This document shows positions 1-64,000 of a stretch of 64,000 nucleotides of DNA, one piece after another. Each line of letters starts with the position of its first letter. Positions within the stretch are counted from its first letter, which is position 1. The translations under genes and the position numbers were made by a program. The notes under the pieces are model-generated. The model ran no database searches. It saw only the letters and a list, made by a program, of their open reading frames with translations, and was not told where the DNA came from. The DNA is from Ignatzschineria rhizosphaerae (GTDB lineage Bacteria > Pseudomonadota > Gammaproteobacteria > Cardiobacteriales > Wohlfahrtiimonadaceae): positions 1,360,501-1,424,500 of the forward strand of contig NZ_CP093379.1 of assembly GCF_022655595.1 (NCBI RefSeq), in the 5' to 3' direction.

Positions 1-508
1 ATTAGGGATTAAAACAGGTCATGATCTTTATCAGATGCCAAAAGAGACACTCATTCATCACTTTGGTAAAGCCGGAAAAAGCTACTATCATTACGCTAGA
101 GGCATCGATCATCGAATGGTTGATCCATTTCAGCCACAAAAATCTCTGGGCGTTGAAGAGACCTTCTTTGATGATTTAACCTTAAAAGAGGAGATCATTG
201 AAGAACTAGAAATTGTTGCTAAGGAGTTGATCACAAGATCGATTCAGAGCCAATTTCTAGGTCGTAATTGCACGCTAAAAATTCGCTATCGAGATTTTAC
301 GCAAATCTCCCGCAGTCAAACAACCCATTTCCCATTAGGGCATAATCTCGAGGAGTTGTGGCAGGTAACCTTATTGCTTTTAGAGAATATCCAACTTAAA
401 CCCCAAAAAGGGATTCGTTTAATTGGTCTTTCCATTGCCAATATTGATTTAGAAAAAGAAGCGCTCAATAACGAGCTAAATCAATTACAAATCCCCCTAA
501 TTTCATAA
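1..508 (+). CDS. dinB: DNA polymerase IV, C-terminal part (cut by window edge)
   Basis: This is the C-terminal part of a Y-family translesion polymerase. The frame is already open at base 2, reading LGIKTGHDLYQ before the first Met at 35, so the gene begins outside the window. The visible part covers the end of the thumb/HhH region, with GKAGKSYYHYARGID matching the family pattern before the little-finger domain, and then the little finger itself (KIRYRDFTQISRSQT). The palm catalytic residues are not in view. The reading frame ends at 508 without damage. A short imperfect repeat (CTCTGATT at 651-658, AATCAGAG at 708-715) lies between this gene and the convergent lysR-type gene and may help end transcription. 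I am confident of the family. DinB rather than another Y-family member is inferred from the little-finger sequence. Confidence 0.85.
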   Translation, partial: LGIKTGHDLYQMPKETLIHHFGKAGKSYYHYARGIDHRMVDPFQPQKSLGVEETFFDDLTLKEEIIEELEIVAKELITRSIQSQFLGRNCTLKIRYRDFTQISRSQTTHFPLGHNLEELWQVTLLLLENIQLKPQKGIRLIGLSIANIDLEKEALNNELNQLQIPLIS

Positions 509-722
509 TCTATAGCTATTATGCATTAAATTCCGATACGAATCGAAAAGGCTTAAAGTTGCTGGCACGTAATTTAAAAAAACATGTAAGCATTCGCCCC
601 AGCTGCTCATCAATCTATTTTAGAAGGATGACTAACTAATAAATTTTGACCTCTGATTTTATTTGGAAATCACTATATTACGCTAATCAAGAAAATCTTA
701 ATACCTCAATCAGAGCCTTTTT

Positions 723-1607
723 CTATTTAATCCACTCTTCTGCTAAGGCTTCTTTCCACCATGATAAGGCTAATCCTTCATCATGTGTTCGCCATGCTAA
801 ATAGAGATTTTCCTCTTTATGCGCTTCCATCACCGGCAGCTCAATAAGCTCACCGCTTTTAAGCTCATGCCTTACCGCATATTTAGGGACAAAACCATGC
901 CCAATACCGCGCTTTTGTAGCAAAATCTTATCCTCTAATGTGCTAACTGTTATACGTTTTTGCCCCTCATAGACCCCCACAGTTCTAAGTGGCATATAAC
1001 GAGCACTATCGGTAACAATAATGGCGGTATGGTCTAAAAGATCACACTTTGTTAATATCCCTTCCTTCTTTGCTAAAGGATGATAAGGCGCAACACAAAA
1101 GATAAAAGGGACAACCCCAATAGGATAGGTACTATATCCCCCACCAGAAGGTCCCTCACCCACAGCCACAATAATATCCGCCCGAAACTTTAATAAAGCT
1201 TCCCAAGCACCCATCATCACTTCCCGTGAGATATTCACTTCCGTTGCTACTTGAGAGGTTTTAAAACGGCTTAATAATGATGCCACGCGCTCCATAGGAA
1301 AAATCGCATCTAGTGCGATATTTAAAGAAACTTCCACACCGCTTGCCATCTTATTTAATCGAGTTTCAAGGTCGGTCACTGCGGTTAAAAGTGTTCGCCC
1401 TTCTTCTAATAGAACCGTTCCTAGCTCTGTTAATGTGACATGAGGCCCGTTTCTTTCAAAAAACTTAAATCCCATCTGCTCTTCGATCTTCGCAACACTA
1501 TAAGAGATGGTGGAAGGCGCTTTATGCAAAATTTCAGACGCCTTAGAAAAAGAGCCACTTTTGGCAATTGTATCAATAATTTTAATCGCTTCTAAAGTTA
1601 GCTTCAT
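723..1607 (-). CDS. LysR-family transcriptional regulator
   Basis: This is a LysR-type regulator of 294 residues, the usual length. The N-terminal winged helix-turn-helix is MKLTLEAIKIIDTIAKSGSF followed by SKASEILHKAPSTISYSVAKIEEQMGFKFFER. The rest is a periplasmic-binding-protein-like effector domain. I chose the ATG at 1607 because the family start aligns there and GAAGAGGAA sits just upstream. A longer in-frame start at 1757 would add 50 residues of low-complexity sequence not seen in the family. It is divergent from the pirin gene at 1804, with 196 bases between them containing a perfect palindrome, so it probably controls that gene and itself. The effector is unknown. Confidence 0.88.
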   Translation of the reverse strand: MKLTLEAIKIIDTIAKSGSFSKASEILHKAPSTISYSVAKIEEQMGFKFFERNGPHVTLTELGTVLLEEGRTLLTAVTDLETRLNKMASGVEVSLNIALDAIFPMERVASLLSRFKTSQVATEVNISREVMMGAWEALLKFRADIIVAVGEGPSGGGYSTYPIGVVPFIFCVAPYHPLAKKEGILTKCDLLDHTAIIVTDSARYMPLRTVGVYEGQKRITVSTLEDKILLQKRGIGHGFVPKYAVRHELKSGELIELPVMEAHKEENLYLAWRTHDEGLALSWWKEALAEEWIK

Positions 1608-1629
1608 GATATTCCTCTTCTTTTTCACA

Positions 1630-1644
1630 TTCGAATATATCGAA
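1630..1644. promoter_or_regulatory. Palindromic operator candidate between lysR-type and pirin genes
   Basis: TTCGAATATATCGAA is a perfect 15-base palindrome and fits the T-N11-A core of LysR-type binding sites. It lies 23 bases upstream of the regulator's start and about 160 bases upstream of the pirin start, as expected for an autoregulatory site. Binding is inferred. Confidence 0.45.
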
Positions 1645-1803
1645 CATAAGGCGCAGATAATTCCAGTATTGAGATCATTAATCACTTCTATAATAAGAGA
1701 TGACAAGGGTATGTTATCACAGATCTTATTATTGATTTTGTTCATAATACTATCCAAATATTCAATAATATCATTTTATAAACTTATTTATGAGGAGGTT
1801 CTC

Positions 1804-2526
1804 ATGATAGATATTCGAAAACGCAATGAACGCGGTCATGCTGATCATGGTTGGCTTAACTCATGGCATACATTCTCGTTCTCTAACTATTTTGATCCTA
1901 AGCAGGTGGGGTTTTCAGATCTCTTAGTCATTAATGATGACACCGTCGCCCCTGGAAGAGGCTTTGGCGCTCATCCACACGACAATATGGAGATCTTTAG
2001 CTATGTATTAGATGGTGCACTTAGCCACCAAGACTCAATGGGAAATGGTTCAATGATTAAACCAGGAAACATCCAACTCATGAGCGCCGGTACCGGCGTT
2101 GTCCATAGTGAGATGAATGGCTCAAAAAACAATCCTGTACATTTTCTTCAAATTTGGGTGATGCCAAACGTAAGACAAAAAACACCTAACTATCAGCAAA
2201 TTCATGTCAGTGATGCTGAAAAACGAGGTACTTTACGTCTTATCATCTCTCCAAATGGCGAAAATGGCTCTCTCTCTATCCGTCAAGATACGAAGATTTA
2301 TGCCGGTCTTTTTGATAAAGATGAAGAGATTACCTTTACAGCTGATCCTAATCGTCACTACTACCTGCACGTTGCTAAGGGCAGTATCGATTTAAATGGA
2401 AAAGAGTTCAAAGCAGGAGATGGTGCTAGAATTCGTAAAGAATCAGCGCTTCACTTCTCAAAAGGGCAACAGGCAGAGATTCTTCTCTTTGATCTAAGAC
2501 CTAATGAATTACCAGAGCGTATCTAA
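1804..2526 (+). CDS. Pirin family protein (YhhW-like bicupin)
   Basis: This is a 240-residue pirin-like bicupin. The N-terminal cupin carries the metal-ligand pattern: GRGFGAHPHDNMEIFSYVLDG around residues 50-70, and then GTGVVHSEMN near residue 100, with the expected His-His and His-Glu ligands. This matches YhhW-type proteins, some of which oxidise quercetin in vitro. The natural substrate is unknown. I placed the start at 1804 because GAGGAGG precedes it and MIDIRKRNERGHADHGWLNS is the family N-terminus. The open frame back to 1507 overlaps the lysR-type gene and is not coding. A strong hairpin follows the stop. Regulation by the divergent LysR protein is likely. Confidence 0.9.
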   Translation: MIDIRKRNERGHADHGWLNSWHTFSFSNYFDPKQVGFSDLLVINDDTVAPGRGFGAHPHDNMEIFSYVLDGALSHQDSMGNGSMIKPGNIQLMSAGTGVVHSEMNGSKNNPVHFLQIWVMPNVRQKTPNYQQIHVSDAEKRGTLRLIISPNGENGSLSIRQDTKIYAGLFDKDEEITFTADPNRHYYLHVAKGSIDLNGKEFKAGDGARIRKESALHFSKGQQAEILLFDLRPNELPERI

Positions 2527-2532
2527 ATAGTA

Positions 2533-2561
2533 AAAAAGCGATCTATAAAGATCGCTTTTTC
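2533..2561. terminator. Bidirectional rho-independent terminator
   Basis: AAAAAGCGATC and GATCGCTTTTT form a perfect stem around a short loop. It follows the pirin stop by 6 bases and has U-tracts in both directions, so it can also end the small peptide gene transcribed from the other side. Confidence 0.85.
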
Positions 2562-2601
2562 TTTTCTTAGCTTAATTGATAAGCAGATTTAACACTTCTT
2601 A

Positions 2602-2745
2602 TTAAAGTGTGCATGCGCCACCCACGCAACCTACATCTTCCACTTCTTCTGGTTCAGAGGCATCTATTGGATTCTCTGAATTACCGGTTACCCCTTCATA
2701 CAGATTATCTAAATCAAATGTTAAATCATCTAATTCATCACTCAT
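2602..2745 (-). CDS. Small acidic peptide ending in CVGGACTL, function unknown
   Basis: This gene encodes 47 residues: an acidic N-terminal half starting MSDELDDLTFDLDNLYEG, a middle rich in Glu/Pro, and a C-terminus VEDVGCVGGACTL with two Cys four residues apart. I chose the ATG at 2745 because AGAAGGAG sits at ideal spacing before it. A TATAAT-like -10 (2776-2781) lies 31 bases upstream, so it seems to have its own promoter. The frame extends 31 codons further upstream but without a better ribosome site. It has no signal peptide or membrane segment. The layout (acidic leader-like region, short Gly/Cys tail) recalls precursors of modified peptides or a metal-binding tail, but no maturation enzyme lies next to it. 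I do not recognise the family. Confidence 0.6.
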   Translation of the reverse strand: MSDELDDLTFDLDNLYEGVTGNSENPIDASEPEEVEDVGCVGGACTL

Positions 2746-2775
2746 TGCAAAACTCCTTCTAACAGATAAGCCATC

Positions 2776-2781
2776 ATTATA
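2776..2781 (-). promoter_or_regulatory. -10 element for the small peptide gene
   Basis: On the - strand the sequence reads TATAATG, 31 bases ahead of the peptide's ATG. No good -35 hexamer is visible at 16-18 bases. The promoter call rests on the perfect -10 and its position. Confidence 0.4.
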
Positions 2782-2889
2782 TAAAATTATGACGGGATTT
2801 TTGTGACATTGGCTAATCTTCATTAAGATATCATCCAATATCTCTTTGATAAACCTTTAATATATATCGTAAAGGCCCCTTAAGATGAC

Positions 2890-3675
2890 CTAAGAATAGG
2901 CCAAATGCCCCTCTCTTTCTACCGGATACAGCCCATAGACAATTGCAAGAGCTGTTAGCACTAATAAATACCATGAAATGATTTTTTGCGGGGAAACCAT
3001 GTGCCATAAATTCTCTTGGTGAGGATAGGTCCAAATGGTATAAAACGTCCCAATATTTTCCGCAATCCAGAGCAATCCTCCCATTGAAAGTAACACGATC
3101 AAAAATGGTAGCTTTAAACTCCCCGTTGATAGCTCAAAGGTAATCGTTGTCCGCCAAAAAATAAGCGCACTTAAAAGAAGAATAAGCCATCTTAAATCCC
3201 ACATATAATGGTGGGTCATAAAATTAATATAAGCTAAAAATGCGACCAATAAAATCCAAGGATAACTTGGAAAGTCCGTAAAAGAACAGTGGAAATTACG
3301 TTGAAAACGTAAAATATACGAGCCTACAGATGCATACATAAAGCCTGTAAACAAAGGCACGCCAAAAAGATAAAGCACGCCTGATTGCGAGTAGCTCCAA
3401 GATCCCATCTTGGTCTTGAAGATCTCCATCATCATTCCTAAAAAATGAAAGATAAAGATCATCAAAGACTCTCTTAATGTCTCTATCTTCAAAAGAATGA
3501 AAAAAACTTGAATAGCAAGTGCTGCTAGCGCTAAAAAATCATAACGACTTATCAATGCTTCTTTTGGGTAAAAAAGCGCTGTTAAAGCAATCAGTAGTAA
3601 TAAGGCAATGCCAAAAATACAACTATTTAATTGCTTATAACTAAAATCGAGCGTTCCAATAAATATCTTTTTCAT
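2890..3675 (-). CDS. DUF817 family integral membrane protein
   Basis: This is a 261-residue, very hydrophobic protein with about eight predicted membrane helices. It resembles the DUF817 (YoaT) family, with the typical EIFKTKMGSWSY segment near residues 84-95 followed by GVPLFTGFMYASVGSYI, and a C-terminal ENLWHMVSPQKIISWYLL. Its biochemical role is not established. Length is normal for the family. The ribosome site (GGTAAGC) is weak. It precedes the small Cys-ended peptide gene on the same strand, but 144 bases and a separate -10 lie between them, so a shared function is not implied. Confidence 0.75.
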   Translation of the reverse strand: MKKIFIGTLDFSYKQLNSCIFGIALLLLIALTALFYPKEALISRYDFLALAALAIQVFFILLKIETLRESLMIFIFHFLGMMMEIFKTKMGSWSYSQSGVLYLFGVPLFTGFMYASVGSYILRFQRNFHCSFTDFPSYPWILLVAFLAYINFMTHHYMWDLRWLILLLSALIFWRTTITFELSTGSLKLPFLIVLLSMGGLLWIAENIGTFYTIWTYPHQENLWHMVSPQKIISWYLLVLTALAIVYGLYPVEREGHLAYS

Positions 3676-3878
3676 GCTTACCGATTCTACCCCAAATAGA
3701 TAGGCTCAGCTAGCCACTAAATCTCCTTAAAATAAAAAGACACACAAATCACACATAAAGCTTTTCTTTTACCGTACTTAACGAAAATTGCCCGTAAATA
3801 AGGCTAATAAAGCCTGTTTAAATATTGTATGCTTATACTTAAACTCGCTATTTAACGATTTGATAAAGGAATAAAAAG

Positions 3879-4391
3879 ATGCAAGAACAAGATATTCGTA
3901 GCATTGTTGTCGCAGGTGGCTGCTTCTGGGGCGTTGAAGAGTATTATAAGCGCTTAAAAGGAGTGATCTCAACAAAGGTGGGTTATGCGCAAGGATTTAC
4001 CGAGGAACCAAGCTATGAAGCTGTTTGTACTATGGAAACGGATCATGCTGAGGTCGTTGAAGTGACTTATGATGCCAATATCATCACCCTTGAAAATATC
4101 TTAGAGCATCTTTTTCGTATGATTGATCCTTTATCACTCAATCAACAAGGAGGAGATGTCGGCACACAATATCGTACCGGCGTTTATTATAGCGATCCCC
4201 AAGATCTCCCTATTATCAAAGCTTTTTTTGCACAAGAACAACAAGCTTACTCAGCCCCTATTGCTGTTGAGGTAGAACCTTTAAAAACCTTCTGGCAAGC
4301 GGAAGAGATGCACCAAGATTACTTAGCTAAAAACCCTCGTGGTTACTGCCATATCAATTTTGCACTCATTAAACCAAGAGAGCTCAAATAA
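3879..4391 (+). CDS. msrA: Peptide methionine sulfoxide reductase MsrA
   Basis: It reduces methionine-S-sulfoxide in proteins and peptides, using a cysteine nucleophile and thioredoxin. The 170-residue sequence has the catalytic motif GGCFWGVEEYY at residues 14-24. The other family blocks follow: KVGYAQGFTEEPSYEAVC, HAEVVEVTYD, DPLSLNQQGGDVGTQYRTGVYY, and the C-terminal HQDYLAKNPRGYCHINF. AAAGGAA precedes the ATG. It is a single-domain MsrA with no MsrB fusion. It sits alone between unrelated genes and is probably monocistronic. Confidence 0.95.
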   Translation: MQEQDIRSIVVAGGCFWGVEEYYKRLKGVISTKVGYAQGFTEEPSYEAVCTMETDHAEVVEVTYDANIITLENILEHLFRMIDPLSLNQQGGDVGTQYRTGVYYSDPQDLPIIKAFFAQEQQAYSAPIAVEVEPLKTFWQAEEMHQDYLAKNPRGYCHINFALIKPRELK

Positions 4392-4583
4392 TGACAACAT
4401 TTTAACGTTGTTGCGCAATAAAATTACCTGACGCTGATCAGATAATCACTACTTATCCCTTCACTCCCCCCGCTTTTAGGCTAAAATTAGCAATGTCATC
4501 ATTAAATACAATTAGTTAAGCTTGGCTCAATATTACAATAACCATAAAAATAACGAGCCATTTTAGCCAAATAGTGAGGGGTT

Positions 4584-5186
4584 ATGAAACAGCGCATTAA
4601 CGATCAAGATCTTATCGCCTTTTACCAAAAAATAAGCCAATTTGACTCTTTTAAAAAAATTGAATGCTTTAAAGCTAAAAGTGGTTTCTCACTCAATGCA
4701 GAACTTTTTCCCAATAAAGCACTCTATAATTTTATTAAAGGTAATATCGACAGCCTTAAAGCCGTCGGGATAGAAGCTTTATTACAATATCGCATGCATG
4801 TCTATCAATATAAATCGATAGAAACTATCCCTGTTTTAAAAATTCTAGAGCTAAATTTTGAAGTCATTGAAAATTTAGGGACTGTACCTCGCGTCCAACA
4901 AGCTTTACTTAATTTAATTGATTATGCGATCTACAGTATTGCTATTCACGATGCCTCTCATGAAGCGATCAATGAAATTCGGGAATATATCTTCACATTA
5001 GAAGATTATTGCTTACAGATCGAACACACCAAAGAGCTTAGAGAACGCTGCCAGACTGAGAATGAAACAACCCCAGATACCCTACAAATTAAGCTTGAAG
5101 AAGACTTACAAAAAATGTCTCGATATCTTCAGCAGATCCAAGAAATTAATAATTTTCTCTTACAAGCAATGGAGAAAGCCTCTTAA
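4584..5186 (+). CDS. Hypothetical protein, helical, about 200 residues
   Basis: I do not recognise this 200-residue protein. It is soluble, with no signal peptide or membrane segment, and is mostly predicted helical. The last 40 residues (KLEEDLQKMSRYLQQIQEINNF) look like a coiled coil. Several Tyr/Ile-rich repeats in the middle (NLIDYAIYSIAIHDASHEAINEI) could be packed helices. The start at 4584 is supported by GAGGGG 4 bases upstream. Codon use looks like that of its neighbours, so it is probably real. It stands alone, with msrA upstream and a 435-base gap downstream. Confidence 0.6.
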   Translation: MKQRINDQDLIAFYQKISQFDSFKKIECFKAKSGFSLNAELFPNKALYNFIKGNIDSLKAVGIEALLQYRMHVYQYKSIETIPVLKILELNFEVIENLGTVPRVQQALLNLIDYAIYSIAIHDASHEAINEIREYIFTLEDYCLQIEHTKELRERCQTENETTPDTLQIKLEEDLQKMSRYLQQIQEINNFLLQAMEKAS

Positions 5187-5198
5187 TTTTCAAGATTT

Positions 5199-5290
5199 AT
5201 AGTGTAAAGAAATCGGTTTAAAATCACTGAATCAGGTTAGCAGCGCATCGGTTATGAGACATAAGCGCAAAAGCCGTTCTATCTGGCATT
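5199..5290 (+). repeat. Intergenic repeat, copy 1
   Basis: This 92-base stretch matches 5463-5546 in order: ATAGTG, AAATCG.TTTAAAA, CT.AATCAG.TTG/A.C.GC, CATCGGTTA, AAG, GTCGTTCTAT or GCCGTTCTAT, and C.GGCATT. The two copies are diverged, with small indels, and are non-coding. They lie either side of the hairpin at 5408-5444. Confidence 0.6.
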
Positions 5291-5407
5291 TAAATCAGCC
5301 TATTTTGAACCAATTTCACCATAAATAATGCTTCTGAAACAGCACCTACTATCGCTGGGCACTTGGTATCGAATGATCTCTTAGATCCCTCCCATTAGTG
5401 ATCGCAA

Positions 5408-5444
5408 TAAAAATCCCCAATGAATGATTCATCGGGGATTTTTT
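5408..5444 (+). terminator. Strong intergenic terminator hairpin; possible sRNA end
   Basis: AATCCCC and GGGGATT pair around an inner ATGAAT/ATTCAT stem, followed by TTTTTT. The nearest upstream stop (5186) is 222 bases away. So this could end either a long 3' tail of the unknown gene or a separate small RNA starting near 5300, where TTTTGA and TAATGC-like elements occur. I see no known RNA family in the 5300-5400 sequence. Confidence 0.65.
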
Positions 5445-5462
5445 ACTACTTATATTGAAAAT

Positions 5463-5546
5463 ATAGTGAAATCGATTTAAAAGTAACTAAATCAGATTGC
5501 CGGCACATCGGTTACAAGAAGCACAAGAGTCGTTCTATCCGGCATT
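5463..5546 (+). repeat. Intergenic repeat, copy 2
   Basis: This is the second copy of the repeat seen at 5199-5290. The best-kept blocks are CATCGGTTA and GTCGTTCTATCCGGCATT. It lies downstream of the lysS stop (lysS is on the other strand). A much weaker echo (ATATAGTGAAAT.GGATTA) occurs near 31661. The rest of the 5187-5621 gap shows nothing coding. Confidence 0.6.
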
Positions 5547-5621
5547 GTGCAAGCTAATTGGATTCATGTGCTACATTCTTTTCTTTTTAAGAGAGCGTTT
5601 CTTGAACCTAGTCTACTATAA

Positions 5622-7142
5622 TTAATCACGAACTCGCATATGCGGGAATAAAAGTACATCACGAATTGAAGGTGCATCTGTAAAGATCATCACTAAACGG
5701 TCAATACCAATCCCTTCGCCGGCTGTAGGCGGCATACCATATTCAAGCGCTGTAACGAACTCTTTATCATAATGCATCGCTTCGTCATCCCCTGAATCTT
5801 TATCTTCCACTTGAGAGATAAAGCGGTCATGCTGATCTTCTGCATCATTAAGCTCTGAATAACCGTTACCCACTTCTCGCCCACCAATAAAATACTCAAA
5901 GCGATCTGTAATAAGTGGATTTTCATCATTTTTACGCGCAAGTGGTGATACTGCTAATGGATAACCTGTAATGAATGTCGGTTGAAGAAGGCTCTCTTCG
6001 ACTTTTTCATCAAAAATTTCCATAATAATCTTACCCCAGCAATCATTTTCTTTATCATATTTGATATGGAAATGATCTGCGAGCGCAGCAACACCTTCAC
6101 GTGTATTAAGATCATAATCTTTTGCTTCTGCACAATGCTTTATAATAGATTCTTGAACCGTCATGCGCTCTGCTGGCTGACTAAAATCAATAGTATAACC
6201 TTGATACTGAACCTGCGCTGACCCCTCGTTCACACTTAATGCAATGGCCTTCATCATCGCATCGGTCATATCCATCATATCTTTATAATCAGCATATGCC
6301 CAATACCATTCCATCATAGTAAATTCTGGGTTATGACGCGTTGAAACCCCTTCATTACGGAAGTTTCTATTAATTTCATACACACGCTCCATACCACCAA
6401 CAACAAGGCGTTTTAAATAGAGCTCAGGAGCGATGCGTAAATAAAACTCCATATCCAGCGCATTATGATGGGTAACAAATGGTTTTGCATTTGCCCCCCC
6501 TGGAATAGAGTGCATCATTGGTGTTTCCACCTCTTCAAAGCGGCGCTCATCCATAAAGGTACGAATCGTGCGAAGAATCAGATTACGTTTACGAAACGTT
6601 TCACGAGATTCTTCATTCATAATAAGATCAAGATAACGCTGACGATAACGCGCCTCTACATCTGTTAAGCCATGAAATTTATCAGGTAGTGGACGAAGTG
6701 ATTTTGTCAAAAGCGTTAAGGTATTTGCACGAACCGTTAACTCACCCTTATCAGAGCGAGAGACTTCCCCTTCAACAGCGATAATATCGCCGACATCCCA
6801 AGTGGTAAAATCATCAAATGCTTCTTGACCAATTAAACCAATATTAACGAAAATTTGAATATCCCCAGTTTGATCACGAAGGCTTGCAAACCCACCTTTA
6901 CCAAAGAGACGTTTGGCAACGATACGACCTGCCATCTTCACAATCTTTCCCTTTTCCTTTAGTGCTTCACGATCTAAGCCTTCCATCTGTTTATGGAGGG
7001 ACTTTGCATCAGTATCTTTTCTAAAGCTATTTGGGAATGCAACCTGTTTCTCCTTACGAATCTTCGCAAGTTTTTCACGGCGCTCTGTAATAAGATGATT
7101 TTCAGTTTGATCGTGATCGTTCACTACAGTCTCTTTTGTCAT
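5622..7142 (-). CDS. lysS: Lysyl-tRNA synthetase, class II
   Basis: It charges tRNA-Lys with lysine. The 506-residue length is normal. The N-terminal OB-fold anticodon-binding domain includes KMAGRIVAKRLFGKGGFASL and GDIQIFVN. The class II catalytic core follows: motif 1 region RRFEEVETPMMHSIPGGANAKPF, motif 2 FRNEGVSTRHNPEFTMMEWY, and motif 3 GEGIGIDRLVMIFTD, which reads as GIGIDR near the C-terminus. The start at 7142 precedes the family N-terminus, with an acidic/charged extension typical of proteobacterial LysS. No prfB lies next to it in this window. Transcription on the - strand runs towards the repeat-containing gap below 5622. Confidence 0.96.
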   Translation of the reverse strand: MTKETVVNDHDQTENHLITERREKLAKIRKEKQVAFPNSFRKDTDAKSLHKQMEGLDREALKEKGKIVKMAGRIVAKRLFGKGGFASLRDQTGDIQIFVNIGLIGQEAFDDFTTWDVGDIIAVEGEVSRSDKGELTVRANTLTLLTKSLRPLPDKFHGLTDVEARYRQRYLDLIMNEESRETFRKRNLILRTIRTFMDERRFEEVETPMMHSIPGGANAKPFVTHHNALDMEFYLRIAPELYLKRLVVGGMERVYEINRNFRNEGVSTRHNPEFTMMEWYWAYADYKDMMDMTDAMMKAIALSVNEGSAQVQYQGYTIDFSQPAERMTVQESIIKHCAEAKDYDLNTREGVAALADHFHIKYDKENDCWGKIIMEIFDEKVEESLLQPTFITGYPLAVSPLARKNDENPLITDRFEYFIGGREVGNGYSELNDAEDQHDRFISQVEDKDSGDDEAMHYDKEFVTALEYGMPPTAGEGIGIDRLVMIFTDAPSIRDVLLFPHMRVRD

Positions 7143-7310
7143 TATGATTTCTACTTAATAATGGTAAACATATTCTAGAACTTCTATTTTTCAATGCTTA
7201 TCCCTGTTCTATCGGTCTTTATAAGCTTTTTTATAAGAAATTCTACCCAAATGATTTATTGTTGTTCTTAGATTGTGCGATAACGCCAATTTTAAAACCC
7301 AATAAAATCA

Positions 7311-7338
7311 TAAAATCCCGAGGATGACTCCTCGAGAT
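7311..7338 (-). terminator. Rho-independent terminator after the small phosphatase gene
   Basis: On the - strand, ATCTCGAGGA pairs with TCCTCGGGAT around GTCA, followed by a T-rich run. It lies about 110 bases below the phosphatase stop. The remainder of the 7143-7446 gap holds no recognisable gene or RNA. Confidence 0.7.
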
Positions 7339-7446
7339 TCTCTTCGCCAAATAGCGAATTAATCAACAGACTATTATCCACTATTTTGCATTGAATTACC
7401 TTAAAACCCGAAATTAAATTTTAGGTTTTACTTTTTATAGCCAATT

Positions 7447-7767
7447 TCACCTCAAATACGCAGGAACGGCGCCTTTCAGTATCGCCACTAAGTCATCATC
7501 CATATAGATATAATCGTCAGGGATATCTAACACAATAATATCCTTAGTTTGTAGTTCATTTCTAAATCTCTCCAGAAGTACTTTTTTATGAGCATATTCC
7601 ATAACAAGAATAAGATCTGACCACAAGATATCTTTCACTGAAATCGTATGCTTTGCATGACGACTTGTGCCTGCTGAGCGAGTATTAACGCCGTACCCCA
7701 CAGCAAAGACTCGCTCTGCCGTTGGGCTACGCCATTTATTTTGACTACAAACGAATAAGATATTCAA
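7447..7767 (-). CDS. Small low-molecular-weight protein tyrosine phosphatase-like protein
   Basis: This is a 106-residue single-domain protein. The N-terminus MNILFVCSQNKWRSPTAE carries the C-X5-R phosphate-binding loop (Cys7, Arg13, then Ser). The pattern belongs to a short LMW-PTP-like family annotated as predicted protein tyrosine phosphatase. Like that family it is shorter than the classical 150-residue enzymes. It has an IVLDIPDDYIYMDDDLVAIL tail, in which one of the Asp residues may be the general acid. Its target is unknown. It sits just downstream of guaB on the same strand, with 61 bases between this gene's start and the guaB stop, so cotranscription is possible. Confidence 0.75.
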   Translation of the reverse strand: MNILFVCSQNKWRSPTAERVFAVGYGVNTRSAGTSRHAKHTISVKDILWSDLILVMEYAHKKVLLERFRNELQTKDIIVLDIPDDYIYMDDDLVAILKGAVPAYLR

Positions 7768-7828
7768 TAGATTCTCCTAAACTTTATGTTTTAAGACTCC
7801 ACCAAATATCTTATTCCTTAGATACAGA

Positions 7829-9343
<1,515 letters not shown>

Positions 9344-9371
9344 TCAGGAATACCTAGATTTTATCAGGGAT

Positions 9372-9399
9372 TTGAGCATTCATTTTTTTTTGATATAAT
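9372..9399 (+). promoter_or_regulatory. Sigma-70-type promoter of pgsA
   Basis: TTGAGC (9372-9377) and TATAAT (9394-9399) are separated by 16 bases that include a run of T. The -10 lies 48 bases upstream of the pgsA start. Confidence 0.6.
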
Positions 9400-9447
9400 G
9401 ATCAACGTCGCCTATAAAAATGAACTTTGCGGAGATAATACAAAAGC

Positions 9448-10002
9448 ATGAACCTTCCAAGCCTCATTACTTGGTCTCGCGTTGTGGCGATACCGGTATT
9501 TATTCTATGTTACTTCCTCCCAACTCCCCATAAAAATTTAGTACTCTCTCTCCTATTTATGGCGGCGTCTTTTACGGATTGGCTAGATGGTTACCTTGCA
9601 CGAAAGTGGAATCAAACCTCAAGTTTTGGGGCTTTTTTAGACCCTGTTGCAGATAAATTATTGGTTGCCGTGGCGCTTATCGCCATTATCGATCATCACC
9701 CAGGTCAGTGGTATCTTACCCTTTCAGTCATGATTATTATTAGCCGTGAAATCACGATCTCAGCTCTTCGAGAATGGATGGCTAGCATGGGAGAACGTGG
9801 CGTTGTTGCAGTTTCTTGGATTGGTAAATGGAAAACAGCCTTCCAAATGGGCGCAATTACCTTTCTTTTATATGAGAAAGATCTCTTAGGTTTACCCCTT
9901 TACAATATAGGGCTCATCTTCCTTGTAATCGCTACATTCCTCACACTTTGGTCAATGGTGCAATATCTCTACTCTACTTGGAAGGTGTTAAGAGTTAAAT
10001 AA
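9448..10002 (+). CDS. pgsA: CDP-diacylglycerol--glycerol-3-phosphate 3-phosphatidyltransferase
   Basis: It makes phosphatidylglycerol phosphate from CDP-diacylglycerol in the inner membrane. The 184-residue protein has the CDP-alcohol phosphotransferase signature DWLDGYLARKWNQTSSFGAF followed by LDPVADK (residues about 48-74), which supplies all the conserved Asp residues. Four to five hydrophobic helices surround it. The N-terminus MNLPSLITWSRVVAIPVF is the family start. It has a clear promoter and a strong terminator 60 bases after its stop, so it is probably transcribed alone. No tRNA cluster follows, unlike in some gammaproteobacteria. Confidence 0.95.
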   Translation: MNLPSLITWSRVVAIPVFILCYFLPTPHKNLVLSLLFMAASFTDWLDGYLARKWNQTSSFGAFLDPVADKLLVAVALIAIIDHHPGQWYLTLSVMIIISREITISALREWMASMGERGVVAVSWIGKWKTAFQMGAITFLLYEKDLLGLPLYNIGLIFLVIATFLTLWSMVQYLYSTWKVLRVK

Positions 10003-10063
10003 TTGTTCAGCTAACTGATCTTGGTAAAGAATACTAAAAAGATAAATCTAATATTAGAAACTT

Positions 10064-10090
10064 AAAACCCCATTTTTAATGGGGTTTTCT
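10064..10090 (+). terminator. Rho-independent terminator after pgsA
   Basis: AAAACCCCATT and AATGGGGTTTT form a perfect stem with a T run after it. Confidence 0.85.
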
Positions 10091-10211
10091 ATGCCACTTT
10101 TATGCTACCTTTAATACCAAAGTTAATACCTAAGTATTTTTAATAATCTAAGGTAGATTCATATCAGCGATTATCTCTTATTTTTAGATCTCAGACATTT
10201 AAGGAGTTTTT

Positions 10212-10970
10212 ATGAAAACACATCACCAATCGGTTTATGAGCAATTTGATGAACAAGCGAACTCTTATCTAACAAGTGCTGTTCATGCTAGTGGTGAGGA
10301 TCTAGAAGCACTCCAAAAATATCTCTCACACTCAAAAGCCGCCAATGTACTCGATTTAGGATGCGGCGCTGGTCACGTTAGCTTTAATGTGGCTCCAAAA
10401 GTCCAATCTGTTACAGCTTTTGATCTCTCTGATTCAATGTTAGAGGTCGTTAAAAATAGTGCTAAAGAGCGCGGATTAAATAATATCTCCACCGTTAAAG
10501 GTAATGTCGAATCGCTTCCTTTTGATAGCCAAACTTTTGATCTTATTATCAGCCGATATTCAGCGCACCACTGGCACGATGTAGAACAAGCATTAAGAGA
10601 AGTACGCCGCGTCTTAAAACCTAATGGTCGCGTGATCTTTATTGATGTTGTTTCCCCAGGTCATCCTGTCTTTGATCTTTACTTACAAACAGTAGAAGTA
10701 CTACGTGACACATCACATGTCCGGGATTACCCAGCAGGGGAATGGATAGAAATGTTTAATAATGCTCGATTATTTTTAAAAAATAGTGAAAGCTTTCGCT
10801 TAAGACTTGAATTCACAAGTTGGATCGAAAGAATGAGAACTCCCAAAGTCTTTGCGGATGCAATTTTAGCCTATCAAGCAACTTTAAGTAGCGATATTAA
10901 GACTTATTTTGAAATTGATGAAGATGGTTCTTTTACCTCTGATGTCATGCTTTTTGAATTGCATAAATAA
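10212..10970 (+). CDS. Class I SAM-dependent methyltransferase (UbiE/YcgJ-like)
   Basis: This is a 252-residue methyltransferase with a single Rossmann-like domain. Motif I is NVLDLGCGAGHVS (about residues 45-57), followed by VTAFDLSDSMLEVV, the GNVESLPFDSQTFDLIISRYSAHHWHD region and REVRRVLKPNGRVIFIDVVSPGHP. This is the layout of methyltransferase type 11 proteins such as YcgJ and BioC-like enzymes. The substrate cannot be told from sequence. AAGGAG sits 7 bases before the ATG. It is flanked by terminators on both sides and is a single-gene unit, not part of the downstream operon. Confidence 0.85.
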   Translation: MKTHHQSVYEQFDEQANSYLTSAVHASGEDLEALQKYLSHSKAANVLDLGCGAGHVSFNVAPKVQSVTAFDLSDSMLEVVKNSAKERGLNNISTVKGNVESLPFDSQTFDLIISRYSAHHWHDVEQALREVRRVLKPNGRVIFIDVVSPGHPVFDLYLQTVEVLRDTSHVRDYPAGEWIEMFNNARLFLKNSESFRLRLEFTSWIERMRTPKVFADAILAYQATLSSDIKTYFEIDEDGSFTSDVMLFELHK

Positions 10971-10994
10971 CATTACAAAATGTAAATAGATTTT

Positions 10995-11024
10995 AAAAGC
11001 ACCTATTAATAGGTGCTTTTTTTC
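10995..11024 (+). terminator. Rho-independent terminator after the methyltransferase
   Basis: AAAAGCACCTATTA pairs with TAATAGGTGCTTTT, and T residues follow. It separates the methyltransferase from the transport operon. Confidence 0.9.
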
Positions 11025-11357
11025 TTGTCTAATCAAAATCTCAACAACAATCATCAATCCATTATTCACGATATCTTAATAAATCAAAACGTGTCCTTTA
11101 GCGCCAATATTCTTGAAATAAATCCCTAAAAAACAAGAAATTTATATCCTTCACACAATAAAATGCAACCCATTGATTTAAAAGAAAAACAAACATAATA
11201 ACGATGTTTTATAGCGCTGAATTTCATAAAAAAACACCCAAAATAAATGTCATTACCCTTTTTATCTTTACTTTTTGAAATATTGTGCATAAAGTAATAT
11301 TTATACAAAACATTACATATATGTTAGGTATACATTAACAAATAGGGAATAAACATC
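11025..11357 (+). promoter_or_regulatory. AT-rich leader/promoter region of the S-cysteine operon
   Basis: There is no credible coding frame here. The 75 bases before the operon contain the palindrome ACATATATGT (11315-11324), with TATACA just after it and GGGAATAAACATC before the ATG. The palindrome is a candidate site for a sulfur regulator such as a CysB-type protein. I see no match strong enough to name one. No regulator gene lies in the operon. Confidence 0.35.
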
Positions 11358-13157
11358 ATGACAGCCTCAAGCGAACTAAAACTCAATACCATAGATACAG
11401 CAGCTCCCAAAATAGCGCGATCTCATAAAAATTATAAAATCGTTCCTGCCCGATATCCCATGCGAACTATCAGCACTATTTTTGCTGCAATCATTATTTC
11501 CTTAATTTTGTATTCTATTTTTACTAATCCTCGTTGGGGCTGGGATATATTTGCGGAATGGTTTTTTTCAGAACCTGTTTTAGTGGGCTTAAGTCGAACG
11601 ATTCTCCTTACCATTATTGGCACCATTCTTGGATCTTTTTTTGGTACGCTTCTTGCACTCGCTAGAGTCTCAAAATCTCCACTTTTATCAGGATCATCGT
11701 GGGCTTACATTTGGTTCTTAAGATCCATCCCATTGATTGTATTACTGCTTTTATTAAATAACCTAGGTTATCTCTATGAGAGCGTAAAAATTAGCAATCC
11801 ATTTACAGGTGAAGCCTTAATTGACTATCCCATCGTCACCCTTTTAACACCTTTCGCGGCGGCGATTATTGGTTTAACACTCAATCAATCAGCATTTTTC
11901 GCTGAGATTATACGAGGCGGTATCTTATCTGTTGATAATGGGCAACATGAAGCGGCCGCAGCGCTTGGCCTCCCTCAAAAACGTCAAGCTTTTAAAATCG
12001 TACTCCCACAAGCCATGAGATCTATTTTACCAACAGGTTTTAATGAGATTATCGGCCTTGCCAAAGGGACTTCTATGCTCTACGTATTAGCCCTTCCTGA
12101 GCTCTTTTACACCGTGCAGGTAATCTATAGACGTAACCTAGAAGTTATCCCTTTACTAATGGTTGCCACCATTTGGTACCTCGTTATTATGACGGTCTTA
12201 TCAATCATCCAACATTATATCGAACGCCATTACTCTCGCGGAGTGGTTAGGACACAATCATCCCTGCCATTTCAAAATAAAATTGATCAACTTATCTCTT
12301 TTATTTTCAATAAAAGAAGCAAAATAGCCCTTCACCAAAAAATCAAACAAGAATTAAGCTTCAATGATCCTAATTTAAAAGGGGTCAAAAAGACAAAAGG
12401 CGCCCCCATAAAGATCGATAATGTTTCTAAGTCCTTTGGCAATAATAAAGTCCTCAATAATATTAATCTCTATTTACCCGCAGGTAGTGTTACCGCCATC
12501 ATCGGGCCTTCAGGATCAGGAAAATCGACCCTATTACGATCTATCAATCATCTCGAAAGAATCGATGAAGGCTTTATTACGGTTAACAATGATTTTATTG
12601 GATATCGCAAACAAGGAGATACGCTCTTTGAATTAAAAGAAAAAGAGATTCTCAAGCAGCGAATCGATATTGCGATGGTATTTCAAAACTTTAACCTTTT
12701 CCCCCATATGACGGTGTTAGAAAATATTATTGAAGCGCCTATTCAAACTAAAAACATGAAATATGAAGATGCTGTCGCTAGTGCATTTAACCTCTTATCT
12801 CGAGTGGGATTACTGGACAAAGCCTATAGCTATCCAAGGCAACTTTCTGGAGGACAACAGCAGCGTGTTGCTATTGCAAGAGCCTTAGCTTTACAACCTA
12901 AAGTGATTTTATTTGATGAGCCCACTTCAGCGCTAGACCCAGAATTAGTTGGGGAAGTTCTTGAAATTATTAAAGAGCTCGCGCTTACCGGTACAACATT
13001 AGTCGTTGTTACCCACGAGATTAATTTTGCCTATGAAATCGCCGATACCATTATTTTTATGGAGTCAGGAAATATTATTGAAAAAGGCAGTCCTGAAGCA
13101 GTATTTCATAATCCTCAGCACCAAAGAACTCAAGATTTTCTTAATAAAGTTTTATAG
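11358..13157 (+). CDS. Fused amino-acid ABC transporter permease and ATPase
   Basis: This 599-residue protein joins the two inner-membrane parts of a polar amino-acid ABC importer. Residues about 45-295 are a HisM/TcyL-like permease with five or so helices and the EAA loop HEAAAALGLPQKRQAFKIVL near residue 200. After a basic linker, residues about 350-599 are a GlnQ/TcyN-like ATPase. It has Walker A GPSGSGKST, signature [15 protein letters not shown], Walker [13 protein letters not shown] and switch His in VVTHE. Permease and ATPase are normally separate genes, and there is no stop or frameshift between them here. It begins an operon with two binding proteins and S-cysteine enzymes, so cystine or S-alkyl/S-succino-cysteine is the likely cargo (inference). 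Confidence 0.9.
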   Translation: MTASSELKLNTIDTAAPKIARSHKNYKIVPARYPMRTISTIFAAIIISLILYSIFTNPRWGWDIFAEWFFSEPVLVGLSRTILLTIIGTILGSFFGTLLALARVSKSPLLSGSSWAYIWFLRSIPLIVLLLLLNNLGYLYESVKISNPFTGEALIDYPIVTLLTPFAAAIIGLTLNQSAFFAEIIRGGILSVDNGQHEAAAALGLPQKRQAFKIVLPQAMRSILPTGFNEIIGLAKGTSMLYVLALPELFYTVQVIYRRNLEVIPLLMVATIWYLVIMTVLSIIQHYIERHYSRGVVRTQSSLPFQNKIDQLISFIFNKRSKIALHQKIKQELSFNDPNLKGVKKTKGAPIKIDNVSKSFGNNKVLNNINLYLPAGSVTAIIGPSGSGKSTLLRSINHLERIDEGFITVNNDFIGYRKQGDTLFELKEKEILKQRIDIAMVFQNFNLFPHMTVLENIIEAPIQTKNMKYEDAVASAFNLLSRVGLLDKAYSYPRQLSGGQQQRVAIARALALQPKVILFDEPTSALDPELVGEVLEIIKELALTGTTLVVVTHEINFAYEIADTIIFMESGNIIEKGSPEAVFHNPQHQRTQDFLNKVL

Positions 13158-13188
13158 CCCCATATTTTACCTTCAAGGATGAACAGTC

Positions 13189-14112
13189 ATGAATATGCAT
13201 AAACTTATAAAAAAGAGTAGTTTAATAGCCCTGCTTTTCTCTACAACACTACTTTCAATCGCTCAAGAAATTGACCTAACACCAGAACAACTCAATCGTC
13301 CTAAAGCAACAAGAAGTGATGAGAGAATTGCTGAAATAAAGCATGCTCGCTTTGTTAAAAATGAGAGTTTTACTGTCGGTTTTAGTACATCAGCAACCTT
13401 GCCACTTCATGATTATGCCTCAGATGCAAAAACACTCATTGGCTTTGATGTAGATCTTGCCTTAGCTTTGGCTGATTCTATGGGTAAAAAATTAGAGATC
13501 GTTAGTGTTGCTTGGGCTGATTGGCCATTAGGACTTGCTAGCGGCAAATTTGATGCCGTGATCTCTAACATCACAGTAACGGAAGAGCGTAAGAAAAAAT
13601 TTGATTTTGCAACATATCGCAAAGATGACATTGGTATTTATGTCAAAAAAGAAAGCCCTATTACAGCCATTACCGAAGCGAAAGATATTGCCGGACTAAA
13701 AGTGATTACCGATTCAGGAACTAATCAAGAAAAAATCCTCCTCGATTGGAATGAACGCAATATTGCGGCGGGGCTTAAACCTATTGAAATTCAATATTAT
13801 GACGATAGAGCCTTACAGACTCTTGCTATTGAAAGCGGAAGAGCAGATGCGATCTTTAGTGTTAATCCTATGCAAGCCTATGCGGCAGCTATTAGTGGGA
13901 AAACAAAACATGTAGGTACTGTTAATGGTGGTTGGCCTTTAACTGCTGAGATCGCTGTCGCTTTTCCTAAAGGATCGGATCTAACAATCCCTATCGCCAA
14001 TATCATCAATGACCTCATTGAGGATGGCATTTATCAGGAAATTTTAACTCGATGGGCATTGCAATCAGAAGCTATCGAAGAATCTCTCATCAACCCTCCT
14101 GGTTTACCTTAA
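13189..14112 (+). CDS. Periplasmic substrate-binding protein 1, SBP family 3
   Basis: This is the binding protein for the importer encoded just upstream (31-base gap). It has 307 residues: a Sec signal peptide with hydrophobic core LIALLFSTTLLSIAQ, no lipobox Cys, and then a family 3 solute-binding domain. Typical blocks are GFDVDLALALADSMGKKLEIV, ASGKFDAVISNITVTEERKKKFDF, LKVITDSGTNQEKILLDWNE and the C-terminal DGIYQEILTRWAL. It is clearly a paralogue of the next gene (same order of motifs, NPPGLP at both C-termini), so the pair arose by duplication. Ligand is unknown. A sulfur amino acid is suggested by context. Confidence 0.88.
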   Translation: MNMHKLIKKSSLIALLFSTTLLSIAQEIDLTPEQLNRPKATRSDERIAEIKHARFVKNESFTVGFSTSATLPLHDYASDAKTLIGFDVDLALALADSMGKKLEIVSVAWADWPLGLASGKFDAVISNITVTEERKKKFDFATYRKDDIGIYVKKESPITAITEAKDIAGLKVITDSGTNQEKILLDWNERNIAAGLKPIEIQYYDDRALQTLAIESGRADAIFSVNPMQAYAAAISGKTKHVGTVNGGWPLTAEIAVAFPKGSDLTIPIANIINDLIEDGIYQEILTRWALQSEAIEESLINPPGLP

Positions 14113-14149
14113 TGCGCTTTCTTCACACAGATTTTAATAGAGGTTTATT

Positions 14150-15094
14150 GTGAAAAACTTAAAACACCGAATTTACCAAATAATAGTTTCTATCTCCTTA
14201 GCATTATCCGTATTCATGACGCAAATATCTTATAGTAATGAATATGAAGCCCTCTCTTTAGCTGATAAACAAATTCATGTTGAAAGAAATAATCAGGCGA
14301 TAGCGGCGATACCTCCTAATTTTCAATTTGTTACTCAAGGCGCTCTTACCGTTGCGGTTGCCCCTTCAGATCCACCTATCTCTTTTTATGCAAAAGATGC
14401 AAAAACAGCAATTGGCGCTGATCCTGACTTTGCTTTAGCAATTGCTGAGAGTTTGGGGTTAGATCTTAAGCTAATTCCCATTACCTGGATTGACTGGTCC
14501 TTAGGCTTAACGAGTAAAAAATATGATGTTGTTTTAGCAAATATTGGTGTCACAGAAGAGAGAAAAGCGAAGTTTGATTTTTCAACTTATCGACTGGGTC
14601 TACACGGATTTTATGTCAAAAATAGTAGCAAAATCACCTCAATTGTTGAACCTAAAGATGCCGCAGGTTTACGCATTATTGTCGGCGCTGGTACCAATCA
14701 AGAAAGGATCCTCCTACGCTGGAATGAAGCGCTTGCTGCAAAAAATCTTCCCCCCATTAAGCTTCAATATTATGACGATGGCGCCATTAGCCTTTTAGCG
14801 ATTCAATCTGATAGAGCTGATGTTATCGTTCAACCTAATGCACAACTTGTCTATCTAGCCGCTAGAGATGGAAATATCAGATCCGTAGGAACTTTAAGTG
14901 CAGGTTGGCCAGATAGATCTGATGTTGCAGTTGTCACCCGCAAAAATAGTGGTCTTGCTGATGCGATCACCCTTGCTATTAATGGACTAATTCAAGAGGG
15001 ATCTTATCAAAAAATATTAGATACCTGGTACTTAGGCGAGGAGGCTTTAAAAGTTTCTGAAACAAACCCGCCAGGACTTCCCGTAGAAAAATAG
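14150..15094 (+). CDS. Periplasmic substrate-binding protein 2, SBP family 3
   Basis: This is the second family 3 binding protein, 314 residues, starting with GTG after AGAGG. The signal peptide is basic then hydrophobic (IYQIIVSISLALSVFMTQISYS). The mature domain parallels the preceding protein: GADPDFALAIAESLGLDLKLI, DVVLANIGVTEERKAKFDF, AGTNQERILLRWNE, YYDDGAISLLAIQSDRADVI. Differences are spread over the ligand cleft, which suggests that the two proteins deliver different but related ligands to one transporter. The 37-base gap to the gene before it indicates cotranscription. Confidence 0.88.
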   Translation: MKNLKHRIYQIIVSISLALSVFMTQISYSNEYEALSLADKQIHVERNNQAIAAIPPNFQFVTQGALTVAVAPSDPPISFYAKDAKTAIGADPDFALAIAESLGLDLKLIPITWIDWSLGLTSKKYDVVLANIGVTEERKAKFDFSTYRLGLHGFYVKNSSKITSIVEPKDAAGLRIIVGAGTNQERILLRWNEALAAKNLPPIKLQYYDDGAISLLAIQSDRADVIVQPNAQLVYLAARDGNIRSVGTLSAGWPDRSDVAVVTRKNSGLADAITLAINGLIQEGSYQKILDTWYLGEEALKVSETNPPGLPVEK

Positions 15095-15187
15095 ATTCCT
15101 ATCTTAGTTAAACCATTTCCAATTTCTAATTTTCTATGGTCTTCAATCAATTCGTTTACCACTTTTATTTTATATACCGAGGTCTAT

Positions 15188-16504
15188 ATGAGTCATCAAA
15201 AAATTCACTTTGGGCTTATGCTCCATGGCGCAGGAGGTCATATGAATTCTTGGCGTCACCCCTCTTCAACACTTGATGCTAGCGTTAATTTTCAATATAA
15301 CGTCAATCTTGCTAAAGAGGCTGAAGAAGCCGGATTTTCTTTCATCTTTGTTGCCGATGGGCTCTATATCAATGAAAAATCTATTCCCCATTTTTTAAAT
15401 CGATTTGAACCTATTACACTACTTTCTGCGCTTGCTTCACATACTACAAAAATAGGTTTAGGAGGGACCGTTTCAACTTCCTATAGTGATCCATTTACGA
15501 TCGCTCGACAATTTGCTTCCCTTGATCTTTTAAGCGGAGGAAGAGCTGCGTGGAACCTTGTTACAACGCCGCTTGAGGGCACTGCTAAAAACTATAACAG
15601 ACCCCATCCTGAGCATCATGTTCGCTATCAAATTGCAAATGAATATATAGAGGTCGCTAAGGGACTTTGGTCTTCATGGGAGGAGGATGCCTTTATTCGT
15701 GATCGAGATAGCGGTGTTTTCTTTAATCCAAATAAGATGCATCGAGTCAATTATCAAGGTAAGTTTTTTCAAGTTCAAGGACCTCTTAATATTCAGCGCT
15801 CTCCTCAAGGAGAGCCTGTCATCTTTCAAGCAGGTGCTTCAGAATCAGGCATAGCATTTGCATCAAAACATGCAGAAGCTGTTTTCACACATATTCAAGA
15901 TCTAACCGAAGCCCAAGATTACTACCAAAAAGTCAAACAAGGAGCTGTTGAAAATGGTAGATCCACGGAAGATATTAAAATTTTCCCAGGGATTAACCCT
16001 ATTATTGGAGAAACCAAGGAAGCCGCCGAAGCCAAATATCGTACCATTCGTGACCTTGTTAATATTGAAGATGCCCTAATTTATTTAGGACGATATTTTG
16101 ATCATCATGATTTTAGCCAATATGATTTAGATGCCCCTTTCCCCGAGCTTGGCACCATTGGAGAAAATAGTTTTCGCTCTACAACAGACCGCATCAAACA
16201 ATATGCTCTCAAGCATCAACTAACCTTACGAGAAGTCGCTTTAAATGAGACGACAAAGCGCAGTGATTTTATAGGAACGCCGGATCAAATCACCGAGCGA
16301 CTCATTACATGGGTTGAAAGCGGCGCTGCTGATGGATTTATTTTAACACTATCAATCAGTTCTGAAGGTTTTCAGGACTTTAAATCCCAAGTTCTGCCTC
16401 GATTAGAAGCTCGCGGTTATTTCTCCCCTTCATTAGAACATCAAACCTTAAGAGAAAATCTAGGATTAAAAATCCCTCACAATCAATATCGCCACAAGGA
16501 ATAA
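15188..16504 (+). CDS. NtaA/SnaA/DszA-family FMN-dependent monooxygenase
   Basis: This is a 438-residue two-component flavin monooxygenase that uses reduced FMN from a partner reductase. The N-terminus FGLMLHGAGGHMNSWRHPSS is characteristic of the NtaA/SnaA/DszA branch, as is LSALASHTTKIGLGGTVSTSYSDPF and the RAAWNLVTTPLEG segment. Family members cleave C-N or C-S bonds. B. subtilis YtnJ and YxeK, in the same gene context, act on N-acetylated S-modified cysteines. The FMN reductase gene begins 2 bases after the stop, which supports a two-component enzyme. The exact substrate is inferred. Confidence 0.88.
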   Translation: MSHQKIHFGLMLHGAGGHMNSWRHPSSTLDASVNFQYNVNLAKEAEEAGFSFIFVADGLYINEKSIPHFLNRFEPITLLSALASHTTKIGLGGTVSTSYSDPFTIARQFASLDLLSGGRAAWNLVTTPLEGTAKNYNRPHPEHHVRYQIANEYIEVAKGLWSSWEEDAFIRDRDSGVFFNPNKMHRVNYQGKFFQVQGPLNIQRSPQGEPVIFQAGASESGIAFASKHAEAVFTHIQDLTEAQDYYQKVKQGAVENGRSTEDIKIFPGINPIIGETKEAAEAKYRTIRDLVNIEDALIYLGRYFDHHDFSQYDLDAPFPELGTIGENSFRSTTDRIKQYALKHQLTLREVALNETTKRSDFIGTPDQITERLITWVESGAADGFILTLSISSEGFQDFKSQVLPRLEARGYFSPSLEHQTLRENLGLKIPHNQYRHKE

Positions 16505-16506
16505 TC

Positions 16507-17133
16507 ATGAAAAAACTTGTTACTCTTACAGGTAGTTATAGCTATCCTTCAAAAACACTCTCATTAACAGATACGATTGCCCATAAAGCCGTCACTCGTT
16601 ATAACCTACTTTTAAAAAAATATTCTATGAATGATTTAGGAGAAACATTAGGTTTAGCAAAAGAGATCGATGATTTAGAAGATTCTGGCAAAAAAGTCGT
16701 TAAAGATTTACAAGAAGCAGATGCCATTATTATCACAACGCCGGTTTATAAAGGCAGTTACCCGGGCTTATTCAAGCACTTTATAGATTTACTAGATCCG
16801 GCAACACTCTACGGTAAACCTATTTTAATTGCAGCAACAGGTGGCGGCACTCGTCATGCATTAATGGTTGAACATCAATTACGCCCACTTTTTGGCTTTT
16901 TTATGGCCCACAGTTTACCAACAGCAGTCTACGCTTCAGCGCAAGATTATTCCCCCAATAATGCTATTAGCTCTTTAGATTTATTAAGAAGAATTGATCA
17001 AGCTATTGAAGAATTCTCCCCCTTTATTAAAACAACCTCAGAAAATTATGCTGAAAATTTAGATTTCATCGCAGAAAAGAGATTAAACAATCTTTCCAGT
17101 CCTATTGAAAAAGTAGGAGGTACGCGCCAATGA
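16507..17133 (+). CDS. NAD(P)H-dependent FMN reductase (MsuE/SsuE-like)
   Basis: This is a 208-residue flavodoxin-fold reductase that would supply FMNH2 to the monooxygenases. It has the flavin phosphate loop near LTGSYSYPSKT (residues 7-17). The family block ITTPVYKGSYPGLFKHFIDLL is followed by KPILIAATGGGTRHALMVEH, very like MsuE. It lies 2 bases after the monooxygenase gene, and its stop overlaps the next start by 4 bases (ATGA), so the three genes are translationally coupled. Specificity for NADH or NADPH cannot be read from the sequence. Confidence 0.9.
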   Translation: MKKLVTLTGSYSYPSKTLSLTDTIAHKAVTRYNLLLKKYSMNDLGETLGLAKEIDDLEDSGKKVVKDLQEADAIIITTPVYKGSYPGLFKHFIDLLDPATLYGKPILIAATGGGTRHALMVEHQLRPLFGFFMAHSLPTAVYASAQDYSPNNAISSLDLLRRIDQAIEEFSPFIKTTSENYAENLDFIAEKRLNNLSSPIEKVGGTRQ

Positions 17134-18320
17134 TAGAACAGCAACAAACACAAGATGAGATCTTAGAACTTCTCACCCACTCATTTACAGAATTTCAGAC
17201 TATTCGCCAAGATATTCATCGCTACCCTGAACTTGCATTTCAGGAAGTTAAAACCAGTGAGTTGATAGCGAGCTATCTAGAAAAACTTGGTTATAAAATT
17301 GATAAAAAGGTTGGTAAAACAGGATTAGTCGCGACTTTACAAAAAGGTTCAAACCATAAATCCATCGGGATTAGAGCGGATATGGACGCTCTACCGATAT
17401 CTGAGAAAACCGATCTTCCTTACCAAAGTACCCAAAATGGTGTAATGCATGCTTGTGGTCATGATGGGCATATCACAATTGCACTAGCGGCCGCTAAAGC
17501 ACTCTCTCTTAAAGGAAACTTTGATGGGACTGTCCGCTTTATATTTCAGCCGGCTGAAGAGATCGGTTTGGGTGCAAAAGCGATGATCGAAGATGGGTTA
17601 TTTTCTAAGTTTCCGGTTGATACCATCTACGGTCTACATAATTGGCCTAAACTTACCGTTGGAAAATTCGCCTTTATTGAAGGCCCTGCGATGGCTTCTG
17701 TTGATTTTTTAAAAATCACCATTATCGGTAAAGGTAGTCACGGCGCAGAGCCCCAAAATGGCATTGATCCCATTACTATTGCCGCATATCTCATCACCTC
17801 TTTTCAAACAATTATCTCCCGAAATATCAATCCAAAAGAGATGGGAGTTATTACAATTGGGGCAATTAAAGGGGGAAATGCCGCAAATGTGATCCCTGAT
17901 TCTGTAGAGCTAAAACTTACAGTACGTGCTTATAGTGAAGAGATCAGAAATACCCTTATAAAACGTATTCAACAACTCACCGAAACATTAACCAAAAGTT
18001 TTGGTGCCAAAGCAACTATCTCCAATCAAGCGGGATTTGCAGCGGTTATTAATCCTAAAACCGAAATAGACTTTGCCTACCAATCTGCTCTTAACATTAT
18101 GGATAAATCTTTTATTGATGAAGATTTTACCGCCCGAACAGCTAGTGAAGATTTTGCCTTTATGTTACAGCAACAAAAAGGGGCTTTTATATTTATCGGT
18201 AATGGTGATAGTGCTGATTTACACAGCCCTTACTATGACTTTAATGATCAAGCGATTATTCCTGCAGCAAGATATTGGGTTTCGCTCGTTGAATCTTATT
18301 TAAAACCTTTAGGAGAATAA
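17130..18320 (+). CDS. M20-family metallohydrolase (N-acyl amino-acid deacetylase)
   Basis: This is a 396-residue M20D amidohydrolase of the HipO/aminoacylase type. Metal-binding motifs are GIRADMDALP (Asp, near residue 82) and HACGHDGH (residues about 107-114). The catalytic and ligand Glu pair is in FQPAEEIGLGAKAM, and a His ligand is in HSPYYDF near the C-terminus. A dimerisation lid lies between. In the B. subtilis S-cysteine pathways the equivalent enzyme (YtnL/YxeP type) removes the N-acetyl group at the end, freeing cysteine. Its place directly behind the FMN reductase (4-base overlap) fits this role. Other N-acyl substrates cannot be excluded. Confidence 0.88.
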   Translation: MIEQQQTQDEILELLTHSFTEFQTIRQDIHRYPELAFQEVKTSELIASYLEKLGYKIDKKVGKTGLVATLQKGSNHKSIGIRADMDALPISEKTDLPYQSTQNGVMHACGHDGHITIALAAAKALSLKGNFDGTVRFIFQPAEEIGLGAKAMIEDGLFSKFPVDTIYGLHNWPKLTVGKFAFIEGPAMASVDFLKITIIGKGSHGAEPQNGIDPITIAAYLITSFQTIISRNINPKEMGVITIGAIKGGNAANVIPDSVELKLTVRAYSEEIRNTLIKRIQQLTETLTKSFGAKATISNQAGFAAVINPKTEIDFAYQSALNIMDKSFIDEDFTARTASEDFAFMLQQQKGAFIFIGNGDSADLHSPYYDFNDQAIIPAARYWVSLVESYLKPLGE

Positions 18321-18323
18321 GCC

Positions 18324-18827
18324 ATGCCGGAGTCTTTTATCTACACCACAATTGATGATCCTAGAGCAAAGGTTCTTAATGATGCGCTCTTACAAGAGTA
18401 CGATCATCGATATGGAACTTTTTTTGATCCAAGAGGCGCTATTGCAGAAATGGAGCGTTACCCTGCTTCTGATTTTTTCCCTAATCAAGGCAATTTTGTT
18501 CTTCTTATTCGTGACAATATCGTAATTGGCGGTGGTGGCTTTAAATTTTATAACGAACAATCTGCTGAGTTTAAACGCATTTGGACAAGTCCAAATCATA
18601 GACGACAAGGGCTAGCGGCTAAAATTCTCCAAGAATTAGAAAAGCAAGCAGCAAGACAAGGATATCAACGAGTCTATCTCACAACAGGTTGTCGCCAACC
18701 TGAAGCTGTGAATCTTTACCTTAAACATGGCTATCATCATTTATTCGATCTTAATGAAGATTTAGAGGCACTCAAAAAATTGCCTTTTGAAAAGGATATC
18801 TCTATGCTCGCAAACGCTGCCTCTTAG
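18324..18827 (+). CDS. GNAT N-acetyltransferase, first of two
   Basis: This is a 167-residue GNAT-fold acetyltransferase with the acetyl-CoA loop SPNHRRQGLAAKILQELE (motif A, R-R-Q-G-L-A, residues about 92-109) and the later AVNLYLKHGYHHLF. AGGAGAA before the ATG lies inside the end of the M20 gene, with a 3-base gap. In the proposed pathway an acetyltransferase (YtmI/SnaA type) N-acetylates the S-modified cysteine, which allows the monooxygenase to act. Which of the two GNATs in the operon does this cannot be told from sequence. The direct coupling to the deacylase makes this one the better candidate. Confidence 0.82.
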   Translation: MPESFIYTTIDDPRAKVLNDALLQEYDHRYGTFFDPRGAIAEMERYPASDFFPNQGNFVLLIRDNIVIGGGGFKFYNEQSAEFKRIWTSPNHRRQGLAAKILQELEKQAARQGYQRVYLTTGCRQPEAVNLYLKHGYHHLFDLNEDLEALKKLPFEKDISMLANAAS

Positions 18828-18900
18828 TAACCCTTTAAATCTTCATCCCTAAAATTATTCTTAATAATCTAAAAACTACATTTATAGGAGATTAATTATT

Positions 18901-19902
18901 ATGTCCTACCAACTCAGTATGCTAGATAAATGCCCATTAGAGGAACAATCATCCCCAAAAATTGCTCTATTAAATGCGGTAGAAGCTGCAAAAGCCGCAG
19001 AATCTGCTGGATTTTCTCGTTTCTGGGTTGCAGAGCATCACAATTCTAATCAATACGCTTCAAGCGCCCCTGAAATATTAGTTTCCTATCTTTTAGCAAA
19101 AACAAATAATATTCGTATCGGTACAGGCGGCGTCATGCTGCAACATTACAGTCCTTATAAGATCGCAGAAATATTTAATATGTTAGCTTCTCTCGAGCCT
19201 GAGCGGGTAGATCTTGGTATTGGTAAAGCTCCCGGCGGATTACCTGCTTCCACAAAAGCCTTACAAATTGAGCTTTCGGATGAAAACCGTTTAAGCTTTA
19301 CTCAAAAAGCAGAACTCTTAAATCAATTACTAACTGGTGAAGTCGCAACTAATGGTCTATTTGAAGGGATTGCTGCAACACCAAAACCTATTAAAAAAGC
19401 CCAAGGATTTTTATTAGGCGCAAGTGCAGAAAGTGCGGAATTTGCAGCTCAATTAGGCTGGCAAATGAGTTATGCCGGGCATTTAAATGGTAGCGAACAA
19501 CAGTTACAAAATACGCTTAAAACCTATCGTCAAGAAACTAATGGTAAAACGCCCCAAGTTGCGCTTACCGCTATCATTACACCTGATGAAGAAGAAGCCA
19601 AAATTCGCGCTAAAGATATCGCTATCTATAAAATATACTTTTCAGAGGATAAAGTGTATAACCTTCCCACGTTAGAAGCAGCGGAAGAATTTGCCAAGCA
19701 ATCAGGCCGAACCGACTACACTATTGAAAAACAATTAATGCAGGTACTCGCAGGAACCCCTAAATCTGTTAGTGATCATCTTTTTAAACTTCACCAGCAA
19801 TATAATATCCCTGAATTTATGTTAGAGTTTCCAAATACGACTTTAAATGAGCGACTTTACGCCATTGATACATTAGCTTATTATCAAAAGAGATTAACGT
19901 AA
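18901..19902 (+). CDS. Luciferase-like flavin monooxygenase (MsnO8/YtmO-type)
   Basis: This is a 333-residue member of the LLM class, from a different branch than the monooxygenase at 15188. Characteristic blocks are SRFWVAEHHNSNQYASSAPEI, IRIGTGGVMLQHYSPYKIAE and LEPERVDLGIGKAPG. B. subtilis YtmO, encoded in the ytm cystine and S-cysteine operon, has the same type of sequence. It would use reduced FMN from the operon's reductase. A second monooxygenase suggests either a second S-substituent class or a later oxidation step. TAGGAG precedes the ATG at a spacing of 9. Confidence 0.85.
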   Translation: MSYQLSMLDKCPLEEQSSPKIALLNAVEAAKAAESAGFSRFWVAEHHNSNQYASSAPEILVSYLLAKTNNIRIGTGGVMLQHYSPYKIAEIFNMLASLEPERVDLGIGKAPGGLPASTKALQIELSDENRLSFTQKAELLNQLLTGEVATNGLFEGIAATPKPIKKAQGFLLGASAESAEFAAQLGWQMSYAGHLNGSEQQLQNTLKTYRQETNGKTPQVALTAIITPDEEEAKIRAKDIAIYKIYFSEDKVYNLPTLEAAEEFAKQSGRTDYTIEKQLMQVLAGTPKSVSDHLFKLHQQYNIPEFMLEFPNTTLNERLYAIDTLAYYQKRLT

Positions 19903-19997
19903 TATCTAAATATCTGTTATTTTTTTAGAAAAGGGATCAATTGTGTCATTTTCTTAATCCTTAAAAATAACCTAATATAAATCATCGGACAATCAAC

Positions 19998-20531
19998 ATG
20001 GAATCCATCACAATTACATCTGTCACCTTAAATGAGGTTAAAGAATTACAAGCTATCGGAAGAGAGACATTTCTCTCAACTTTTTCTGAAGGAGGCTCCC
20101 CCGAAAATATGACTCAATATTTAAATGGTGCTTTTTCTTTAGAGAAACTCACCTCAGAATTAAATAATCATGACTCACAATTCTACTTTGCTAAGCAAAA
20201 TAACCAGGTTATTGGCTATCTAAAACTAAATTTTGAATTATCACAAACAGAGTTACAAGATAGTAAAGCAATGGAAATTGAAAGGATCTATGTATTAGAT
20301 GAATTCCACGGCAAAAAAGTAGGGTTAACACTCTATAACAGAGCGCTAGAAGTCGCTGAGCAACGAAACATCGATTATATTTGGTTAGGTGTTTGGGAAA
20401 ATAACTTTAAAGCGCTGAATTTTTATAAAAGACAAGGATTCTTCGAGTTTGATCAGCATATTTTTAAATTAGGTGATGATGAACAGACTGATCTTCTTAT
20501 GAAACTAGAGTTAAATAAAAATAAGATCTAA
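19998..20531 (+). CDS. GNAT N-acetyltransferase, second of two
   Basis: This 177-residue acetyltransferase resembles the PaiA/YtmI-like branch: ERIYVLDEFHGKKVGLTLYNRAL is the CoA loop and LGVWENNFKALNFYKRQGF is the motif B region. It closes the operon, 95 bases after the YtmO-like gene, and a terminator follows. The initiation context has only a weak GGAC-like ribosome site. It is a candidate for N-acetylation of the imported S-modified cysteine. A polyamine or other small amine is also possible from the fold alone. Confidence 0.8.
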   Translation: MESITITSVTLNEVKELQAIGRETFLSTFSEGGSPENMTQYLNGAFSLEKLTSELNNHDSQFYFAKQNNQVIGYLKLNFELSQTELQDSKAMEIERIYVLDEFHGKKVGLTLYNRALEVAEQRNIDYIWLGVWENNFKALNFYKRQGFFEFDQHIFKLGDDEQTDLLMKLELNKNKI

Positions 20532-20581
20532 GGCCTTGATATTGACACTCATAACAAATCTGGATCTATCAAAATGTCATA

Positions 20582-20617
20582 AAAAAGAAGCCTTTTAAAA
20601 ATGTGCTTCTTTTTCTT
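20582..20617. terminator. Terminator between the S-cysteine operon and the desulfurase
   Basis: AAAAAGAAGC pairs with GCTTCTTTTT across a loop. It can serve both convergent transcripts. Confidence 0.75.
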
Positions 20618-20681
20618 TATATCTCATTTTTTTAACCACAACAACTGATGACCACCATAACAGATGATGAACATTTCAGGC

Positions 20682-22343
20682 TCATGACTCAATTTGCTGC
20701 GCTATAAAATTTCGTAATGACTTCTCGATAAACAAAGTATCTCGTAGATAATTTGCCGGCATTTTCATTCCCAATAATTGCTCTAACGCTAATTGGCTTG
20801 AAATAGTTTCATCACGTAGTGCAATAATCAAATCATTAAAGAGCGAGAGATAATAGGGTTCGCCATAAGCCTTCCCTGATAAAGCAGTAAAACGAATCGC
20901 ATCACTATCATCTAAAGCAACCTTCTCTACTTTGCCATAAAGCGTGAGGGAGAAGTGTTCTTTCTCGATAACCAGTAATGGTGCATCAATACCGGCATTA
21001 ATTGTGATGCCATCCTCAAGATAATCAGGCTCAAGAATTGAAGCGATATAAGAATTATAAAGATCATATTCGCCATACCAATTAGCCGGTTTTCCATCTG
21101 CAATATTTTGAATAAACTCAATGGCAACACTTAGCATTTCACCCGCGGCAAAAATCTCTTCCTCAGTGGTATAGCGTCCAACACTAATACGCACAGAAGA
21201 GAGCGCTCGTTTTAAATCATAATTCATCTCTGTTAAAACATAAGATGGCAATGAACTATCACTATTACAGGCCGACCCCTTAGCAATCGCAAGTTTTGGC
21301 GTTAATGCCATTAAGGTATCGGCATTCACATTAGGAATATAGAGATTTAAAACGCCCGGCTCACGATGCCCTTTAAGATTCCCGCTATTGACTTCAACAC
21401 CAAAAGATAAGAGGCGTTGCACAAGATAACTCTCTAACTTTGCAAGTCGATGGCGTTCTTCTACCCAATTGTCTTTGATTATTTCGAGCGCCTTGGCAAA
21501 GCCGGCAATCCCTTCATTAGGTATTGTTCCGGCACGAAGTCCTAACTGACCGCCACTACCATCAATTAATGGCATCATCGGTAATTTAGGAAAACTCCGG
21601 CGATAGAGTAATCCAATAGCTTTAGGCCCGTAACATTTATGGGCTGAGACACTCACTAAATCAAATTGTGAGGCATCAAATTGAAAATGAGGCGCCGCTT
21701 GTGTTGCATCGACATGAAACGGAATTTTCCGCGCCCGAGCAATTTTTGCAATCTCTTCTACCGGCAATTTATCACCCGTTTCATTATTCACCCAAATAAG
21801 TGAAATCATCGCCGTTTCATCCGTAATTACCGCTTCAATCATCTCAGCGGTAATTATTCCTTCACTATTTGGTGCAATAAACTTTCCTCGGTAACCCTCT
21901 TTCATCAAGGCTTGCACTGTATTGATTGTCGCTTTATGCTCTATCGTTGAGGTAATGATTTCCTTTTTCTTTTGAGCATGCAACACCCCTTTAAGCGCAT
22001 GATTAATAGATTCTGTTGAACCACTCGTAATAATTAATTCATCACGGTTAACATTAAAATGTGCGGCAATCGCATCAAGATCAGCCTCAACTTTCTGCTT
22101 AGTTACAATCCCAAGCTCATGAGGGCTACTGACATTTGCCCAATCTGTCTCCATACTATTGACCATCGCTTCAATCACACGCGGATCAACCGGCGTTGTT
22201 GCGGCATAATCAAGATAGATCATATTGGAAAATTGTGGCTTAGAGGGAAGCTTCCCTTCTGCCGATGGCTGATTACCGGCAGACGCTTGGTGTGGCTTCA
22301 TAAACGCTTCTAATCCTAAACCCTCTAAATCAATTTTCATCAT
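20682..22343 (-). CDS. Cysteine desulfurase (NifS/IscS-like) with extra C-terminal region
   Basis: This is a PLP-dependent class V aminotransferase fold enzyme of 553 residues, well above the usual 380-410. After a 40-residue Pro/Gln/Ser-rich N-terminus come MIYLDYAATTPVDPRV, STESINHALKG, the HVDATQAAP region, the PLP-lysine motif SVSAHKCYGPKAIGLLY (Lys about 242) and the catalytic Cys loop KGSACNSDSSLPSYVL. The extra residues from about 420 to 553 (NWYGEYDLYNSYIASI onward) match nothing I know. An alternative start at the Met before IYLDYAA is possible. It faces the S-cysteine operon and could draw sulfur from the cysteine released there (inference). No isc or suf genes adjoin it. Confidence 0.85.
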   Translation of the reverse strand: MMKIDLEGLGLEAFMKPHQASAGNQPSAEGKLPSKPQFSNMIYLDYAATTPVDPRVIEAMVNSMETDWANVSSPHELGIVTKQKVEADLDAIAAHFNVNRDELIITSGSTESINHALKGVLHAQKKKEIITSTIEHKATINTVQALMKEGYRGKFIAPNSEGIITAEMIEAVITDETAMISLIWVNNETGDKLPVEEIAKIARARKIPFHVDATQAAPHFQFDASQFDLVSVSAHKCYGPKAIGLLYRRSFPKLPMMPLIDGSGGQLGLRAGTIPNEGIAGFAKALEIIKDNWVEERHRLAKLESYLVQRLLSFGVEVNSGNLKGHREPGVLNLYIPNVNADTLMALTPKLAIAKGSACNSDSSLPSYVLTEMNYDLKRALSSVRISVGRYTTEEEIFAAGEMLSVAIEFIQNIADGKPANWYGEYDLYNSYIASILEPDYLEDGITINAGIDAPLLVIEKEHFSLTLYGKVEKVALDDSDAIRFTALSGKAYGEPYYLSLFNDLIIALRDETISSQLALEQLLGMKMPANYLRDTLFIEKSLRNFIAQQIES

Positions 22344-22554
22344 TAAACTCTTTCTATCTTAAATATCATTCGTAGGACGTATTATATCTCTAAATAATCT
22401 CTAAAAGGTGGAAGAATACAAAAATAAGATCAAAGAAACATCCGCAATCACTGATCAGAAACCTAATATTTGTTGTACCTAACCACAATGCAAATAGACA
22501 ACAAGCAACGGCGATTCCACCCGAATGGGTGAATCAATAGGGATTTAATAAAGG

Positions 22555-23037
22555 TCATACCTCGGCATTATCTACCGGCAACTCTACAAAAAATGGCAAC
22601 TGCCATTTAGCGGTTTTTGCCGCACTTCTATTAAGATCTGTATCCCACGGCGTATAAACACGAAAAGCCATCTTTCCGGGCTTTGTACTGGATGACAAAA
22701 TCCCTTGCTGTTTTAAAACCCATTTGGGAAAAATAAACTGCCCTTTCCGCTCACCATCAAGAATATTAACCATTAAAAAGTCGGGAAATGTGATTTCAGA
22801 AAAGGAGATATTTTTATTCTCAGCATCTTTCTCCCATATTGCTAAAAAGTAACCGGCTTTTTTCGGTGTCTTTCTTGCAAGGCGAGAGCGATAATTGACA
22901 TTCAGAACCCTGAAATCAAAGCCTTCATACTCTTGATTATAAGGATCTAATGCGATGATCTCTGGAGACGGTTTTCCTAATGTTAAAAATAACGTCTTGA
23001 GTAACGTAACTGATTGCATCTCTCTTCCGGTATTCAT
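22555..23037 (-). CDS. MepB family protein
   Basis: This 160-residue protein resembles the MepB family, first named from a gene next to a Staphylococcus multidrug efflux locus. The typical blocks are EYEGFDFRVLNVNYRSRLARKTPKKAGYFLAIWEKD, FPDFLMVNI, GQFIFPKWVLKQQGIL and KMAFRVYTPWD. No enzymatic activity is established. The start is placed on the ATG at 23037 rather than the TTG one codon earlier. It stands between the desulfurase and the orphan ATPase gene, on the same strand as both. Confidence 0.75.
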   Translation of the reverse strand: MNTGREMQSVTLLKTLFLTLGKPSPEIIALDPYNQEYEGFDFRVLNVNYRSRLARKTPKKAGYFLAIWEKDAENKNISFSEITFPDFLMVNILDGERKGQFIFPKWVLKQQGILSSSTKPGKMAFRVYTPWDTDLNRSAAKTAKWQLPFFVELPVDNAEV

Positions 23038-23103
23038 CAATATCCAATAATGAACCTAAAAAGAATCATCGATCTACTCTAGACAAACAGATCGATCTGA
23101 TCC

Positions 23104-23874
23104 TTATCGATTATAGTGCTTAATAAATTGCTTAAAACGCTCTGATTTTGGATTAGTGAAGAGCTCTTGAGGATCACCCTCTTCTTCAATTCGTCCTTCA
23201 TGGAAAAATACCACACGATTTGACACATTTCGTGCAAAATCCATCTCATGCGTTACCACAATCATCGTCATTCCCTCTTTTGCAAGATCTTGCATGACGG
23301 TTAATACTTCATGCACGAGCTCTGGGTCTAATGCCGATGTTGGTTCATCAAACAAAATAACACTCGGCTCCATCGCAAGCGCTCTAGCAATGGCAACACG
23401 CTGCTGCTGGCCACCTGAAAGGGAGATAGGGTAATCATTGACGCGCTCACTCATACCCACTTTTGCAAGGAGTTTTAAAGCACGCTCACGAGCCTCTTTT
23501 TTAGATAAACCTAAGACATGAATCGGCGCTTCAATCATATTCTCAAGCACTGTCATGTGGCCCCAAAGATTGAAGTTTTGGAACACCATGCCAAGCTCAG
23601 AGCGCATCTTTTGCAGCGCTTTTTGATCTTTTGCCACTAAGCCCTTTTCACCTTTAACTAAAGCTAACTTTTCACCATTTAGTGTAATTTCCCCTTGATT
23701 TGGATTTTCAAGAAGATTGATACAGCGCAAAAAGGTACTCTTTCCAGAGCCTGAAGCACCAAGCATCGAAACCACATCGCCTTTATTAAGCGTTAATGAG
23801 ATCCCTTTTAAGATCTCACGATCGCCAAACGATTTATGGATATTTTCAACGATCAAAGTGGGCTGACTTGTCAT
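23104..23874 (-). CDS. Orphan HisP/GlnQ-type amino-acid ABC ATPase
   Basis: This is a 256-residue ATPase of polar amino-acid importers: Walker [10 protein letters not shown], a Q-loop in [15 protein letters not shown], signature [15 protein letters not shown], Walker [17 protein letters not shown] and switch VVTHE. The [24 protein letters not shown] segment is typical of HisP and ArtP-type proteins. No permease or binding-protein gene lies on either side, so it must work with a transporter encoded elsewhere. It is similar to, but distinct from, the ATPase half of the fused protein at 11358. It is divergent from leuS. Confidence 0.88.
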
Positions 23875-24002
23875 AATATGGTTATTCCTACATTTCTAAG
23901 ACATAAAGCAAGTCGGTCATTATACCAACATTCCATCAAAGCGGATGAACATTTGTTATAAAAGTTCCGCTTTGATTAGGACAAATGCGATTTAACTTAG
24001 TG

Positions 24003-24008
24003 TATAAT
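24003..24008 (+). promoter_or_regulatory. -10 element and long leader of leuS
   Basis: TATAAT lies 157 bases before the leuS ATG, with no clear -35. The leader contains a small hairpin, ATAACG (24076-24081) with CGTTAT (24090-24095), and no open frame of note. A leader-based control of leuS is possible but I see no known riboregulator. Confidence 0.4.
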
Positions 24009-24164
24009 AGCAAGGTTCAAAATTAACGATTGATGATCTCACTGATATTAAAGACTTCTTCGAATCTTTCAGACGATAACGGCTTGATACGTTATTGACA
24101 ATGAAGCATTCACAGCATCATCACAATTTGTTGTATCTCTATATTAAACAAAGGATCTTATAGG

Positions 24165-26750
24165 ATGAAACCAACCTACGAAGCGGCCGCAATAGAAGCT
24201 GCTGCGCAAGCATTCTGGGAAAAAAATGCCTCTTTTACAGTGGCTGACAATACGGATAAACCGAACTATTACTGCCTATCTATGTTCCCATATCCATCAG
24301 GACGACTGCACATGGGACACGTTCGTAACTATACGATTGGGGATGTAATTACACGTTATAAAAAAATGAGTGGTTATAACGTCATGCAACCGATTGGTTG
24401 GGATGCATTTGGAATGCCGGCGGAAAATGCTGCGATCGATAATAAGGTTTCTCCAAATTCATGGACAAATAAAAATATCGTCTATATGCGCCAGCAATTT
24501 AAAGAGTTGGGCTTTGGCTTTGATTGGTCTCGTGAATTTTCGACCTGTGATCCCGAATATTATGGTTGGGAGCAATGGTTCTTCCTTCAACTCTACAAAA
24601 AAGGGGTAATTTACCGTAAAAATGGGGTTGTAAACTGGGATCCTGTTGACCAAACAGTTCTTGCCAATGAGCAAGTCATTGATGGCCGCGGTTGGAGATC
24701 TGATGCGCTTGTTGAGCGCCGTGAAATTCCGATGTATTACTTTAAGATCACCGATTACGCTGATGAATTGTTAGAAGACTTAAATCTTCTTGAAGATTGG
24801 CCTGAGCAAGTTCGCACTATGCAAGCGAACTGGATCGGTAAATCACAAGGAATGGAAGTGACCTTCCTTCACGATGATGGGCAGTTTAATGTCTTTACAA
24901 CACGCCCTGACACATTAATGGGCGTAACTTATGTTGCAGTTGCACCTGAACACCCTATTGCGGCAAAAGCGGCTGAAAATAACGCCAAACTTGCAGAATT
25001 CATCAAAGAGTGCCAAAAAACAGGGACAAGTGAAGCAGACTTTGCAACGCAAGAAGCAAAAGGGATGCCAACAGGCCAATTTGCAACACACCCATTAACC
25101 GGTGAAAAAGTTGAAATTTGGGTAGCAAACTACGTCTTAATGGCATACGGTGATGGTGCTGTTATGGCGGTACCTGCTCACGATTCACGTGACTTTGGTT
25201 TTGCCAAAAAATATCATCTTCCAATGAAGCTTGTCATTGAGCCAGCTGATGGCAATGAATCTCTTGATGTTTGGAGAGAAGAGCTTGCTGAGCACGGCAC
25301 ATTAGTCAATTCTGGGGAGTTTACAGGCTTAGATTTTGATGGTGCATTTGCAAAAATTGGTGCGGCATTAGAAGCTAAAAACTTAGGACATCCTAAAACA
25401 CAATATCGTCTACGTGACTGGGGTATTTCACGCCAGCGTTATTGGGGCTGCCCAATTCCAATTATCAACTGCCCAAGCTGTGGTGAAGTACCTGTTCCTG
25501 AAAAAGACCTTCCTGTTGTCCTTCCAACAGATTGTATTCCTGATGGTTCTGGTAACCCGCTTAACAAATTGGATTCATTTAAGAAAGTGGATTGCCCTAA
25601 ATGTGGCGGCGCTGCAGAGCGTGAAACAGACACCATGGATACTTTCGTAGAATCTTCATGGTACTACGCTCGCTTTGCATGTAGTCAATATAAAGGGGGG
25701 ATGATCGACCCGAAAGCGGCAACTGCATGGCTTCCTGTAGATCAATATATCGGCGGTGTTGAGCATGCGATCCTTCACCTTCTCTACTCACGTTTCTTCC
25801 ATAAACTCATGCGTAATGAAGGCTTATTAGGAGACGTTGAGAAAGTTGGCCCTGAGCCATTTAAAGCACTTCTGACACAAGGGATGGTTGTTGCCCCCTC
25901 ATTCTTCCGTCATAGCTCAAAAGGTTATGAGTGGTTTAACGTCAAAGATGTAGAAGCTCGTGATATTGATGGCGAGAAGAAATATTTCTTAAAAGCTGAT
26001 GGTGAGCCTGTCACATATTACGGCATCCAGAAAATGGGTAAATCAAAAAATAACGGTGTAGACCCTGAAGCAATCGTTAAATCATACGGTGCTGACGTTT
26101 CTCGTCTCTTTATGATGTTCACTTCACCACCAGAGCAAACGCTTGAGTGGTCTGATGCCGGCCTTGAAGGAGCGGATCGTTTCTTGCGCCGTATCTGGAC
26201 ATTTGCTTATGAAAATAATGCCTTACTTAAAGATGCATCTCTTGATGCGAATAGCATTACCGAAAAAGCTGCAAAAGATGCCCGCCGCGAGATCCATCAA
26301 GAATTGAAGAAAGCGCTATATGACTATGAGCGTTTCCACTTCAATACAGTCATCTCTGCAAACATGATCATCTTAAATATCTTAAGCAAGCTTAAAGATT
26401 CTAAAGATGAAACAGCCGTGAAAAAAGAGGGCTTCTCGATTATGCTTCGCCTCTTAAGCCCGATTGTGCCACATATTGTGCATACAATCTGGTCTGATCT
26501 TTTTGGTGATGACATCTTAGATCACGCATTACCACAAGTGATTGAAAGTGCGCTTGTTGCCGATGAAGTGAAATATATGGTTCAAGTAAATGGTAAGCTC
26601 CGTGGCGAAATCGTTGTCGCGGCTTCTGCTTCTAAAGAAGAGATTGAAGCAGCTGCACTTGCTAACGAAAATGCGCAGAAATTCATTGAAGGTGAAATTC
26701 GCCGCGTAATCGTTGTACCAAATCGCTTAGTCAATATTGTTGCAAACTAA
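24165..26750 (+). CDS. leuS: Leucyl-tRNA synthetase
   Basis: This class I enzyme charges tRNA-Leu. The 861-residue length is normal. The HIGH motif is [13 protein letters not shown] (residues 48-60). An editing (CP1) domain lies within about residues 220-420, including the conserved TRPDTLMG and [13 protein letters not shown]. There is a zinc-type region [13 protein letters not shown], and a second CPKCGG. The KMSKS loop reads KMGKSKNN near residue 623, so the first Ser is replaced by Gly. The C-terminal anticodon-binding helices and the small terminal domain ([13 protein letters not shown]) are complete. AAAGGATCTTATAGG precedes the ATG. Confidence 0.97.
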
Positions 26751-26789
26751 ATCATGATTTAACATTGCATTGCAATATTCATAACAATA

Positions 26790-26821
26790 GATCCCGGTCT
26801 TTTAATAGATCGGGATTTTTT
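26790..26821 (+). terminator. Rho-independent terminator after leuS
   Basis: ATCCCGGTCT pairs with AGATCGGGAT (one G-T pair), followed by TTTTT, 40 bases after the stop. Confidence 0.88.
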
Positions 26822-27003
26822 ATGTCTTCCCACTTAATTGCGGGCTGTTTATTCCCTTCTCTATTCCCTACTCCTAATGAAATGACGCTATTCATCAAGC
26901 TATTAGCGCTTTTAATGATTTTCATCTCTATTAAAATTCTCATTTCTTCTAGATAATAAAAAACAACAAGTCCTATCTTACAATGAACTCAGGAGATTCA
27001 TCT

Positions 27004-27549
27004 ATGACACACTTTACCTTACAACTTAATGCTAGGCTTCGCCCTTTAGATCGAGGAGATATTTATGAAGATCCTCTACATGACGTTTTAGAAGAGAGAG
27101 GCTTAGGTGAGACTTCTGGCGGAGGTACTGGAATGGCTGAAAATGGAGAAGTAGATTATTGTGATGTGGAATTAACACTTAAAGATAATAACCCCGAAAC
27201 ATTGGCAGAAATGAAGGCGATCATTGAAGCTATCGGTGTTCCTAAAGGCTCCTTTTTACGAGGTGAAAATTACAAGGAACCTGTTGGAAGATTAGAAGGA
27301 TTAGCTCTTTATGTAAATGGTACAGAACTACCGGATGAGGTCTATGAAAATTGCGATATCAATCATGTCATTGAGAGCATCTGTGAACTAATTGATGGCA
27401 AGGGTGAGTTTTATAGCTATAACGAACATCTAAGTGATACAGCACTCTACTTTTATGGCGATTCTTTCCAAGAAATGACAGATCTTATTGCCCCCTTTTT
27501 ACAAGAATATCCACTTTGTGAAAAATCCCGAGTCATTCAAATTGCTTAA
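27004..27549 (+). CDS. Hypothetical acidic cytoplasmic protein
   Basis: This 181-residue protein is strongly acidic, with no signal peptide or membrane segment. I chose the ATG at 27004 because AGGAG sits 8 bases upstream. The frame runs back to 26983 without a better site. Notable segments are a Gly-rich GETSGGGTGMAENGEVDYCD (residues about 37-56), a predicted ferredoxin-like alpha/beta pattern (VDYCDVELTLKD, LAEMKAIIEAIGVPKGS) and a C-terminal helix. The shape resembles small immunity-type or DUF proteins scattered in bacteria, but I cannot name the family. A terminator follows directly, and leuS upstream has its own, so it is monocistronic. Confidence 0.65.
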   Translation: MTHFTLQLNARLRPLDRGDIYEDPLHDVLEERGLGETSGGGTGMAENGEVDYCDVELTLKDNNPETLAEMKAIIEAIGVPKGSFLRGENYKEPVGRLEGLALYVNGTELPDEVYENCDINHVIESICELIDGKGEFYSYNEHLSDTALYFYGDSFQEMTDLIAPFLQEYPLCEKSRVIQIA

Positions 27550-27572
27550 TCCGCTATTTAAATTTTTGCATT

Positions 27573-27609
27573 AAAAAGTCCCAATCAATAATAGATTGGG
27601 ACTTTTTTA
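27573..27609. terminator. Rho-independent terminator, convergent with ybaN-like gene
   Basis: AAAAAGTCCCAATC pairs with GATTGGGACTTTTT. It can also end the hemO-ybaN transcript coming from the right. Confidence 0.88.
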
Positions 27610-27655
27610 TTTTTACTCACAGATACAAACTACCAAACAAACTCAAAAATATAAC

Positions 27656-28060
27656 TTATTTCGCAACCTCTGCCTCAACCCCCTCTTCCGCCTCATGCGG
27701 GAATGACCAGATCCAAATAGAGGTAAAAATTGAGATTGCTATCATAATCAGTTTTAACCACCAACGATCATTTGGCATAGTAAAAACTGTCGTCATAATC
27801 GCTCCATTCATCATAATCGTTGAGAGCCATTTCATCTTAATAGGAATCACGCGATTGGTTTCCCAATTATGAACCATGGGACCAAAGTGCTTATTCTCTA
27901 ATAACCAAGTATGAAAACGCTCAGAACTTCTTGCCCAACAAAATGCTGTTAATAAAATAAACGGTGTTGTTGGCAAAAGTGGTAAGAATACCCCTAATAT
28001 TCCTAAGAATAGAGAAATTCCCCCTAAAATCATTAAACAGATGGAACGAATTTTTTTCAT
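27656..28060 (-). CDS. ybaN: YbaN/DUF454 family inner-membrane protein
   Basis: This 134-residue protein has two N-terminal helices (GGISLFLGILGVFLPLLPTTPF) and a C-terminal pair. The family motif LPTTPFILLTAFCWARSSERFHTWLLENKHFG spans residues about 29-60, and the PFILLAAFCFARSSPRLHxWL form is diagnostic of DUF454. The function is unsettled. DUF454 genes often lie next to heme oxygenase or heme-uptake genes. Here the gene starts 3 bases after the hemO stop, so the two must be cotranscribed. A role in heme or iron use is inferred from this coupling. The C-terminal tail is acidic. Confidence 0.82.
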   Translation of the reverse strand: MKKIRSICLMILGGISLFLGILGVFLPLLPTTPFILLTAFCWARSSERFHTWLLENKHFGPMVHNWETNRVIPIKMKWLSTIMMNGAIMTTVFTMPNDRWWLKLIMIAISIFTSIWIWSFPHEAEEGVEAEVAK

Positions 28061-28063
28061 CTT

Positions 28064-28669
28064 TTATGCAGCTTGCTCTTCTGGTTCTGGTAATTCAAAA
28101 ATCATGCGTAATAACTTTTTATAACAGGTAAATGCTTCATTCGCACCTTTTACTGCTGATTCTCTCTCCTCAGCATCAAAATCAATGGCGTTTAAAAGCT
28201 CCGAAAAATTACGCCAATGCTTACCACGACCATCTGAATGAGCCGCTAAATGACGCGCACCACGCTCAGCATCAAGGTTAATTTTATTGACCTCTTTATA
28301 TAAAAATGCCGCCCCTAAATTAGAACCTTCAGCACAATAGAGCCAACCAATCGCTTCTTCCGCTTTAGGAGCCGGCAATGAAGCCATAGGGAATTTTTCA
28401 ACCCCTAAATCCGCCATATCCGATAACACCGCCGCATGTCTTGCCGTTGCCGCTAATCCGGGGATTGCTCTATTTAAGTCCTCACGCATATAAATATCGT
28501 CAACGATCTTATGGAAGATCTCTTGAAGTTGTAAAAATTTGCCGTAGTTTTCGACATTTTCAAAAGGGTTCACAGACATTACTAAATTATCAACAGTATC
28601 GTGGGTTCCTGTTGTTTCACACTTTAACTGATGCGTTAATAAACTTAAATCATATTCTCTTTGTTGCAT
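28064..28669 (-). CDS. hemO: Bacterial heme oxygenase (HemO family)
   Basis: It opens heme to biliverdin, releasing iron and CO. The 201-residue protein shows the proximal-His segment CETTGTHDTVDNLVMS (His about residue 23) and the distal-helix glycine motif WLYCAEGSNLGAAFLYKEV near residues 109-127. This layout matches HemO/PigA-type enzymes of Neisseria and Pseudomonas. It lies downstream of a TonB-dependent heme-type receptor gene, from which a terminator and a Fur-like box separate it, so it has its own iron-controlled promoter. It is followed immediately by the YbaN-type gene. Confidence 0.88.
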   Translation of the reverse strand: MQQREYDLSLLTHQLKCETTGTHDTVDNLVMSVNPFENVENYGKFLQLQEIFHKIVDDIYMREDLNRAIPGLAATARHAAVLSDMADLGVEKFPMASLPAPKAEEAIGWLYCAEGSNLGAAFLYKEVNKINLDAERGARHLAAHSDGRGKHWRNFSELLNAIDFDAEERESAVKGANEAFTCYKKLLRMIFELPEPEEQAA

Positions 28670-28746
28670 AACGTTGTCCTTTACCTAGCAAATTCACGGT
28701 TTTTATCTATTTTTAAAAATTGTATTTCACTTCCGACTTAAACGCA

Positions 28747-28765
28747 AATGAAAATCACAATCATT
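28747..28765 (-). promoter_or_regulatory. Fur-box-like site before hemO
   Basis: AATGAAAATCACAATCATT has AATGA/TCATT arms and the 19-base length of a Fur site. It lies 78 bases upstream of the hemO start. Identity as a Fur site is inferred. Confidence 0.5.
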
Positions 28766-28911
28766 TATATCTTTATTTATTTTATAACCCTTTAAAAATA
28801 TTAGATTTTATTATTAATAAGGGTTCAAAGTTATTCGTAAAAACCTTATAACGACTCTTTTTACTCTTCCATCTAGATCTTTTTCCAAGCGATTAATCTA
28901 GACTATAAAGA

Positions 28912-28939
28912 TAAAAAAGCGCAGATCTCACTGCGCTTA
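28912..28939 (-). terminator. Terminator of the heme-type receptor gene
   Basis: On the - strand AAGCGCAG pairs with CTGCGCTT, followed by TTTTATC. It lies 37 bases below the receptor stop. The rest of the 28670-28976 gap holds the hemO promoter and no other gene. Confidence 0.82.
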
Positions 28940-28976
28940 TCGAATGAGGAGTTACCAATAATCCTCTTACTTTTAT

Positions 28977-31292
28977 TTAAAATTGATACGAAACACTTAA
29001 GCGAATATCTCTTCCTGGCGCTTCAACTTGCTCACCTAAATAAGGGGCATACTGTTTATTAAAGAGATTATCGATCATAAGATTAATCTTTGGACCATGC
29101 TGCCCTTGTGGTGCATAGGTCATAAAAAGACTATGAACGCTATACCCTGCCGTTAGCGGATAGCTTAATGCTCCAGCTTTTGGATCTGTGACTTTTGGGG
29201 TACGATCTTGCTTACGAACAAAGGCACTCTCCCAACCCATACTAAAATTATGGCTTGGCACGTTAAAGCCAATTGTTGCACGCAGCTCTCTTGGGGGAAT
29301 ATCTCGCATCCAACTATCTTGTTCAGACCAGATATTTCTTGGTGAACCAATACGCTTCCCTTTAATCGTGGTTGCCGACAAACTACCAAAGATATATTCA
29401 CTATCATATTTAGCGGATAACTCTAAACCTTGAATCGTATAGCCTGGTCCATTATGGTATGAACTCATCGGCTTGCCACAAGTTTTGTTATCTCCCGTAA
29501 TATGGTGCGCTTCGCAATAAATCGCCCCAATTTTACGAATGACTTCATTCTCTACTTTGTTATTAAAGTACGTTGCGCTTAATGCGAGTCTATCATCTGC
29601 CATAAAGACATTTTGTAGATTCATTAACCCACCTACTCTAAAGGCCTTTAACTTCTCTTTGCCAAGATTACGGCTTGTACCATTTGGCCCGCTTGTACCT
29701 TTTGCTTGCACGATATATTGATCATGTAGATTAGGGGACTGCCAGCTACGAGTATAATCAGCAAAGAGTGCCCATGAATCACTTGGTTGCCAATAAATCG
29801 CTAATCTTGGAGATAACCCGCTATAACTTACTGAACCATAATCATGTCCATCTATTGGATCTGTAGAGGTATATCCTGGGACATTACCAAAACTTTGGTT
29901 CTTAACATGATCATAACGAAGCGATGGGCTAATGGTAAAATCCCCAATCTTAATATCATCATTAATATACAAACTTGTCACCGTTTGTCGACCTGATGGC
30001 AGATATGGCGGTGTAAAATAACCATAATTAAACTCCGCAGTGCCATATTTGCCGCTATCATAAAGCATCAAACCATTTTGCTGTTTACGTAAATACTGTA
30101 ATCCCACGGTTACGCTATGATCTGCCCAACTTGTGGAGATCTCGCTTGTATTTCGAATATGAATTGTGGTGTTTTTATAAGTTGTCCAATTCTCTTTACC
30201 GAAAGTCGATAAAGAGATGGAAGGCGCTTTTTGCCCTGGCATTGGCGCAACTTTCTCATCATGTTGCTTTGTTTCAGAATACGCTGCATCAGCTTTAAAA
30301 TTAATCCAAGGATTATCAGCAGGAAGATATTCAAATTTTGCACTATAACTACGATCTTTTTGATCTCGGTAGAAAATACGGCGCTTCCAATCATACTCAT
30401 TATTAGGATCTGTGGTGATAGTATTCCCACCCATTGCGGCAAATGGCATCCAGCCCTTAAAACGGGTATTAGCATGACTTAAGGTTAATTTACTCTCACT
30501 TGAAAAGTAAATATTACTCTTAATCAAATAGCTGTTTTGATCTAAAGAGGAACCTCTATATTTCTGTTTATCAGCAAGTTCTACATCTCTTGAGTCAGAT
30601 CTAGAAAAATAGATTAAACCATCGACCATGCCATTTTTAGATTGACCAAATACCGCACCGGTATAATTTTTTTGCTCATTATTAGAGTGAAAACCATATT
30701 TTAAATAAGCGCCCACGTTTTGATCCGGCTTTAAGAAGTCTTGCGCATCTTTCGTCTCTAACTGCACATTTCCCCCAAAGCCACCATTCCCAACTTCAGG
30801 ACTAAATGCCCCTTTATTGACCGTGACTTGCTTAATGAGATCAGGATCTACATAAAGAGAGCCTTGTCGATATTTATCAAACGTTTTAAGCGCACCATCA
30901 ACGGTAATTGGCACATTTCGGCTCTCACTCATTCCCCAAATATTGATATTTTGTCCACCGGGTCTTGGGCTTCCAGACATACTCACCCCTGGAATCCTAT
31001 CTAAAACAACGCCCATGTTACTTGCTTGGATAACATCTAATTGCTCTTGGTTTAAGGTATTTTTACCAATCTCCCCTTGGCTGACGCCTTCTGAGATCCC
31101 GACAAAATTTGTCACCTGCCCTAATACCGTCACGCTTCCTAAATTCAGCGCTTCAACCTTCTCTTCAGAAGCAACTTTTTCAGATTGTCCTTCTAAATCT
31201 TTAGATTGATCAGCATTTGCGATAGAGGCTGCAAATAAGAGCGCCACCGCCAATGCTAATGGCTTTAGTTGACACTTACCAAGTTGTAACAT
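28977..31292 (-). CDS. TonB-dependent heme/hemoglobin-type receptor
   Basis: This is a 771-residue outer-membrane receptor. The signal peptide ends near ASIANA-DQ. The plug domain includes GVVLDRIPGVSMSGSPRPGG and NIWGMSESRNVPITVDGALK, and QVTVNKGAFSPEVGNGGFGG ends it. The C-terminus GRDIRLSVSYQF is a proper barrel-closing strand ending in Phe. A SPNLHDQY segment resembles the FRAP/NPNL region of heme receptors. Its neighbour hemO supports a heme-related cargo, but the cargo is not proved by sequence. It belongs to a different, shorter subfamily than the six receptors that follow. AAGGAAAATTC precedes the ATG. Confidence 0.85.
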   Translation of the reverse strand: MLQLGKCQLKPLALAVALLFAASIANADQSKDLEGQSEKVASEEKVEALNLGSVTVLGQVTNFVGISEGVSQGEIGKNTLNQEQLDVIQASNMGVVLDRIPGVSMSGSPRPGGQNINIWGMSESRNVPITVDGALKTFDKYRQGSLYVDPDLIKQVTVNKGAFSPEVGNGGFGGNVQLETKDAQDFLKPDQNVGAYLKYGFHSNNEQKNYTGAVFGQSKNGMVDGLIYFSRSDSRDVELADKQKYRGSSLDQNSYLIKSNIYFSSESKLTLSHANTRFKGWMPFAAMGGNTITTDPNNEYDWKRRIFYRDQKDRSYSAKFEYLPADNPWINFKADAAYSETKQHDEKVAPMPGQKAPSISLSTFGKENWTTYKNTTIHIRNTSEISTSWADHSVTVGLQYLRKQQNGLMLYDSGKYGTAEFNYGYFTPPYLPSGRQTVTSLYINDDIKIGDFTISPSLRYDHVKNQSFGNVPGYTSTDPIDGHDYGSVSYSGLSPRLAIYWQPSDSWALFADYTRSWQSPNLHDQYIVQAKGTSGPNGTSRNLGKEKLKAFRVGGLMNLQNVFMADDRLALSATYFNNKVENEVIRKIGAIYCEAHHITGDNKTCGKPMSSYHNGPGYTIQGLELSAKYDSEYIFGSLSATTIKGKRIGSPRNIWSEQDSWMRDIPPRELRATIGFNVPSHNFSMGWESAFVRKQDRTPKVTDPKAGALSYPLTAGYSVHSLFMTYAPQGQHGPKINLMIDNLFNKQYAPYLGEQVEAPGRDIRLSVSYQF

Positions 31293-31358
31293 GAATTTTC
31301 CTTTTAGATACTTTTATCAAGCCAAATATCATGGCTACTAAATGAGGATAGCAATCAT

Positions 31359-31377
31359 AATACGAATCAATTTCATT
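31359..31377 (-). promoter_or_regulatory. Fur-box-like site before the heme-type receptor
   Basis: AATACGAATCAATTTCATT (+ strand) lies 67 bases upstream of the start. The stretch TACGAATCA.TT.C.ATTTACAA around it recurs near 54024 before another receptor, which supports a shared control element. Confidence 0.5.
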
Positions 31378-31384
31378 TACAATA

Positions 31385-31437
31385 GTTGGTAATTATTTTC
31401 ATATAGAAGCATTTAGCAGTTCAAGGTAATTACCAAC
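31385..31437. repeat. Perfect 11-base inverted repeat upstream of the heme-type receptor
   Basis: GTTGGTAATTA (31385-31395) and TAATTACCAAC (31427-31437) are exact inverted copies with 31 bases between. They lie just upstream of the Fur-like box. They could be an operator pair for an activator or an RNA hairpin in the leader. Confidence 0.6.
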
Positions 31438-31536
31438 AACAAACTTAATAGAGTGATTTAAAAGAATATATTTTTTATAAAACAGACTAATAATGTTCTT
31501 AAAAATTTTAATATAATCTCTTTTATTCTGATTCAT
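31399..31536 (-). CDS. Possible 45-residue ORF with coupled TTG minigene, doubtful
   Basis: On the - strand AGGAGGAG (31568-31575) is followed 8 bases later by TTG and eight codons ending in TGA at 31533. The A of the ATG at 31536 overlaps that stop (ATGA). The ATG opens a 45-codon frame, MNQNKRDYIKIFKNIISLFY and on, which is Lys/Ile-rich. The arrangement looks like translational coupling, but the composition is close to random AT-rich DNA and I recognise no family. The remainder of the 31293-31811 gap holds the regulatory sites above and the terminator of the next gene. Confidence 0.2.
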   Translation of the reverse strand: MNQNKRDYIKIFKNIISLFYKKYILLNHSIKFVVGNYLELLNASI

Positions 31537-31624
31537 CCCCAATAACCCTGATGTTCCAAAAATTAATCTCCTCCTACAATTAAATGCGTATTAATGTTAA
31601 ACATTCTTTAAAACGGATCAGTAA

Positions 31625-31657
31625 CAAAAAAGACCATCCTTAAAGGAATGGTCTTTT
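31625..31657 (-). terminator. Terminator after receptor A
   Basis: On the - strand AAAAGACCATTCC pairs with the AGGATGGTCTTTT side (one mismatch), followed by T residues. Confidence 0.8.
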
Positions 31658-31811
31658 GCATATATAGTGAAATAGGATTAAGAAAAGCTTTTAATTTAAA
31701 TGATGAGCACAAGATAGTAAGAAGAATGCAAGCATTCCCTCCCGTCACAAAATAGACCTTTTTAAACCGAATAAACTATATTTAACAAGTCTTGAACTCA
31801 TACCTAAAGCG

Positions 31812-34800
31812 TTAAAACTTCATATTAAACCCAATGCGTATGGTTCTTCCCGGCGCTGGGAAATGGGATCTTGTTAAAGGATCAAGATAGTATTGATTCG
31901 TCAGGTTTGTCGCCACAACTTCCATAGACATATCCTTATCAATAGCGTAATTCACCCAAGCATCCAATGTTGTCACTTTCCCCCAATGAATTGGCACATT
32001 CGTTTGCCATGGAGCGATATCCCCAAAGTTCTCTTTATCGGTATTTTTAGAGCCAGCATGATGCAAAATTCTTGTACCGACTTCTAATTTTTCATTAAAG
32101 AATCTGCCACCCATCGTCAAATTTAACGCATATTTAGGCGGCGTCATATTACGCAGATAACTATTATAAAATCCATCCTTTACACAGCTCTTAATACGCC
32201 CATGATAAGGATCTTGAGAAATTGCCGTTGATTCATCACACACTTCATTTTTTAAGAAATAAGAAGCACTAAAGTCTGCAAAAAAACGGCCGTTATCGTA
32301 ACGACTTTGAAGCTCTAAACCACTAATTTTTTGTTTATCAATATTTCTAAGAGAAAATGCCTGGTCTCGATCAATCACATCTTTGATCTCATTATAGAAA
32401 TAGGCTATTTTAAAATCTGCATAACGATCCGCCCCTAATAATTCACTTAAATCATGCAGATATCCAATCTCGATATTAGTTCCCTTTTCTGGTTTTAACC
32501 CAACACCTCGATAAACTGGCGATGCTGAAAATCCAACCGTTGTTTCAAACATACTTGGCATACGTTCTGTTTTTGCATAACGGGTATAGACTCTTGCGTT
32601 ATCTGAAAGCCAAGCGGTTGCTGCAAGAACAGGTTGCCATCCACCGCTACTACTTTGCTTAGGAACAGGCGCAAAACGATCCCCGGTAGTTCCTTGACTC
32701 AATGCTGTATATTGATCTGGATTTCTAGGAAGCTGTGTTGCACCTCGCTCTGCTAAATAACCATTAAGATATGGGTTATCTTCCCGATAATATTTACCAT
32801 CATCACGGACATACCAACCCACTTCACCCACATAAATCTTCTCATAAGGCCCATTAAAAGATTGAGGGCTAACCGTCAATCCTTTTGAGGTCGCATTTTC
32901 TTCAATAAACTTACTTTCAGCTGCCTGATACTTTTTCATAGATTGCATTGAAAGCTCTCGATATTCAGGTGAACCAAAAGCATAGTTTTTAAATATATAG
33001 TCAACCTCTTCCTTATAAGCTCTCTCAGCATCGATCATCTCTTGAGTCTTCTCTACCTGATAAGACATTCTAATGCCGGGTTTCCCAATATCACCAAAAC
33101 TATTTTGTCTCTCTCTGCGCTGTCTATTTAACTGCTCATCATAGGAGGAATAGCCATTTTTACTAGCACCAGCACTTAACTCTAACCATGATAGAGGCTG
33201 CCAATCGAAGCTAAAGCTCATGCGCCACTCTTTGCGCCAGCCTTCTCTAGGTATTGCCCTAAAAGAAGATAATTTTCGTTGTTCTGGATCTAAATACCAA
33301 TCATCACTAGAACTTAATGTCTCATATTGGTAACTTCCGCCAAGCGTTAAGTCTAGCTTTTCTGTAAGCTCCATTTTGTTGCTAATCGTTGCGCCCCAGC
33401 GTTTATTTTTTGAATTTGTTGCCGAAGTTGAATGCCATTTCACTTCTGAATCCCCAGTCCAAGAGGAGATAAATTGTCTTGGATACCCGCCGCTTGTATG
33501 AGTATCTAAAATCGTTCTGGTTCCCCAAATATTTGCTTCAAAATCAATATAAGGATTATCAGGGTTCCATTGATGATTCAAATAAATAGCGGTAGTTTTC
33601 ACCTTACTTAAGGGCCATTGAGGAAATTTACCAATGACTTGTTGGCGCACATAATCCTTCATTGGATTTTCAGGGGCGGTATTAATCATATGATCTAAAT
33701 CGAATAGATGATTTGCAACTCTTGATGGCATTATCTCGCCATATTTCCCCCAAGTATGACGAAGTCCTAGTTCAACAATATGATCTTCATTTGGTCTCCA
33801 AGTTCCTTTCACTAAGAGTGATTGCATCTCATTTGAAGTATTCGGTACTTCATCACCTGGCTTATAAATATCCGCTAAATGCCTTGTATAGTTATCCCAA
33901 TAATCCTTACGTTCTGCGGCATTTTCTCGATTATATTCGCTACCAGAATAATAGTTTGCGCCATTTTTTCCTGAAAAATGATTCCCCTTTTTACGATAAA
34001 CATAGACACCTAACAGATCAAAATCCTGCCATTTTTTACCAGCGGCAAGGCGAATAGCTTTATCATCCCCAAAACGATTTTGCCCGCTTTTTCTTGGCGT
34101 TACCATTACGGCATTATCATAGAAAGAGAACATATAAGGGATGCTTCCTGATCCTAATATATCTGGTAAAGGAGCATTAAGATCAGGCATATTCGGTTTT
34201 ACCGAGTTATTACTACCCTCTATTTTAAAATCAATTCCCCAATCTTTATCTTCACGAACAATATCATTAATGCCAAGTGTCGTAATTGCAACTGCGCCAC
34301 CTACGGAGCTATTAATGCCTCTTGTTAAACTTGGGCCTTTTTCAATGGTAATCCCGCCTATTAACATCGGATCAATATAGTTACGATTATTCGCCCCCGA
34401 ATATCCTCGCCAAACGGTGATCGATTGCTCGGTTCCATCAATCGTTAAGGGAACACGTCCCTGCCCTTGAATCCCACGAATGTTCGGATCTAATGCACCG
34501 CTATTACGCGCATCACCGCTATTAACGCCGACCATTCCTTTAAAAACATCGGCAGGCGCTGCGCCTTTAAAGCGCTCTACTTCCGTTTTATCTCGGTAAA
34601 CAGAAGAGATGCTTCTATCATAAACCTCATCATGCTTCTCTTGATGCCCCTTCCCTTCTAGCGCTTGAGCTTTGACAACAACTTGACCTAAACCCAAAGT
34701 ATTTAAGGTATTTTGCGGCACATCAGCTTCGTCTAACTCTGAGATTTCCTCTGCTGATAACATTGATTGACTCAATAGATAAGTGATCGCAAACGCAAGT

Positions 34801-34838
34801 GGTTGCCAGCGATACCGATTTTTAATCGACATGAACAT
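31812..34838 (-). CDS. TonB-dependent receptor A of the paralogue array (1008 residues)
   Basis: This is a large outer-membrane receptor of the heme/hemoglobin-like TonB family. It has a signal peptide (residues 1-29), and the plug spans about residues 70-195 with DARNSGALDPNIRGIQGQGR, VPLTIDGTEQSITVWRGYSG and ITIEKGPSLTRGINSSVGGA. A barrel of about 800 residues closes with LDPLTRSHFPAPGRTIRIGF ending in Phe. Residues about 570-730 form a charged insert, including DDGKYYREDNPYLNG, that differs greatly from its paralogues. Two Cys (CDESTAI and KSCVKDG) probably pair in a surface loop near residue 875. GGGAAAGAGAA precedes the ATG. It is closest to receptors B and C. The cargo is unknown. Confidence 0.85.
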   Translation of the reverse strand: MFMSIKNRYRWQPLAFAITYLLSQSMLSAEEISELDEADVPQNTLNTLGLGQVVVKAQALEGKGHQEKHDEVYDRSISSVYRDKTEVERFKGAAPADVFKGMVGVNSGDARNSGALDPNIRGIQGQGRVPLTIDGTEQSITVWRGYSGANNRNYIDPMLIGGITIEKGPSLTRGINSSVGGAVAITTLGINDIVREDKDWGIDFKIEGSNNSVKPNMPDLNAPLPDILGSGSIPYMFSFYDNAVMVTPRKSGQNRFGDDKAIRLAAGKKWQDFDLLGVYVYRKKGNHFSGKNGANYYSGSEYNRENAAERKDYWDNYTRHLADIYKPGDEVPNTSNEMQSLLVKGTWRPNEDHIVELGLRHTWGKYGEIMPSRVANHLFDLDHMINTAPENPMKDYVRQQVIGKFPQWPLSKVKTTAIYLNHQWNPDNPYIDFEANIWGTRTILDTHTSGGYPRQFISSWTGDSEVKWHSTSATNSKNKRWGATISNKMELTEKLDLTLGGSYQYETLSSSDDWYLDPEQRKLSSFRAIPREGWRKEWRMSFSFDWQPLSWLELSAGASKNGYSSYDEQLNRQRRERQNSFGDIGKPGIRMSYQVEKTQEMIDAERAYKEEVDYIFKNYAFGSPEYRELSMQSMKKYQAAESKFIEENATSKGLTVSPQSFNGPYEKIYVGEVGWYVRDDGKYYREDNPYLNGYLAERGATQLPRNPDQYTALSQGTTGDRFAPVPKQSSSGGWQPVLAATAWLSDNARVYTRYAKTERMPSMFETTVGFSASPVYRGVGLKPEKGTNIEIGYLHDLSELLGADRYADFKIAYFYNEIKDVIDRDQAFSLRNIDKQKISGLELQSRYDNGRFFADFSASYFLKNEVCDESTAISQDPYHGRIKSCVKDGFYNSYLRNMTPPKYALNLTMGGRFFNEKLEVGTRILHHAGSKNTDKENFGDIAPWQTNVPIHWGKVTTLDAWVNYAIDKDMSMEVVATNLTNQYYLDPLTRSHFPAPGRTIRIGFNMKF

Positions 34839-34882
34839 TTCTCTTTCCCTATAACATTTAATTTTAGTAACAATTATTTACT

Positions 34883-34901
34883 AATGAGAAACGTTATCAT
34901 A
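34883..34901 (-). promoter_or_regulatory. Fur-box-like site before receptor A
   Basis: AATGAGAAACGTTATCATA matches the AATGA/TTATCAT pattern of Fur sites, 45 bases before the start. TTATCATAAGAGA here recurs in the promoters of receptors D and E. The rest of the 34839-35166 gap is AT-rich and shows no gene. Confidence 0.55.
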
Positions 34902-35089
34902 AGAGATATATTTTTACTATTGCTTCTTATTTACAAATAAGAATTTATAATTTTAGAGAATTAATACTATTAACAAATCAATAATGTACAAAAAATTAAC
35001 AATAAAATATTTTTAGTTTTTTATAAAACATTCAAAAATAATCTAAAAAAACTTTAATCACAAAGAGAAATAGTAACCATTAAATAACA

Positions 35090-35122
35090 AAAAGGCTTAA
35101 TCTAGATGACTAAGCCTTTTTA
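35090..35122 (-). terminator. Terminator after receptor B
   Basis: AAAAAGGCTTA pairs with TAAGCCTTTTT, 45 bases below the receptor B stop. Confidence 0.82.
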
Positions 35123-35166
35123 ATTCTACATACTTCATAGCTATTTATGATTGATATATCCTATCT

Positions 35167-38100
35167 CTAGAACTTCATATTAAACCCGATACGAATGGTT
35201 CTTCCCGGCGCAGGGAAGTGGGATCTTGTTAAAGGATCAAGATAATATTGGTTGGTGAGGTTTGTCGCTACGACTTCCATCGACATATTCTCATCAATCG
35301 CATAGTTAACCCATGCATCAAGCGTTGTCACTTTTCCCCAATGAATAGGCACACTAGAAGCCCAAGGTTTTACATCTCCAAAATTCTCTTTATCGGTATC
35401 TTTAGAGCCCGCATGATGCAAAATTCTTGTGCCGACTTCTAATTTTTCATTAAAGAATCTGCCGCCCATCGTCAAATTCAGCGCATATTTAGGCGGCGTC
35501 ATATTACGCAGATAACTATTATAAAAACCATCCTTCACGCAATTGGCGATATTTCCTCTATAAGGGTCTTGCGAAATGGCTGTTGAGCTATCACAAACCT
35601 CATTCTTCAAGAAATAAGAAGCACTAAAGTCTGCAAAGAAACGACCATTGTCATAACGACTTTGAAGCTCAAGCCCACTAATCACCTGCTTATCAATATT
35701 TCTTAAAGCAAAGTTTTGATCTCGATCGATCACATCTTTAATACTATTATGAAAGTATGCAACCTTAATATCCGCATAGCGCTCTGCGCCTAAAAGCTCG
35801 CTTAAATCATGCATATACCCAAACTCAATATTGGTGCCTCTCTCGGGTTTTAAGCGAATATCACTATATTGTGGCGTTGCGGAAAAACCAACCGTAGATT
35901 CAAACATGCTCGGCATTCTTTGTGTTTTAGCATAACGCGCATAAACTCTCGCTTCATCCGTAATCCACGCCGTTGCTGAAAGAACAGGCTGCCATTTTCC
36001 ACTATTTCCTTGCTTTGGAATCTCTGCAAACCTATTACCAACAAAGGGTTTCACAGTTGATTGATAAGCAGTATAACCTGCAATGGCTTTTGCATTTTTT
36101 GAAGCAAGAGACCCATTCATAAAAGGATTATCTTCTCGATAATATTTCCCATCATCACGTGCAAACCAGCTCACTTCACCTTGATAGGTTTCATCACCTT
36201 CCCCATTATTTGACTGATATTTTAGCCCTTGATCCGTGAATTTCTCTTGAATAAATGCTCTTTCAGCTTCTTGATAACGCATCATAGATTCAAAACTAAG
36301 TTGCATACCTTCAGGATCAAAGAAATCATAATTTTCAGAAATATAAGCCATTTCACGATCATAGGTTTCTTTAGCATCGATAATCTCTTGAGACTTCTCT
36401 ACATAAAAGGAGAGCACTTGCCCCTCTCTCCCACTGCTTGCATATTTACTATTTTGTGCCCGTCTTTGTCTATTAAGCTGCTCATCATAAGATGAGTAAC
36501 CCGTTTTTTGTGCGCCGGCACTAATCTCTAACCAAGAGAGCGGTCGCCAATCAAAGTTAAAATTCAAATGCCACTCTTTGCGCCATCCTTCCCTTGGAAT
36601 CGCTCGGTAAGGAGATGCTCCAAAGGCCTCTTTTTCACTATCTTGTAGATACCAAATATCACTTGATTTTAAGGTTTCATGCTGATAACTTCCGCCTATT
36701 ATTAAATCTAAATTATCCGTTAATTCCATCTTATTACTTGTTGTAAATCCCCAACGGCGATTCTTAGAGTTGGTTAAAGAGGTATTTCGAAGCGTCTCTT
36801 TTAAAGCTGGATTTTGCATATACCAAGGATATGCTTCACGGGGGTAACCCCCTGATGTATGGGTATCAAGCTTCGTATTTGTCATCCATAAATTACTCTC
36901 TAAATCAATATAAGGATTATCAGGATTCCATTGATGCTTTAAGTTTAAAGCCGTCATTTTAATCTTACTTAAGGGCCACTGTGGGAGCTTGCCGGCGATA
37001 TGATTCTTTAAAAATTCCTTATATTCAGGGCCCACCATATGGCTCTCACTATCTAATACCATCTCTAGCCACGACGCGGTTCCTGCTAATCTTGAGGGCA
37101 TAATCTCCCCATATTTTGCCCAAGTATGCCTAGCGCCAAACTCTAAAGTTTGATCCTCAGTCGGTCTCCACGTGGCTTTAAAGAGTAATGATTGCATCTC
37201 ATTAGAAGTATTGGGAACTTCATCACCTGGTTTATAAAGCTCTGCTAAATGCCGAGTATAATTATTCCAATACTCCGCATCCCCTGCAGCATGAGCTTCC
37301 CCTTTATAGTAAGAAGCGCCATTTTTGCCGGCATAATGATTACCTTTCTTCCGATAGACATAAGCCCCTAAGATATCAAAATCATCCCATTTTTTACCCA
37401 CGGCAAAACGAACAGCCTGATCATTTCCAAATTGATTTTGCCCGCCACTTTTCGCTCTAACCATCAAATTAGGATCCATAAAGTTAATAAAATTAAAATT
37501 AGGATTATTGGTTTGTGTATTCACTTTTATGCCTTGAGGCAAATTAGGTAACTGCGGCTTTGTGGAGTTATTACTTCCTTCAATTTTTAAATCAATTCCC
37601 CAATCTCGGTCTTCCCTTACAATATCATTAATGCCTAATGTTGTGATCGCAACCGCGCCACCAACAGAGCTATTAATCCCTCTTGTTAAACTAGGACCTT
37701 TTTCAACCGTCATGCCACCAATTAACATCGGATCAATATAGTTACGATTATTCGCCCCGGAATATCCTCGCCAAACAGTAATCGCTTGCTCGGTACCATC
37801 GACTGTAACCGGCACCCGCCCCTGTCCTTGAACACCGCGAATATTAGGGTCAAGTGCGCCACTATTTCGGGCATCCCCGCTATTAACCCCGACCATTCCT
37901 TTAAAAACATCTGCAGGCGCTGCACCTTTAAAGCGCTCTACTTCCGTTTTATCTCGATAAACAGAGGAGATACTTCGATCATAAACCTGATCATGTTGAA
38001 CCTCATGACTTTGCGTATCGACTTTTCCCAGTACTGTAATACTGCCAAGCCCCACTGTATTAAGGGGGGATACAACCGTAGAATCTGCACTGCTTAAATC

Positions 38101-38211
38101 CTCTGAATCTTCGGGGTCAGTAGTCTCTTGTGCAAAAAGCATTTGATTTGATAATAAACAGACTAATACTAATGCAAGAGGCTGCCATTGGTAACGATGT
38201 TTAACCGCCAT
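35167..38211 (-). CDS. TonB-dependent receptor B of the paralogue array (1014 residues)
   Basis: This is a paralogue of receptors A and C, with nearly identical plug (DARNSGALDPNIRGVQGQGR, TVDGTEQAITVWRGYSGANN) and C-terminus (LDPLTRSHFPAPGRTIRIGF). It has a signal peptide ending near LFAQ-ET. It differs from A and C in two places. After the plug it has KVNTQTNNPNFNFINFMDPN instead of the PDINAPLPD segment, and the insert around residues 580-730 is mostly unlike theirs. The pair CDSSTAI and ANCVKDG is kept. GGAAATCGTAT precedes the ATG. Upstream, AATGATCATT (38274-38283) is only a weak Fur-like half site. Confidence 0.85.
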   Translation of the reverse strand: MAVKHRYQWQPLALVLVCLLSNQMLFAQETTDPEDSEDLSSADSTVVSPLNTVGLGSITVLGKVDTQSHEVQHDQVYDRSISSVYRDKTEVERFKGAAPADVFKGMVGVNSGDARNSGALDPNIRGVQGQGRVPVTVDGTEQAITVWRGYSGANNRNYIDPMLIGGMTVEKGPSLTRGINSSVGGAVAITTLGINDIVREDRDWGIDLKIEGSNNSTKPQLPNLPQGIKVNTQTNNPNFNFINFMDPNLMVRAKSGGQNQFGNDQAVRFAVGKKWDDFDILGAYVYRKKGNHYAGKNGASYYKGEAHAAGDAEYWNNYTRHLAELYKPGDEVPNTSNEMQSLLFKATWRPTEDQTLEFGARHTWAKYGEIMPSRLAGTASWLEMVLDSESHMVGPEYKEFLKNHIAGKLPQWPLSKIKMTALNLKHQWNPDNPYIDLESNLWMTNTKLDTHTSGGYPREAYPWYMQNPALKETLRNTSLTNSKNRRWGFTTSNKMELTDNLDLIIGGSYQHETLKSSDIWYLQDSEKEAFGASPYRAIPREGWRKEWHLNFNFDWRPLSWLEISAGAQKTGYSSYDEQLNRQRRAQNSKYASSGREGQVLSFYVEKSQEIIDAKETYDREMAYISENYDFFDPEGMQLSFESMMRYQEAERAFIQEKFTDQGLKYQSNNGEGDETYQGEVSWFARDDGKYYREDNPFMNGSLASKNAKAIAGYTAYQSTVKPFVGNRFAEIPKQGNSGKWQPVLSATAWITDEARVYARYAKTQRMPSMFESTVGFSATPQYSDIRLKPERGTNIEFGYMHDLSELLGAERYADIKVAYFHNSIKDVIDRDQNFALRNIDKQVISGLELQSRYDNGRFFADFSASYFLKNEVCDSSTAISQDPYRGNIANCVKDGFYNSYLRNMTPPKYALNLTMGGRFFNEKLEVGTRILHHAGSKDTDKENFGDVKPWASSVPIHWGKVTTLDAWVNYAIDENMSMEVVATNLTNQYYLDPLTRSHFPAPGRTIRIGFNMKF

Positions 38212-38317
38212 ATACGATTTCCTTTAGAGTGGTTATTTTTTAAATAATCTTAAAAATGGTAAAAGCCTCTATTAATGATCATTGCAAGCAGCAGCTGTAG
38301 CTGTAGCAAAAGCAAAA

Positions 38318-38346
38318 GTGAGCTACCTTATTACAAAGTAGCTCAC
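38318..38346 (-). terminator. Terminator after receptor C
   Basis: GTGAGCTAC (38318-38326) pairs exactly with GTAGCTCAC (38338-38346). On the - strand it is followed by TTTTGCTTTTGC. Short AGC-rich microrepeats lie beyond it (38286-38317). Confidence 0.75.
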
Positions 38347-38393
38347 CTCTCATAAATGTGATTTTAAGCACACCCCTATAGAAGCATTACGAA

Positions 38394-41381
38394 CTAAAAT
38401 TTGATATTAAACCCAACACGAATGGTTCTTCCCGGCGCTGGGAAATGGGATCTTGTTAAAGGGTCGAGATAATATTGATTCGTGAGGTTTGTTGCCACAA
38501 CTTCCATTGTGGTTGTTTCGTCAATCGCATAATTGACCCAAGCATCGAGCGTTGTTGCTTTACTCCAATGAACGGGCACATTTGTCTGCCAAGGTGCGAT
38601 ATCCCCAAAGTTCTCTTTATCGGTATTTTTAGAACCTGCATGATGCAAAATCCTTGTACCGACTTCTAATTTATTATCCATAAACCGCCCACCCATTGTG
38701 AGATTAAGGGCATATTTTGGCGGCGTCATATTACGTAGATAGCTATTGTAAAAACCATCTTTTACGCAAGAAGAGATCCTGCCGTAATAAGGATCCATTG
38801 AGATTGCTGTAGAGTTATCACAAACCTCATTTTTTAAGAAATAAGAAGCACTAAAGTCGGCAAAAAAGCGGCCATTATCATAGCGGCTCTGAATCTCTAA
38901 TCCTTCAATCACCTGTTTATCAATATTTCTTAAAGAGAAGAACTGATCACGATCAATCACATCTTTAATGCTATTTCTAAACCAAGCAATCTTCACATCG
39001 GCAAAGCGATCAGCACCTAGTAACGCACTAAAATCATGTACATAACCAATCTCAATATTCGTTCCTTTTTCTGGCTTTAATCCTGTTCCTAGATAAATAG
39101 GATTTGCCGAGAAACCGACTGTAGATTCAAACATACTTGGCATTCTCTGTGTTTTAGCATAACGCGCATAAACTCTTGCTTCATCGGTAATCCAAGCGGT
39201 TGCAGAGATCACAGGTTGCCATGTACCGCTATTGCCTTGTTTTGGAACTTCAGCAAATGGATCCCCTACAAATGGACGGTTCGTATGGGTATAACCATTA
39301 TTTTCTGGGGCTTTACCACCGATACTTGCAATCTCCCCATTCATAAAGGGATTATCTTCTGCATGGAATTTCCCGTCTTCACGGACATACCATGTTTTAT
39401 TACCTGAGATCGTTGCCGTATTAGGGTCAAAGAACATCGGAACTTTCGCATCAATCCCTTTTGCCGCTAACTCATTATTATAGCTTTGTATAAAATCTCG
39501 GTAATCCATCATCGCCTGTCTTCTAAGCGCTGAATCATCACTATTTCTCCCTGCTTCAAATTTTGCATGTGCATCAAGAAGATCTTGTGTTGGCTCTAAA
39601 GCATAAGTTAAAAGCAAGCCTGGATCGCCTTTACTTGCATAAGCATTATTTCTCGCTCGGCGCTGCTTATTTAACTGCTCATCATAAGAAGAATAACCTT
39701 CTTTTTGCATTCCGGCGCTAATCTCTAACCAAGAAAGCGGACGCCAATCAAAGTTAAAGCGCATATTCCACTCTTTACGCCAGCCTTCACGGGGAATGGT
39801 CCTAAAGGAGTAGCCTTGAACTTCTTTCGGATCTAAGTACCAGATATCGTTTGATTTTAACGTTTCATATTGATAGCTTCCGCCAACCGTTAAATCAAGA
39901 TTCTCTGTTAACTCCATGCGATTACTCGTGGTAATCCCCCAGCGGCGGTTATCTGAGTTGGTTAAAGAGGTATTGCGCCATTTACCGGCAAGCTCAGGGT
40001 GAAGCATACTGCTATAAAACTCACGAGGATATCCGCCTGAAGTATGAGTATCTAAAATAGTTTTTGTACCCCAAAGATTGGTTTCTAAATCAATATAAGG
40101 GTTGTCAGGATTCCATTTATGATTCAAATACACCGCCGTTGTCTTCACTTTGCTTAAAGGCCACTGCGGGAATTTACCAACGACTTGCTGACGTACATAA
40201 TCCTTTAAAGGGTTCTCTGGGGAGGTATTTAAAAGATGGTCTAAATCTGAAAGGTGATTGGCAACCCTTGATGGCATAATCTCCCCATATTTCCCCCAAG
40301 TATGACGAAGTCCAAGCTCTAAAACCTGATCCTCTGTCGGGCGCCATGTCCCTTTCACTAAGATCGATTGCATCTCATTAGAGGTATTAGGCACTTCGCT
40401 TCCTGGCTTATAAACATCGGCAAGATGCTTAGTATAGTTATCCCAGAAATCTTTACGCTCATCGGCATTCTCTTTGTTATATTCGCCTCCGGAATATTTA
40501 CTAGCGCCATTTTTCCCAGAGAAATGATTCCCTTTTTTCCGGTAAACATAGACTCCTAAAAGGTCAAAGTTATTCCATTTTTTACCAGCAGCAATACGAA
40601 AGGCATTATCATCCCCAAAGCTATTTTGCCCACTGGTTCTCGGCGTCACAGAGACTGCATTATCATAAAACGAGAAGAGATAAGGAACATAGCCAGTCCC
40701 TAAAACATCAGGCAGCGGTGCGTTAATATCGGGCATATTAGGCTTTTTAGAGTTATTGCTTCCTTCAACCTTAAGATCAATTCCCCAATCTTTATCTTCC
40801 CCGACAATATCGTTAATTCCTAATGTCGTAATTGCAACAGCGCCGCCCACTGAACTATTAATGCCTCGGCTTAATCCAGGGCCTTTCTCAACTGTCATCC
40901 CCCCAATTAACATCGGATCAATATAGTTACGGTTATTCGCACCGGCATAACCTCGCCATACAGTAATGGCTTGCTCAGTACCATCAATGGTTACCGGCAC
41001 TCTTCCTTGCCCTTGAATCCCTCGAACGTTAGGATCTAGTGCACCACTATTACGAGCATCCCCACTATTAACACCCACCATTCCTTTAAAGACATCCGCC
41101 GGCACGGCGCCTTTAAAGCGCTCGACTTCCTCCTTATCTCGATAAACGGAGGAGATACTGCGATCATAAACCTGATCATGCTTGACCTCGTGGCTCTCAC
41201 TCTCCACTTTCGCAACGACTGTGACTTTTCCTAATCCTACCGTATTTTTACTCTCTTGTAAGATCTCTGAATCATCCCAATCCTCATCCCCTACCTCTTG
41301 TGCAAAGACAGTTGAAGTCACTAATACACAAGCGATAGCAAACGCGAGTGGTGTTAAACGATATCGATCTTTTGTCGACAT
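38394..41381 (-). CDS. TonB-dependent receptor C of the paralogue array (995 residues)
   Basis: This is the third member of the A-C subfamily. Signal peptide ends near TVFAQ-EV. The plug has DARNSGALDPNVRGIQGQGR and MTVEKGPGLSRGINSSVGGA. It shares with receptor A the post-plug PDINAPLPDVLGTGYVPYLF region and, like B, the ARVYARYAKTQRMPSMFEST region, so parts of it resemble different neighbours. The variable insert (about residues 570-710) contains EDGKFHAEDNPFMNG but otherwise differs. It ends LDPLTRSHFPAPGRTIRVGF. GGGAATTAAT precedes the ATG. Only 145 bases separate it from receptor D. Confidence 0.85.
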   Translation of the reverse strand: MSTKDRYRLTPLAFAIACVLVTSTVFAQEVGDEDWDDSEILQESKNTVGLGKVTVVAKVESESHEVKHDQVYDRSISSVYRDKEEVERFKGAVPADVFKGMVGVNSGDARNSGALDPNVRGIQGQGRVPVTIDGTEQAITVWRGYAGANNRNYIDPMLIGGMTVEKGPGLSRGINSSVGGAVAITTLGINDIVGEDKDWGIDLKVEGSNNSKKPNMPDINAPLPDVLGTGYVPYLFSFYDNAVSVTPRTSGQNSFGDDNAFRIAAGKKWNNFDLLGVYVYRKKGNHFSGKNGASKYSGGEYNKENADERKDFWDNYTKHLADVYKPGSEVPNTSNEMQSILVKGTWRPTEDQVLELGLRHTWGKYGEIMPSRVANHLSDLDHLLNTSPENPLKDYVRQQVVGKFPQWPLSKVKTTAVYLNHKWNPDNPYIDLETNLWGTKTILDTHTSGGYPREFYSSMLHPELAGKWRNTSLTNSDNRRWGITTSNRMELTENLDLTVGGSYQYETLKSNDIWYLDPKEVQGYSFRTIPREGWRKEWNMRFNFDWRPLSWLEISAGMQKEGYSSYDEQLNKQRRARNNAYASKGDPGLLLTYALEPTQDLLDAHAKFEAGRNSDDSALRRQAMMDYRDFIQSYNNELAAKGIDAKVPMFFDPNTATISGNKTWYVREDGKFHAEDNPFMNGEIASIGGKAPENNGYTHTNRPFVGDPFAEVPKQGNSGTWQPVISATAWITDEARVYARYAKTQRMPSMFESTVGFSANPIYLGTGLKPEKGTNIEIGYVHDFSALLGADRFADVKIAWFRNSIKDVIDRDQFFSLRNIDKQVIEGLEIQSRYDNGRFFADFSASYFLKNEVCDNSTAISMDPYYGRISSCVKDGFYNSYLRNMTPPKYALNLTMGGRFMDNKLEVGTRILHHAGSKNTDKENFGDIAPWQTNVPVHWSKATTLDAWVNYAIDETTTMEVVATNLTNQYYLDPLTRSHFPAPGRTIRVGFNIKF

Positions 41382-41423
41382 ATTAATTCCCTTTTATATT
41401 TTTATTTAATTTGATCAATAAAC

Positions 41424-41456
41424 CACTTATCATCAACCTGAGATTTGTGATAAGTG
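41424..41456. repeat. Perfect 9-base inverted repeat between receptors C and D
   Basis: CACTTATCA (41424-41432) and TGATAAGTG (41448-41456) are exact inverted copies 15 bases apart. The U-tract on the D side is poor, so this may be an operator for receptor C (43 bases upstream of its start) rather than a terminator of D. Confidence 0.6.
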
Positions 41457-41526
41457 TGTAAAACAGGCTCTTTTCAAAAAAAGAGATTTAAGTTATCCAA
41501 AATGAGTCATCATTTAAGAAAAATAG

Positions 41527-44415
41527 TTACAGCTTGCCTTGTAGCCCAATACGGAAAGTTCTTCCCGGCGCCGGCATAAAGGAGCGCGTCAGCGGATCGA
41601 TGTAATAGCGATTCGTTAAGTTCTGTGCTGAGAAAGTCATTGTCAGATTTCTATCAATCTTGTACTTCAAATTCGCATCAATAATTAAGGCTGAGTTCCA
41701 ACGAATCGGATTATTATCCATCCCTTGTAACTTGCCACTTTGGAACATTGCTTCTTCCTGACCATTACGCGCCTTACTGTGATAATTAAAATCACTACTA
41801 ACTTCTAACTGATCCCCAAAGAACTTCCCGCCTACTGATAAGTTCACGCTATATTTAGGCACCATGCTGGTTCTTAAAAAACCATTGGGGAATCCGCCAT
41901 CGACACAAGTTGGGAATCCACCTGTGGGGTCAAGAGCCATCGCAGAAGATTCATCACAGGTTTTATTTTTAAGATTGTAATTAACGCCAATATTTGCAAA
42001 ATATTTCTCATTAGCAAAACGCGCTTGAAGCTCTACCCCCTTAGAGCGCTGCTCATCAATTTGGGAAATAAACATATAAGCATCACGCTCAATCACATCA
42101 TTGAGCTTCATATCGTAATAACTCAATTTCACATCTGCCGCTTGGACATTAGGAAGCCATGAGAGATCGTAGATATAACCCACTTCAAAGTTACGAGAAC
42201 GCTCTGGCTTTAAATTGACATAATCACGAACGCCGGTGGTAAAACCTACCGTATCTTCAAACATGCTTGGGAATCTTTTATCTTCAGCATAACGGGCATA
42301 AACACGAGAATAATCGGTCATCTCCCAACCAATTGAAAATACCGGTGACCAAGCATGCCCTGATTTACGTTTCACAGGTGCAAAACGATTTTCCAGCCTT
42401 CCTAAATCAACTTTCTCATTAGTAAAATAAGTATAACGATCGACCTCTTCGCCGGTAACGGGGTTAATCACTTTTTCACTAGGAATCGTGCCGTTAAGGT
42501 GCGGGTTATCTGCAACATAATAACGTCCATCTTCGCGTTGGGAATAGAGATGCTTCTCGCGAATTTTTCCTTTATTGCCGGTAATTGCTTCCTTTAATTG
42601 ATAATACTTTGTCCACTCATCTCGATGCGCCATAGACCACTCCATCTGTTCTTGGGGCGTCATATTTTGGTGCATATTCTCGGTTTTTTGGTAAAAATCG
42701 TACTCATCTTGGCTCACGACACGATCGTAAATCATATTAAAAGCATTCACATTTTTACGCTCAAACTCAGAATCTTGATTGCGACGCCCTTCTGCTAATC
42801 GATCATCAAATGAAGAGTAAGAATTTCGTTTAACGCCGGCATTAATCGTAACGCTTGGAATCGGTTTCCACTCAAAGTTAAACATCAAGCTCGTGGCTCT
42901 ACGGCGCCCTTCTCGAGTTTTAGTATCTGAGCGTAGCTTCTCTTTTTGATAATCAATGCCGGCGGTGAATTTGAGATTATCCATTATCTGCATCGTATTA
43001 TTGGCGGTAATACCCCAGCGAGTATCTCTAGCGTGCGCAAGTGAAGTATTTTTATAAAGATGCGTTTTATCATCCCATTCGCATTTAGAGACATCTTCTG
43101 TATTTAAGCGGCACCAATCCCACATCCAGTCAGTTGTTTCTAAATCAAAAACATAACCTGGACCTGTATAAGTATTACTATTAGTGATAGTCCGCCAAAC
43201 ATTAATATTAGTATCAATCCACTGATTATCTTCAGGGTTCCATTTATATTGCGCACTATAGGCTCTTTGATTAATCTTCCCAATCGGCCATTGCTGAATT
43301 CCCCCATCGGAATAACGCATAATACGAGATGGCATCAGTTCACCATGCTCTATTAAACTATGCCTTGCGGTAAATAAAAGGCGCTGATCTTCCGGAAGAT
43401 ACCACGTATTTTTAAGTAAAAAGGAGCGGTTTGTACTGGAAGTATTAAGCACTTCTGAGCCCGGAGCATAAGTATCTGCCACATTTGGCATATAGACATT
43501 GCCATCAGTACTCTCACTATAATAACCTGCGGCACCATGCTTTCCTGAGTAGTAGTTACCTTGTTTGCGATAACTCACCGCCGCTAAAAGGTCAAAAATC
43601 TCCCCACGATACCCAGCAGCAATACGCGCAGATCCATCTCTTAGATTAAACCAATCTGAATCACTGCCGCGCGTTTTAGGATCACGTAATAAATTAGGAT
43701 GCGTTTCTACTCTACCCCCAATTTTATCTGGGTCATTTCGATAATCTTGCCCAATCGGTGAGAGATCTGGCAGTCTGGGTTTTGTCGTATTCGTGCTCGT
43801 ATCAATCTGATAATCAATCCCAAACTTCTGATCGAATGGCACCACATCATCAATGCTGATGGTCTTCATCGCAACACCACCACCGACAGAGGTTTTCACA
43901 TCAGTTGATAATGTGCCACCTTTTTCAACTGTAATACTACTAATCAGGCTTGGATCTAAATAGTTACGGTTACTAACACCCATATAACCGCGGTAAACAG
44001 AGATACTCTGCTCAGTTCCATCAATGGTTACAGGCACGCGCCCTTGCCCTTGAATCCCACGAATATTCACATCAATGGCCCCACTATTTCGGGAGTCGCC
44101 ACTATAAACACCGGTCATCCCTTTTAAAATATCAGCAGCGGATTTGCCTTTATGACGCTCAATCTCTTCTCTTCCACGATAAACAGAAGACATATTGGCG
44201 TTATAAACCTCATCGTAACCTTGAGCATCATTAGCACCTTCTTCAGATTGGGCACGAACCAAAATGCGCCCTAACTCAATGGCTTCTATACTCTCCTTTT
44301 GGAGATTTTCAGAAGCTGAATCTATCGAATCATCTGCAAAAGCTGCTTGCACTGACAATAGACAAATAACCGCAATAGCCAATGGATGCAGTCGGCATTT
44401 CCCCATCGATGACAT
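41527..44415 (-). CDS. TonB-dependent receptor D of the paralogue array (962 residues)
   Basis: This is the first of the D-F subfamily. Signal peptide ends at AAFA-DD (residue 28). The plug (about residues 65-190) has RNSGAIDVNIRGIQGQGRVP and TVEKGGTLSTDVKTSVGGGV. The barrel closes with PLTRSFMPAPGRTFRIGLQG, ending in Leu. A Cys pair at 435 and 445 (CRLNTEDVSKC) is specific to this subfamily. A second pair (CDESSAM and PTCVDGG) is shared by all six. The insert at about 541-680 contains REDGRYYVADNPHLNG. AGGGAATAAA precedes the ATG. The 100-base upstream module is nearly the same as that of receptor E. Confidence 0.85.
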   Translation of the reverse strand: MSSMGKCRLHPLAIAVICLLSVQAAFADDSIDSASENLQKESIEAIELGRILVRAQSEEGANDAQGYDEVYNANMSSVYRGREEIERHKGKSAADILKGMTGVYSGDSRNSGAIDVNIRGIQGQGRVPVTIDGTEQSISVYRGYMGVSNRNYLDPSLISSITVEKGGTLSTDVKTSVGGGVAMKTISIDDVVPFDQKFGIDYQIDTSTNTTKPRLPDLSPIGQDYRNDPDKIGGRVETHPNLLRDPKTRGSDSDWFNLRDGSARIAAGYRGEIFDLLAAVSYRKQGNYYSGKHGAAGYYSESTDGNVYMPNVADTYAPGSEVLNTSSTNRSFLLKNTWYLPEDQRLLFTARHSLIEHGELMPSRIMRYSDGGIQQWPIGKINQRAYSAQYKWNPEDNQWIDTNINVWRTITNSNTYTGPGYVFDLETTDWMWDWCRLNTEDVSKCEWDDKTHLYKNTSLAHARDTRWGITANNTMQIMDNLKFTAGIDYQKEKLRSDTKTREGRRRATSLMFNFEWKPIPSVTINAGVKRNSYSSFDDRLAEGRRNQDSEFERKNVNAFNMIYDRVVSQDEYDFYQKTENMHQNMTPQEQMEWSMAHRDEWTKYYQLKEAITGNKGKIREKHLYSQREDGRYYVADNPHLNGTIPSEKVINPVTGEEVDRYTYFTNEKVDLGRLENRFAPVKRKSGHAWSPVFSIGWEMTDYSRVYARYAEDKRFPSMFEDTVGFTTGVRDYVNLKPERSRNFEVGYIYDLSWLPNVQAADVKLSYYDMKLNDVIERDAYMFISQIDEQRSKGVELQARFANEKYFANIGVNYNLKNKTCDESSAMALDPTGGFPTCVDGGFPNGFLRTSMVPKYSVNLSVGGKFFGDQLEVSSDFNYHSKARNGQEEAMFQSGKLQGMDNNPIRWNSALIIDANLKYKIDRNLTMTFSAQNLTNRYYIDPLTRSFMPAPGRTFRIGLQGKL

Positions 44416-44438
44416 TTTATTCCCTTTTTAATGAACAA

Positions 44439-44538
44439 TATTTTAGATATGAAATTTTGAATAAAAAAATATTATCATAAGAGAATCCCATTAGCTAACA
44501 ATTCTCATTTAGATTTAACTTATATTTTCAATTGTTAA
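44439..44538 (-). promoter_or_regulatory. Duplicated promoter module with Fur-like boxes, copy at receptor D
   Basis: This stretch is almost base-for-base the same as 50790-50891 before receptor E. Its core, 44471-44509, has ATTATCATAAGAGAATC followed by CATTAGCTAACAATTCTCATT, which on the - strand reads as two adjoining Fur-like boxes. The rest of the 44416-44845 gap is AT-rich, with the terminator at 44748-44777. Confidence 0.6.
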
Positions 44539-44747
44539 TCTAACTCAATAAAAATCAACGATATATGGGAATATTTGTGATTCTTTATTCTAAAAAACTT
44601 TAGATTTAGAATAAAAAAATGTCATAAGTGCTTGTTAAAAAAAGTGCATAAAATAAAGGCTAGATCGCTAAAACAATAAACTTCAATTAACGGTTTAAAA
44701 TAACTTAAAATTTATGGATCAAAGTCATTGTATTTAATGAAAAATAA

Positions 44748-44777
44748 AAAAAGGCCGCTAATAATAGCGACCTTTTA
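44748..44777 (-). terminator. Terminator after the monooxygenase-esterase operon
   Basis: AAAGG..GCTA pairs with TAGC..CCTTT with two mismatches in the middle, and on the - strand T residues follow. It lies about 70 bases below the esterase stop. Confidence 0.65.
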
Positions 44778-44845
44778 GGGAAACAAATATTCCTTTAGCA
44801 TCTATACAAATGCCGATAACCCTATCAACGAGCGTTACCTCATTG

Positions 44846-45784
44846 TCATTTAAAATACTCTTTAATAAAATCACAAGCTTTGTGAATATAGTGTTCTCCC
44901 AATTTTATTGCTTTTGCCGATGTTAATATTCCATGCATCGTATCTGGCTGATGTTGATAAACCACATAATGCCCCTTCGTTATCAACTTTTGAGCATAAT
45001 AAACCCCTTCATCACATAAAGGATCTAAACCAACAGTCATGATAAATGTAGCAACATCAGATTGTAGATCCTCATAGTAAAGTGGGGATATTTGCGGATT
45101 AGCTGGATCTGTCTCTTTTGTTACATAATGATTGATAAACCATTCCATCGTCTTCTTGGATAACGGATATCCTTCTGCAAATCTTTCATAAGAGGGGCTA
45201 TCCATGATCGCAGTTGTCACTGGATAAAATAAGACCTCTGCTGCAATATGATAATCATTACTCTTATTAAATTGATGCGCTAATATTGTTGCTAAATTTC
45301 CTCCCGCACTATCTCCCATCACAATAATCGACGTTGTTTCTATCTGAAGCAGCTCTCCCTCTTGCCCAAGCCATAGCAAAGCATCGATACAATCATGTAA
45401 GGGATAAGGAAATGGGTACTCCGGCGCCAAGCGATAATCGACGGCAATCACTGAATACTGCGTCTCTTTAGCCACTCGCCGGCAGATAGAATCATGGGTT
45501 TCTAAATCCCCAATAACCCAACCACCACCATGCATAAAGAGTATTCCTGGACTCTTTTCATGAGCATTTTCCCTTGGCTCATAAATTCGTACCGTTATTT
45601 GATTTCCATCTCTTACTGTAATTTGCCGATCTTTCACCGAATGAATCTTATCAGGCTCTAAATCTCCAGTATTATTTTGAACGTAAACATCTCTAGCATC
45701 TTGAACAGATAAGATCTCTATCCCTTGCCCACCCGCTTCCTTAAAAGCTTGTAAGATAACTTGTGTATCTCGATCAACTCTCAT
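44846..45784 (-). CDS. Alpha/beta-hydrolase esterase of the HSL (lipase/esterase) family
   Basis: This is a 312-residue esterase. The oxyanion-hole motif HGGGWVIGDLETHD and the nucleophile elbow GDSAGGN, with the DYRLAPEYPFP segment between them, mark the hormone-sensitive-lipase branch. An Asp in TVGLDPLCDEG and a His in the MHGILTS segment complete the triad. The ATG at 45784 is chosen because AAGGGG lies just upstream and it clears the preceding gene. The longer frame to 45844 overlaps that gene by 50 bases. It follows the Baeyer-Villiger-type gene by 10 bases. An esterase beside such a monooxygenase would hydrolyse the ester it makes from a ketone. Confidence 0.88.
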   Translation of the reverse strand: MRVDRDTQVILQAFKEAGGQGIEILSVQDARDVYVQNNTGDLEPDKIHSVKDRQITVRDGNQITVRIYEPRENAHEKSPGILFMHGGGWVIGDLETHDSICRRVAKETQYSVIAVDYRLAPEYPFPYPLHDCIDALLWLGQEGELLQIETTSIIVMGDSAGGNLATILAHQFNKSNDYHIAAEVLFYPVTTAIMDSPSYERFAEGYPLSKKTMEWFINHYVTKETDPANPQISPLYYEDLQSDVATFIMTVGLDPLCDEGVYYAQKLITKGHYVVYQHQPDTMHGILTSAKAIKLGEHYIHKACDFIKEYFK

Positions 45785-45794
45785 CCTTTTCCCC

Positions 45795-47270
45795 TTAGAT
45801 TTGTGAAAAATCGGCAATATTGAAGGAGGCGACAGCGGCTTCATAATCTCTTACAGATCCTGACCAGTTGTTAATAATTTTACCTTCGGAATTTTTATAC
45901 CAGCTAGAACAAGAAGTTGAAAAAGCCGTTGTTTTTAAATCTTCCTGTAATTGCTCATTAAAGTCTTCATAAATTTTTTGATTAACGATAATACCCGCAA
46001 TATTAGATTGCTCCATCTCCTCAATCGCTTGAATAATATATTGTTGCTGCGCTTCTAACATTAATAAAATCGAACTATGATTTAAGTTGGTATTAGGCCC
46101 ATAAAGCAGAAACATATTAGGAAAATTAGGCACGGTTATCCCTAAATAAGCAGAAGCACCATCAACCCATAATTCAGATAAAGATGCGCCATTAAATCCC
46201 GTAATTTCTAAATTTCCATGGAAAGCGTGACTCTTAAAGCCTGTACCGAAAACTACCACATCTAAGGGATGTTTTTGACCATCTTTAGTGATAATTCCAT
46301 CTTCATAAAAAGCTTGAATAGGCTCTGTCTCAACCGTGACATTAGATCTTTGCAGGGTCGGATAATAATCACTTGTAATTAAAATTCGTTTACAGCCATA
46401 CTCATAAGCAGGAACTAACTTCTCTCTTAGCTTTGGATCTGTCACTGCGGTATTTAAATAATCCTTTGCTAATTGAATCGCTTTTTCTTGCGCCTTTGAG
46501 CCTTGTTTTAAAGAGAAAAAATTCTGTTCTTTAATATCATATAAGGCTTGTCTACTAGCTTTAAATAGCTCAGGATCATTAATAAACTCAGCAATATCCT
46601 CTTTTGAAAATGCAGTTTTCTCCCGAGGAATCACCCAGTTAGCTGAGCGCTGAAACACCGTTAGATGCTCAACTTTAGGCGCTATTTCCGGAATATATTG
46701 CACAGCACTTGCCGCTGCACCAATACTGCCAACTTTTTTATTTGTAAGATCTACAGAATGATCCCATCTTGCAGAATGAAAATATGTTCCTTTAAAAAGC
46801 TCAACCCCTTCAATATGAGGGAAATTAGGGATATTCAATTGCCCCCAAGCGGGAATAAAATAGTTCCCTGAAAAAGTTGTATCATTCTGTAAAGTAAAAT
46901 CCCACTGTTTCTCTTTGTCATCCCAGTAAGCTTTTGAGATCTCGGCATTTAAAACAATATGTTCTCGAAGATCAAATTTATCAACTAATTCATTCATATA
47001 ACGCATAAACTCAGCTTGACCCGCATAAGAGTTTGTTACGCGTAAATGAAGAAAAAAGGAGTAACAATAAAGATGGGATTCCACATCACACGCGGCGCCA
47101 GGATAGGTATTATCCCGCCAAACACCCCCAATATCTGACCCTTTTTCTAAAACAACAAAGTCATTGATTCCCGCCATTTTTAGCTGAGCAGCCATTCCAA
47201 GCCCACCAAATCCAGCGCCTAAAATGACAATTTTATGATGAGACTTATTCTTTAAATGATTCATAATCAT
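45795..47270 (-). CDS. FAD-dependent Baeyer-Villiger-type monooxygenase
   Basis: This is a 491-residue flavoprotein monooxygenase. It has the FAD Rossmann motif GAGFGG (residues 18-23), the block GGVWRDNTYPGAACDVESHLY (48-68) and the Baeyer-Villiger fingerprint FKGTYFHSARWD (159-170, pattern FxGxxxHxxxW). A second nucleotide site for NADPH is in VGSIGAAASAVQYIPE. These enzymes insert oxygen next to a ketone to give an ester or lactone. The ATG at 47270 or the one two codons later could be the start; GGGGG precedes both. With the esterase it forms a two-gene operon placed between two TonB receptors. The substrate is unknown. Confidence 0.88.
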   Translation of the reverse strand: MIMNHLKNKSHHKIVILGAGFGGLGMAAQLKMAGINDFVVLEKGSDIGGVWRDNTYPGAACDVESHLYCYSFFLHLRVTNSYAGQAEFMRYMNELVDKFDLREHIVLNAEISKAYWDDKEKQWDFTLQNDTTFSGNYFIPAWGQLNIPNFPHIEGVELFKGTYFHSARWDHSVDLTNKKVGSIGAAASAVQYIPEIAPKVEHLTVFQRSANWVIPREKTAFSKEDIAEFINDPELFKASRQALYDIKEQNFFSLKQGSKAQEKAIQLAKDYLNTAVTDPKLREKLVPAYEYGCKRILITSDYYPTLQRSNVTVETEPIQAFYEDGIITKDGQKHPLDVVVFGTGFKSHAFHGNLEITGFNGASLSELWVDGASAYLGITVPNFPNMFLLYGPNTNLNHSSILLMLEAQQQYIIQAIEEMEQSNIAGIIVNQKIYEDFNEQLQEDLKTTAFSTSCSSWYKNSEGKIINNWSGSVRDYEAAVASFNIADFSQI

Positions 47271-47307
47271 CCCCCAAGGTTTTTATATTTGGATCATTTC
47301 AACATCT

Positions 47308-47337
47308 CAATAGCAATAGCAATAGCAATAGCAATAG
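47308..47337. repeat. Hexanucleotide tandem repeat (CAATAG x5)
   Basis: Five perfect copies of CAATAG lie 38 bases upstream of the monooxygenase start. Such a tract can change length by slippage and alter promoter spacing. Confidence 0.85.
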
Positions 47338-47427
47338 ATCTTAAAATAATCTTTTCTTTAAATATCATCTGGGAGTTTTAGATCACTCAACAATAAAACA
47401 ATTCAAAACAAAATAGGAATCATAGAG

Positions 47428-47538
47428 ATGTCATATATCAAACTAACAACAAGCATCCTTATCTTCCTTTCATCATTTTTATCATTTTCATTATTCGTCT
47501 ATCCTTGCAATCAATATTACATCCATTACGGATAAACC
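47428..47538 (+). CDS. Possible 36-residue hydrophobic peptide, doubtful
   Basis: An ATG after AGGAATCATAGAG opens 36 codons giving MSYIKLTTSILIFLSSFLSF and then LFVYPCNQYYIHYG, a single hydrophobic segment. It is antisense-free and lies in the 47271-47827 gap. Nothing else supports it, and a random AT-rich frame could look the same. The rest of the gap holds the hexamer tract and the terminator below. Confidence 0.2.
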
Positions 47539-47741
47539 TACTCCCCCAGCCCTTTACTTGCCATACATTCTTCTGTGTATTTTCAAGAATTTAAGTAGGT
47601 AAAATATTTATCTACTTCCCTCTATTGATACCTATGAAAAATAATTAGTCAATATTTTTAACCATAAAATCAAAATCTTACCTATAAGTACAATTGTTTC
47701 AATTTAGCTTTAAAAGCGGCTCTTTCTCCGCTTGTAACGAC

Positions 47742-47770
47742 AAAAAAGCCCAAAATACTTTGGGCTTTTC
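47742..47770 (-). terminator. Terminator after receptor E
   Basis: AAAAGCCCAAA pairs exactly with TTTGGGCTTTT around ATAC, 58 bases below the receptor E stop. Confidence 0.88.
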
Positions 47771-47827
47771 GTATGATGATCATTGTTTAAAATATTTTTG
47801 TTTTCTTACTGAAAATTTTACTAGACT

Positions 47828-50770
47828 CTAAAAATTCCCCTTTAACCCAATTCTAAATGTTCGACCTGGTGCCGGCATATAAGATCGAGTAAGAGGATCG
47901 ATATAATATTGATTCGTTAGATTATGCCCAGAGAAATACATAGAAAGACTATCATCTATTTTATAATTTAAAAAAGCATCTACTAAAAAGACACTATTCC
48001 AACGAATAGGGGCGTTATTTCCCACCATATCCCCATTTAATTTACCGCTAGCCACCATCATCTCTTCTTGACCATTACGTGCTTTAGCATGGTAATTTAG
48101 TGATGTCCCCACTTCTAACTTACTATCGAAGAATTTTCCGCCAACCGTAAGGTTCACGCTATATTTAGGAATCATATTGGTTCGTAAGAATCCATTAGGG
48201 AAGCCGCCATCAACACATACAGGAAAATCACCAGAAGGGTCCATCACCATGGAAGCGGAATCATCACAAGTTTTATTCTTTAAATTGTAGTTAATTCCCG
48301 CATTAGCAAAGAAACGTTGGCTCTCATAACGAGCTTGAAGCTCTATCCCTTTTGTTTTTTGTTTATCAATTTGAGTAATGTTAAATGATGGGTCACGCTC
48401 AATCACGTTTTTAAGCGTCATATCGTAATAACTGATTTTAATATCACTCGCTAATGTATTGGGTAACCACGATAGATCATAGACATACCCCACTTCAAAG
48501 GTGCGAGATTCTTCTGGTTTTAAATGTACAAAATCTCGGATATTTGTCGTAAACCCAATGGTATCTTCAAACATACTAGGGAAACGTTTTGACTCAGCAT
48601 AGCGCGCATAGACTTTAGAATAATCGGTCATATCCCAACCAATGGATAATATAGGAGACCAAGCATGACCTGAGCGTTTTTGTACAGCGGCATACTTCTG
48701 GTCGCCGGCATCTTTTGTCTTGTGATTAATATTTTTAAAGACATAATTATCCACTTCCTTCCCTGTCCATGGATCTATCCGTTTTCCTTGTGGTACCTTT
48801 CCATTTGCAAGGGGATTATCTTCTCGATGATACTTACCATCTCCTCTTTGCGAAAACTCATAAGTCTCATTAACGCCACCATCAAATGTTTTTGATGTCC
48901 AAAGCTTATGATATTGCTGGAACTTTTCATTATTATTCTCACGCCAGATTTGAAACCCAGGACTGACGTAATCAACCGTTCCAGCCTCATTCATAGCCCC
49001 CGCTGCCCGCAATTCTGCCTCGACTGAATGATAAAAATCATACTCATCTTGGGTAAATGGGCGCGAAGTGTAGATCTCCATATAATCAACCCCATCTTGC
49101 GCATAACGAAGATCTTTACTAAGCCTTTTCTCCGCTAAAAGATCATCATGAGAGTTATAAGAATCTCGTCTTAAGCCGGCATTAATCGTTACTGACGGAA
49201 TCGGCTGCCAAGTAAAATTAAAAAAGAGATTATATTCTTGGCGCCTACCTTCACGGGTTTTAGTGTCAGAACGTAACTTCTCCTTTTGAAAATCAATGCC
49301 GGCAGTAAATTTCAGATCATCCATTAACTCCATGGTATTACTTGCCGTAACGCCCCAACGCGTATTCTTCACATGGGCAAGCCCCTTATTGACATAAGGA
49401 TGAAATAATCCATCACGTACACATTTGCTTTGATCTTTGTTATTGACGATCATGCACCAGTTCCACGCACCATCATAAGAATCACGTCCAAAAATAGAAT
49501 CGCCGGTTGTATAGGTATTACTATCAGTGGTTGTTTTCCAAAGGCTAATATCAGCATCAATCCAACGATTATCTTCAGGATTCCACTGATAACGAATACT
49601 ATAGGCTTTTTGCTTGATATCGCTTTCAGGCCATTGCAGTAATCCTGCATCTTCTGCATTTTCAGAACGAAGTAACCGTGAAGGCATTAACTCCCCATGA
49701 TTAATATCACTATGGCGAGCCATCAATAATAGGCGTTGATCTTCTGGAAGATACCATGTGTTTTTAATTAAAAGGGATTTATTAGCGCTAGAGGTATTTA
49801 AAACTTCAGACCCTGGCTTATAAGTTAATGCCACAGGTGGGACAAAAGCATGCTCCTTTGCACTCTCCGCTGAATAGAATGAACTTCCCCGCTTCCCTGA
49901 AAAATAGTTCCCTTGCTTGCGGTAACTTACCGCTGCCATCAAATCAAAATATTCTGCGCGCATACCGGCAGCTAGTCGCATTGAATAATCCCGGAAATTA
50001 AAGAAATCTGTACTGCTACCACGTTGTTTATTACCAACAAATAAACTGGGATGATCAAGAGGGATCACGCTTGGGTCAAACATTGGGTCGTCACGATAAT
50101 CTGTGCCTAATAGAGACATATTGGGCAAACGAGGTTTTGTTGTATTACTGCCCGTATCCATTTGGAAATCAACACCAAACTTCTGATCCTTAGCAACAAC
50201 ATCATCAATCCCAATCGTGGTCATCGCAACCCCACCACCTACTGATGTTTTTACACCAGAGCCTAACGTCGCCCCTTTTTCTACAGTAATACTGCTAATC
50301 ATACTGGGATCAACATAATTTCGATTACTAACGCCAAAATAACCACGATAAACAGAGATCGCTTGCTCTGTTCCATCAATCGTTACCGGCACTCTTCCCT
50401 GCCCTTGAATCCCGCGGATATTTACATCAATAGCGCCACTATTACGCGCATCACCACTATAAACACCGGTCATACCTTTTAATAAATCTGCAGGAGATAA
50501 GCCTTTATTACGCTGAATCTCATCTTTACCACGATATACAGAGGACATATCCCGGCTATAAACATCATCATAGCCTTGCGCATCACCACTTTCCCCATCG
50601 AATTGAGCTCTTACTAAAATACGGCCGAGCTCTATTGCTTCATGAGTCTCTTTTGAAATACTTTCAGTATCTGAATCTATCGAATCATCTGCCAATACAA
50701 CTTGTGCAGACAATAGACAAATTACCGCAATAGCTAATGGATGTAACCGGCATTTCCCCATCGATGACAT
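47828..50770 (-). CDS. TonB-dependent receptor E of the paralogue array (980 residues)
   Basis: This is the second D-F subfamily member. The first 23 residues are almost identical to receptor D (MSSMGKCRLHPLAIAVICLL). The plug has RNSGAIDVNIRGIQGQGRVP and TVEKGATLGSGVKTSVGGGV. The subfamily Cys pair is CMIVNNKDQSKC, and the common pair is CDDSASM with PVCVDGG. The insert near residues 545-690 carries GDGKYHREDNPLANG and is otherwise unlike D and F. The barrel closes with PLTRSYMPAPGRTFRIGLKG, ending in Phe. AAGGGAAAAAA precedes the ATG, and the promoter module is shared with D. Confidence 0.85.
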   Translation of the reverse strand: MSSMGKCRLHPLAIAVICLLSAQVVLADDSIDSDTESISKETHEAIELGRILVRAQFDGESGDAQGYDDVYSRDMSSVYRGKDEIQRNKGLSPADLLKGMTGVYSGDARNSGAIDVNIRGIQGQGRVPVTIDGTEQAISVYRGYFGVSNRNYVDPSMISSITVEKGATLGSGVKTSVGGGVAMTTIGIDDVVAKDQKFGVDFQMDTGSNTTKPRLPNMSLLGTDYRDDPMFDPSVIPLDHPSLFVGNKQRGSSTDFFNFRDYSMRLAAGMRAEYFDLMAAVSYRKQGNYFSGKRGSSFYSAESAKEHAFVPPVALTYKPGSEVLNTSSANKSLLIKNTWYLPEDQRLLLMARHSDINHGELMPSRLLRSENAEDAGLLQWPESDIKQKAYSIRYQWNPEDNRWIDADISLWKTTTDSNTYTTGDSIFGRDSYDGAWNWCMIVNNKDQSKCVRDGLFHPYVNKGLAHVKNTRWGVTASNTMELMDDLKFTAGIDFQKEKLRSDTKTREGRRQEYNLFFNFTWQPIPSVTINAGLRRDSYNSHDDLLAEKRLSKDLRYAQDGVDYMEIYTSRPFTQDEYDFYHSVEAELRAAGAMNEAGTVDYVSPGFQIWRENNNEKFQQYHKLWTSKTFDGGVNETYEFSQRGDGKYHREDNPLANGKVPQGKRIDPWTGKEVDNYVFKNINHKTKDAGDQKYAAVQKRSGHAWSPILSIGWDMTDYSKVYARYAESKRFPSMFEDTIGFTTNIRDFVHLKPEESRTFEVGYVYDLSWLPNTLASDIKISYYDMTLKNVIERDPSFNITQIDKQKTKGIELQARYESQRFFANAGINYNLKNKTCDDSASMVMDPSGDFPVCVDGGFPNGFLRTNMIPKYSVNLTVGGKFFDSKLEVGTSLNYHAKARNGQEEMMVASGKLNGDMVGNNAPIRWNSVFLVDAFLNYKIDDSLSMYFSGHNLTNQYYIDPLTRSYMPAPGRTFRIGLKGNF

Positions 50771-50789
50771 TTTTTTCCCTTTTTTTTAA

Positions 50790-50891
50790 AATATTTTAGA
50801 TATAAAATTTTGAATAAAAAATATTATCATAAGAGAATCTCATTAGCTAACAATTCTCATTTAGATTCACACTATATTTTCAATTGTTAAT
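50790..50891 (-). promoter_or_regulatory. Duplicated promoter module with Fur-like boxes, copy at receptor E
   Basis: The core 50823-50861 repeats that of receptor D with a single change in the boxes (CCCATT becomes CTCATT), and flanking AT-rich DNA also matches. This shows recent duplication or strong selection on the control region. Confidence 0.6.
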
Positions 50892-50984
50892 AAATAACAT
50901 TTAATTTCATCAATATAGACTCTTTATTTTTAAAATTTTATGCTAAGGAATAGTAAAAATAGCCATTATTCATCTCCTAAAAAC

Positions 50985-51018
50985 AAAAAGCCCGATAGAT
51001 TAATATCGAGCTTTTTTA
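50985..51018 (-). terminator. Terminator after receptor F
   Basis: AAAAGC.CGATA pairs with TATCG.GCTTTT around a short loop. The left arm begins ACAAAAAGCCC, as does the terminator after icd at 54158. Confidence 0.75.
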
Positions 51019-51049
51019 AAATATAAAAATTCCTAATAATTCACCTAAA

Positions 51050-53968
51050 TTATAATTTCCCTTCAAATCCAATTCTAAACGTGCGCCCTGGTGCTGGCAT
51101 AAATGAGCGAGTTAGAGGATCAATATAGTATTGATTCGTAAGGTTATGCCCAGAGAAGTTAATGGACATATCTTTATCAATCTTATACTTCATAAAGAGA
51201 TCAACAACTAATGCAGAATCCCAACGAATAGGGTTATTATTCAACCCTTGAGCAGGAAATAGCCCGTCTTTCATCATCTGCTCTTCTTGTCCATTACGAG
51301 CTTTACTATGATAGTTAAAGTTCGCACTCACCTCTAATTGATTATTAAAGAACTTCCCGCCCATACCTAAGTTAATGCTATATTTAGGAATCATGTGCGT
51401 TCTTAAATAACCAATAGGAAATCCACCATCAACACAAGTAGGGAAATTCCCTGTATAATCTAGTCTCATCGAAGATGATTCATCGCAACTTTTATTTTTC
51501 AAATTGTAATTCATTCCTAAGGTTGCATAGTACTTCCCCGTAGAATATCTCGCTTGGACCTCTATCCCTTTTGTTTTCATGACATCAATTTGTGAAATAT
51601 GCATTTCAGTATCTCGCTCGATGACATTATTAAGCTTTGTATCATAATAACTAATCTTAATATCACTTGCTTCCGTATTAGGTAACCAAGAGAGATCATA
51701 GACATAACCTACTTCAAAATTGCGAGATTTTTCAGGTTTTAAAGTTATCTGATCCCGCACACCTGAATTGAAAAATCCTACGGTTGATTCAAACATACTG
51801 GGGAAACGCGTATCTTTTGCAAAGCGCGCATATACTTTTGAATAATCTGTCATATCCCAACCAATAGAGACAATTGGAGACCATGCATGACCTGATTTTC
51901 TGGTAACAGGCGCAAACTTTTGTGCATCATTTTCAAATGCAGGGAAAACTGAATCTGTACCAGTAACTTTATAGAGAGGTTCAAGCTCTCCCGTTACAGG
52001 ATTCATGACCATTTCTGATGAAATCGTACCATTTAAATAGGGATTATCCTCACGGTAATATTTCCCATCTGCTCTTTGAGAATAAATAAATCCCTCTTTT
52101 ACACGACCTTTATCATATTCAAATGGTGTATTAACAGATTGCTTAAGTGTTACATACTCATCCCATCCATCAGGATTAGAGGCTATCCAATCTATACGCT
52201 CTTCTGTAGTAAAATTATTGAGCATATTGTCAGTATTTTGATAAAAATCATATTCATCTTGAGTGATGGCACGATTCGCCATAATCTTTTGCGAAGAGAC
52301 ATTCATACGTTGCAGGTTATGCTCTTTATTTCGGCGTGCTTGTGCTAAACGATCATCAAATGAAGAGTAAGAATTTCGTTTAACACCCGCATTAATTGTC
52401 ACGCTTGGAATAGGTTGCCATTCAAAATTAAACATTAAACTTGTACTTCTTCGTCTCCCTTCACGAGTATTAGTTGCCGAACGTAACTTCTCTCTTTGAT
52501 AATCAATGCCGGCAGTAAACTTCAAGTTTTCCATTAATAACATAGTATTATTAGCGGTAATTCCCCATCGAGTATCTCTTGAATGTGCCAAAGCTGTATT
52601 TTGATATAAGTGCTGTTGATCATCTCTTACACAGACGCTTGGATCATCAGGGTTTTGATCTCGGCAAGAGTTCCAGCCCCAATCTTGACTTTTCAGATCA
52701 AACACATAACCATCACCGGTATAGGTATCACTATTTGTCACCGTCTGCCATACATTAATATTTGTATCAATCCAAGGATTATCAGCAGGATTCCATTTAT
52801 ACTGCGCACTGTAAGCTCTTTGATTAATCTTACTAGTTGGCCACTGTTGGATTCCCCCATCAGCATAACGAATAATTCGTGATGGCATCAATTCACCATG
52901 CTCAATTAAGCTATGTCTAGCGGTTAGTAATAAGCGTTGCTCATCTGAAAGATACCAAGTATTTTTTAACAATAAGGAGCGATTAGTACTAGAGGTATTT
53001 AAAACTTCAGAGCCGGGCTTATAAATCTCAGCCACATTTGCCATAAATGCTTCATCATCTGCATTTTCAGAATAATACCCAGAAGCGCCTCTCTTACCAG
53101 AAAAATAATTTCCTTGTTTTCGATAACTTACGGCTGCCATTAAATCAAAAATTTCGCCCCTATATCCCCCGGCAATGCGCATTGAGCCATCTCTTAAATT
53201 AAACCAGTCTGATTGACTACCTCGACTTTTAGGATCCTTTAAAATATGAGTACTCGTCTCCCACCCTCCCCCTTTTTTACTAGGGTCATCTCGATAATCG
53301 GTTCCAATTAAAGATAGATCAGGCAAACGAGGTTTGGTGGTATTTGTACTGGTATCCATTTGAAAATCTATTCCAAACTTTTGATCTAAAGCGACTACAT
53401 CATCAATTCCTAAGGTTTTCATCGCAACCCCACCACCTACAGATGTTTTCACATCTGTTGATAAAGTACCCCCTTTCTCAACAGTAATACTACTAATTAA
53501 ACTAGGGTCTACATAATTACGATTACTCGCACCAAAATAACCACGATAAACAGTCACGCCCTGCTCTGTGCCATCAATTGTAACAGGTACTCGCCCTTGC
53601 CCTTGGATCCCACGAATATTAATATCTACAGAACCGCTATTTCTAGAATCTCCACTATAAACACCTGCCATTCCCTTAAAAATATCTGCCGGAGACTTTC
53701 CTTTAAAGCGCTCTATCTCTTCTCGACCACGATATACCGAAGACATATCTTGGTTATATACTTCATCATAGCCTTGTGCATCCCCACTTTCTCCTTCAGG
53801 CTGTGCTTTTACCAAAATACGCCCCAACCCTATCGCATCTTTAGCATCTAATTGTATTTGATCCTTGATTTCAGCTTGCTTTTCATCAGCATAAATAACT
53901 TGCACAGAACATAAACAAAAGACTGCAACCGCTAAAGGATGCAAGCGGAGCTTCCCACTATATGACAT
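51050..53968 (-). CDS. TonB-dependent receptor F of the paralogue array (972 residues)
   Basis: This is the third D-F member and the first gene of the array in the direction of transcription. Signal peptide ends near VIYA-DE. The plug has RNSGSVDINIRGIQGQGRVP and TVEKGGTLSTDVKTSVGGGV, the latter identical to D. The subfamily Cys pair is CRDQNPDDPSVC. The common pair is CDESSSM and PTCVDGG. The insert around residues 540-680 has RADGKYYREDNPYLNG. It ends PLTRSFMPAPGRTFRIGFEG, ending in Leu as in D. AAGGGAATTTT precedes the ATG. Its promoter has a different Fur-like arrangement from D and E. Confidence 0.85.
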   Translation of the reverse strand: MSYSGKLRLHPLAVAVFCLCSVQVIYADEKQAEIKDQIQLDAKDAIGLGRILVKAQPEGESGDAQGYDEVYNQDMSSVYRGREEIERFKGKSPADIFKGMAGVYSGDSRNSGSVDINIRGIQGQGRVPVTIDGTEQGVTVYRGYFGASNRNYVDPSLISSITVEKGGTLSTDVKTSVGGGVAMKTLGIDDVVALDQKFGIDFQMDTSTNTTKPRLPDLSLIGTDYRDDPSKKGGGWETSTHILKDPKSRGSQSDWFNLRDGSMRIAGGYRGEIFDLMAAVSYRKQGNYFSGKRGASGYYSENADDEAFMANVAEIYKPGSEVLNTSSTNRSLLLKNTWYLSDEQRLLLTARHSLIEHGELMPSRIIRYADGGIQQWPTSKINQRAYSAQYKWNPADNPWIDTNINVWQTVTNSDTYTGDGYVFDLKSQDWGWNSCRDQNPDDPSVCVRDDQQHLYQNTALAHSRDTRWGITANNTMLLMENLKFTAGIDYQREKLRSATNTREGRRRSTSLMFNFEWQPIPSVTINAGVKRNSYSSFDDRLAQARRNKEHNLQRMNVSSQKIMANRAITQDEYDFYQNTDNMLNNFTTEERIDWIASNPDGWDEYVTLKQSVNTPFEYDKGRVKEGFIYSQRADGKYYREDNPYLNGTISSEMVMNPVTGELEPLYKVTGTDSVFPAFENDAQKFAPVTRKSGHAWSPIVSIGWDMTDYSKVYARFAKDTRFPSMFESTVGFFNSGVRDQITLKPEKSRNFEVGYVYDLSWLPNTEASDIKISYYDTKLNNVIERDTEMHISQIDVMKTKGIEVQARYSTGKYYATLGMNYNLKNKSCDESSSMRLDYTGNFPTCVDGGFPIGYLRTHMIPKYSINLGMGGKFFNNQLEVSANFNYHSKARNGQEEQMMKDGLFPAQGLNNNPIRWDSALVVDLFMKYKIDKDMSINFSGHNLTNQYYIDPLTRSFMPAPGRTFRIGFEGKL

Positions 53969-54009
53969 AAAATTCCCTTTATTGTATCGATGTATAGTAT
54001 TTACAAAAC

Positions 54010-54035
54010 AATGATAACAGTAGTACGAATCATTC
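54010..54035 (-). promoter_or_regulatory. Fur-like site before receptor F
   Basis: AATGAT (54010-54015) and ATCATT (54029-54034) are inverted arms. The TACGAATCATT.CTATTTACAA stretch matches the one before the heme-type receptor at 31361. It lies about 45 bases upstream of the start. Confidence 0.5.
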
Positions 54036-54157
54036 CTATTTACAAATGATGTTTTGTCACATATAGAGAAGAGTTGAATTTAAGCTCTTTGAATAAAAAA
54101 ATACTCCCCTGAAATTAAAATAGATATTAATTATTCGTTTATTAAAAAATAAAAAAC

Positions 54158-54190
54158 AAAAAGCCCAATAAATAATTTTATTGGGCTTTA
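54158..54190 (-). terminator. Terminator after icd
   Basis: AAAGCCCAATAAA pairs with TTATTGGGCTTT, 50 bases below the icd stop. Confidence 0.85.
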
Positions 54191-54239
54191 CAGAATCAAA
54201 GATCGTAGGAATATTTACTTCCCACTTTCTCTAAAATCA

Positions 54240-56859
<2,620 letters not shown>

Positions 56860-58140
56860 TCAGATTAAAGGGGAAATCTCCTCAATCACAATATCAATAG
56901 CGCCTTGATTTTCGGCCATTGTTAAACGTGCAGCTTCCCCTAAATGCAGGCGATAAGAAGAATCTGTGACTAACTGTTTAATCACTTTACTAAGCGTATC
57001 ACCACTTACTTGCAAGATTGCCTTATTATCTAAAAACTGCGTCATAATCTCCCGATTTTCCTCCATGTGAGGTCCTACTGTAATCGGTTTTGAGAAAAAT
57101 GCCGGCTCTAAAATATTATGCCCACCAATAGGGACAAAGCTACCACCCACCGTTGCAATATCAGCGAAAGCATAAAAGAGTAATAACTCCCCTAAAGTAT
57201 CTACTAACCAGATATCTGCTTGAGGATTAAGATCAGTTAACTCCCCTTCACTACGAATTGAGAGGGTAAAATCGTGAGCATCAATATACTCATCTAGTAA
57301 AAGTTTCACCTCTTGGAATCTTTCAGGATGACGCGGCGCTAAAATCAGATGTAATTGGGGTAATCGTTTTTTAGCTCGAATAAAAGCTTCAATAATAATC
57401 TCTTCTTCCTCTTCATGCGTACTTGCCGCAATCCAATAGATCGAATCTTTTTGCCGGTGCTCATTTAAAATAGTTAAACGCTCAAAAACAATATCAGGCA
57501 CCGTCAAATCATATTTTATATTTCCCATACGTTTTGCCGATTTAACGCCTAATACTTCAAAGCGTAATACATCTTCATCGGTTTGTGCAAGTACACTGAC
57601 ATCGCTTAATAATTGATGAATACTTTTAGAGATCTTTTGATAACGGCGATATGAGCGATCTGATAAACACGCACTAATAATATAAAGCGGAATCGCTCTT
57701 TTCTTTGCTTGTAAAATAAAGTTTGGCCAGATCTCTGTTTCCATAATTAAGATCACTTTAGGCGCAGCTTTCTTTAGAAAAAGCGCCATCGAAAGACCAA
57801 AATCTAATGGTAAATAGGTATGGGTTAATTGCCCATTTGCTAAAGCATCTTTAAAAGAGCGCTGGATTTGATCACTGCCTGTTAATGTTGTTGCGGTAAA
57901 GAGAATCTTTTTAGTGGGGTTTTCTGCTAATAACCGCTTTACTAATGGCGAAACAGCCCGCACTTCCCCCAAAGAAACAGCATGGATTAAAATATCAGCA
58001 CGAGCAATTTTTTGAAATCCAAAACGTTGACCAAAATTTCTCACACCCAAAGGGGAGCGCCAATCACGAAAAAAACGCATCAAGATAATCCCCGGTAGCA
58101 AAACCCACCATAAAACTCGATAGAGTGTCAGAATTGTCAT
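56860..58140 (-). CDS. waaA: 3-deoxy-D-manno-octulosonic acid (Kdo) transferase
   Basis: It adds Kdo to lipid IVA in lipopolysaccharide synthesis, at the inner face of the inner membrane. The N-terminus MTILTLYRVLWWVLLPGIIL is the membrane anchor, followed by GQRFGF and the catalytic-Glu segment HAVSLGEVRAV. Later blocks are LIMETEIWPNFI, IWLVDTLGELLLFYAFADIATVGGSFVPIGGHNILEPA. From 58140 the length is about 426, as in E. coli. A frame from 58227 adds 29 residues and has the better ribosome site (GGAAGATGA), so the start is uncertain. bamD lies upstream on the same strand. Confidence 0.92.
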   Translation of the reverse strand: MTILTLYRVLWWVLLPGIILMRFFRDWRSPLGVRNFGQRFGFQKIARADILIHAVSLGEVRAVSPLVKRLLAENPTKKILFTATTLTGSDQIQRSFKDALANGQLTHTYLPLDFGLSMALFLKKAAPKVILIMETEIWPNFILQAKKRAIPLYIISACLSDRSYRRYQKISKSIHQLLSDVSVLAQTDEDVLRFEVLGVKSAKRMGNIKYDLTVPDIVFERLTILNEHRQKDSIYWIAASTHEEEEEIIIEAFIRAKKRLPQLHLILAPRHPERFQEVKLLLDEYIDAHDFTLSIRSEGELTDLNPQADIWLVDTLGELLLFYAFADIATVGGSFVPIGGHNILEPAFFSKPITVGPHMEENREIMTQFLDNKAILQVSGDTLSKVIKQLVTDSSYRLHLGEAARLTMAENQGAIDIVIEEISPLI

Positions 58141-58322
58141 AATACGTTTATCTTTATCTAAAATGAATACGAAATAAAAAAGGAATTCAACAAATGAATG
58201 AGGTTTTGGAAACTCCAAATCTACCATTCATCTTCCATGAATTCCTTTAAGTATAGACCCATTTCTTTATAAGGAACAGATCAAATATTTCCAACAAAGT
58301 GAGAAGAAATTATCCTTCGCAC

Positions 58323-59144
58323 TTATTCTTCAGTAATATCAACTTCTTCTACAATCGTATTAGGCGTATTTGCAAAACCAAATTCTGATAAACGCGCATC
58401 ATACGGGAAGTTATGACGTAAGACTAAGATACTTTTTTGTGCAAGCTCTGGTAAATCGAGCGCTTGATAAGCTTTTGCTTGAATATAGAGCGCATTTGAA
58501 ACGGATGTTGTTGCATCATAGTTATCTAACACGAACTGCGCTCGGTTAATTGCCCCTATATAAGCATGGCGCTCCATATAGAACTCCGCTTTATGGATCT
58601 CCGCTTCTGCTAAAAGGTTACGAAGATAGACGATTCTTTTTGCTGAATCCTCAGCATATTCCCCATCAGGGTAGCGGTTAACAACCGTTAAGAATGAAGC
58701 GAGTGACTCACGCATTTGGTTTTGGTCAACTTTAGAACGATCTGGCGGAAGAAGTTTATCCAAAATTGAACGCGCTCTATCAAAGTTGATTAATCCCTGC
58801 ATATAGTAGAGATAATCGATACTCTCATGATTAGGATAGAGTCGAATAAACTCCCCGATTTCAGTGAGTGCTTTACCGTGTTGACGATCATGATAATAAG
58901 CATAGATCTTATTAAGTTTTGCTTGTTCTGCTAAACTTGTATGCGGAAATCTCGCCTCAATTGCTTCATAATGTTGGACAGCAACTTCATAACTTGCCCC
59001 ATCAAGGTTCTTATCCCCTTCAGCTAAGAGGTCTTGACCTGTCATGGCAAAGTACTTATCTTCCTTCTTTGCTTGTGATCCACACGCAGTAATAATTCCC
59101 GCTGAGATCAGCACCATAAAAAATTTTAGTGTTTTCGCTTTCAT
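58323..59144 (-). CDS. bamD: Outer-membrane assembly lipoprotein BamD
   Basis: This is a component of the BAM complex that inserts beta-barrels such as the TonB receptors here. It has a lipoprotein signal with lipobox ITAC (Cys21). Five TPR-like repeats follow, including EVAVQHYEAIEARFPHTSLAEQAKLNKIYAYYH, AEDSAKRIVYLRNLLAEAE and the tail LRHNFPYDARL. The 273-residue length is slightly above the usual 245 because of an acidic C-terminus. It is divergent from rluD, a common gammaproteobacterial arrangement. Confidence 0.95.
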   Translation of the reverse strand: MKAKTLKFFMVLISAGIITACGSQAKKEDKYFAMTGQDLLAEGDKNLDGASYEVAVQHYEAIEARFPHTSLAEQAKLNKIYAYYHDRQHGKALTEIGEFIRLYPNHESIDYLYYMQGLINFDRARSILDKLLPPDRSKVDQNQMRESLASFLTVVNRYPDGEYAEDSAKRIVYLRNLLAEAEIHKAEFYMERHAYIGAINRAQFVLDNYDATTSVSNALYIQAKAYQALDLPELAQKSILVLRHNFPYDARLSEFGFANTPNTIVEEVDITEE

Positions 59145-59202
59145 TTTATTACTATAGAGTCCAACAAATTGAATTAATTCTTCGAGATTATACAGATAAA
59201 TT

Positions 59203-60195
59203 ATGAAACATTCAGAAACTTTTACAATTACCGTACCCGATCATTTAAATGGCCAACGTATTGATGCCATTCTCCCAATCCTACATCCAAACCTCTCTCG
59301 AAGCCAAGCACAAAAACTCATTAAAAGTGGTGACGTACTTCTAAATAGTGAAGTGCCTCGCCCAAGAGATAGCGTAACAACGGATGATGTTATCACCCTA
59401 ACCATTGAAGAAACCGTTGAAGAAGCACCTATTCAAGCAGAAAGAATCGCACTTGATATCCTCTTTGAAGATGAAGATTTAATGATTATTAATAAACCTG
59501 CCGGCATGGTCGTCCATCCTGGTGCGGGCAATAATCAAAGCACGCTTGCAAATGCCCTTCTTCATCACTGCCCTGCACTTGCGGATTTAGAGCGAGCAGG
59601 GATTGTTCACCGTCTTGATAAAGAGACCTCAGGTTTACTTGTCATTGCTAAAAATGCCGAAACAGAAGAAGCGCTCATTGAACAATTTAAAGAGCGAACA
59701 CCAACAAGAATCTATCATGCGCTTGTCATTGGGGAGCTTATTGCCGGTAGAACCATTGATGCTCCTATTGGCAGAAACCCATATCGCCGTAAACATATGT
59801 GGGTGACAGAAACGGATGAAGAAGGAAATAATGATGGCAAAGAAGCGATTACCCATATTCGCGTTCAAGATCGCTTTAGAGCCCATACGCTCATCGAAGC
59901 ACGCTTAGAAACTGGCCGTACACATCAAATTCGTGTGCATATGCAACATATCAATTACCCGATTGTGGGGGATAGTGATTATGGCGCGCGCCTTAAGCTT
60001 CCTAAGAAATTTGGGCAACATGCAGAAAATGTTCTTCGCGGCTTTAAACGCCAAGCCCTTCATGCTTTTGCAATAGGTATTACCCATCCTCGTACCGGCG
60101 AAGAGCTCTATTTTGAACAAGCCTACCCCAATGACATGGCAACCTTAATTGATGCAATTCGCGAAGAGAGCATTGAGTATGAGCAAAATAATTAA
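59203..60195 (+). CDS. rluD: 23S rRNA pseudouridine synthase RluD
   Basis: It makes pseudouridines in helix 69 of 23S rRNA. The 330-residue protein has an N-terminal S4 RNA-binding domain (RIDAILPILHPNLSRSQAQKLIKSG, residues about 14-38) and the catalytic motif HRLDKETSGLLVIAK (Asp near residue 140). The RLETGRTHQIRVHM motif follows, typical of the RluA family. RluD rather than RluC is inferred from the bamD and pgeF neighbours. Its last 17 bases overlap the pgeF start. Confidence 0.92.
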   Translation: MKHSETFTITVPDHLNGQRIDAILPILHPNLSRSQAQKLIKSGDVLLNSEVPRPRDSVTTDDVITLTIEETVEEAPIQAERIALDILFEDEDLMIINKPAGMVVHPGAGNNQSTLANALLHHCPALADLERAGIVHRLDKETSGLLVIAKNAETEEALIEQFKERTPTRIYHALVIGELIAGRTIDAPIGRNPYRRKHMWVTETDEEGNNDGKEAITHIRVQDRFRAHTLIEARLETGRTHQIRVHMQHINYPIVGDSDYGARLKLPKKFGQHAENVLRGFKRQALHAFAIGITHPRTGEELYFEQAYPNDMATLIDAIREESIEYEQNN

Positions 60196-60985
60196 AGATG
60201 ACGCTTCAGGGCTTGAGCTTATTGCTCCTAACTGGCCACTTTCATCACGGATTAAAGCCTTTACGACCACTCGTAAAGGCGGTTCAAGCCAAGGGGACTT
60301 TGCCGGCTTGAACTTTGGTTTAAGCACTAATGATGATCCTCGATCTGTCATGGCAAATCGTGATCTTCTCTACAAAACCTTTAATATCCCTCCCAATGAT
60401 TTTTTCTTAACGCAGATCCATTCCAATCTTTGCGTCCCCATTTTGCCAAAGTGGAATCATGCAGGCGCAGATGCTTCTTATACTGATAAAATCAATACGC
60501 CATCGGTGATTCTTACCGCTGATTGCTTACCGGTTTTGATCACTAATCGTCAAGAAAATATTGTAACGGGCATTCATGCCGGTTGGCGCTCTTTACTGAT
60601 GGATGTGATTGAAAATAGTGTTGCAGCCCTCAAACAAGATCCTCAAGATCTTTTTGTTTGGTTGGGACCTGCTATTTCACAAAAGGCTTTTGAGATTGGC
60701 TTAGAGGTGAAATCAGCCTTTAGCTATCGCAATACACTATTACAAAATCTACCTGCAGCCGATAGAAATCCAGAAAATCTCTTTATCCCCACTAAAAATA
60801 CCGGCAAATATTATGCCGATATCTATGGATTAGCAAAATTACGCTTACAAAATTTAGGTATTCCCCTCTCCCAAATTTATGGCGGAGATTTTTGTACCTA
60901 CAGCGATCCTGATCGTTTTTATTCTTATCGCCGAGATGGCAATAAGTCTGGAAGATTAGCAAGCTTTATCTGGATAGATGCATAG
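60179..60985 (+). CDS. pgeF: Peptidoglycan editing factor / multicopper polyphenol oxidase-like (YfiH)
   Basis: This 268-residue protein of the PgeF family is implicated in keeping non-canonical residues such as serine out of peptidoglycan precursors. Its metal-site motifs are GADASYTDKINTPSVILTADCLPVLI (Cys) and GIHAGWRSL (His), with VWLGPAISQKAFEIG after them. I chose the ATG at 60179, inside rluD, because the family start aligns there and GAGAG lies 8 bases upstream. The frame runs back to 60149. Overlap with rluD implies coupled translation. Confidence 0.9.
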   Translation: MSKIIKDDASGLELIAPNWPLSSRIKAFTTTRKGGSSQGDFAGLNFGLSTNDDPRSVMANRDLLYKTFNIPPNDFFLTQIHSNLCVPILPKWNHAGADASYTDKINTPSVILTADCLPVLITNRQENIVTGIHAGWRSLLMDVIENSVAALKQDPQDLFVWLGPAISQKAFEIGLEVKSAFSYRNTLLQNLPAADRNPENLFIPTKNTGKYYADIYGLAKLRLQNLGIPLSQIYGGDFCTYSDPDRFYSYRRDGNKSGRLASFIWIDA

Positions 60986-61255
60986 AGTTTCCCTATCTAG
61001 TCCTACAAGTTGATTTGATTCAAACGCAACATTAGTTTTACTTTTAAAACCATGTTGCTTAAACCCAATATTCTATAAAACCCCCAGTATTTTATGGCTA
61101 TCTGATTGAAATCCATCTTAATAGACCTCATATAAGAGAACATCTCCTCTTTAAATTTAAAAACGAGAAGAAAGTAACCTGAACTTCCTCGCAAAATAAG
61201 CTAAAATGAGGAATTGAAATTATCGACATTTAACCTACGAGATTCACAACCCATT

Positions 61256-62599
61256 ATGTCTACTGCACAATATAAAAACTTTTATATTCAAACCCAAGGC
61301 TGCCAAATGAATGAGTACGACTCAAAGAAGATGGCAGATTCCTTAAAAGCATTCTGTAACCTTAATCAAACGCAAGAACTTGATTCTGCAGATGTGTTTA
61401 TCTTAAATACCTGCTCTATCCGCGAAAAAGCGCAAGAAAAAGTGTTCTCAGAATTGGGGCGCTGGCGTAAATTGAAGGAAGAAAATCCGCATATTGTTAT
61501 CGCTGTAGGTGGCTGCGTTGCCTCACAAGAAGGCGAAGCCATTAAAAAACGTGCGCCATTTGTTGATATTATCTTCGGACCACAAACACTTCACCGCTTA
61601 CCGAAAATGCTCAATGATGTTTGGCAAGGTAATGGCACACAAGTGGATGTCTCTTTCCCGGAGATTGAAAAATTTGACCACTTACCAAAACCACGCGCTG
61701 AGGGCGTTACTGCCTTTGTTTCGATTATGGAAGGCTGTAATAAATACTGCTCTTTCTGCATCGTTCCTTACACTCGTGGTGAAGAGATCTCCCGTCCCTT
61801 TATTGATGTGATTGGTGAGATTGCAGCGCTTGCTGATCAAGGCGTTCGTGAAGTAACGCTTCTTGGGCAAAACGTAAATGATTACCAAGGGGAAATGCCG
61901 GATGGGAAAATTGGTGATCTTGCGCTCTTAATTGAATATGTGGCAGAAATTGCCGGCATTGAGCGTATTCGCTATACCACATCGCACCCTATCGCCTTCT
62001 CAGATCGCTTAATCGATGCTTATGCGCGAGTTCCTAAACTTGTATCGCATCTGCATCTTCCTGTGCAATCAGGTTCAGATCACATCTTAATGATGATGAA
62101 ACGCAATCATACTGTTTTAGAGTACAAAGCAAAAATTAAAAAGCTTCGTGCTATTCGCCCTGATATTTCGATCTCCACAGATTTAATCGTCGGTTTCCCT
62201 GGTGAAACGGCAGCAGACTTTGAAGCAACCATGAAACTTGTAGAAGATATTCACTACGATCACTCATTTAGCTTTATCTACTCAGCACGCCCAGGCACGC
62301 CGGCGGCAAATCTTCCTGACGATGTCTCTATGGAAGAGAAAAAGGAACGTCTTGCCCGTTTACAAGCAAAACTCACGGAGCAAGCTAATGCGATTTCTCA
62401 AGGAATGGTAGGCACTATTCAACGAATTTTAGTAGATCGCCCTTCTCGCAATAACCCTAAAGAGTTATCGGGAAGAACGGAAAATAACCGCGTTGTGAAC
62501 TTTGAAGCACCACAAGAGCTAATTGGTCACTTCTGCGATGTACTCATTACCGATGCGCAAGCATTTTCACTTCGTGGGCGCTTAGCTCTCGAACAATAG
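61256..62599 (+). CDS. miaB: tRNA-2-methylthio-N6-isopentenyladenosine synthase
   Basis: This radical-SAM enzyme adds the methylthio group to i6A37 of tRNA. The 447-residue protein has an N-terminal MTTase domain whose cluster Cys are in [21 protein letters not shown] and [11 protein letters not shown]. The radical-SAM triad is in [15 protein letters not shown] (about residue 160), and the C-terminal TRAM domain is in [19 protein letters not shown] start at 61214 adds 14 residues. The ATG at 61256 fits the family, although its ribosome site is weak. A terminator follows. Confidence 0.95.
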
Positions 62600-62608
62600 A
62601 CTTTAATA

Positions 62609-62635
62609 AAGAGATCAACCCATGTTGATCTCTTC
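62609..62635 (+). terminator. Rho-independent terminator after miaB
   Basis: AAGAGATCAAC pairs with GTTGATCTCTT around CCAT, with a T-rich tail. Confidence 0.85.
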
Positions 62636-62765
62636 TTGTTTCACCAAAGTGATAATAATCCAAAGTATTGAATACTTGATAAACTCATCAAAACCATTCA
62701 ACCGATTATTACCAACGTTACAAAATCACAGAATTTTTAATTCAAGATATCGTAAAAAGGAATAA

Positions 62766-64000
62766 ATGATGAATATTAACAAAATGATGTTCCAAGTATC
62801 GCAAGATGCTCTTGACCAACACGCAACAGATTGCCTTGTTATCGGCGCATTTGAAGAGCAGTTAAGTGATGATGCAAAAAGCCTTGATAAAGCTTTAAAT
62901 GGCAAGCTTACAAAGCTACTTGAAAGCGGAGATATTAGCGGTAAAGCGGGTGAAATCTTATCACTTATTGATCTTGATGGGATTCAAGCAAAACGCCTTG
63001 TAATCGTCGGTCTTGGTAAGAAAGAGAAATTCTCCCTCGATGGTCTACGCAAAGCGGTTCTCGCGGTGACAAGATGGGCAAAAGCAACGCCAGTAAAAAC
63101 ATTAACCTTCTCCCTTCTTCAACAGTGCAAAATTAAAGAGACCTCTATCGCAACGCTTATTCAAGCTGCGGGCGATGCACTCTATCAATTTGCCGCACCT
63201 AAAAAAGAAGCCGTAAAAGCACTTGACCTTCAAAGCATTACTGTTTTAGATGCAAATGCTGATCAAACTGTGAAAAACGCCGTTGCTTACGGGCAAGCGC
63301 TTGTTAATGGTATGAGTCTTACTAAAGATCTTGCCAATATGCCGGCGAACATGATGACGCCAACAGATCTTGGTGAAGCAGCTTTAGCGCTTGCTAAAGA
63401 GTTCCCAAATGTGAAAGCAACCGTGCTTGATAAAGCACAAATTGAAGCGCTTAAAATGGGCTCATTCTTATCAGTTGCGCAAGGCTCGGTTGAAGAACCA
63501 CGCTTTATCGTGCTTGAATATAAACACGCAGACAACAAAGATGAAGCACCGATTGCGCTCGTTGGTAAAGGTGTAACATTTGATACAGGCGGTATTTCTC
63601 TTAAGCCAGGCGCTGCGATGGATGAGATGAAATACGATATGGGCGGTGCTGCTTCTGTTCTTGGAACATTCCGTGCACTTGCTGAGCTTAACATCAAAAC
63701 AAATGTGATGGGCTTTATTCCGGCAACAGAAAATATGCCATCTGGCACAGCTGTAAAGCCTGGTGATGTTGTCACTTCAATGTCGGGGCAAACGATTGAA
63801 ATCCTCAACACCGATGCCGAAGGCCGCTTAATCCTTTGTGATGCGTTAACCTACGCAACACAACACAAACCTAAAGCAATCGTGGATATCGCAACGTTAA
63901 CAGGCGCAATCATCATCGCTCTTGGTCATGAAGTATCAGGTCTTTTCGGTAACAATGAGGCGCTTACTGCAAAAATTAAAGCATCAGCAGATAGCACTCG
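62766..64000 (+). CDS. pepA: Leucyl (cytosol) aminopeptidase, cut by window edge
   Basis: This is an M17-family metallo-aminopeptidase. About 411 residues are visible, and the gene runs off the right edge, so it lacks a stop here. The N-terminal macrodomain-like part is followed by the catalytic domain. Metal-binding motifs GKGVTFDTGGISLKPG (Lys, Asp) and NTDAEGRLILCDAL (Asp, Glu) are present, with DLANMPANMMTPTDLG before them. AAGGAATAA precedes two adjacent ATGs at 62766 and 62769; the second has better spacing. It is complete except for the C-terminus. Confidence 0.95.
   Translation, partial: MMNINKMMFQVSQDALDQHATDCLVIGAFEEQLSDDAKSLDKALNGKLTKLLESGDISGKAGEILSLIDLDGIQAKRLVIVGLGKKEKFSLDGLRKAVLAVTRWAKATPVKTLTFSLLQQCKIKETSIATLIQAAGDALYQFAAPKKEAVKALDLQSITVLDANADQTVKNAVAYGQALVNGMSLTKDLANMPANMMTPTDLGEAALALAKEFPNVKATVLDKAQIEALKMGSFLSVAQGSVEEPRFIVLEYKHADNKDEAPIALVGKGVTFDTGGISLKPGAAMDEMKYDMGGAASVLGTFRALAELNIKTNVMGFIPATENMPSGTAVKPGDVVTSMSGQTIEILNTDAEGRLILCDALTYATQHKPKAIVDIATLTGAIIIALGHEVSGLFGNNEALTAKIKASADST

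Follow-up and report, generated by a model that had tools for sequence, protein, structure and literature searches.

Gene content and layout of the receptor block

The window analyzed here is a 64,000-nucleotide stretch of the genome of Ignatzschineria rhizosphaerae, which is 3.07 Mb in size and consists of a single contig. Between leuS and the isocitrate dehydrogenase gene (idh) lies a block of genes (Table 1) that includes six large TonB-dependent receptors, designated A to F. All six reading frames are open, lie on the minus strand and encode proteins of 962-1014 aa, in agreement with the first-pass annotation of this DNA. The Pfam Plug (PF07715) and TonB barrel (PF00593) domains were above their gathering scores in 6/6 receptors, and even the lowest-scoring pair among the six reached 615 bits, while 200 shuffled copies of A gave at most 32.7 bits. 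The receptors had been assigned to two subfamilies, and pairwise comparison bore this out, with identities of 66-72% within A-C, 60-70% within D-F and 36.8-38.5%, over nearly the full length, between the two. The differences claimed for the N-terminus, the sequence after the plug, the cysteine pattern and the last barrel strand were real on comparison. Outside the signal region, A-C have one cysteine pair (C867/C885 in A), to which D-F add a second (C435/C446 in F), and the last strand reads IGFNMKF or VGFNIKF in A-C and IGLQGKL, IGLKGNF or IGFEGKL in D-F. The estimate that receptors occupy about a third of the window was accurate as well, with the six, the seventh receptor and hemO together making up 32.4%.

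Table 1. Features of the leuS-idh block, with positions in the window
Feature	Position	Strand	Length	Remarks
Whole block	26751..54239	.	27.5 kb	leuS to idh
DUF454 membrane protein	27656..28060	-		3 bp from hemO
Heme oxygenase hemO (PF01126)	28064..28669	-		
Seventh TonB-dependent receptor	28977..31292	-	771 aa	passes TIGR01785 curated cut-off; present in congener G007 without the array
Receptor A	31812..34838	-	1008 aa	subfamily A-C; plug and barrel domains; AlphaFold2 model predicts a 22-strand barrel, plug at ~residues 63-199 and outer loop L6 at residues 568-734
Loop L6 of A	32637..33137	-	167 residues	predicted partly helical (AlphaFold2 model); coordinates computed from residue numbers
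Receptor B	35167..38211	-	1014 aa	subfamily A-C
Receptor C	38394..41381	-	995 aa	subfamily A-C; Wohlfahrtiimonas larvae and W. populi copies 82-83% identical
Receptor D	41527..44415	-	962 aa	subfamily D-F; W. larvae copy 77% identical
Abhydrolase_3 / hormone-sensitive-lipase-like esterase	44846..45844	-		50-bp overlap with FMO gene; outside receptor family
FMO-like flavin monooxygenase	45795..47270	-		between D and E; unmatched in the G008 array stretch
Receptor E	47828..50770	-	980 aa	subfamily D-F
Receptor F	51050..53968	-	972 aa	subfamily D-F; predicted loop L6 at residues 538-690
Loop L6 of F	51899..52357	-	153 residues	predicted partly helical (model); coordinates computed from residue numbers

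Two non-receptor genes that the first-pass annotation did not mention, coding for the esterase and the FMO, separate D from E, so that the row reads A-B-C-D / esterase-FMO / E-F. The intergenic gaps along the array measure 145-557 bp. On the A side, the seventh receptor, the heme oxygenase and the DUF454 gene adjoin; a 188-aa reading frame at 26983-27549 had no Pfam match. A barrel-family search of the host genome (17 matches, with three fragments merged) gave 14 receptors, half of which sit in the block. The FMO-esterase pair (44846-47270) looks like a system for ketone oxidation and ester hydrolysis, and 37 bp before the FMO start codon there is a perfect repeat of five CAATAG hexamers (47308-47337), a candidate phase-variable promoter repeat. 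Inside the receptor genes, the repeat search found just weak, short repeats of the phase-variable type. Elsewhere in the window, a row at 11358-20531 holds an ABC transporter, two family-3 binding proteins, two luciferase-like monooxygenases, an FMN reductase, an M20 peptidase and two GNAT acetyltransferases, and resembles the S-alkyl-cysteine salvage operons.

We scanned 31000-50900 for promoters and terminators and found totals at shuffle level. Since the four terminator-like sites with the longest stems are intergenic (31657-31628, 35122-35088, 38350-38314 and 44776-44749) while the totals match those of shuffles, separate transcription of the receptor genes is only suggested. The best Fur-box-like sites upstream of the six agreed at 11-14 of 19 positions, a level that 14 to 94 out of 100 simple shuffles also attained, and none of these sites stood out; iron control of the receptors would be a prediction of the role proposed below.

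Predicted fold and divergence of the paralogues

The structures of A and F were modeled with AlphaFold2 (mean pLDDT 81.0 and 80.2, respectively), and 22 strands and 11 outer loops were read by eye from the two models. When the identity between paralogues was determined by region, the predicted plug (80-91%), the strands (69-84%) and loop L11 (90-100%) were well conserved, whereas L6 was the most divergent large loop with an identity of 33-47%. The N-terminal region was 35-74% identical overall (37-47% within A-C and 51-74% within D-F), and the A-B and B-C pairs were also low in L1 (33-35%) and L3 (39-43%); the N-terminal region thus diverges as strongly as L6, and so do L1, L3 and L4 in certain pairs. 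L6 of the W. larvae copies was 74% identical for C and 69% for D, indicating that these two types keep their own version of the loop across genera. The copies of A and F in the congener Candidatus Ignatzschineria merdigallinarum (G008) were just 58-59% identical in L6.

Among solved structures, HasR in complex with HasA and heme had the fold closest to both models (Z 31.7, rmsd 4.5 and 658 aligned residues for A; Z 32.6, rmsd 3.0 and 641 aligned residues for F), and it ranked first in Foldseek and in VIA-align 2. ChuA/ShuA came next (Z 28.4-29.4 for A and 29.5-30.5 for F), followed by receptors for B12, siderophores and copper (Z ~25-28 for both models); this ranking of folds gave no sign of B12 or sugar as cargo. 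The seventh receptor exceeded the curated cut-off of the heme/hemoglobin receptor model TIGR01785 (432.6 versus 316.85 bits) and also that of TIGR01786. The six stayed under both, with 203-223 versus 316.85 bits for TIGR01785 and 160-190 versus 323.75 bits for TIGR01786. We also looked for a heme-ligand histidine in an alignment of the six with 65 Slam-linked rows, from which HasR itself was absent. No histidine column was common to the six and most of the 65 rows, and the single histidine kept in 49 of the 65 is replaced by Lys, Arg or Glu in the array receptors. As the family as a whole does not conserve a heme-ligand histidine, the lack of one in the six is uninformative.

Relatives, carrier searches and origin of the block

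By sequence, the six are homologous to the hemophilin receptors (HphR of Acinetobacter), with residues 61-972 of F being 37% identical to the receptor of an A. baumannii locus (L042). This locus, which holds a hemO-DUF454 pair, was identified from its gene content as the hemO/hemophilin locus, and its hemO and DUF454 genes fit the hemO cluster described in PMC8560813. Relatives were collected in one scan of species genomes with patterns derived from A-F, and the best 80 of the 96 found were placed in 79 loci. In searches with profiles built from the neighbours, Slam lay no farther than 6 kb from the receptor in 67 of these loci, hemophilin in 68 and both in 67; as the 79 include many near-identical Stenotrophomonas records, 67/79 is not a count of independent cases. 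The neighbour-built hemophilin profile matched the solved hemophilins 8gmm, 8gm3, 7re4 and 6om5 (E 1e-77 to 9e-49), and Pfam itself named HphA_N, HphA_C and SlipAM in three scanned loci, namely L042, L023 of a Neisseriaceae MAG and L106 of the same-order genome G019. Beside a homologue on a Klebsiella plasmid lie a TonB and a gene annotated as surface lipoprotein assembly modifier.

Twelve of the 79 loci had no hemophilin and Slam pair. Four of these lie on cut contigs (L039, L046, L072 and L096; L046 still has hemophilin), and four belong to Ignatzschineria or Wohlfahrtiimonas, which are all the loci of that family within the 79-locus set. The other four are from Vibrio (two, one of them, L095, with a weak 96-bit Slam fragment), Iodobacter and Providencia. 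The Iodobacter violaceini locus (L094) has two tandem receptors of the HphR-like family (6604-9507 and 9662-12592) with no Slam or hemophilin in the locus, and is thus a second case of orphan tandem copies. G019 has one receptor that adjoins both partners (L106) and two without them (L105 and L107); the L105 receptor (11019-14627) has 1203 residues, and its fetched stretch contained neither Slam nor hemophilin. Across the alignment of 65 receptors, 50 columns are invariant. Both columns of the L9 cysteine pair (C867/C885 of A) are kept in all 65 Slam-linked rows and in all six array receptors, and the L11 region has a single length throughout; these two features were recognized in this analysis and do not derive from any published definition.

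G019, which belongs to the same order, served as the positive control for the carrier and exporter profiles. The Slam profile A2 matched none of the nine genomes of the genus and none of the six genomes of group g2, which includes W. larvae and W. populi. It was positive in G019 (2.3e-113), in 13 of 14 genomes from other families of the order and in the two g4 genomes, which are of the same family. The Slam result rests on A2, which replaced an earlier search with PF04575 that matched no control genome. The hemophilin profile A3 was positive in G019 (7e-64) and found nothing in the nine genomes of the genus or in g2. The Pfam family TbpB_B_D (PF01298) likewise gave no match in the nine genomes or in g2; this search works, since 14 of 31 genomes were positive, although the best match in G019 (7e-24) is another protein and the G019 hemophilin, at 8.6e-6, was just above the cut-off. 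For HasA, PF06438 matched 0/9 genus genomes, but no control genome matched either. Since no hemophilin or Slam match was found in their own genome, the six are filed as HphR-related orphans and not as hemophilin receptors.

In the congeners G003, G004 and G005 the leuS-idh distance is 175-266 bp, so the site is empty, and the block, including the heme oxygenase, was gained at this junction. G007 has a gap of 13.6 kb with the seventh receptor, hemO, DUF454 and other genes but no array. In G008 the gap is 17.2 kb and contains F, a truncated E without plug, a frameshifted C, A, the seventh receptor and hemO; the E lacking its plug (~residues 30-345) and the C split by the frameshift lie at 14666-19954 of locus L100 and may be errors, since G008 is a draft MAG. 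For G001, G002 and G006, leuS was absent from the stretch fetched around idh, and the G001 contig is short. With 175-266 bp in three genomes and 13.6-27.5 kb of differing cargo in three others (L138-L140, L143 and L152), the junction has the appearance of a hotspot for insertions in this genus. HemO (PF01126) was found in three of the nine congeners, each time in this block and including both array carriers, and was absent from G019 and from the Wohlfahrtiimonas genomes with C or D types. Array-type receptors (>200 bits) were present in 5 of 57 relatives searched and in 2 of 9 genomes of the genus. Among the matches listed, the nearest named relative by its receptors was Ca. I. merdigallinarum (74%). 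A class-wide search, which scored at most two candidates per genome and was not used for copy numbers, matched 4 of 369 genomes at E <=1e-100. In a viral collection, 56 stretches matched the patterns and none encoded a relative by tblastn.

The first-pass annotation explained the array by tandem duplication and subsequent divergence of a single segment. Tandem duplication fits inside each subfamily, but a single tandem origin for all six is doubtful. A is 46% identical to two receptors of a same-order relative and 46-47% to those of a Neisseriaceae MAG, versus 39-41% to D-F. Trees were made from selections of an 87-row alignment, which left out the cut or broken L039, L066, L076, L091 and L096 and frames of <750 residues or <300 bits (the structure alignments had 65 and 53 rows); the first tree had 39 rows and two part frames of G008. 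A-C and D-F were each starred groups in the trees. In the first trees, A-C joined L106/L107 of G019 (support 90-91, unstarred) and D-F lay near L105 of G019 and L045/L078 of Pseudomonas. A single clade of A-F was rejected with 33 rows and columns filled in 60% of rows (p-AU about 0.005), a set that excluded the seventh receptor and several further rows, the long L081, L094, L099 and L108 being among them. It was not rejected (p 0.18) with 27 rows and columns filled in 90% of rows, a set from which the closest D-F relatives and further long rows (L105, L045, L078, L072, L074 and L043) had been removed as well; this second test, with fewer rows and columns, weakens the first. In the 27-row tree, A-C with L106/L107 were starred at 95. 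We favour two origins for A-C and D-F.

Unlinked single copies in related strains would speak against the tandem account, and the evidence on this is divided: in W. larvae a C-type and a D-type receptor lie on separate contigs, whereas the second Ignatzschineria (G008) has a shorter version of the array at the leuS-idh site. Against G008, the window is 88% identical in the C part, 79% in A and 75% in F, versus 97% in leuS. Across genera the order is reversed, as C and D are 82-83% and 77% identical to their Wohlfahrtiimonas copies, versus 67-68% for leuS. Vertical descent predicts receptors less alike than leuS across genera too, so the likeliest reading of these identities is that the C and D types were transferred between Ignatzschineria and Wohlfahrtiimonas. 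Recent gene conversion was considered and not adopted: the fourfold sites are 33-44% identical within the subfamilies, but they give little information on age because they are near saturation (leuS only 53% between the two congeners).

Proposed role and comparison with known systems

The first-pass annotation had offered heme as a guess. The guess is now firmer on account of the HphR-like family, the HasR fold, the adjoining hemO and the match of the seventh receptor to TIGR01785, although the six themselves remain under the cut-off of that model. We propose, with a probability of about 0.6, that the six belong to the HphR branch within the HasR-like family and import heme without the help of their own hemophilin, taking it from different external donors by way of L6. 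Because the plug, the strands and several of the inner loops are kept from one barrel to the next, all six would most likely transport the same small cargo, heme. Because each receptor has its own version of the outer loop L6 (~155-170 residues), this loop would most likely serve in the docking of different heme-carrying proteins. With no Slam, hemophilin or TbpB-type carrier found in the genome, the donors would be external, either hemoproteins of the host or hemophores made by other bacteria. TonB would drive the passage of heme, and the heme oxygenase encoded in the block would open it. Orphan receptors are plausible, since in PMC8560813 HphR is modeled to take heme from hemoproteins also alone and HasR to function in the absence of HasA, though less efficiently.

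A more specific and rather doubtful form of this proposal is that the lineage, without hemophilin and Slam, kept and multiplied its receptors and tuned their L6 to the hemophilins of its neighbours in maggots and wounds, the genes being traded singly between fly-associated genera. Hemophilin homologues are given for Providencia rettgeri and Proteus mirabilis in PMC8406197, and newly hatched housefly larvae are dominated by Ignatzschineria, with Providencia also living there, according to PMC12295176. Theft of hemophores would therefore be possible, and such an array might, speculatively, be likened to the xenosiderophore receptors for siderophores.

We weighed three other explanations. The six could serve a hemophore made by the organism itself and non-homologous to hemophilin or TbpB, in keeping with the secreted partner that adjoins most of the relatives; HasA could be that partner, as PF06438 had matched no control genome. 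We hold this to be improbable, since the identified neighbours in the block are hemO, DUF454, another receptor, the FMO-esterase pair and IDH, with no candidate gene among them, the 188-aa reading frame has no Pfam match, and one carrier would leave the strong L6 differences among six receptors unexplained. Just as improbable is a cargo different from heme, for instance zinc taken from calprotectin-like proteins, as for TdfH, or iron from transferrin-type proteins. TdfH (9oaa) matched the plug of F (E 4.8e-13) and both models by fold (E 6e-23 and 6e-25), and five of the six had weak plug matches to the transferrin/lactoferrin model TIGR01776. However, HasR and ChuA/ShuA fit better, the genomic partners of the homologues are hemophilins, and HemO is present in the block.

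It is also conceivable, though unlikely, that the six are redundant for one donor and that their loops differ through predation by phages and bacteriocins or through immune pressure. The low L6 identity of the A and F copies of two congeners whose leuS is 97% identical points to a fast change for which no new donor is needed, and loop divergence could be an escape from phages, bacteriocins or antibodies. On the other hand, L6 is far better preserved between the C and D types of different genera than between paralogues of the same genome, and none of the six reading frames is broken.

The hemophilin receptors known so far work together with a secreted carrier. If our proposal of orphan heme receptors with their own docking loops is true, a six-receptor array without a carrier shows that this receptor branch can live alone and diversify, and offers a natural panel of one transport core with six docking loops in which the choice of donor is directly testable. 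It would also allow one to test whether bacteria that live in insect larvae and wounds steal heme carriers from one another. None of the papers listed in searches of open-access literature describes such an array in its title or the opening of its abstract; two hemophilin-family papers (J Bacteriol 2024) may mention one.

The six resemble HphR of A. baumannii in their near-full-length homology (37%), the L9 cysteine pair, the length of L11 and the hemO-DUF454 pair. They differ from it in that HphR is a single gene with hemophilin and Slam adjoining, whereas the array has six copies and neither partner was found. The L042 receptor has a weak match to the STN domain (E 4e-4, below the cut-off) and its locus has sigma and anti-sigma genes, read from translations without a family search; no counterpart of either was found with the six. 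L6 is longer in the six, with 154-169 aligned residues versus 135 in HphR. HrpA of Xenorhabdus, at the TXISS-1B locus, is a TonB-dependent receptor in a hemophilin/Slam locus according to PMC8406197. Unlike for HrpA, which was compared by description only, no Slam or TbpB_B_D-type cargo was found in the array genome.

HasR of Serratia marcescens is both the best solved fold and the best PDB sequence match to the six, at ~20-21% identity. An N-terminal signalling (STN) domain is a feature of HasR, as are heme-ligand histidines in the plug and an outer loop. The six have just Plug and barrel domains, with no STN domain at E <=0.001, and no HasA was found in a search without a working control. 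TdfH of Neisseria gonorrhoeae (PDB 9oaa; 901 aa), which has a role with zinc and calprotectin, matched F and the A. baumannii L042 receptor at the level of the plug; it came behind HasR and ChuA/ShuA in fold and was not listed for A at E <=0.01. The Hgp hemoglobin/haptoglobin receptors of Haemophilus influenzae occur as several paralogues of ~1000 residues per genome with overlapping hemoprotein donors, and their genes are dispersed and phase-variable.
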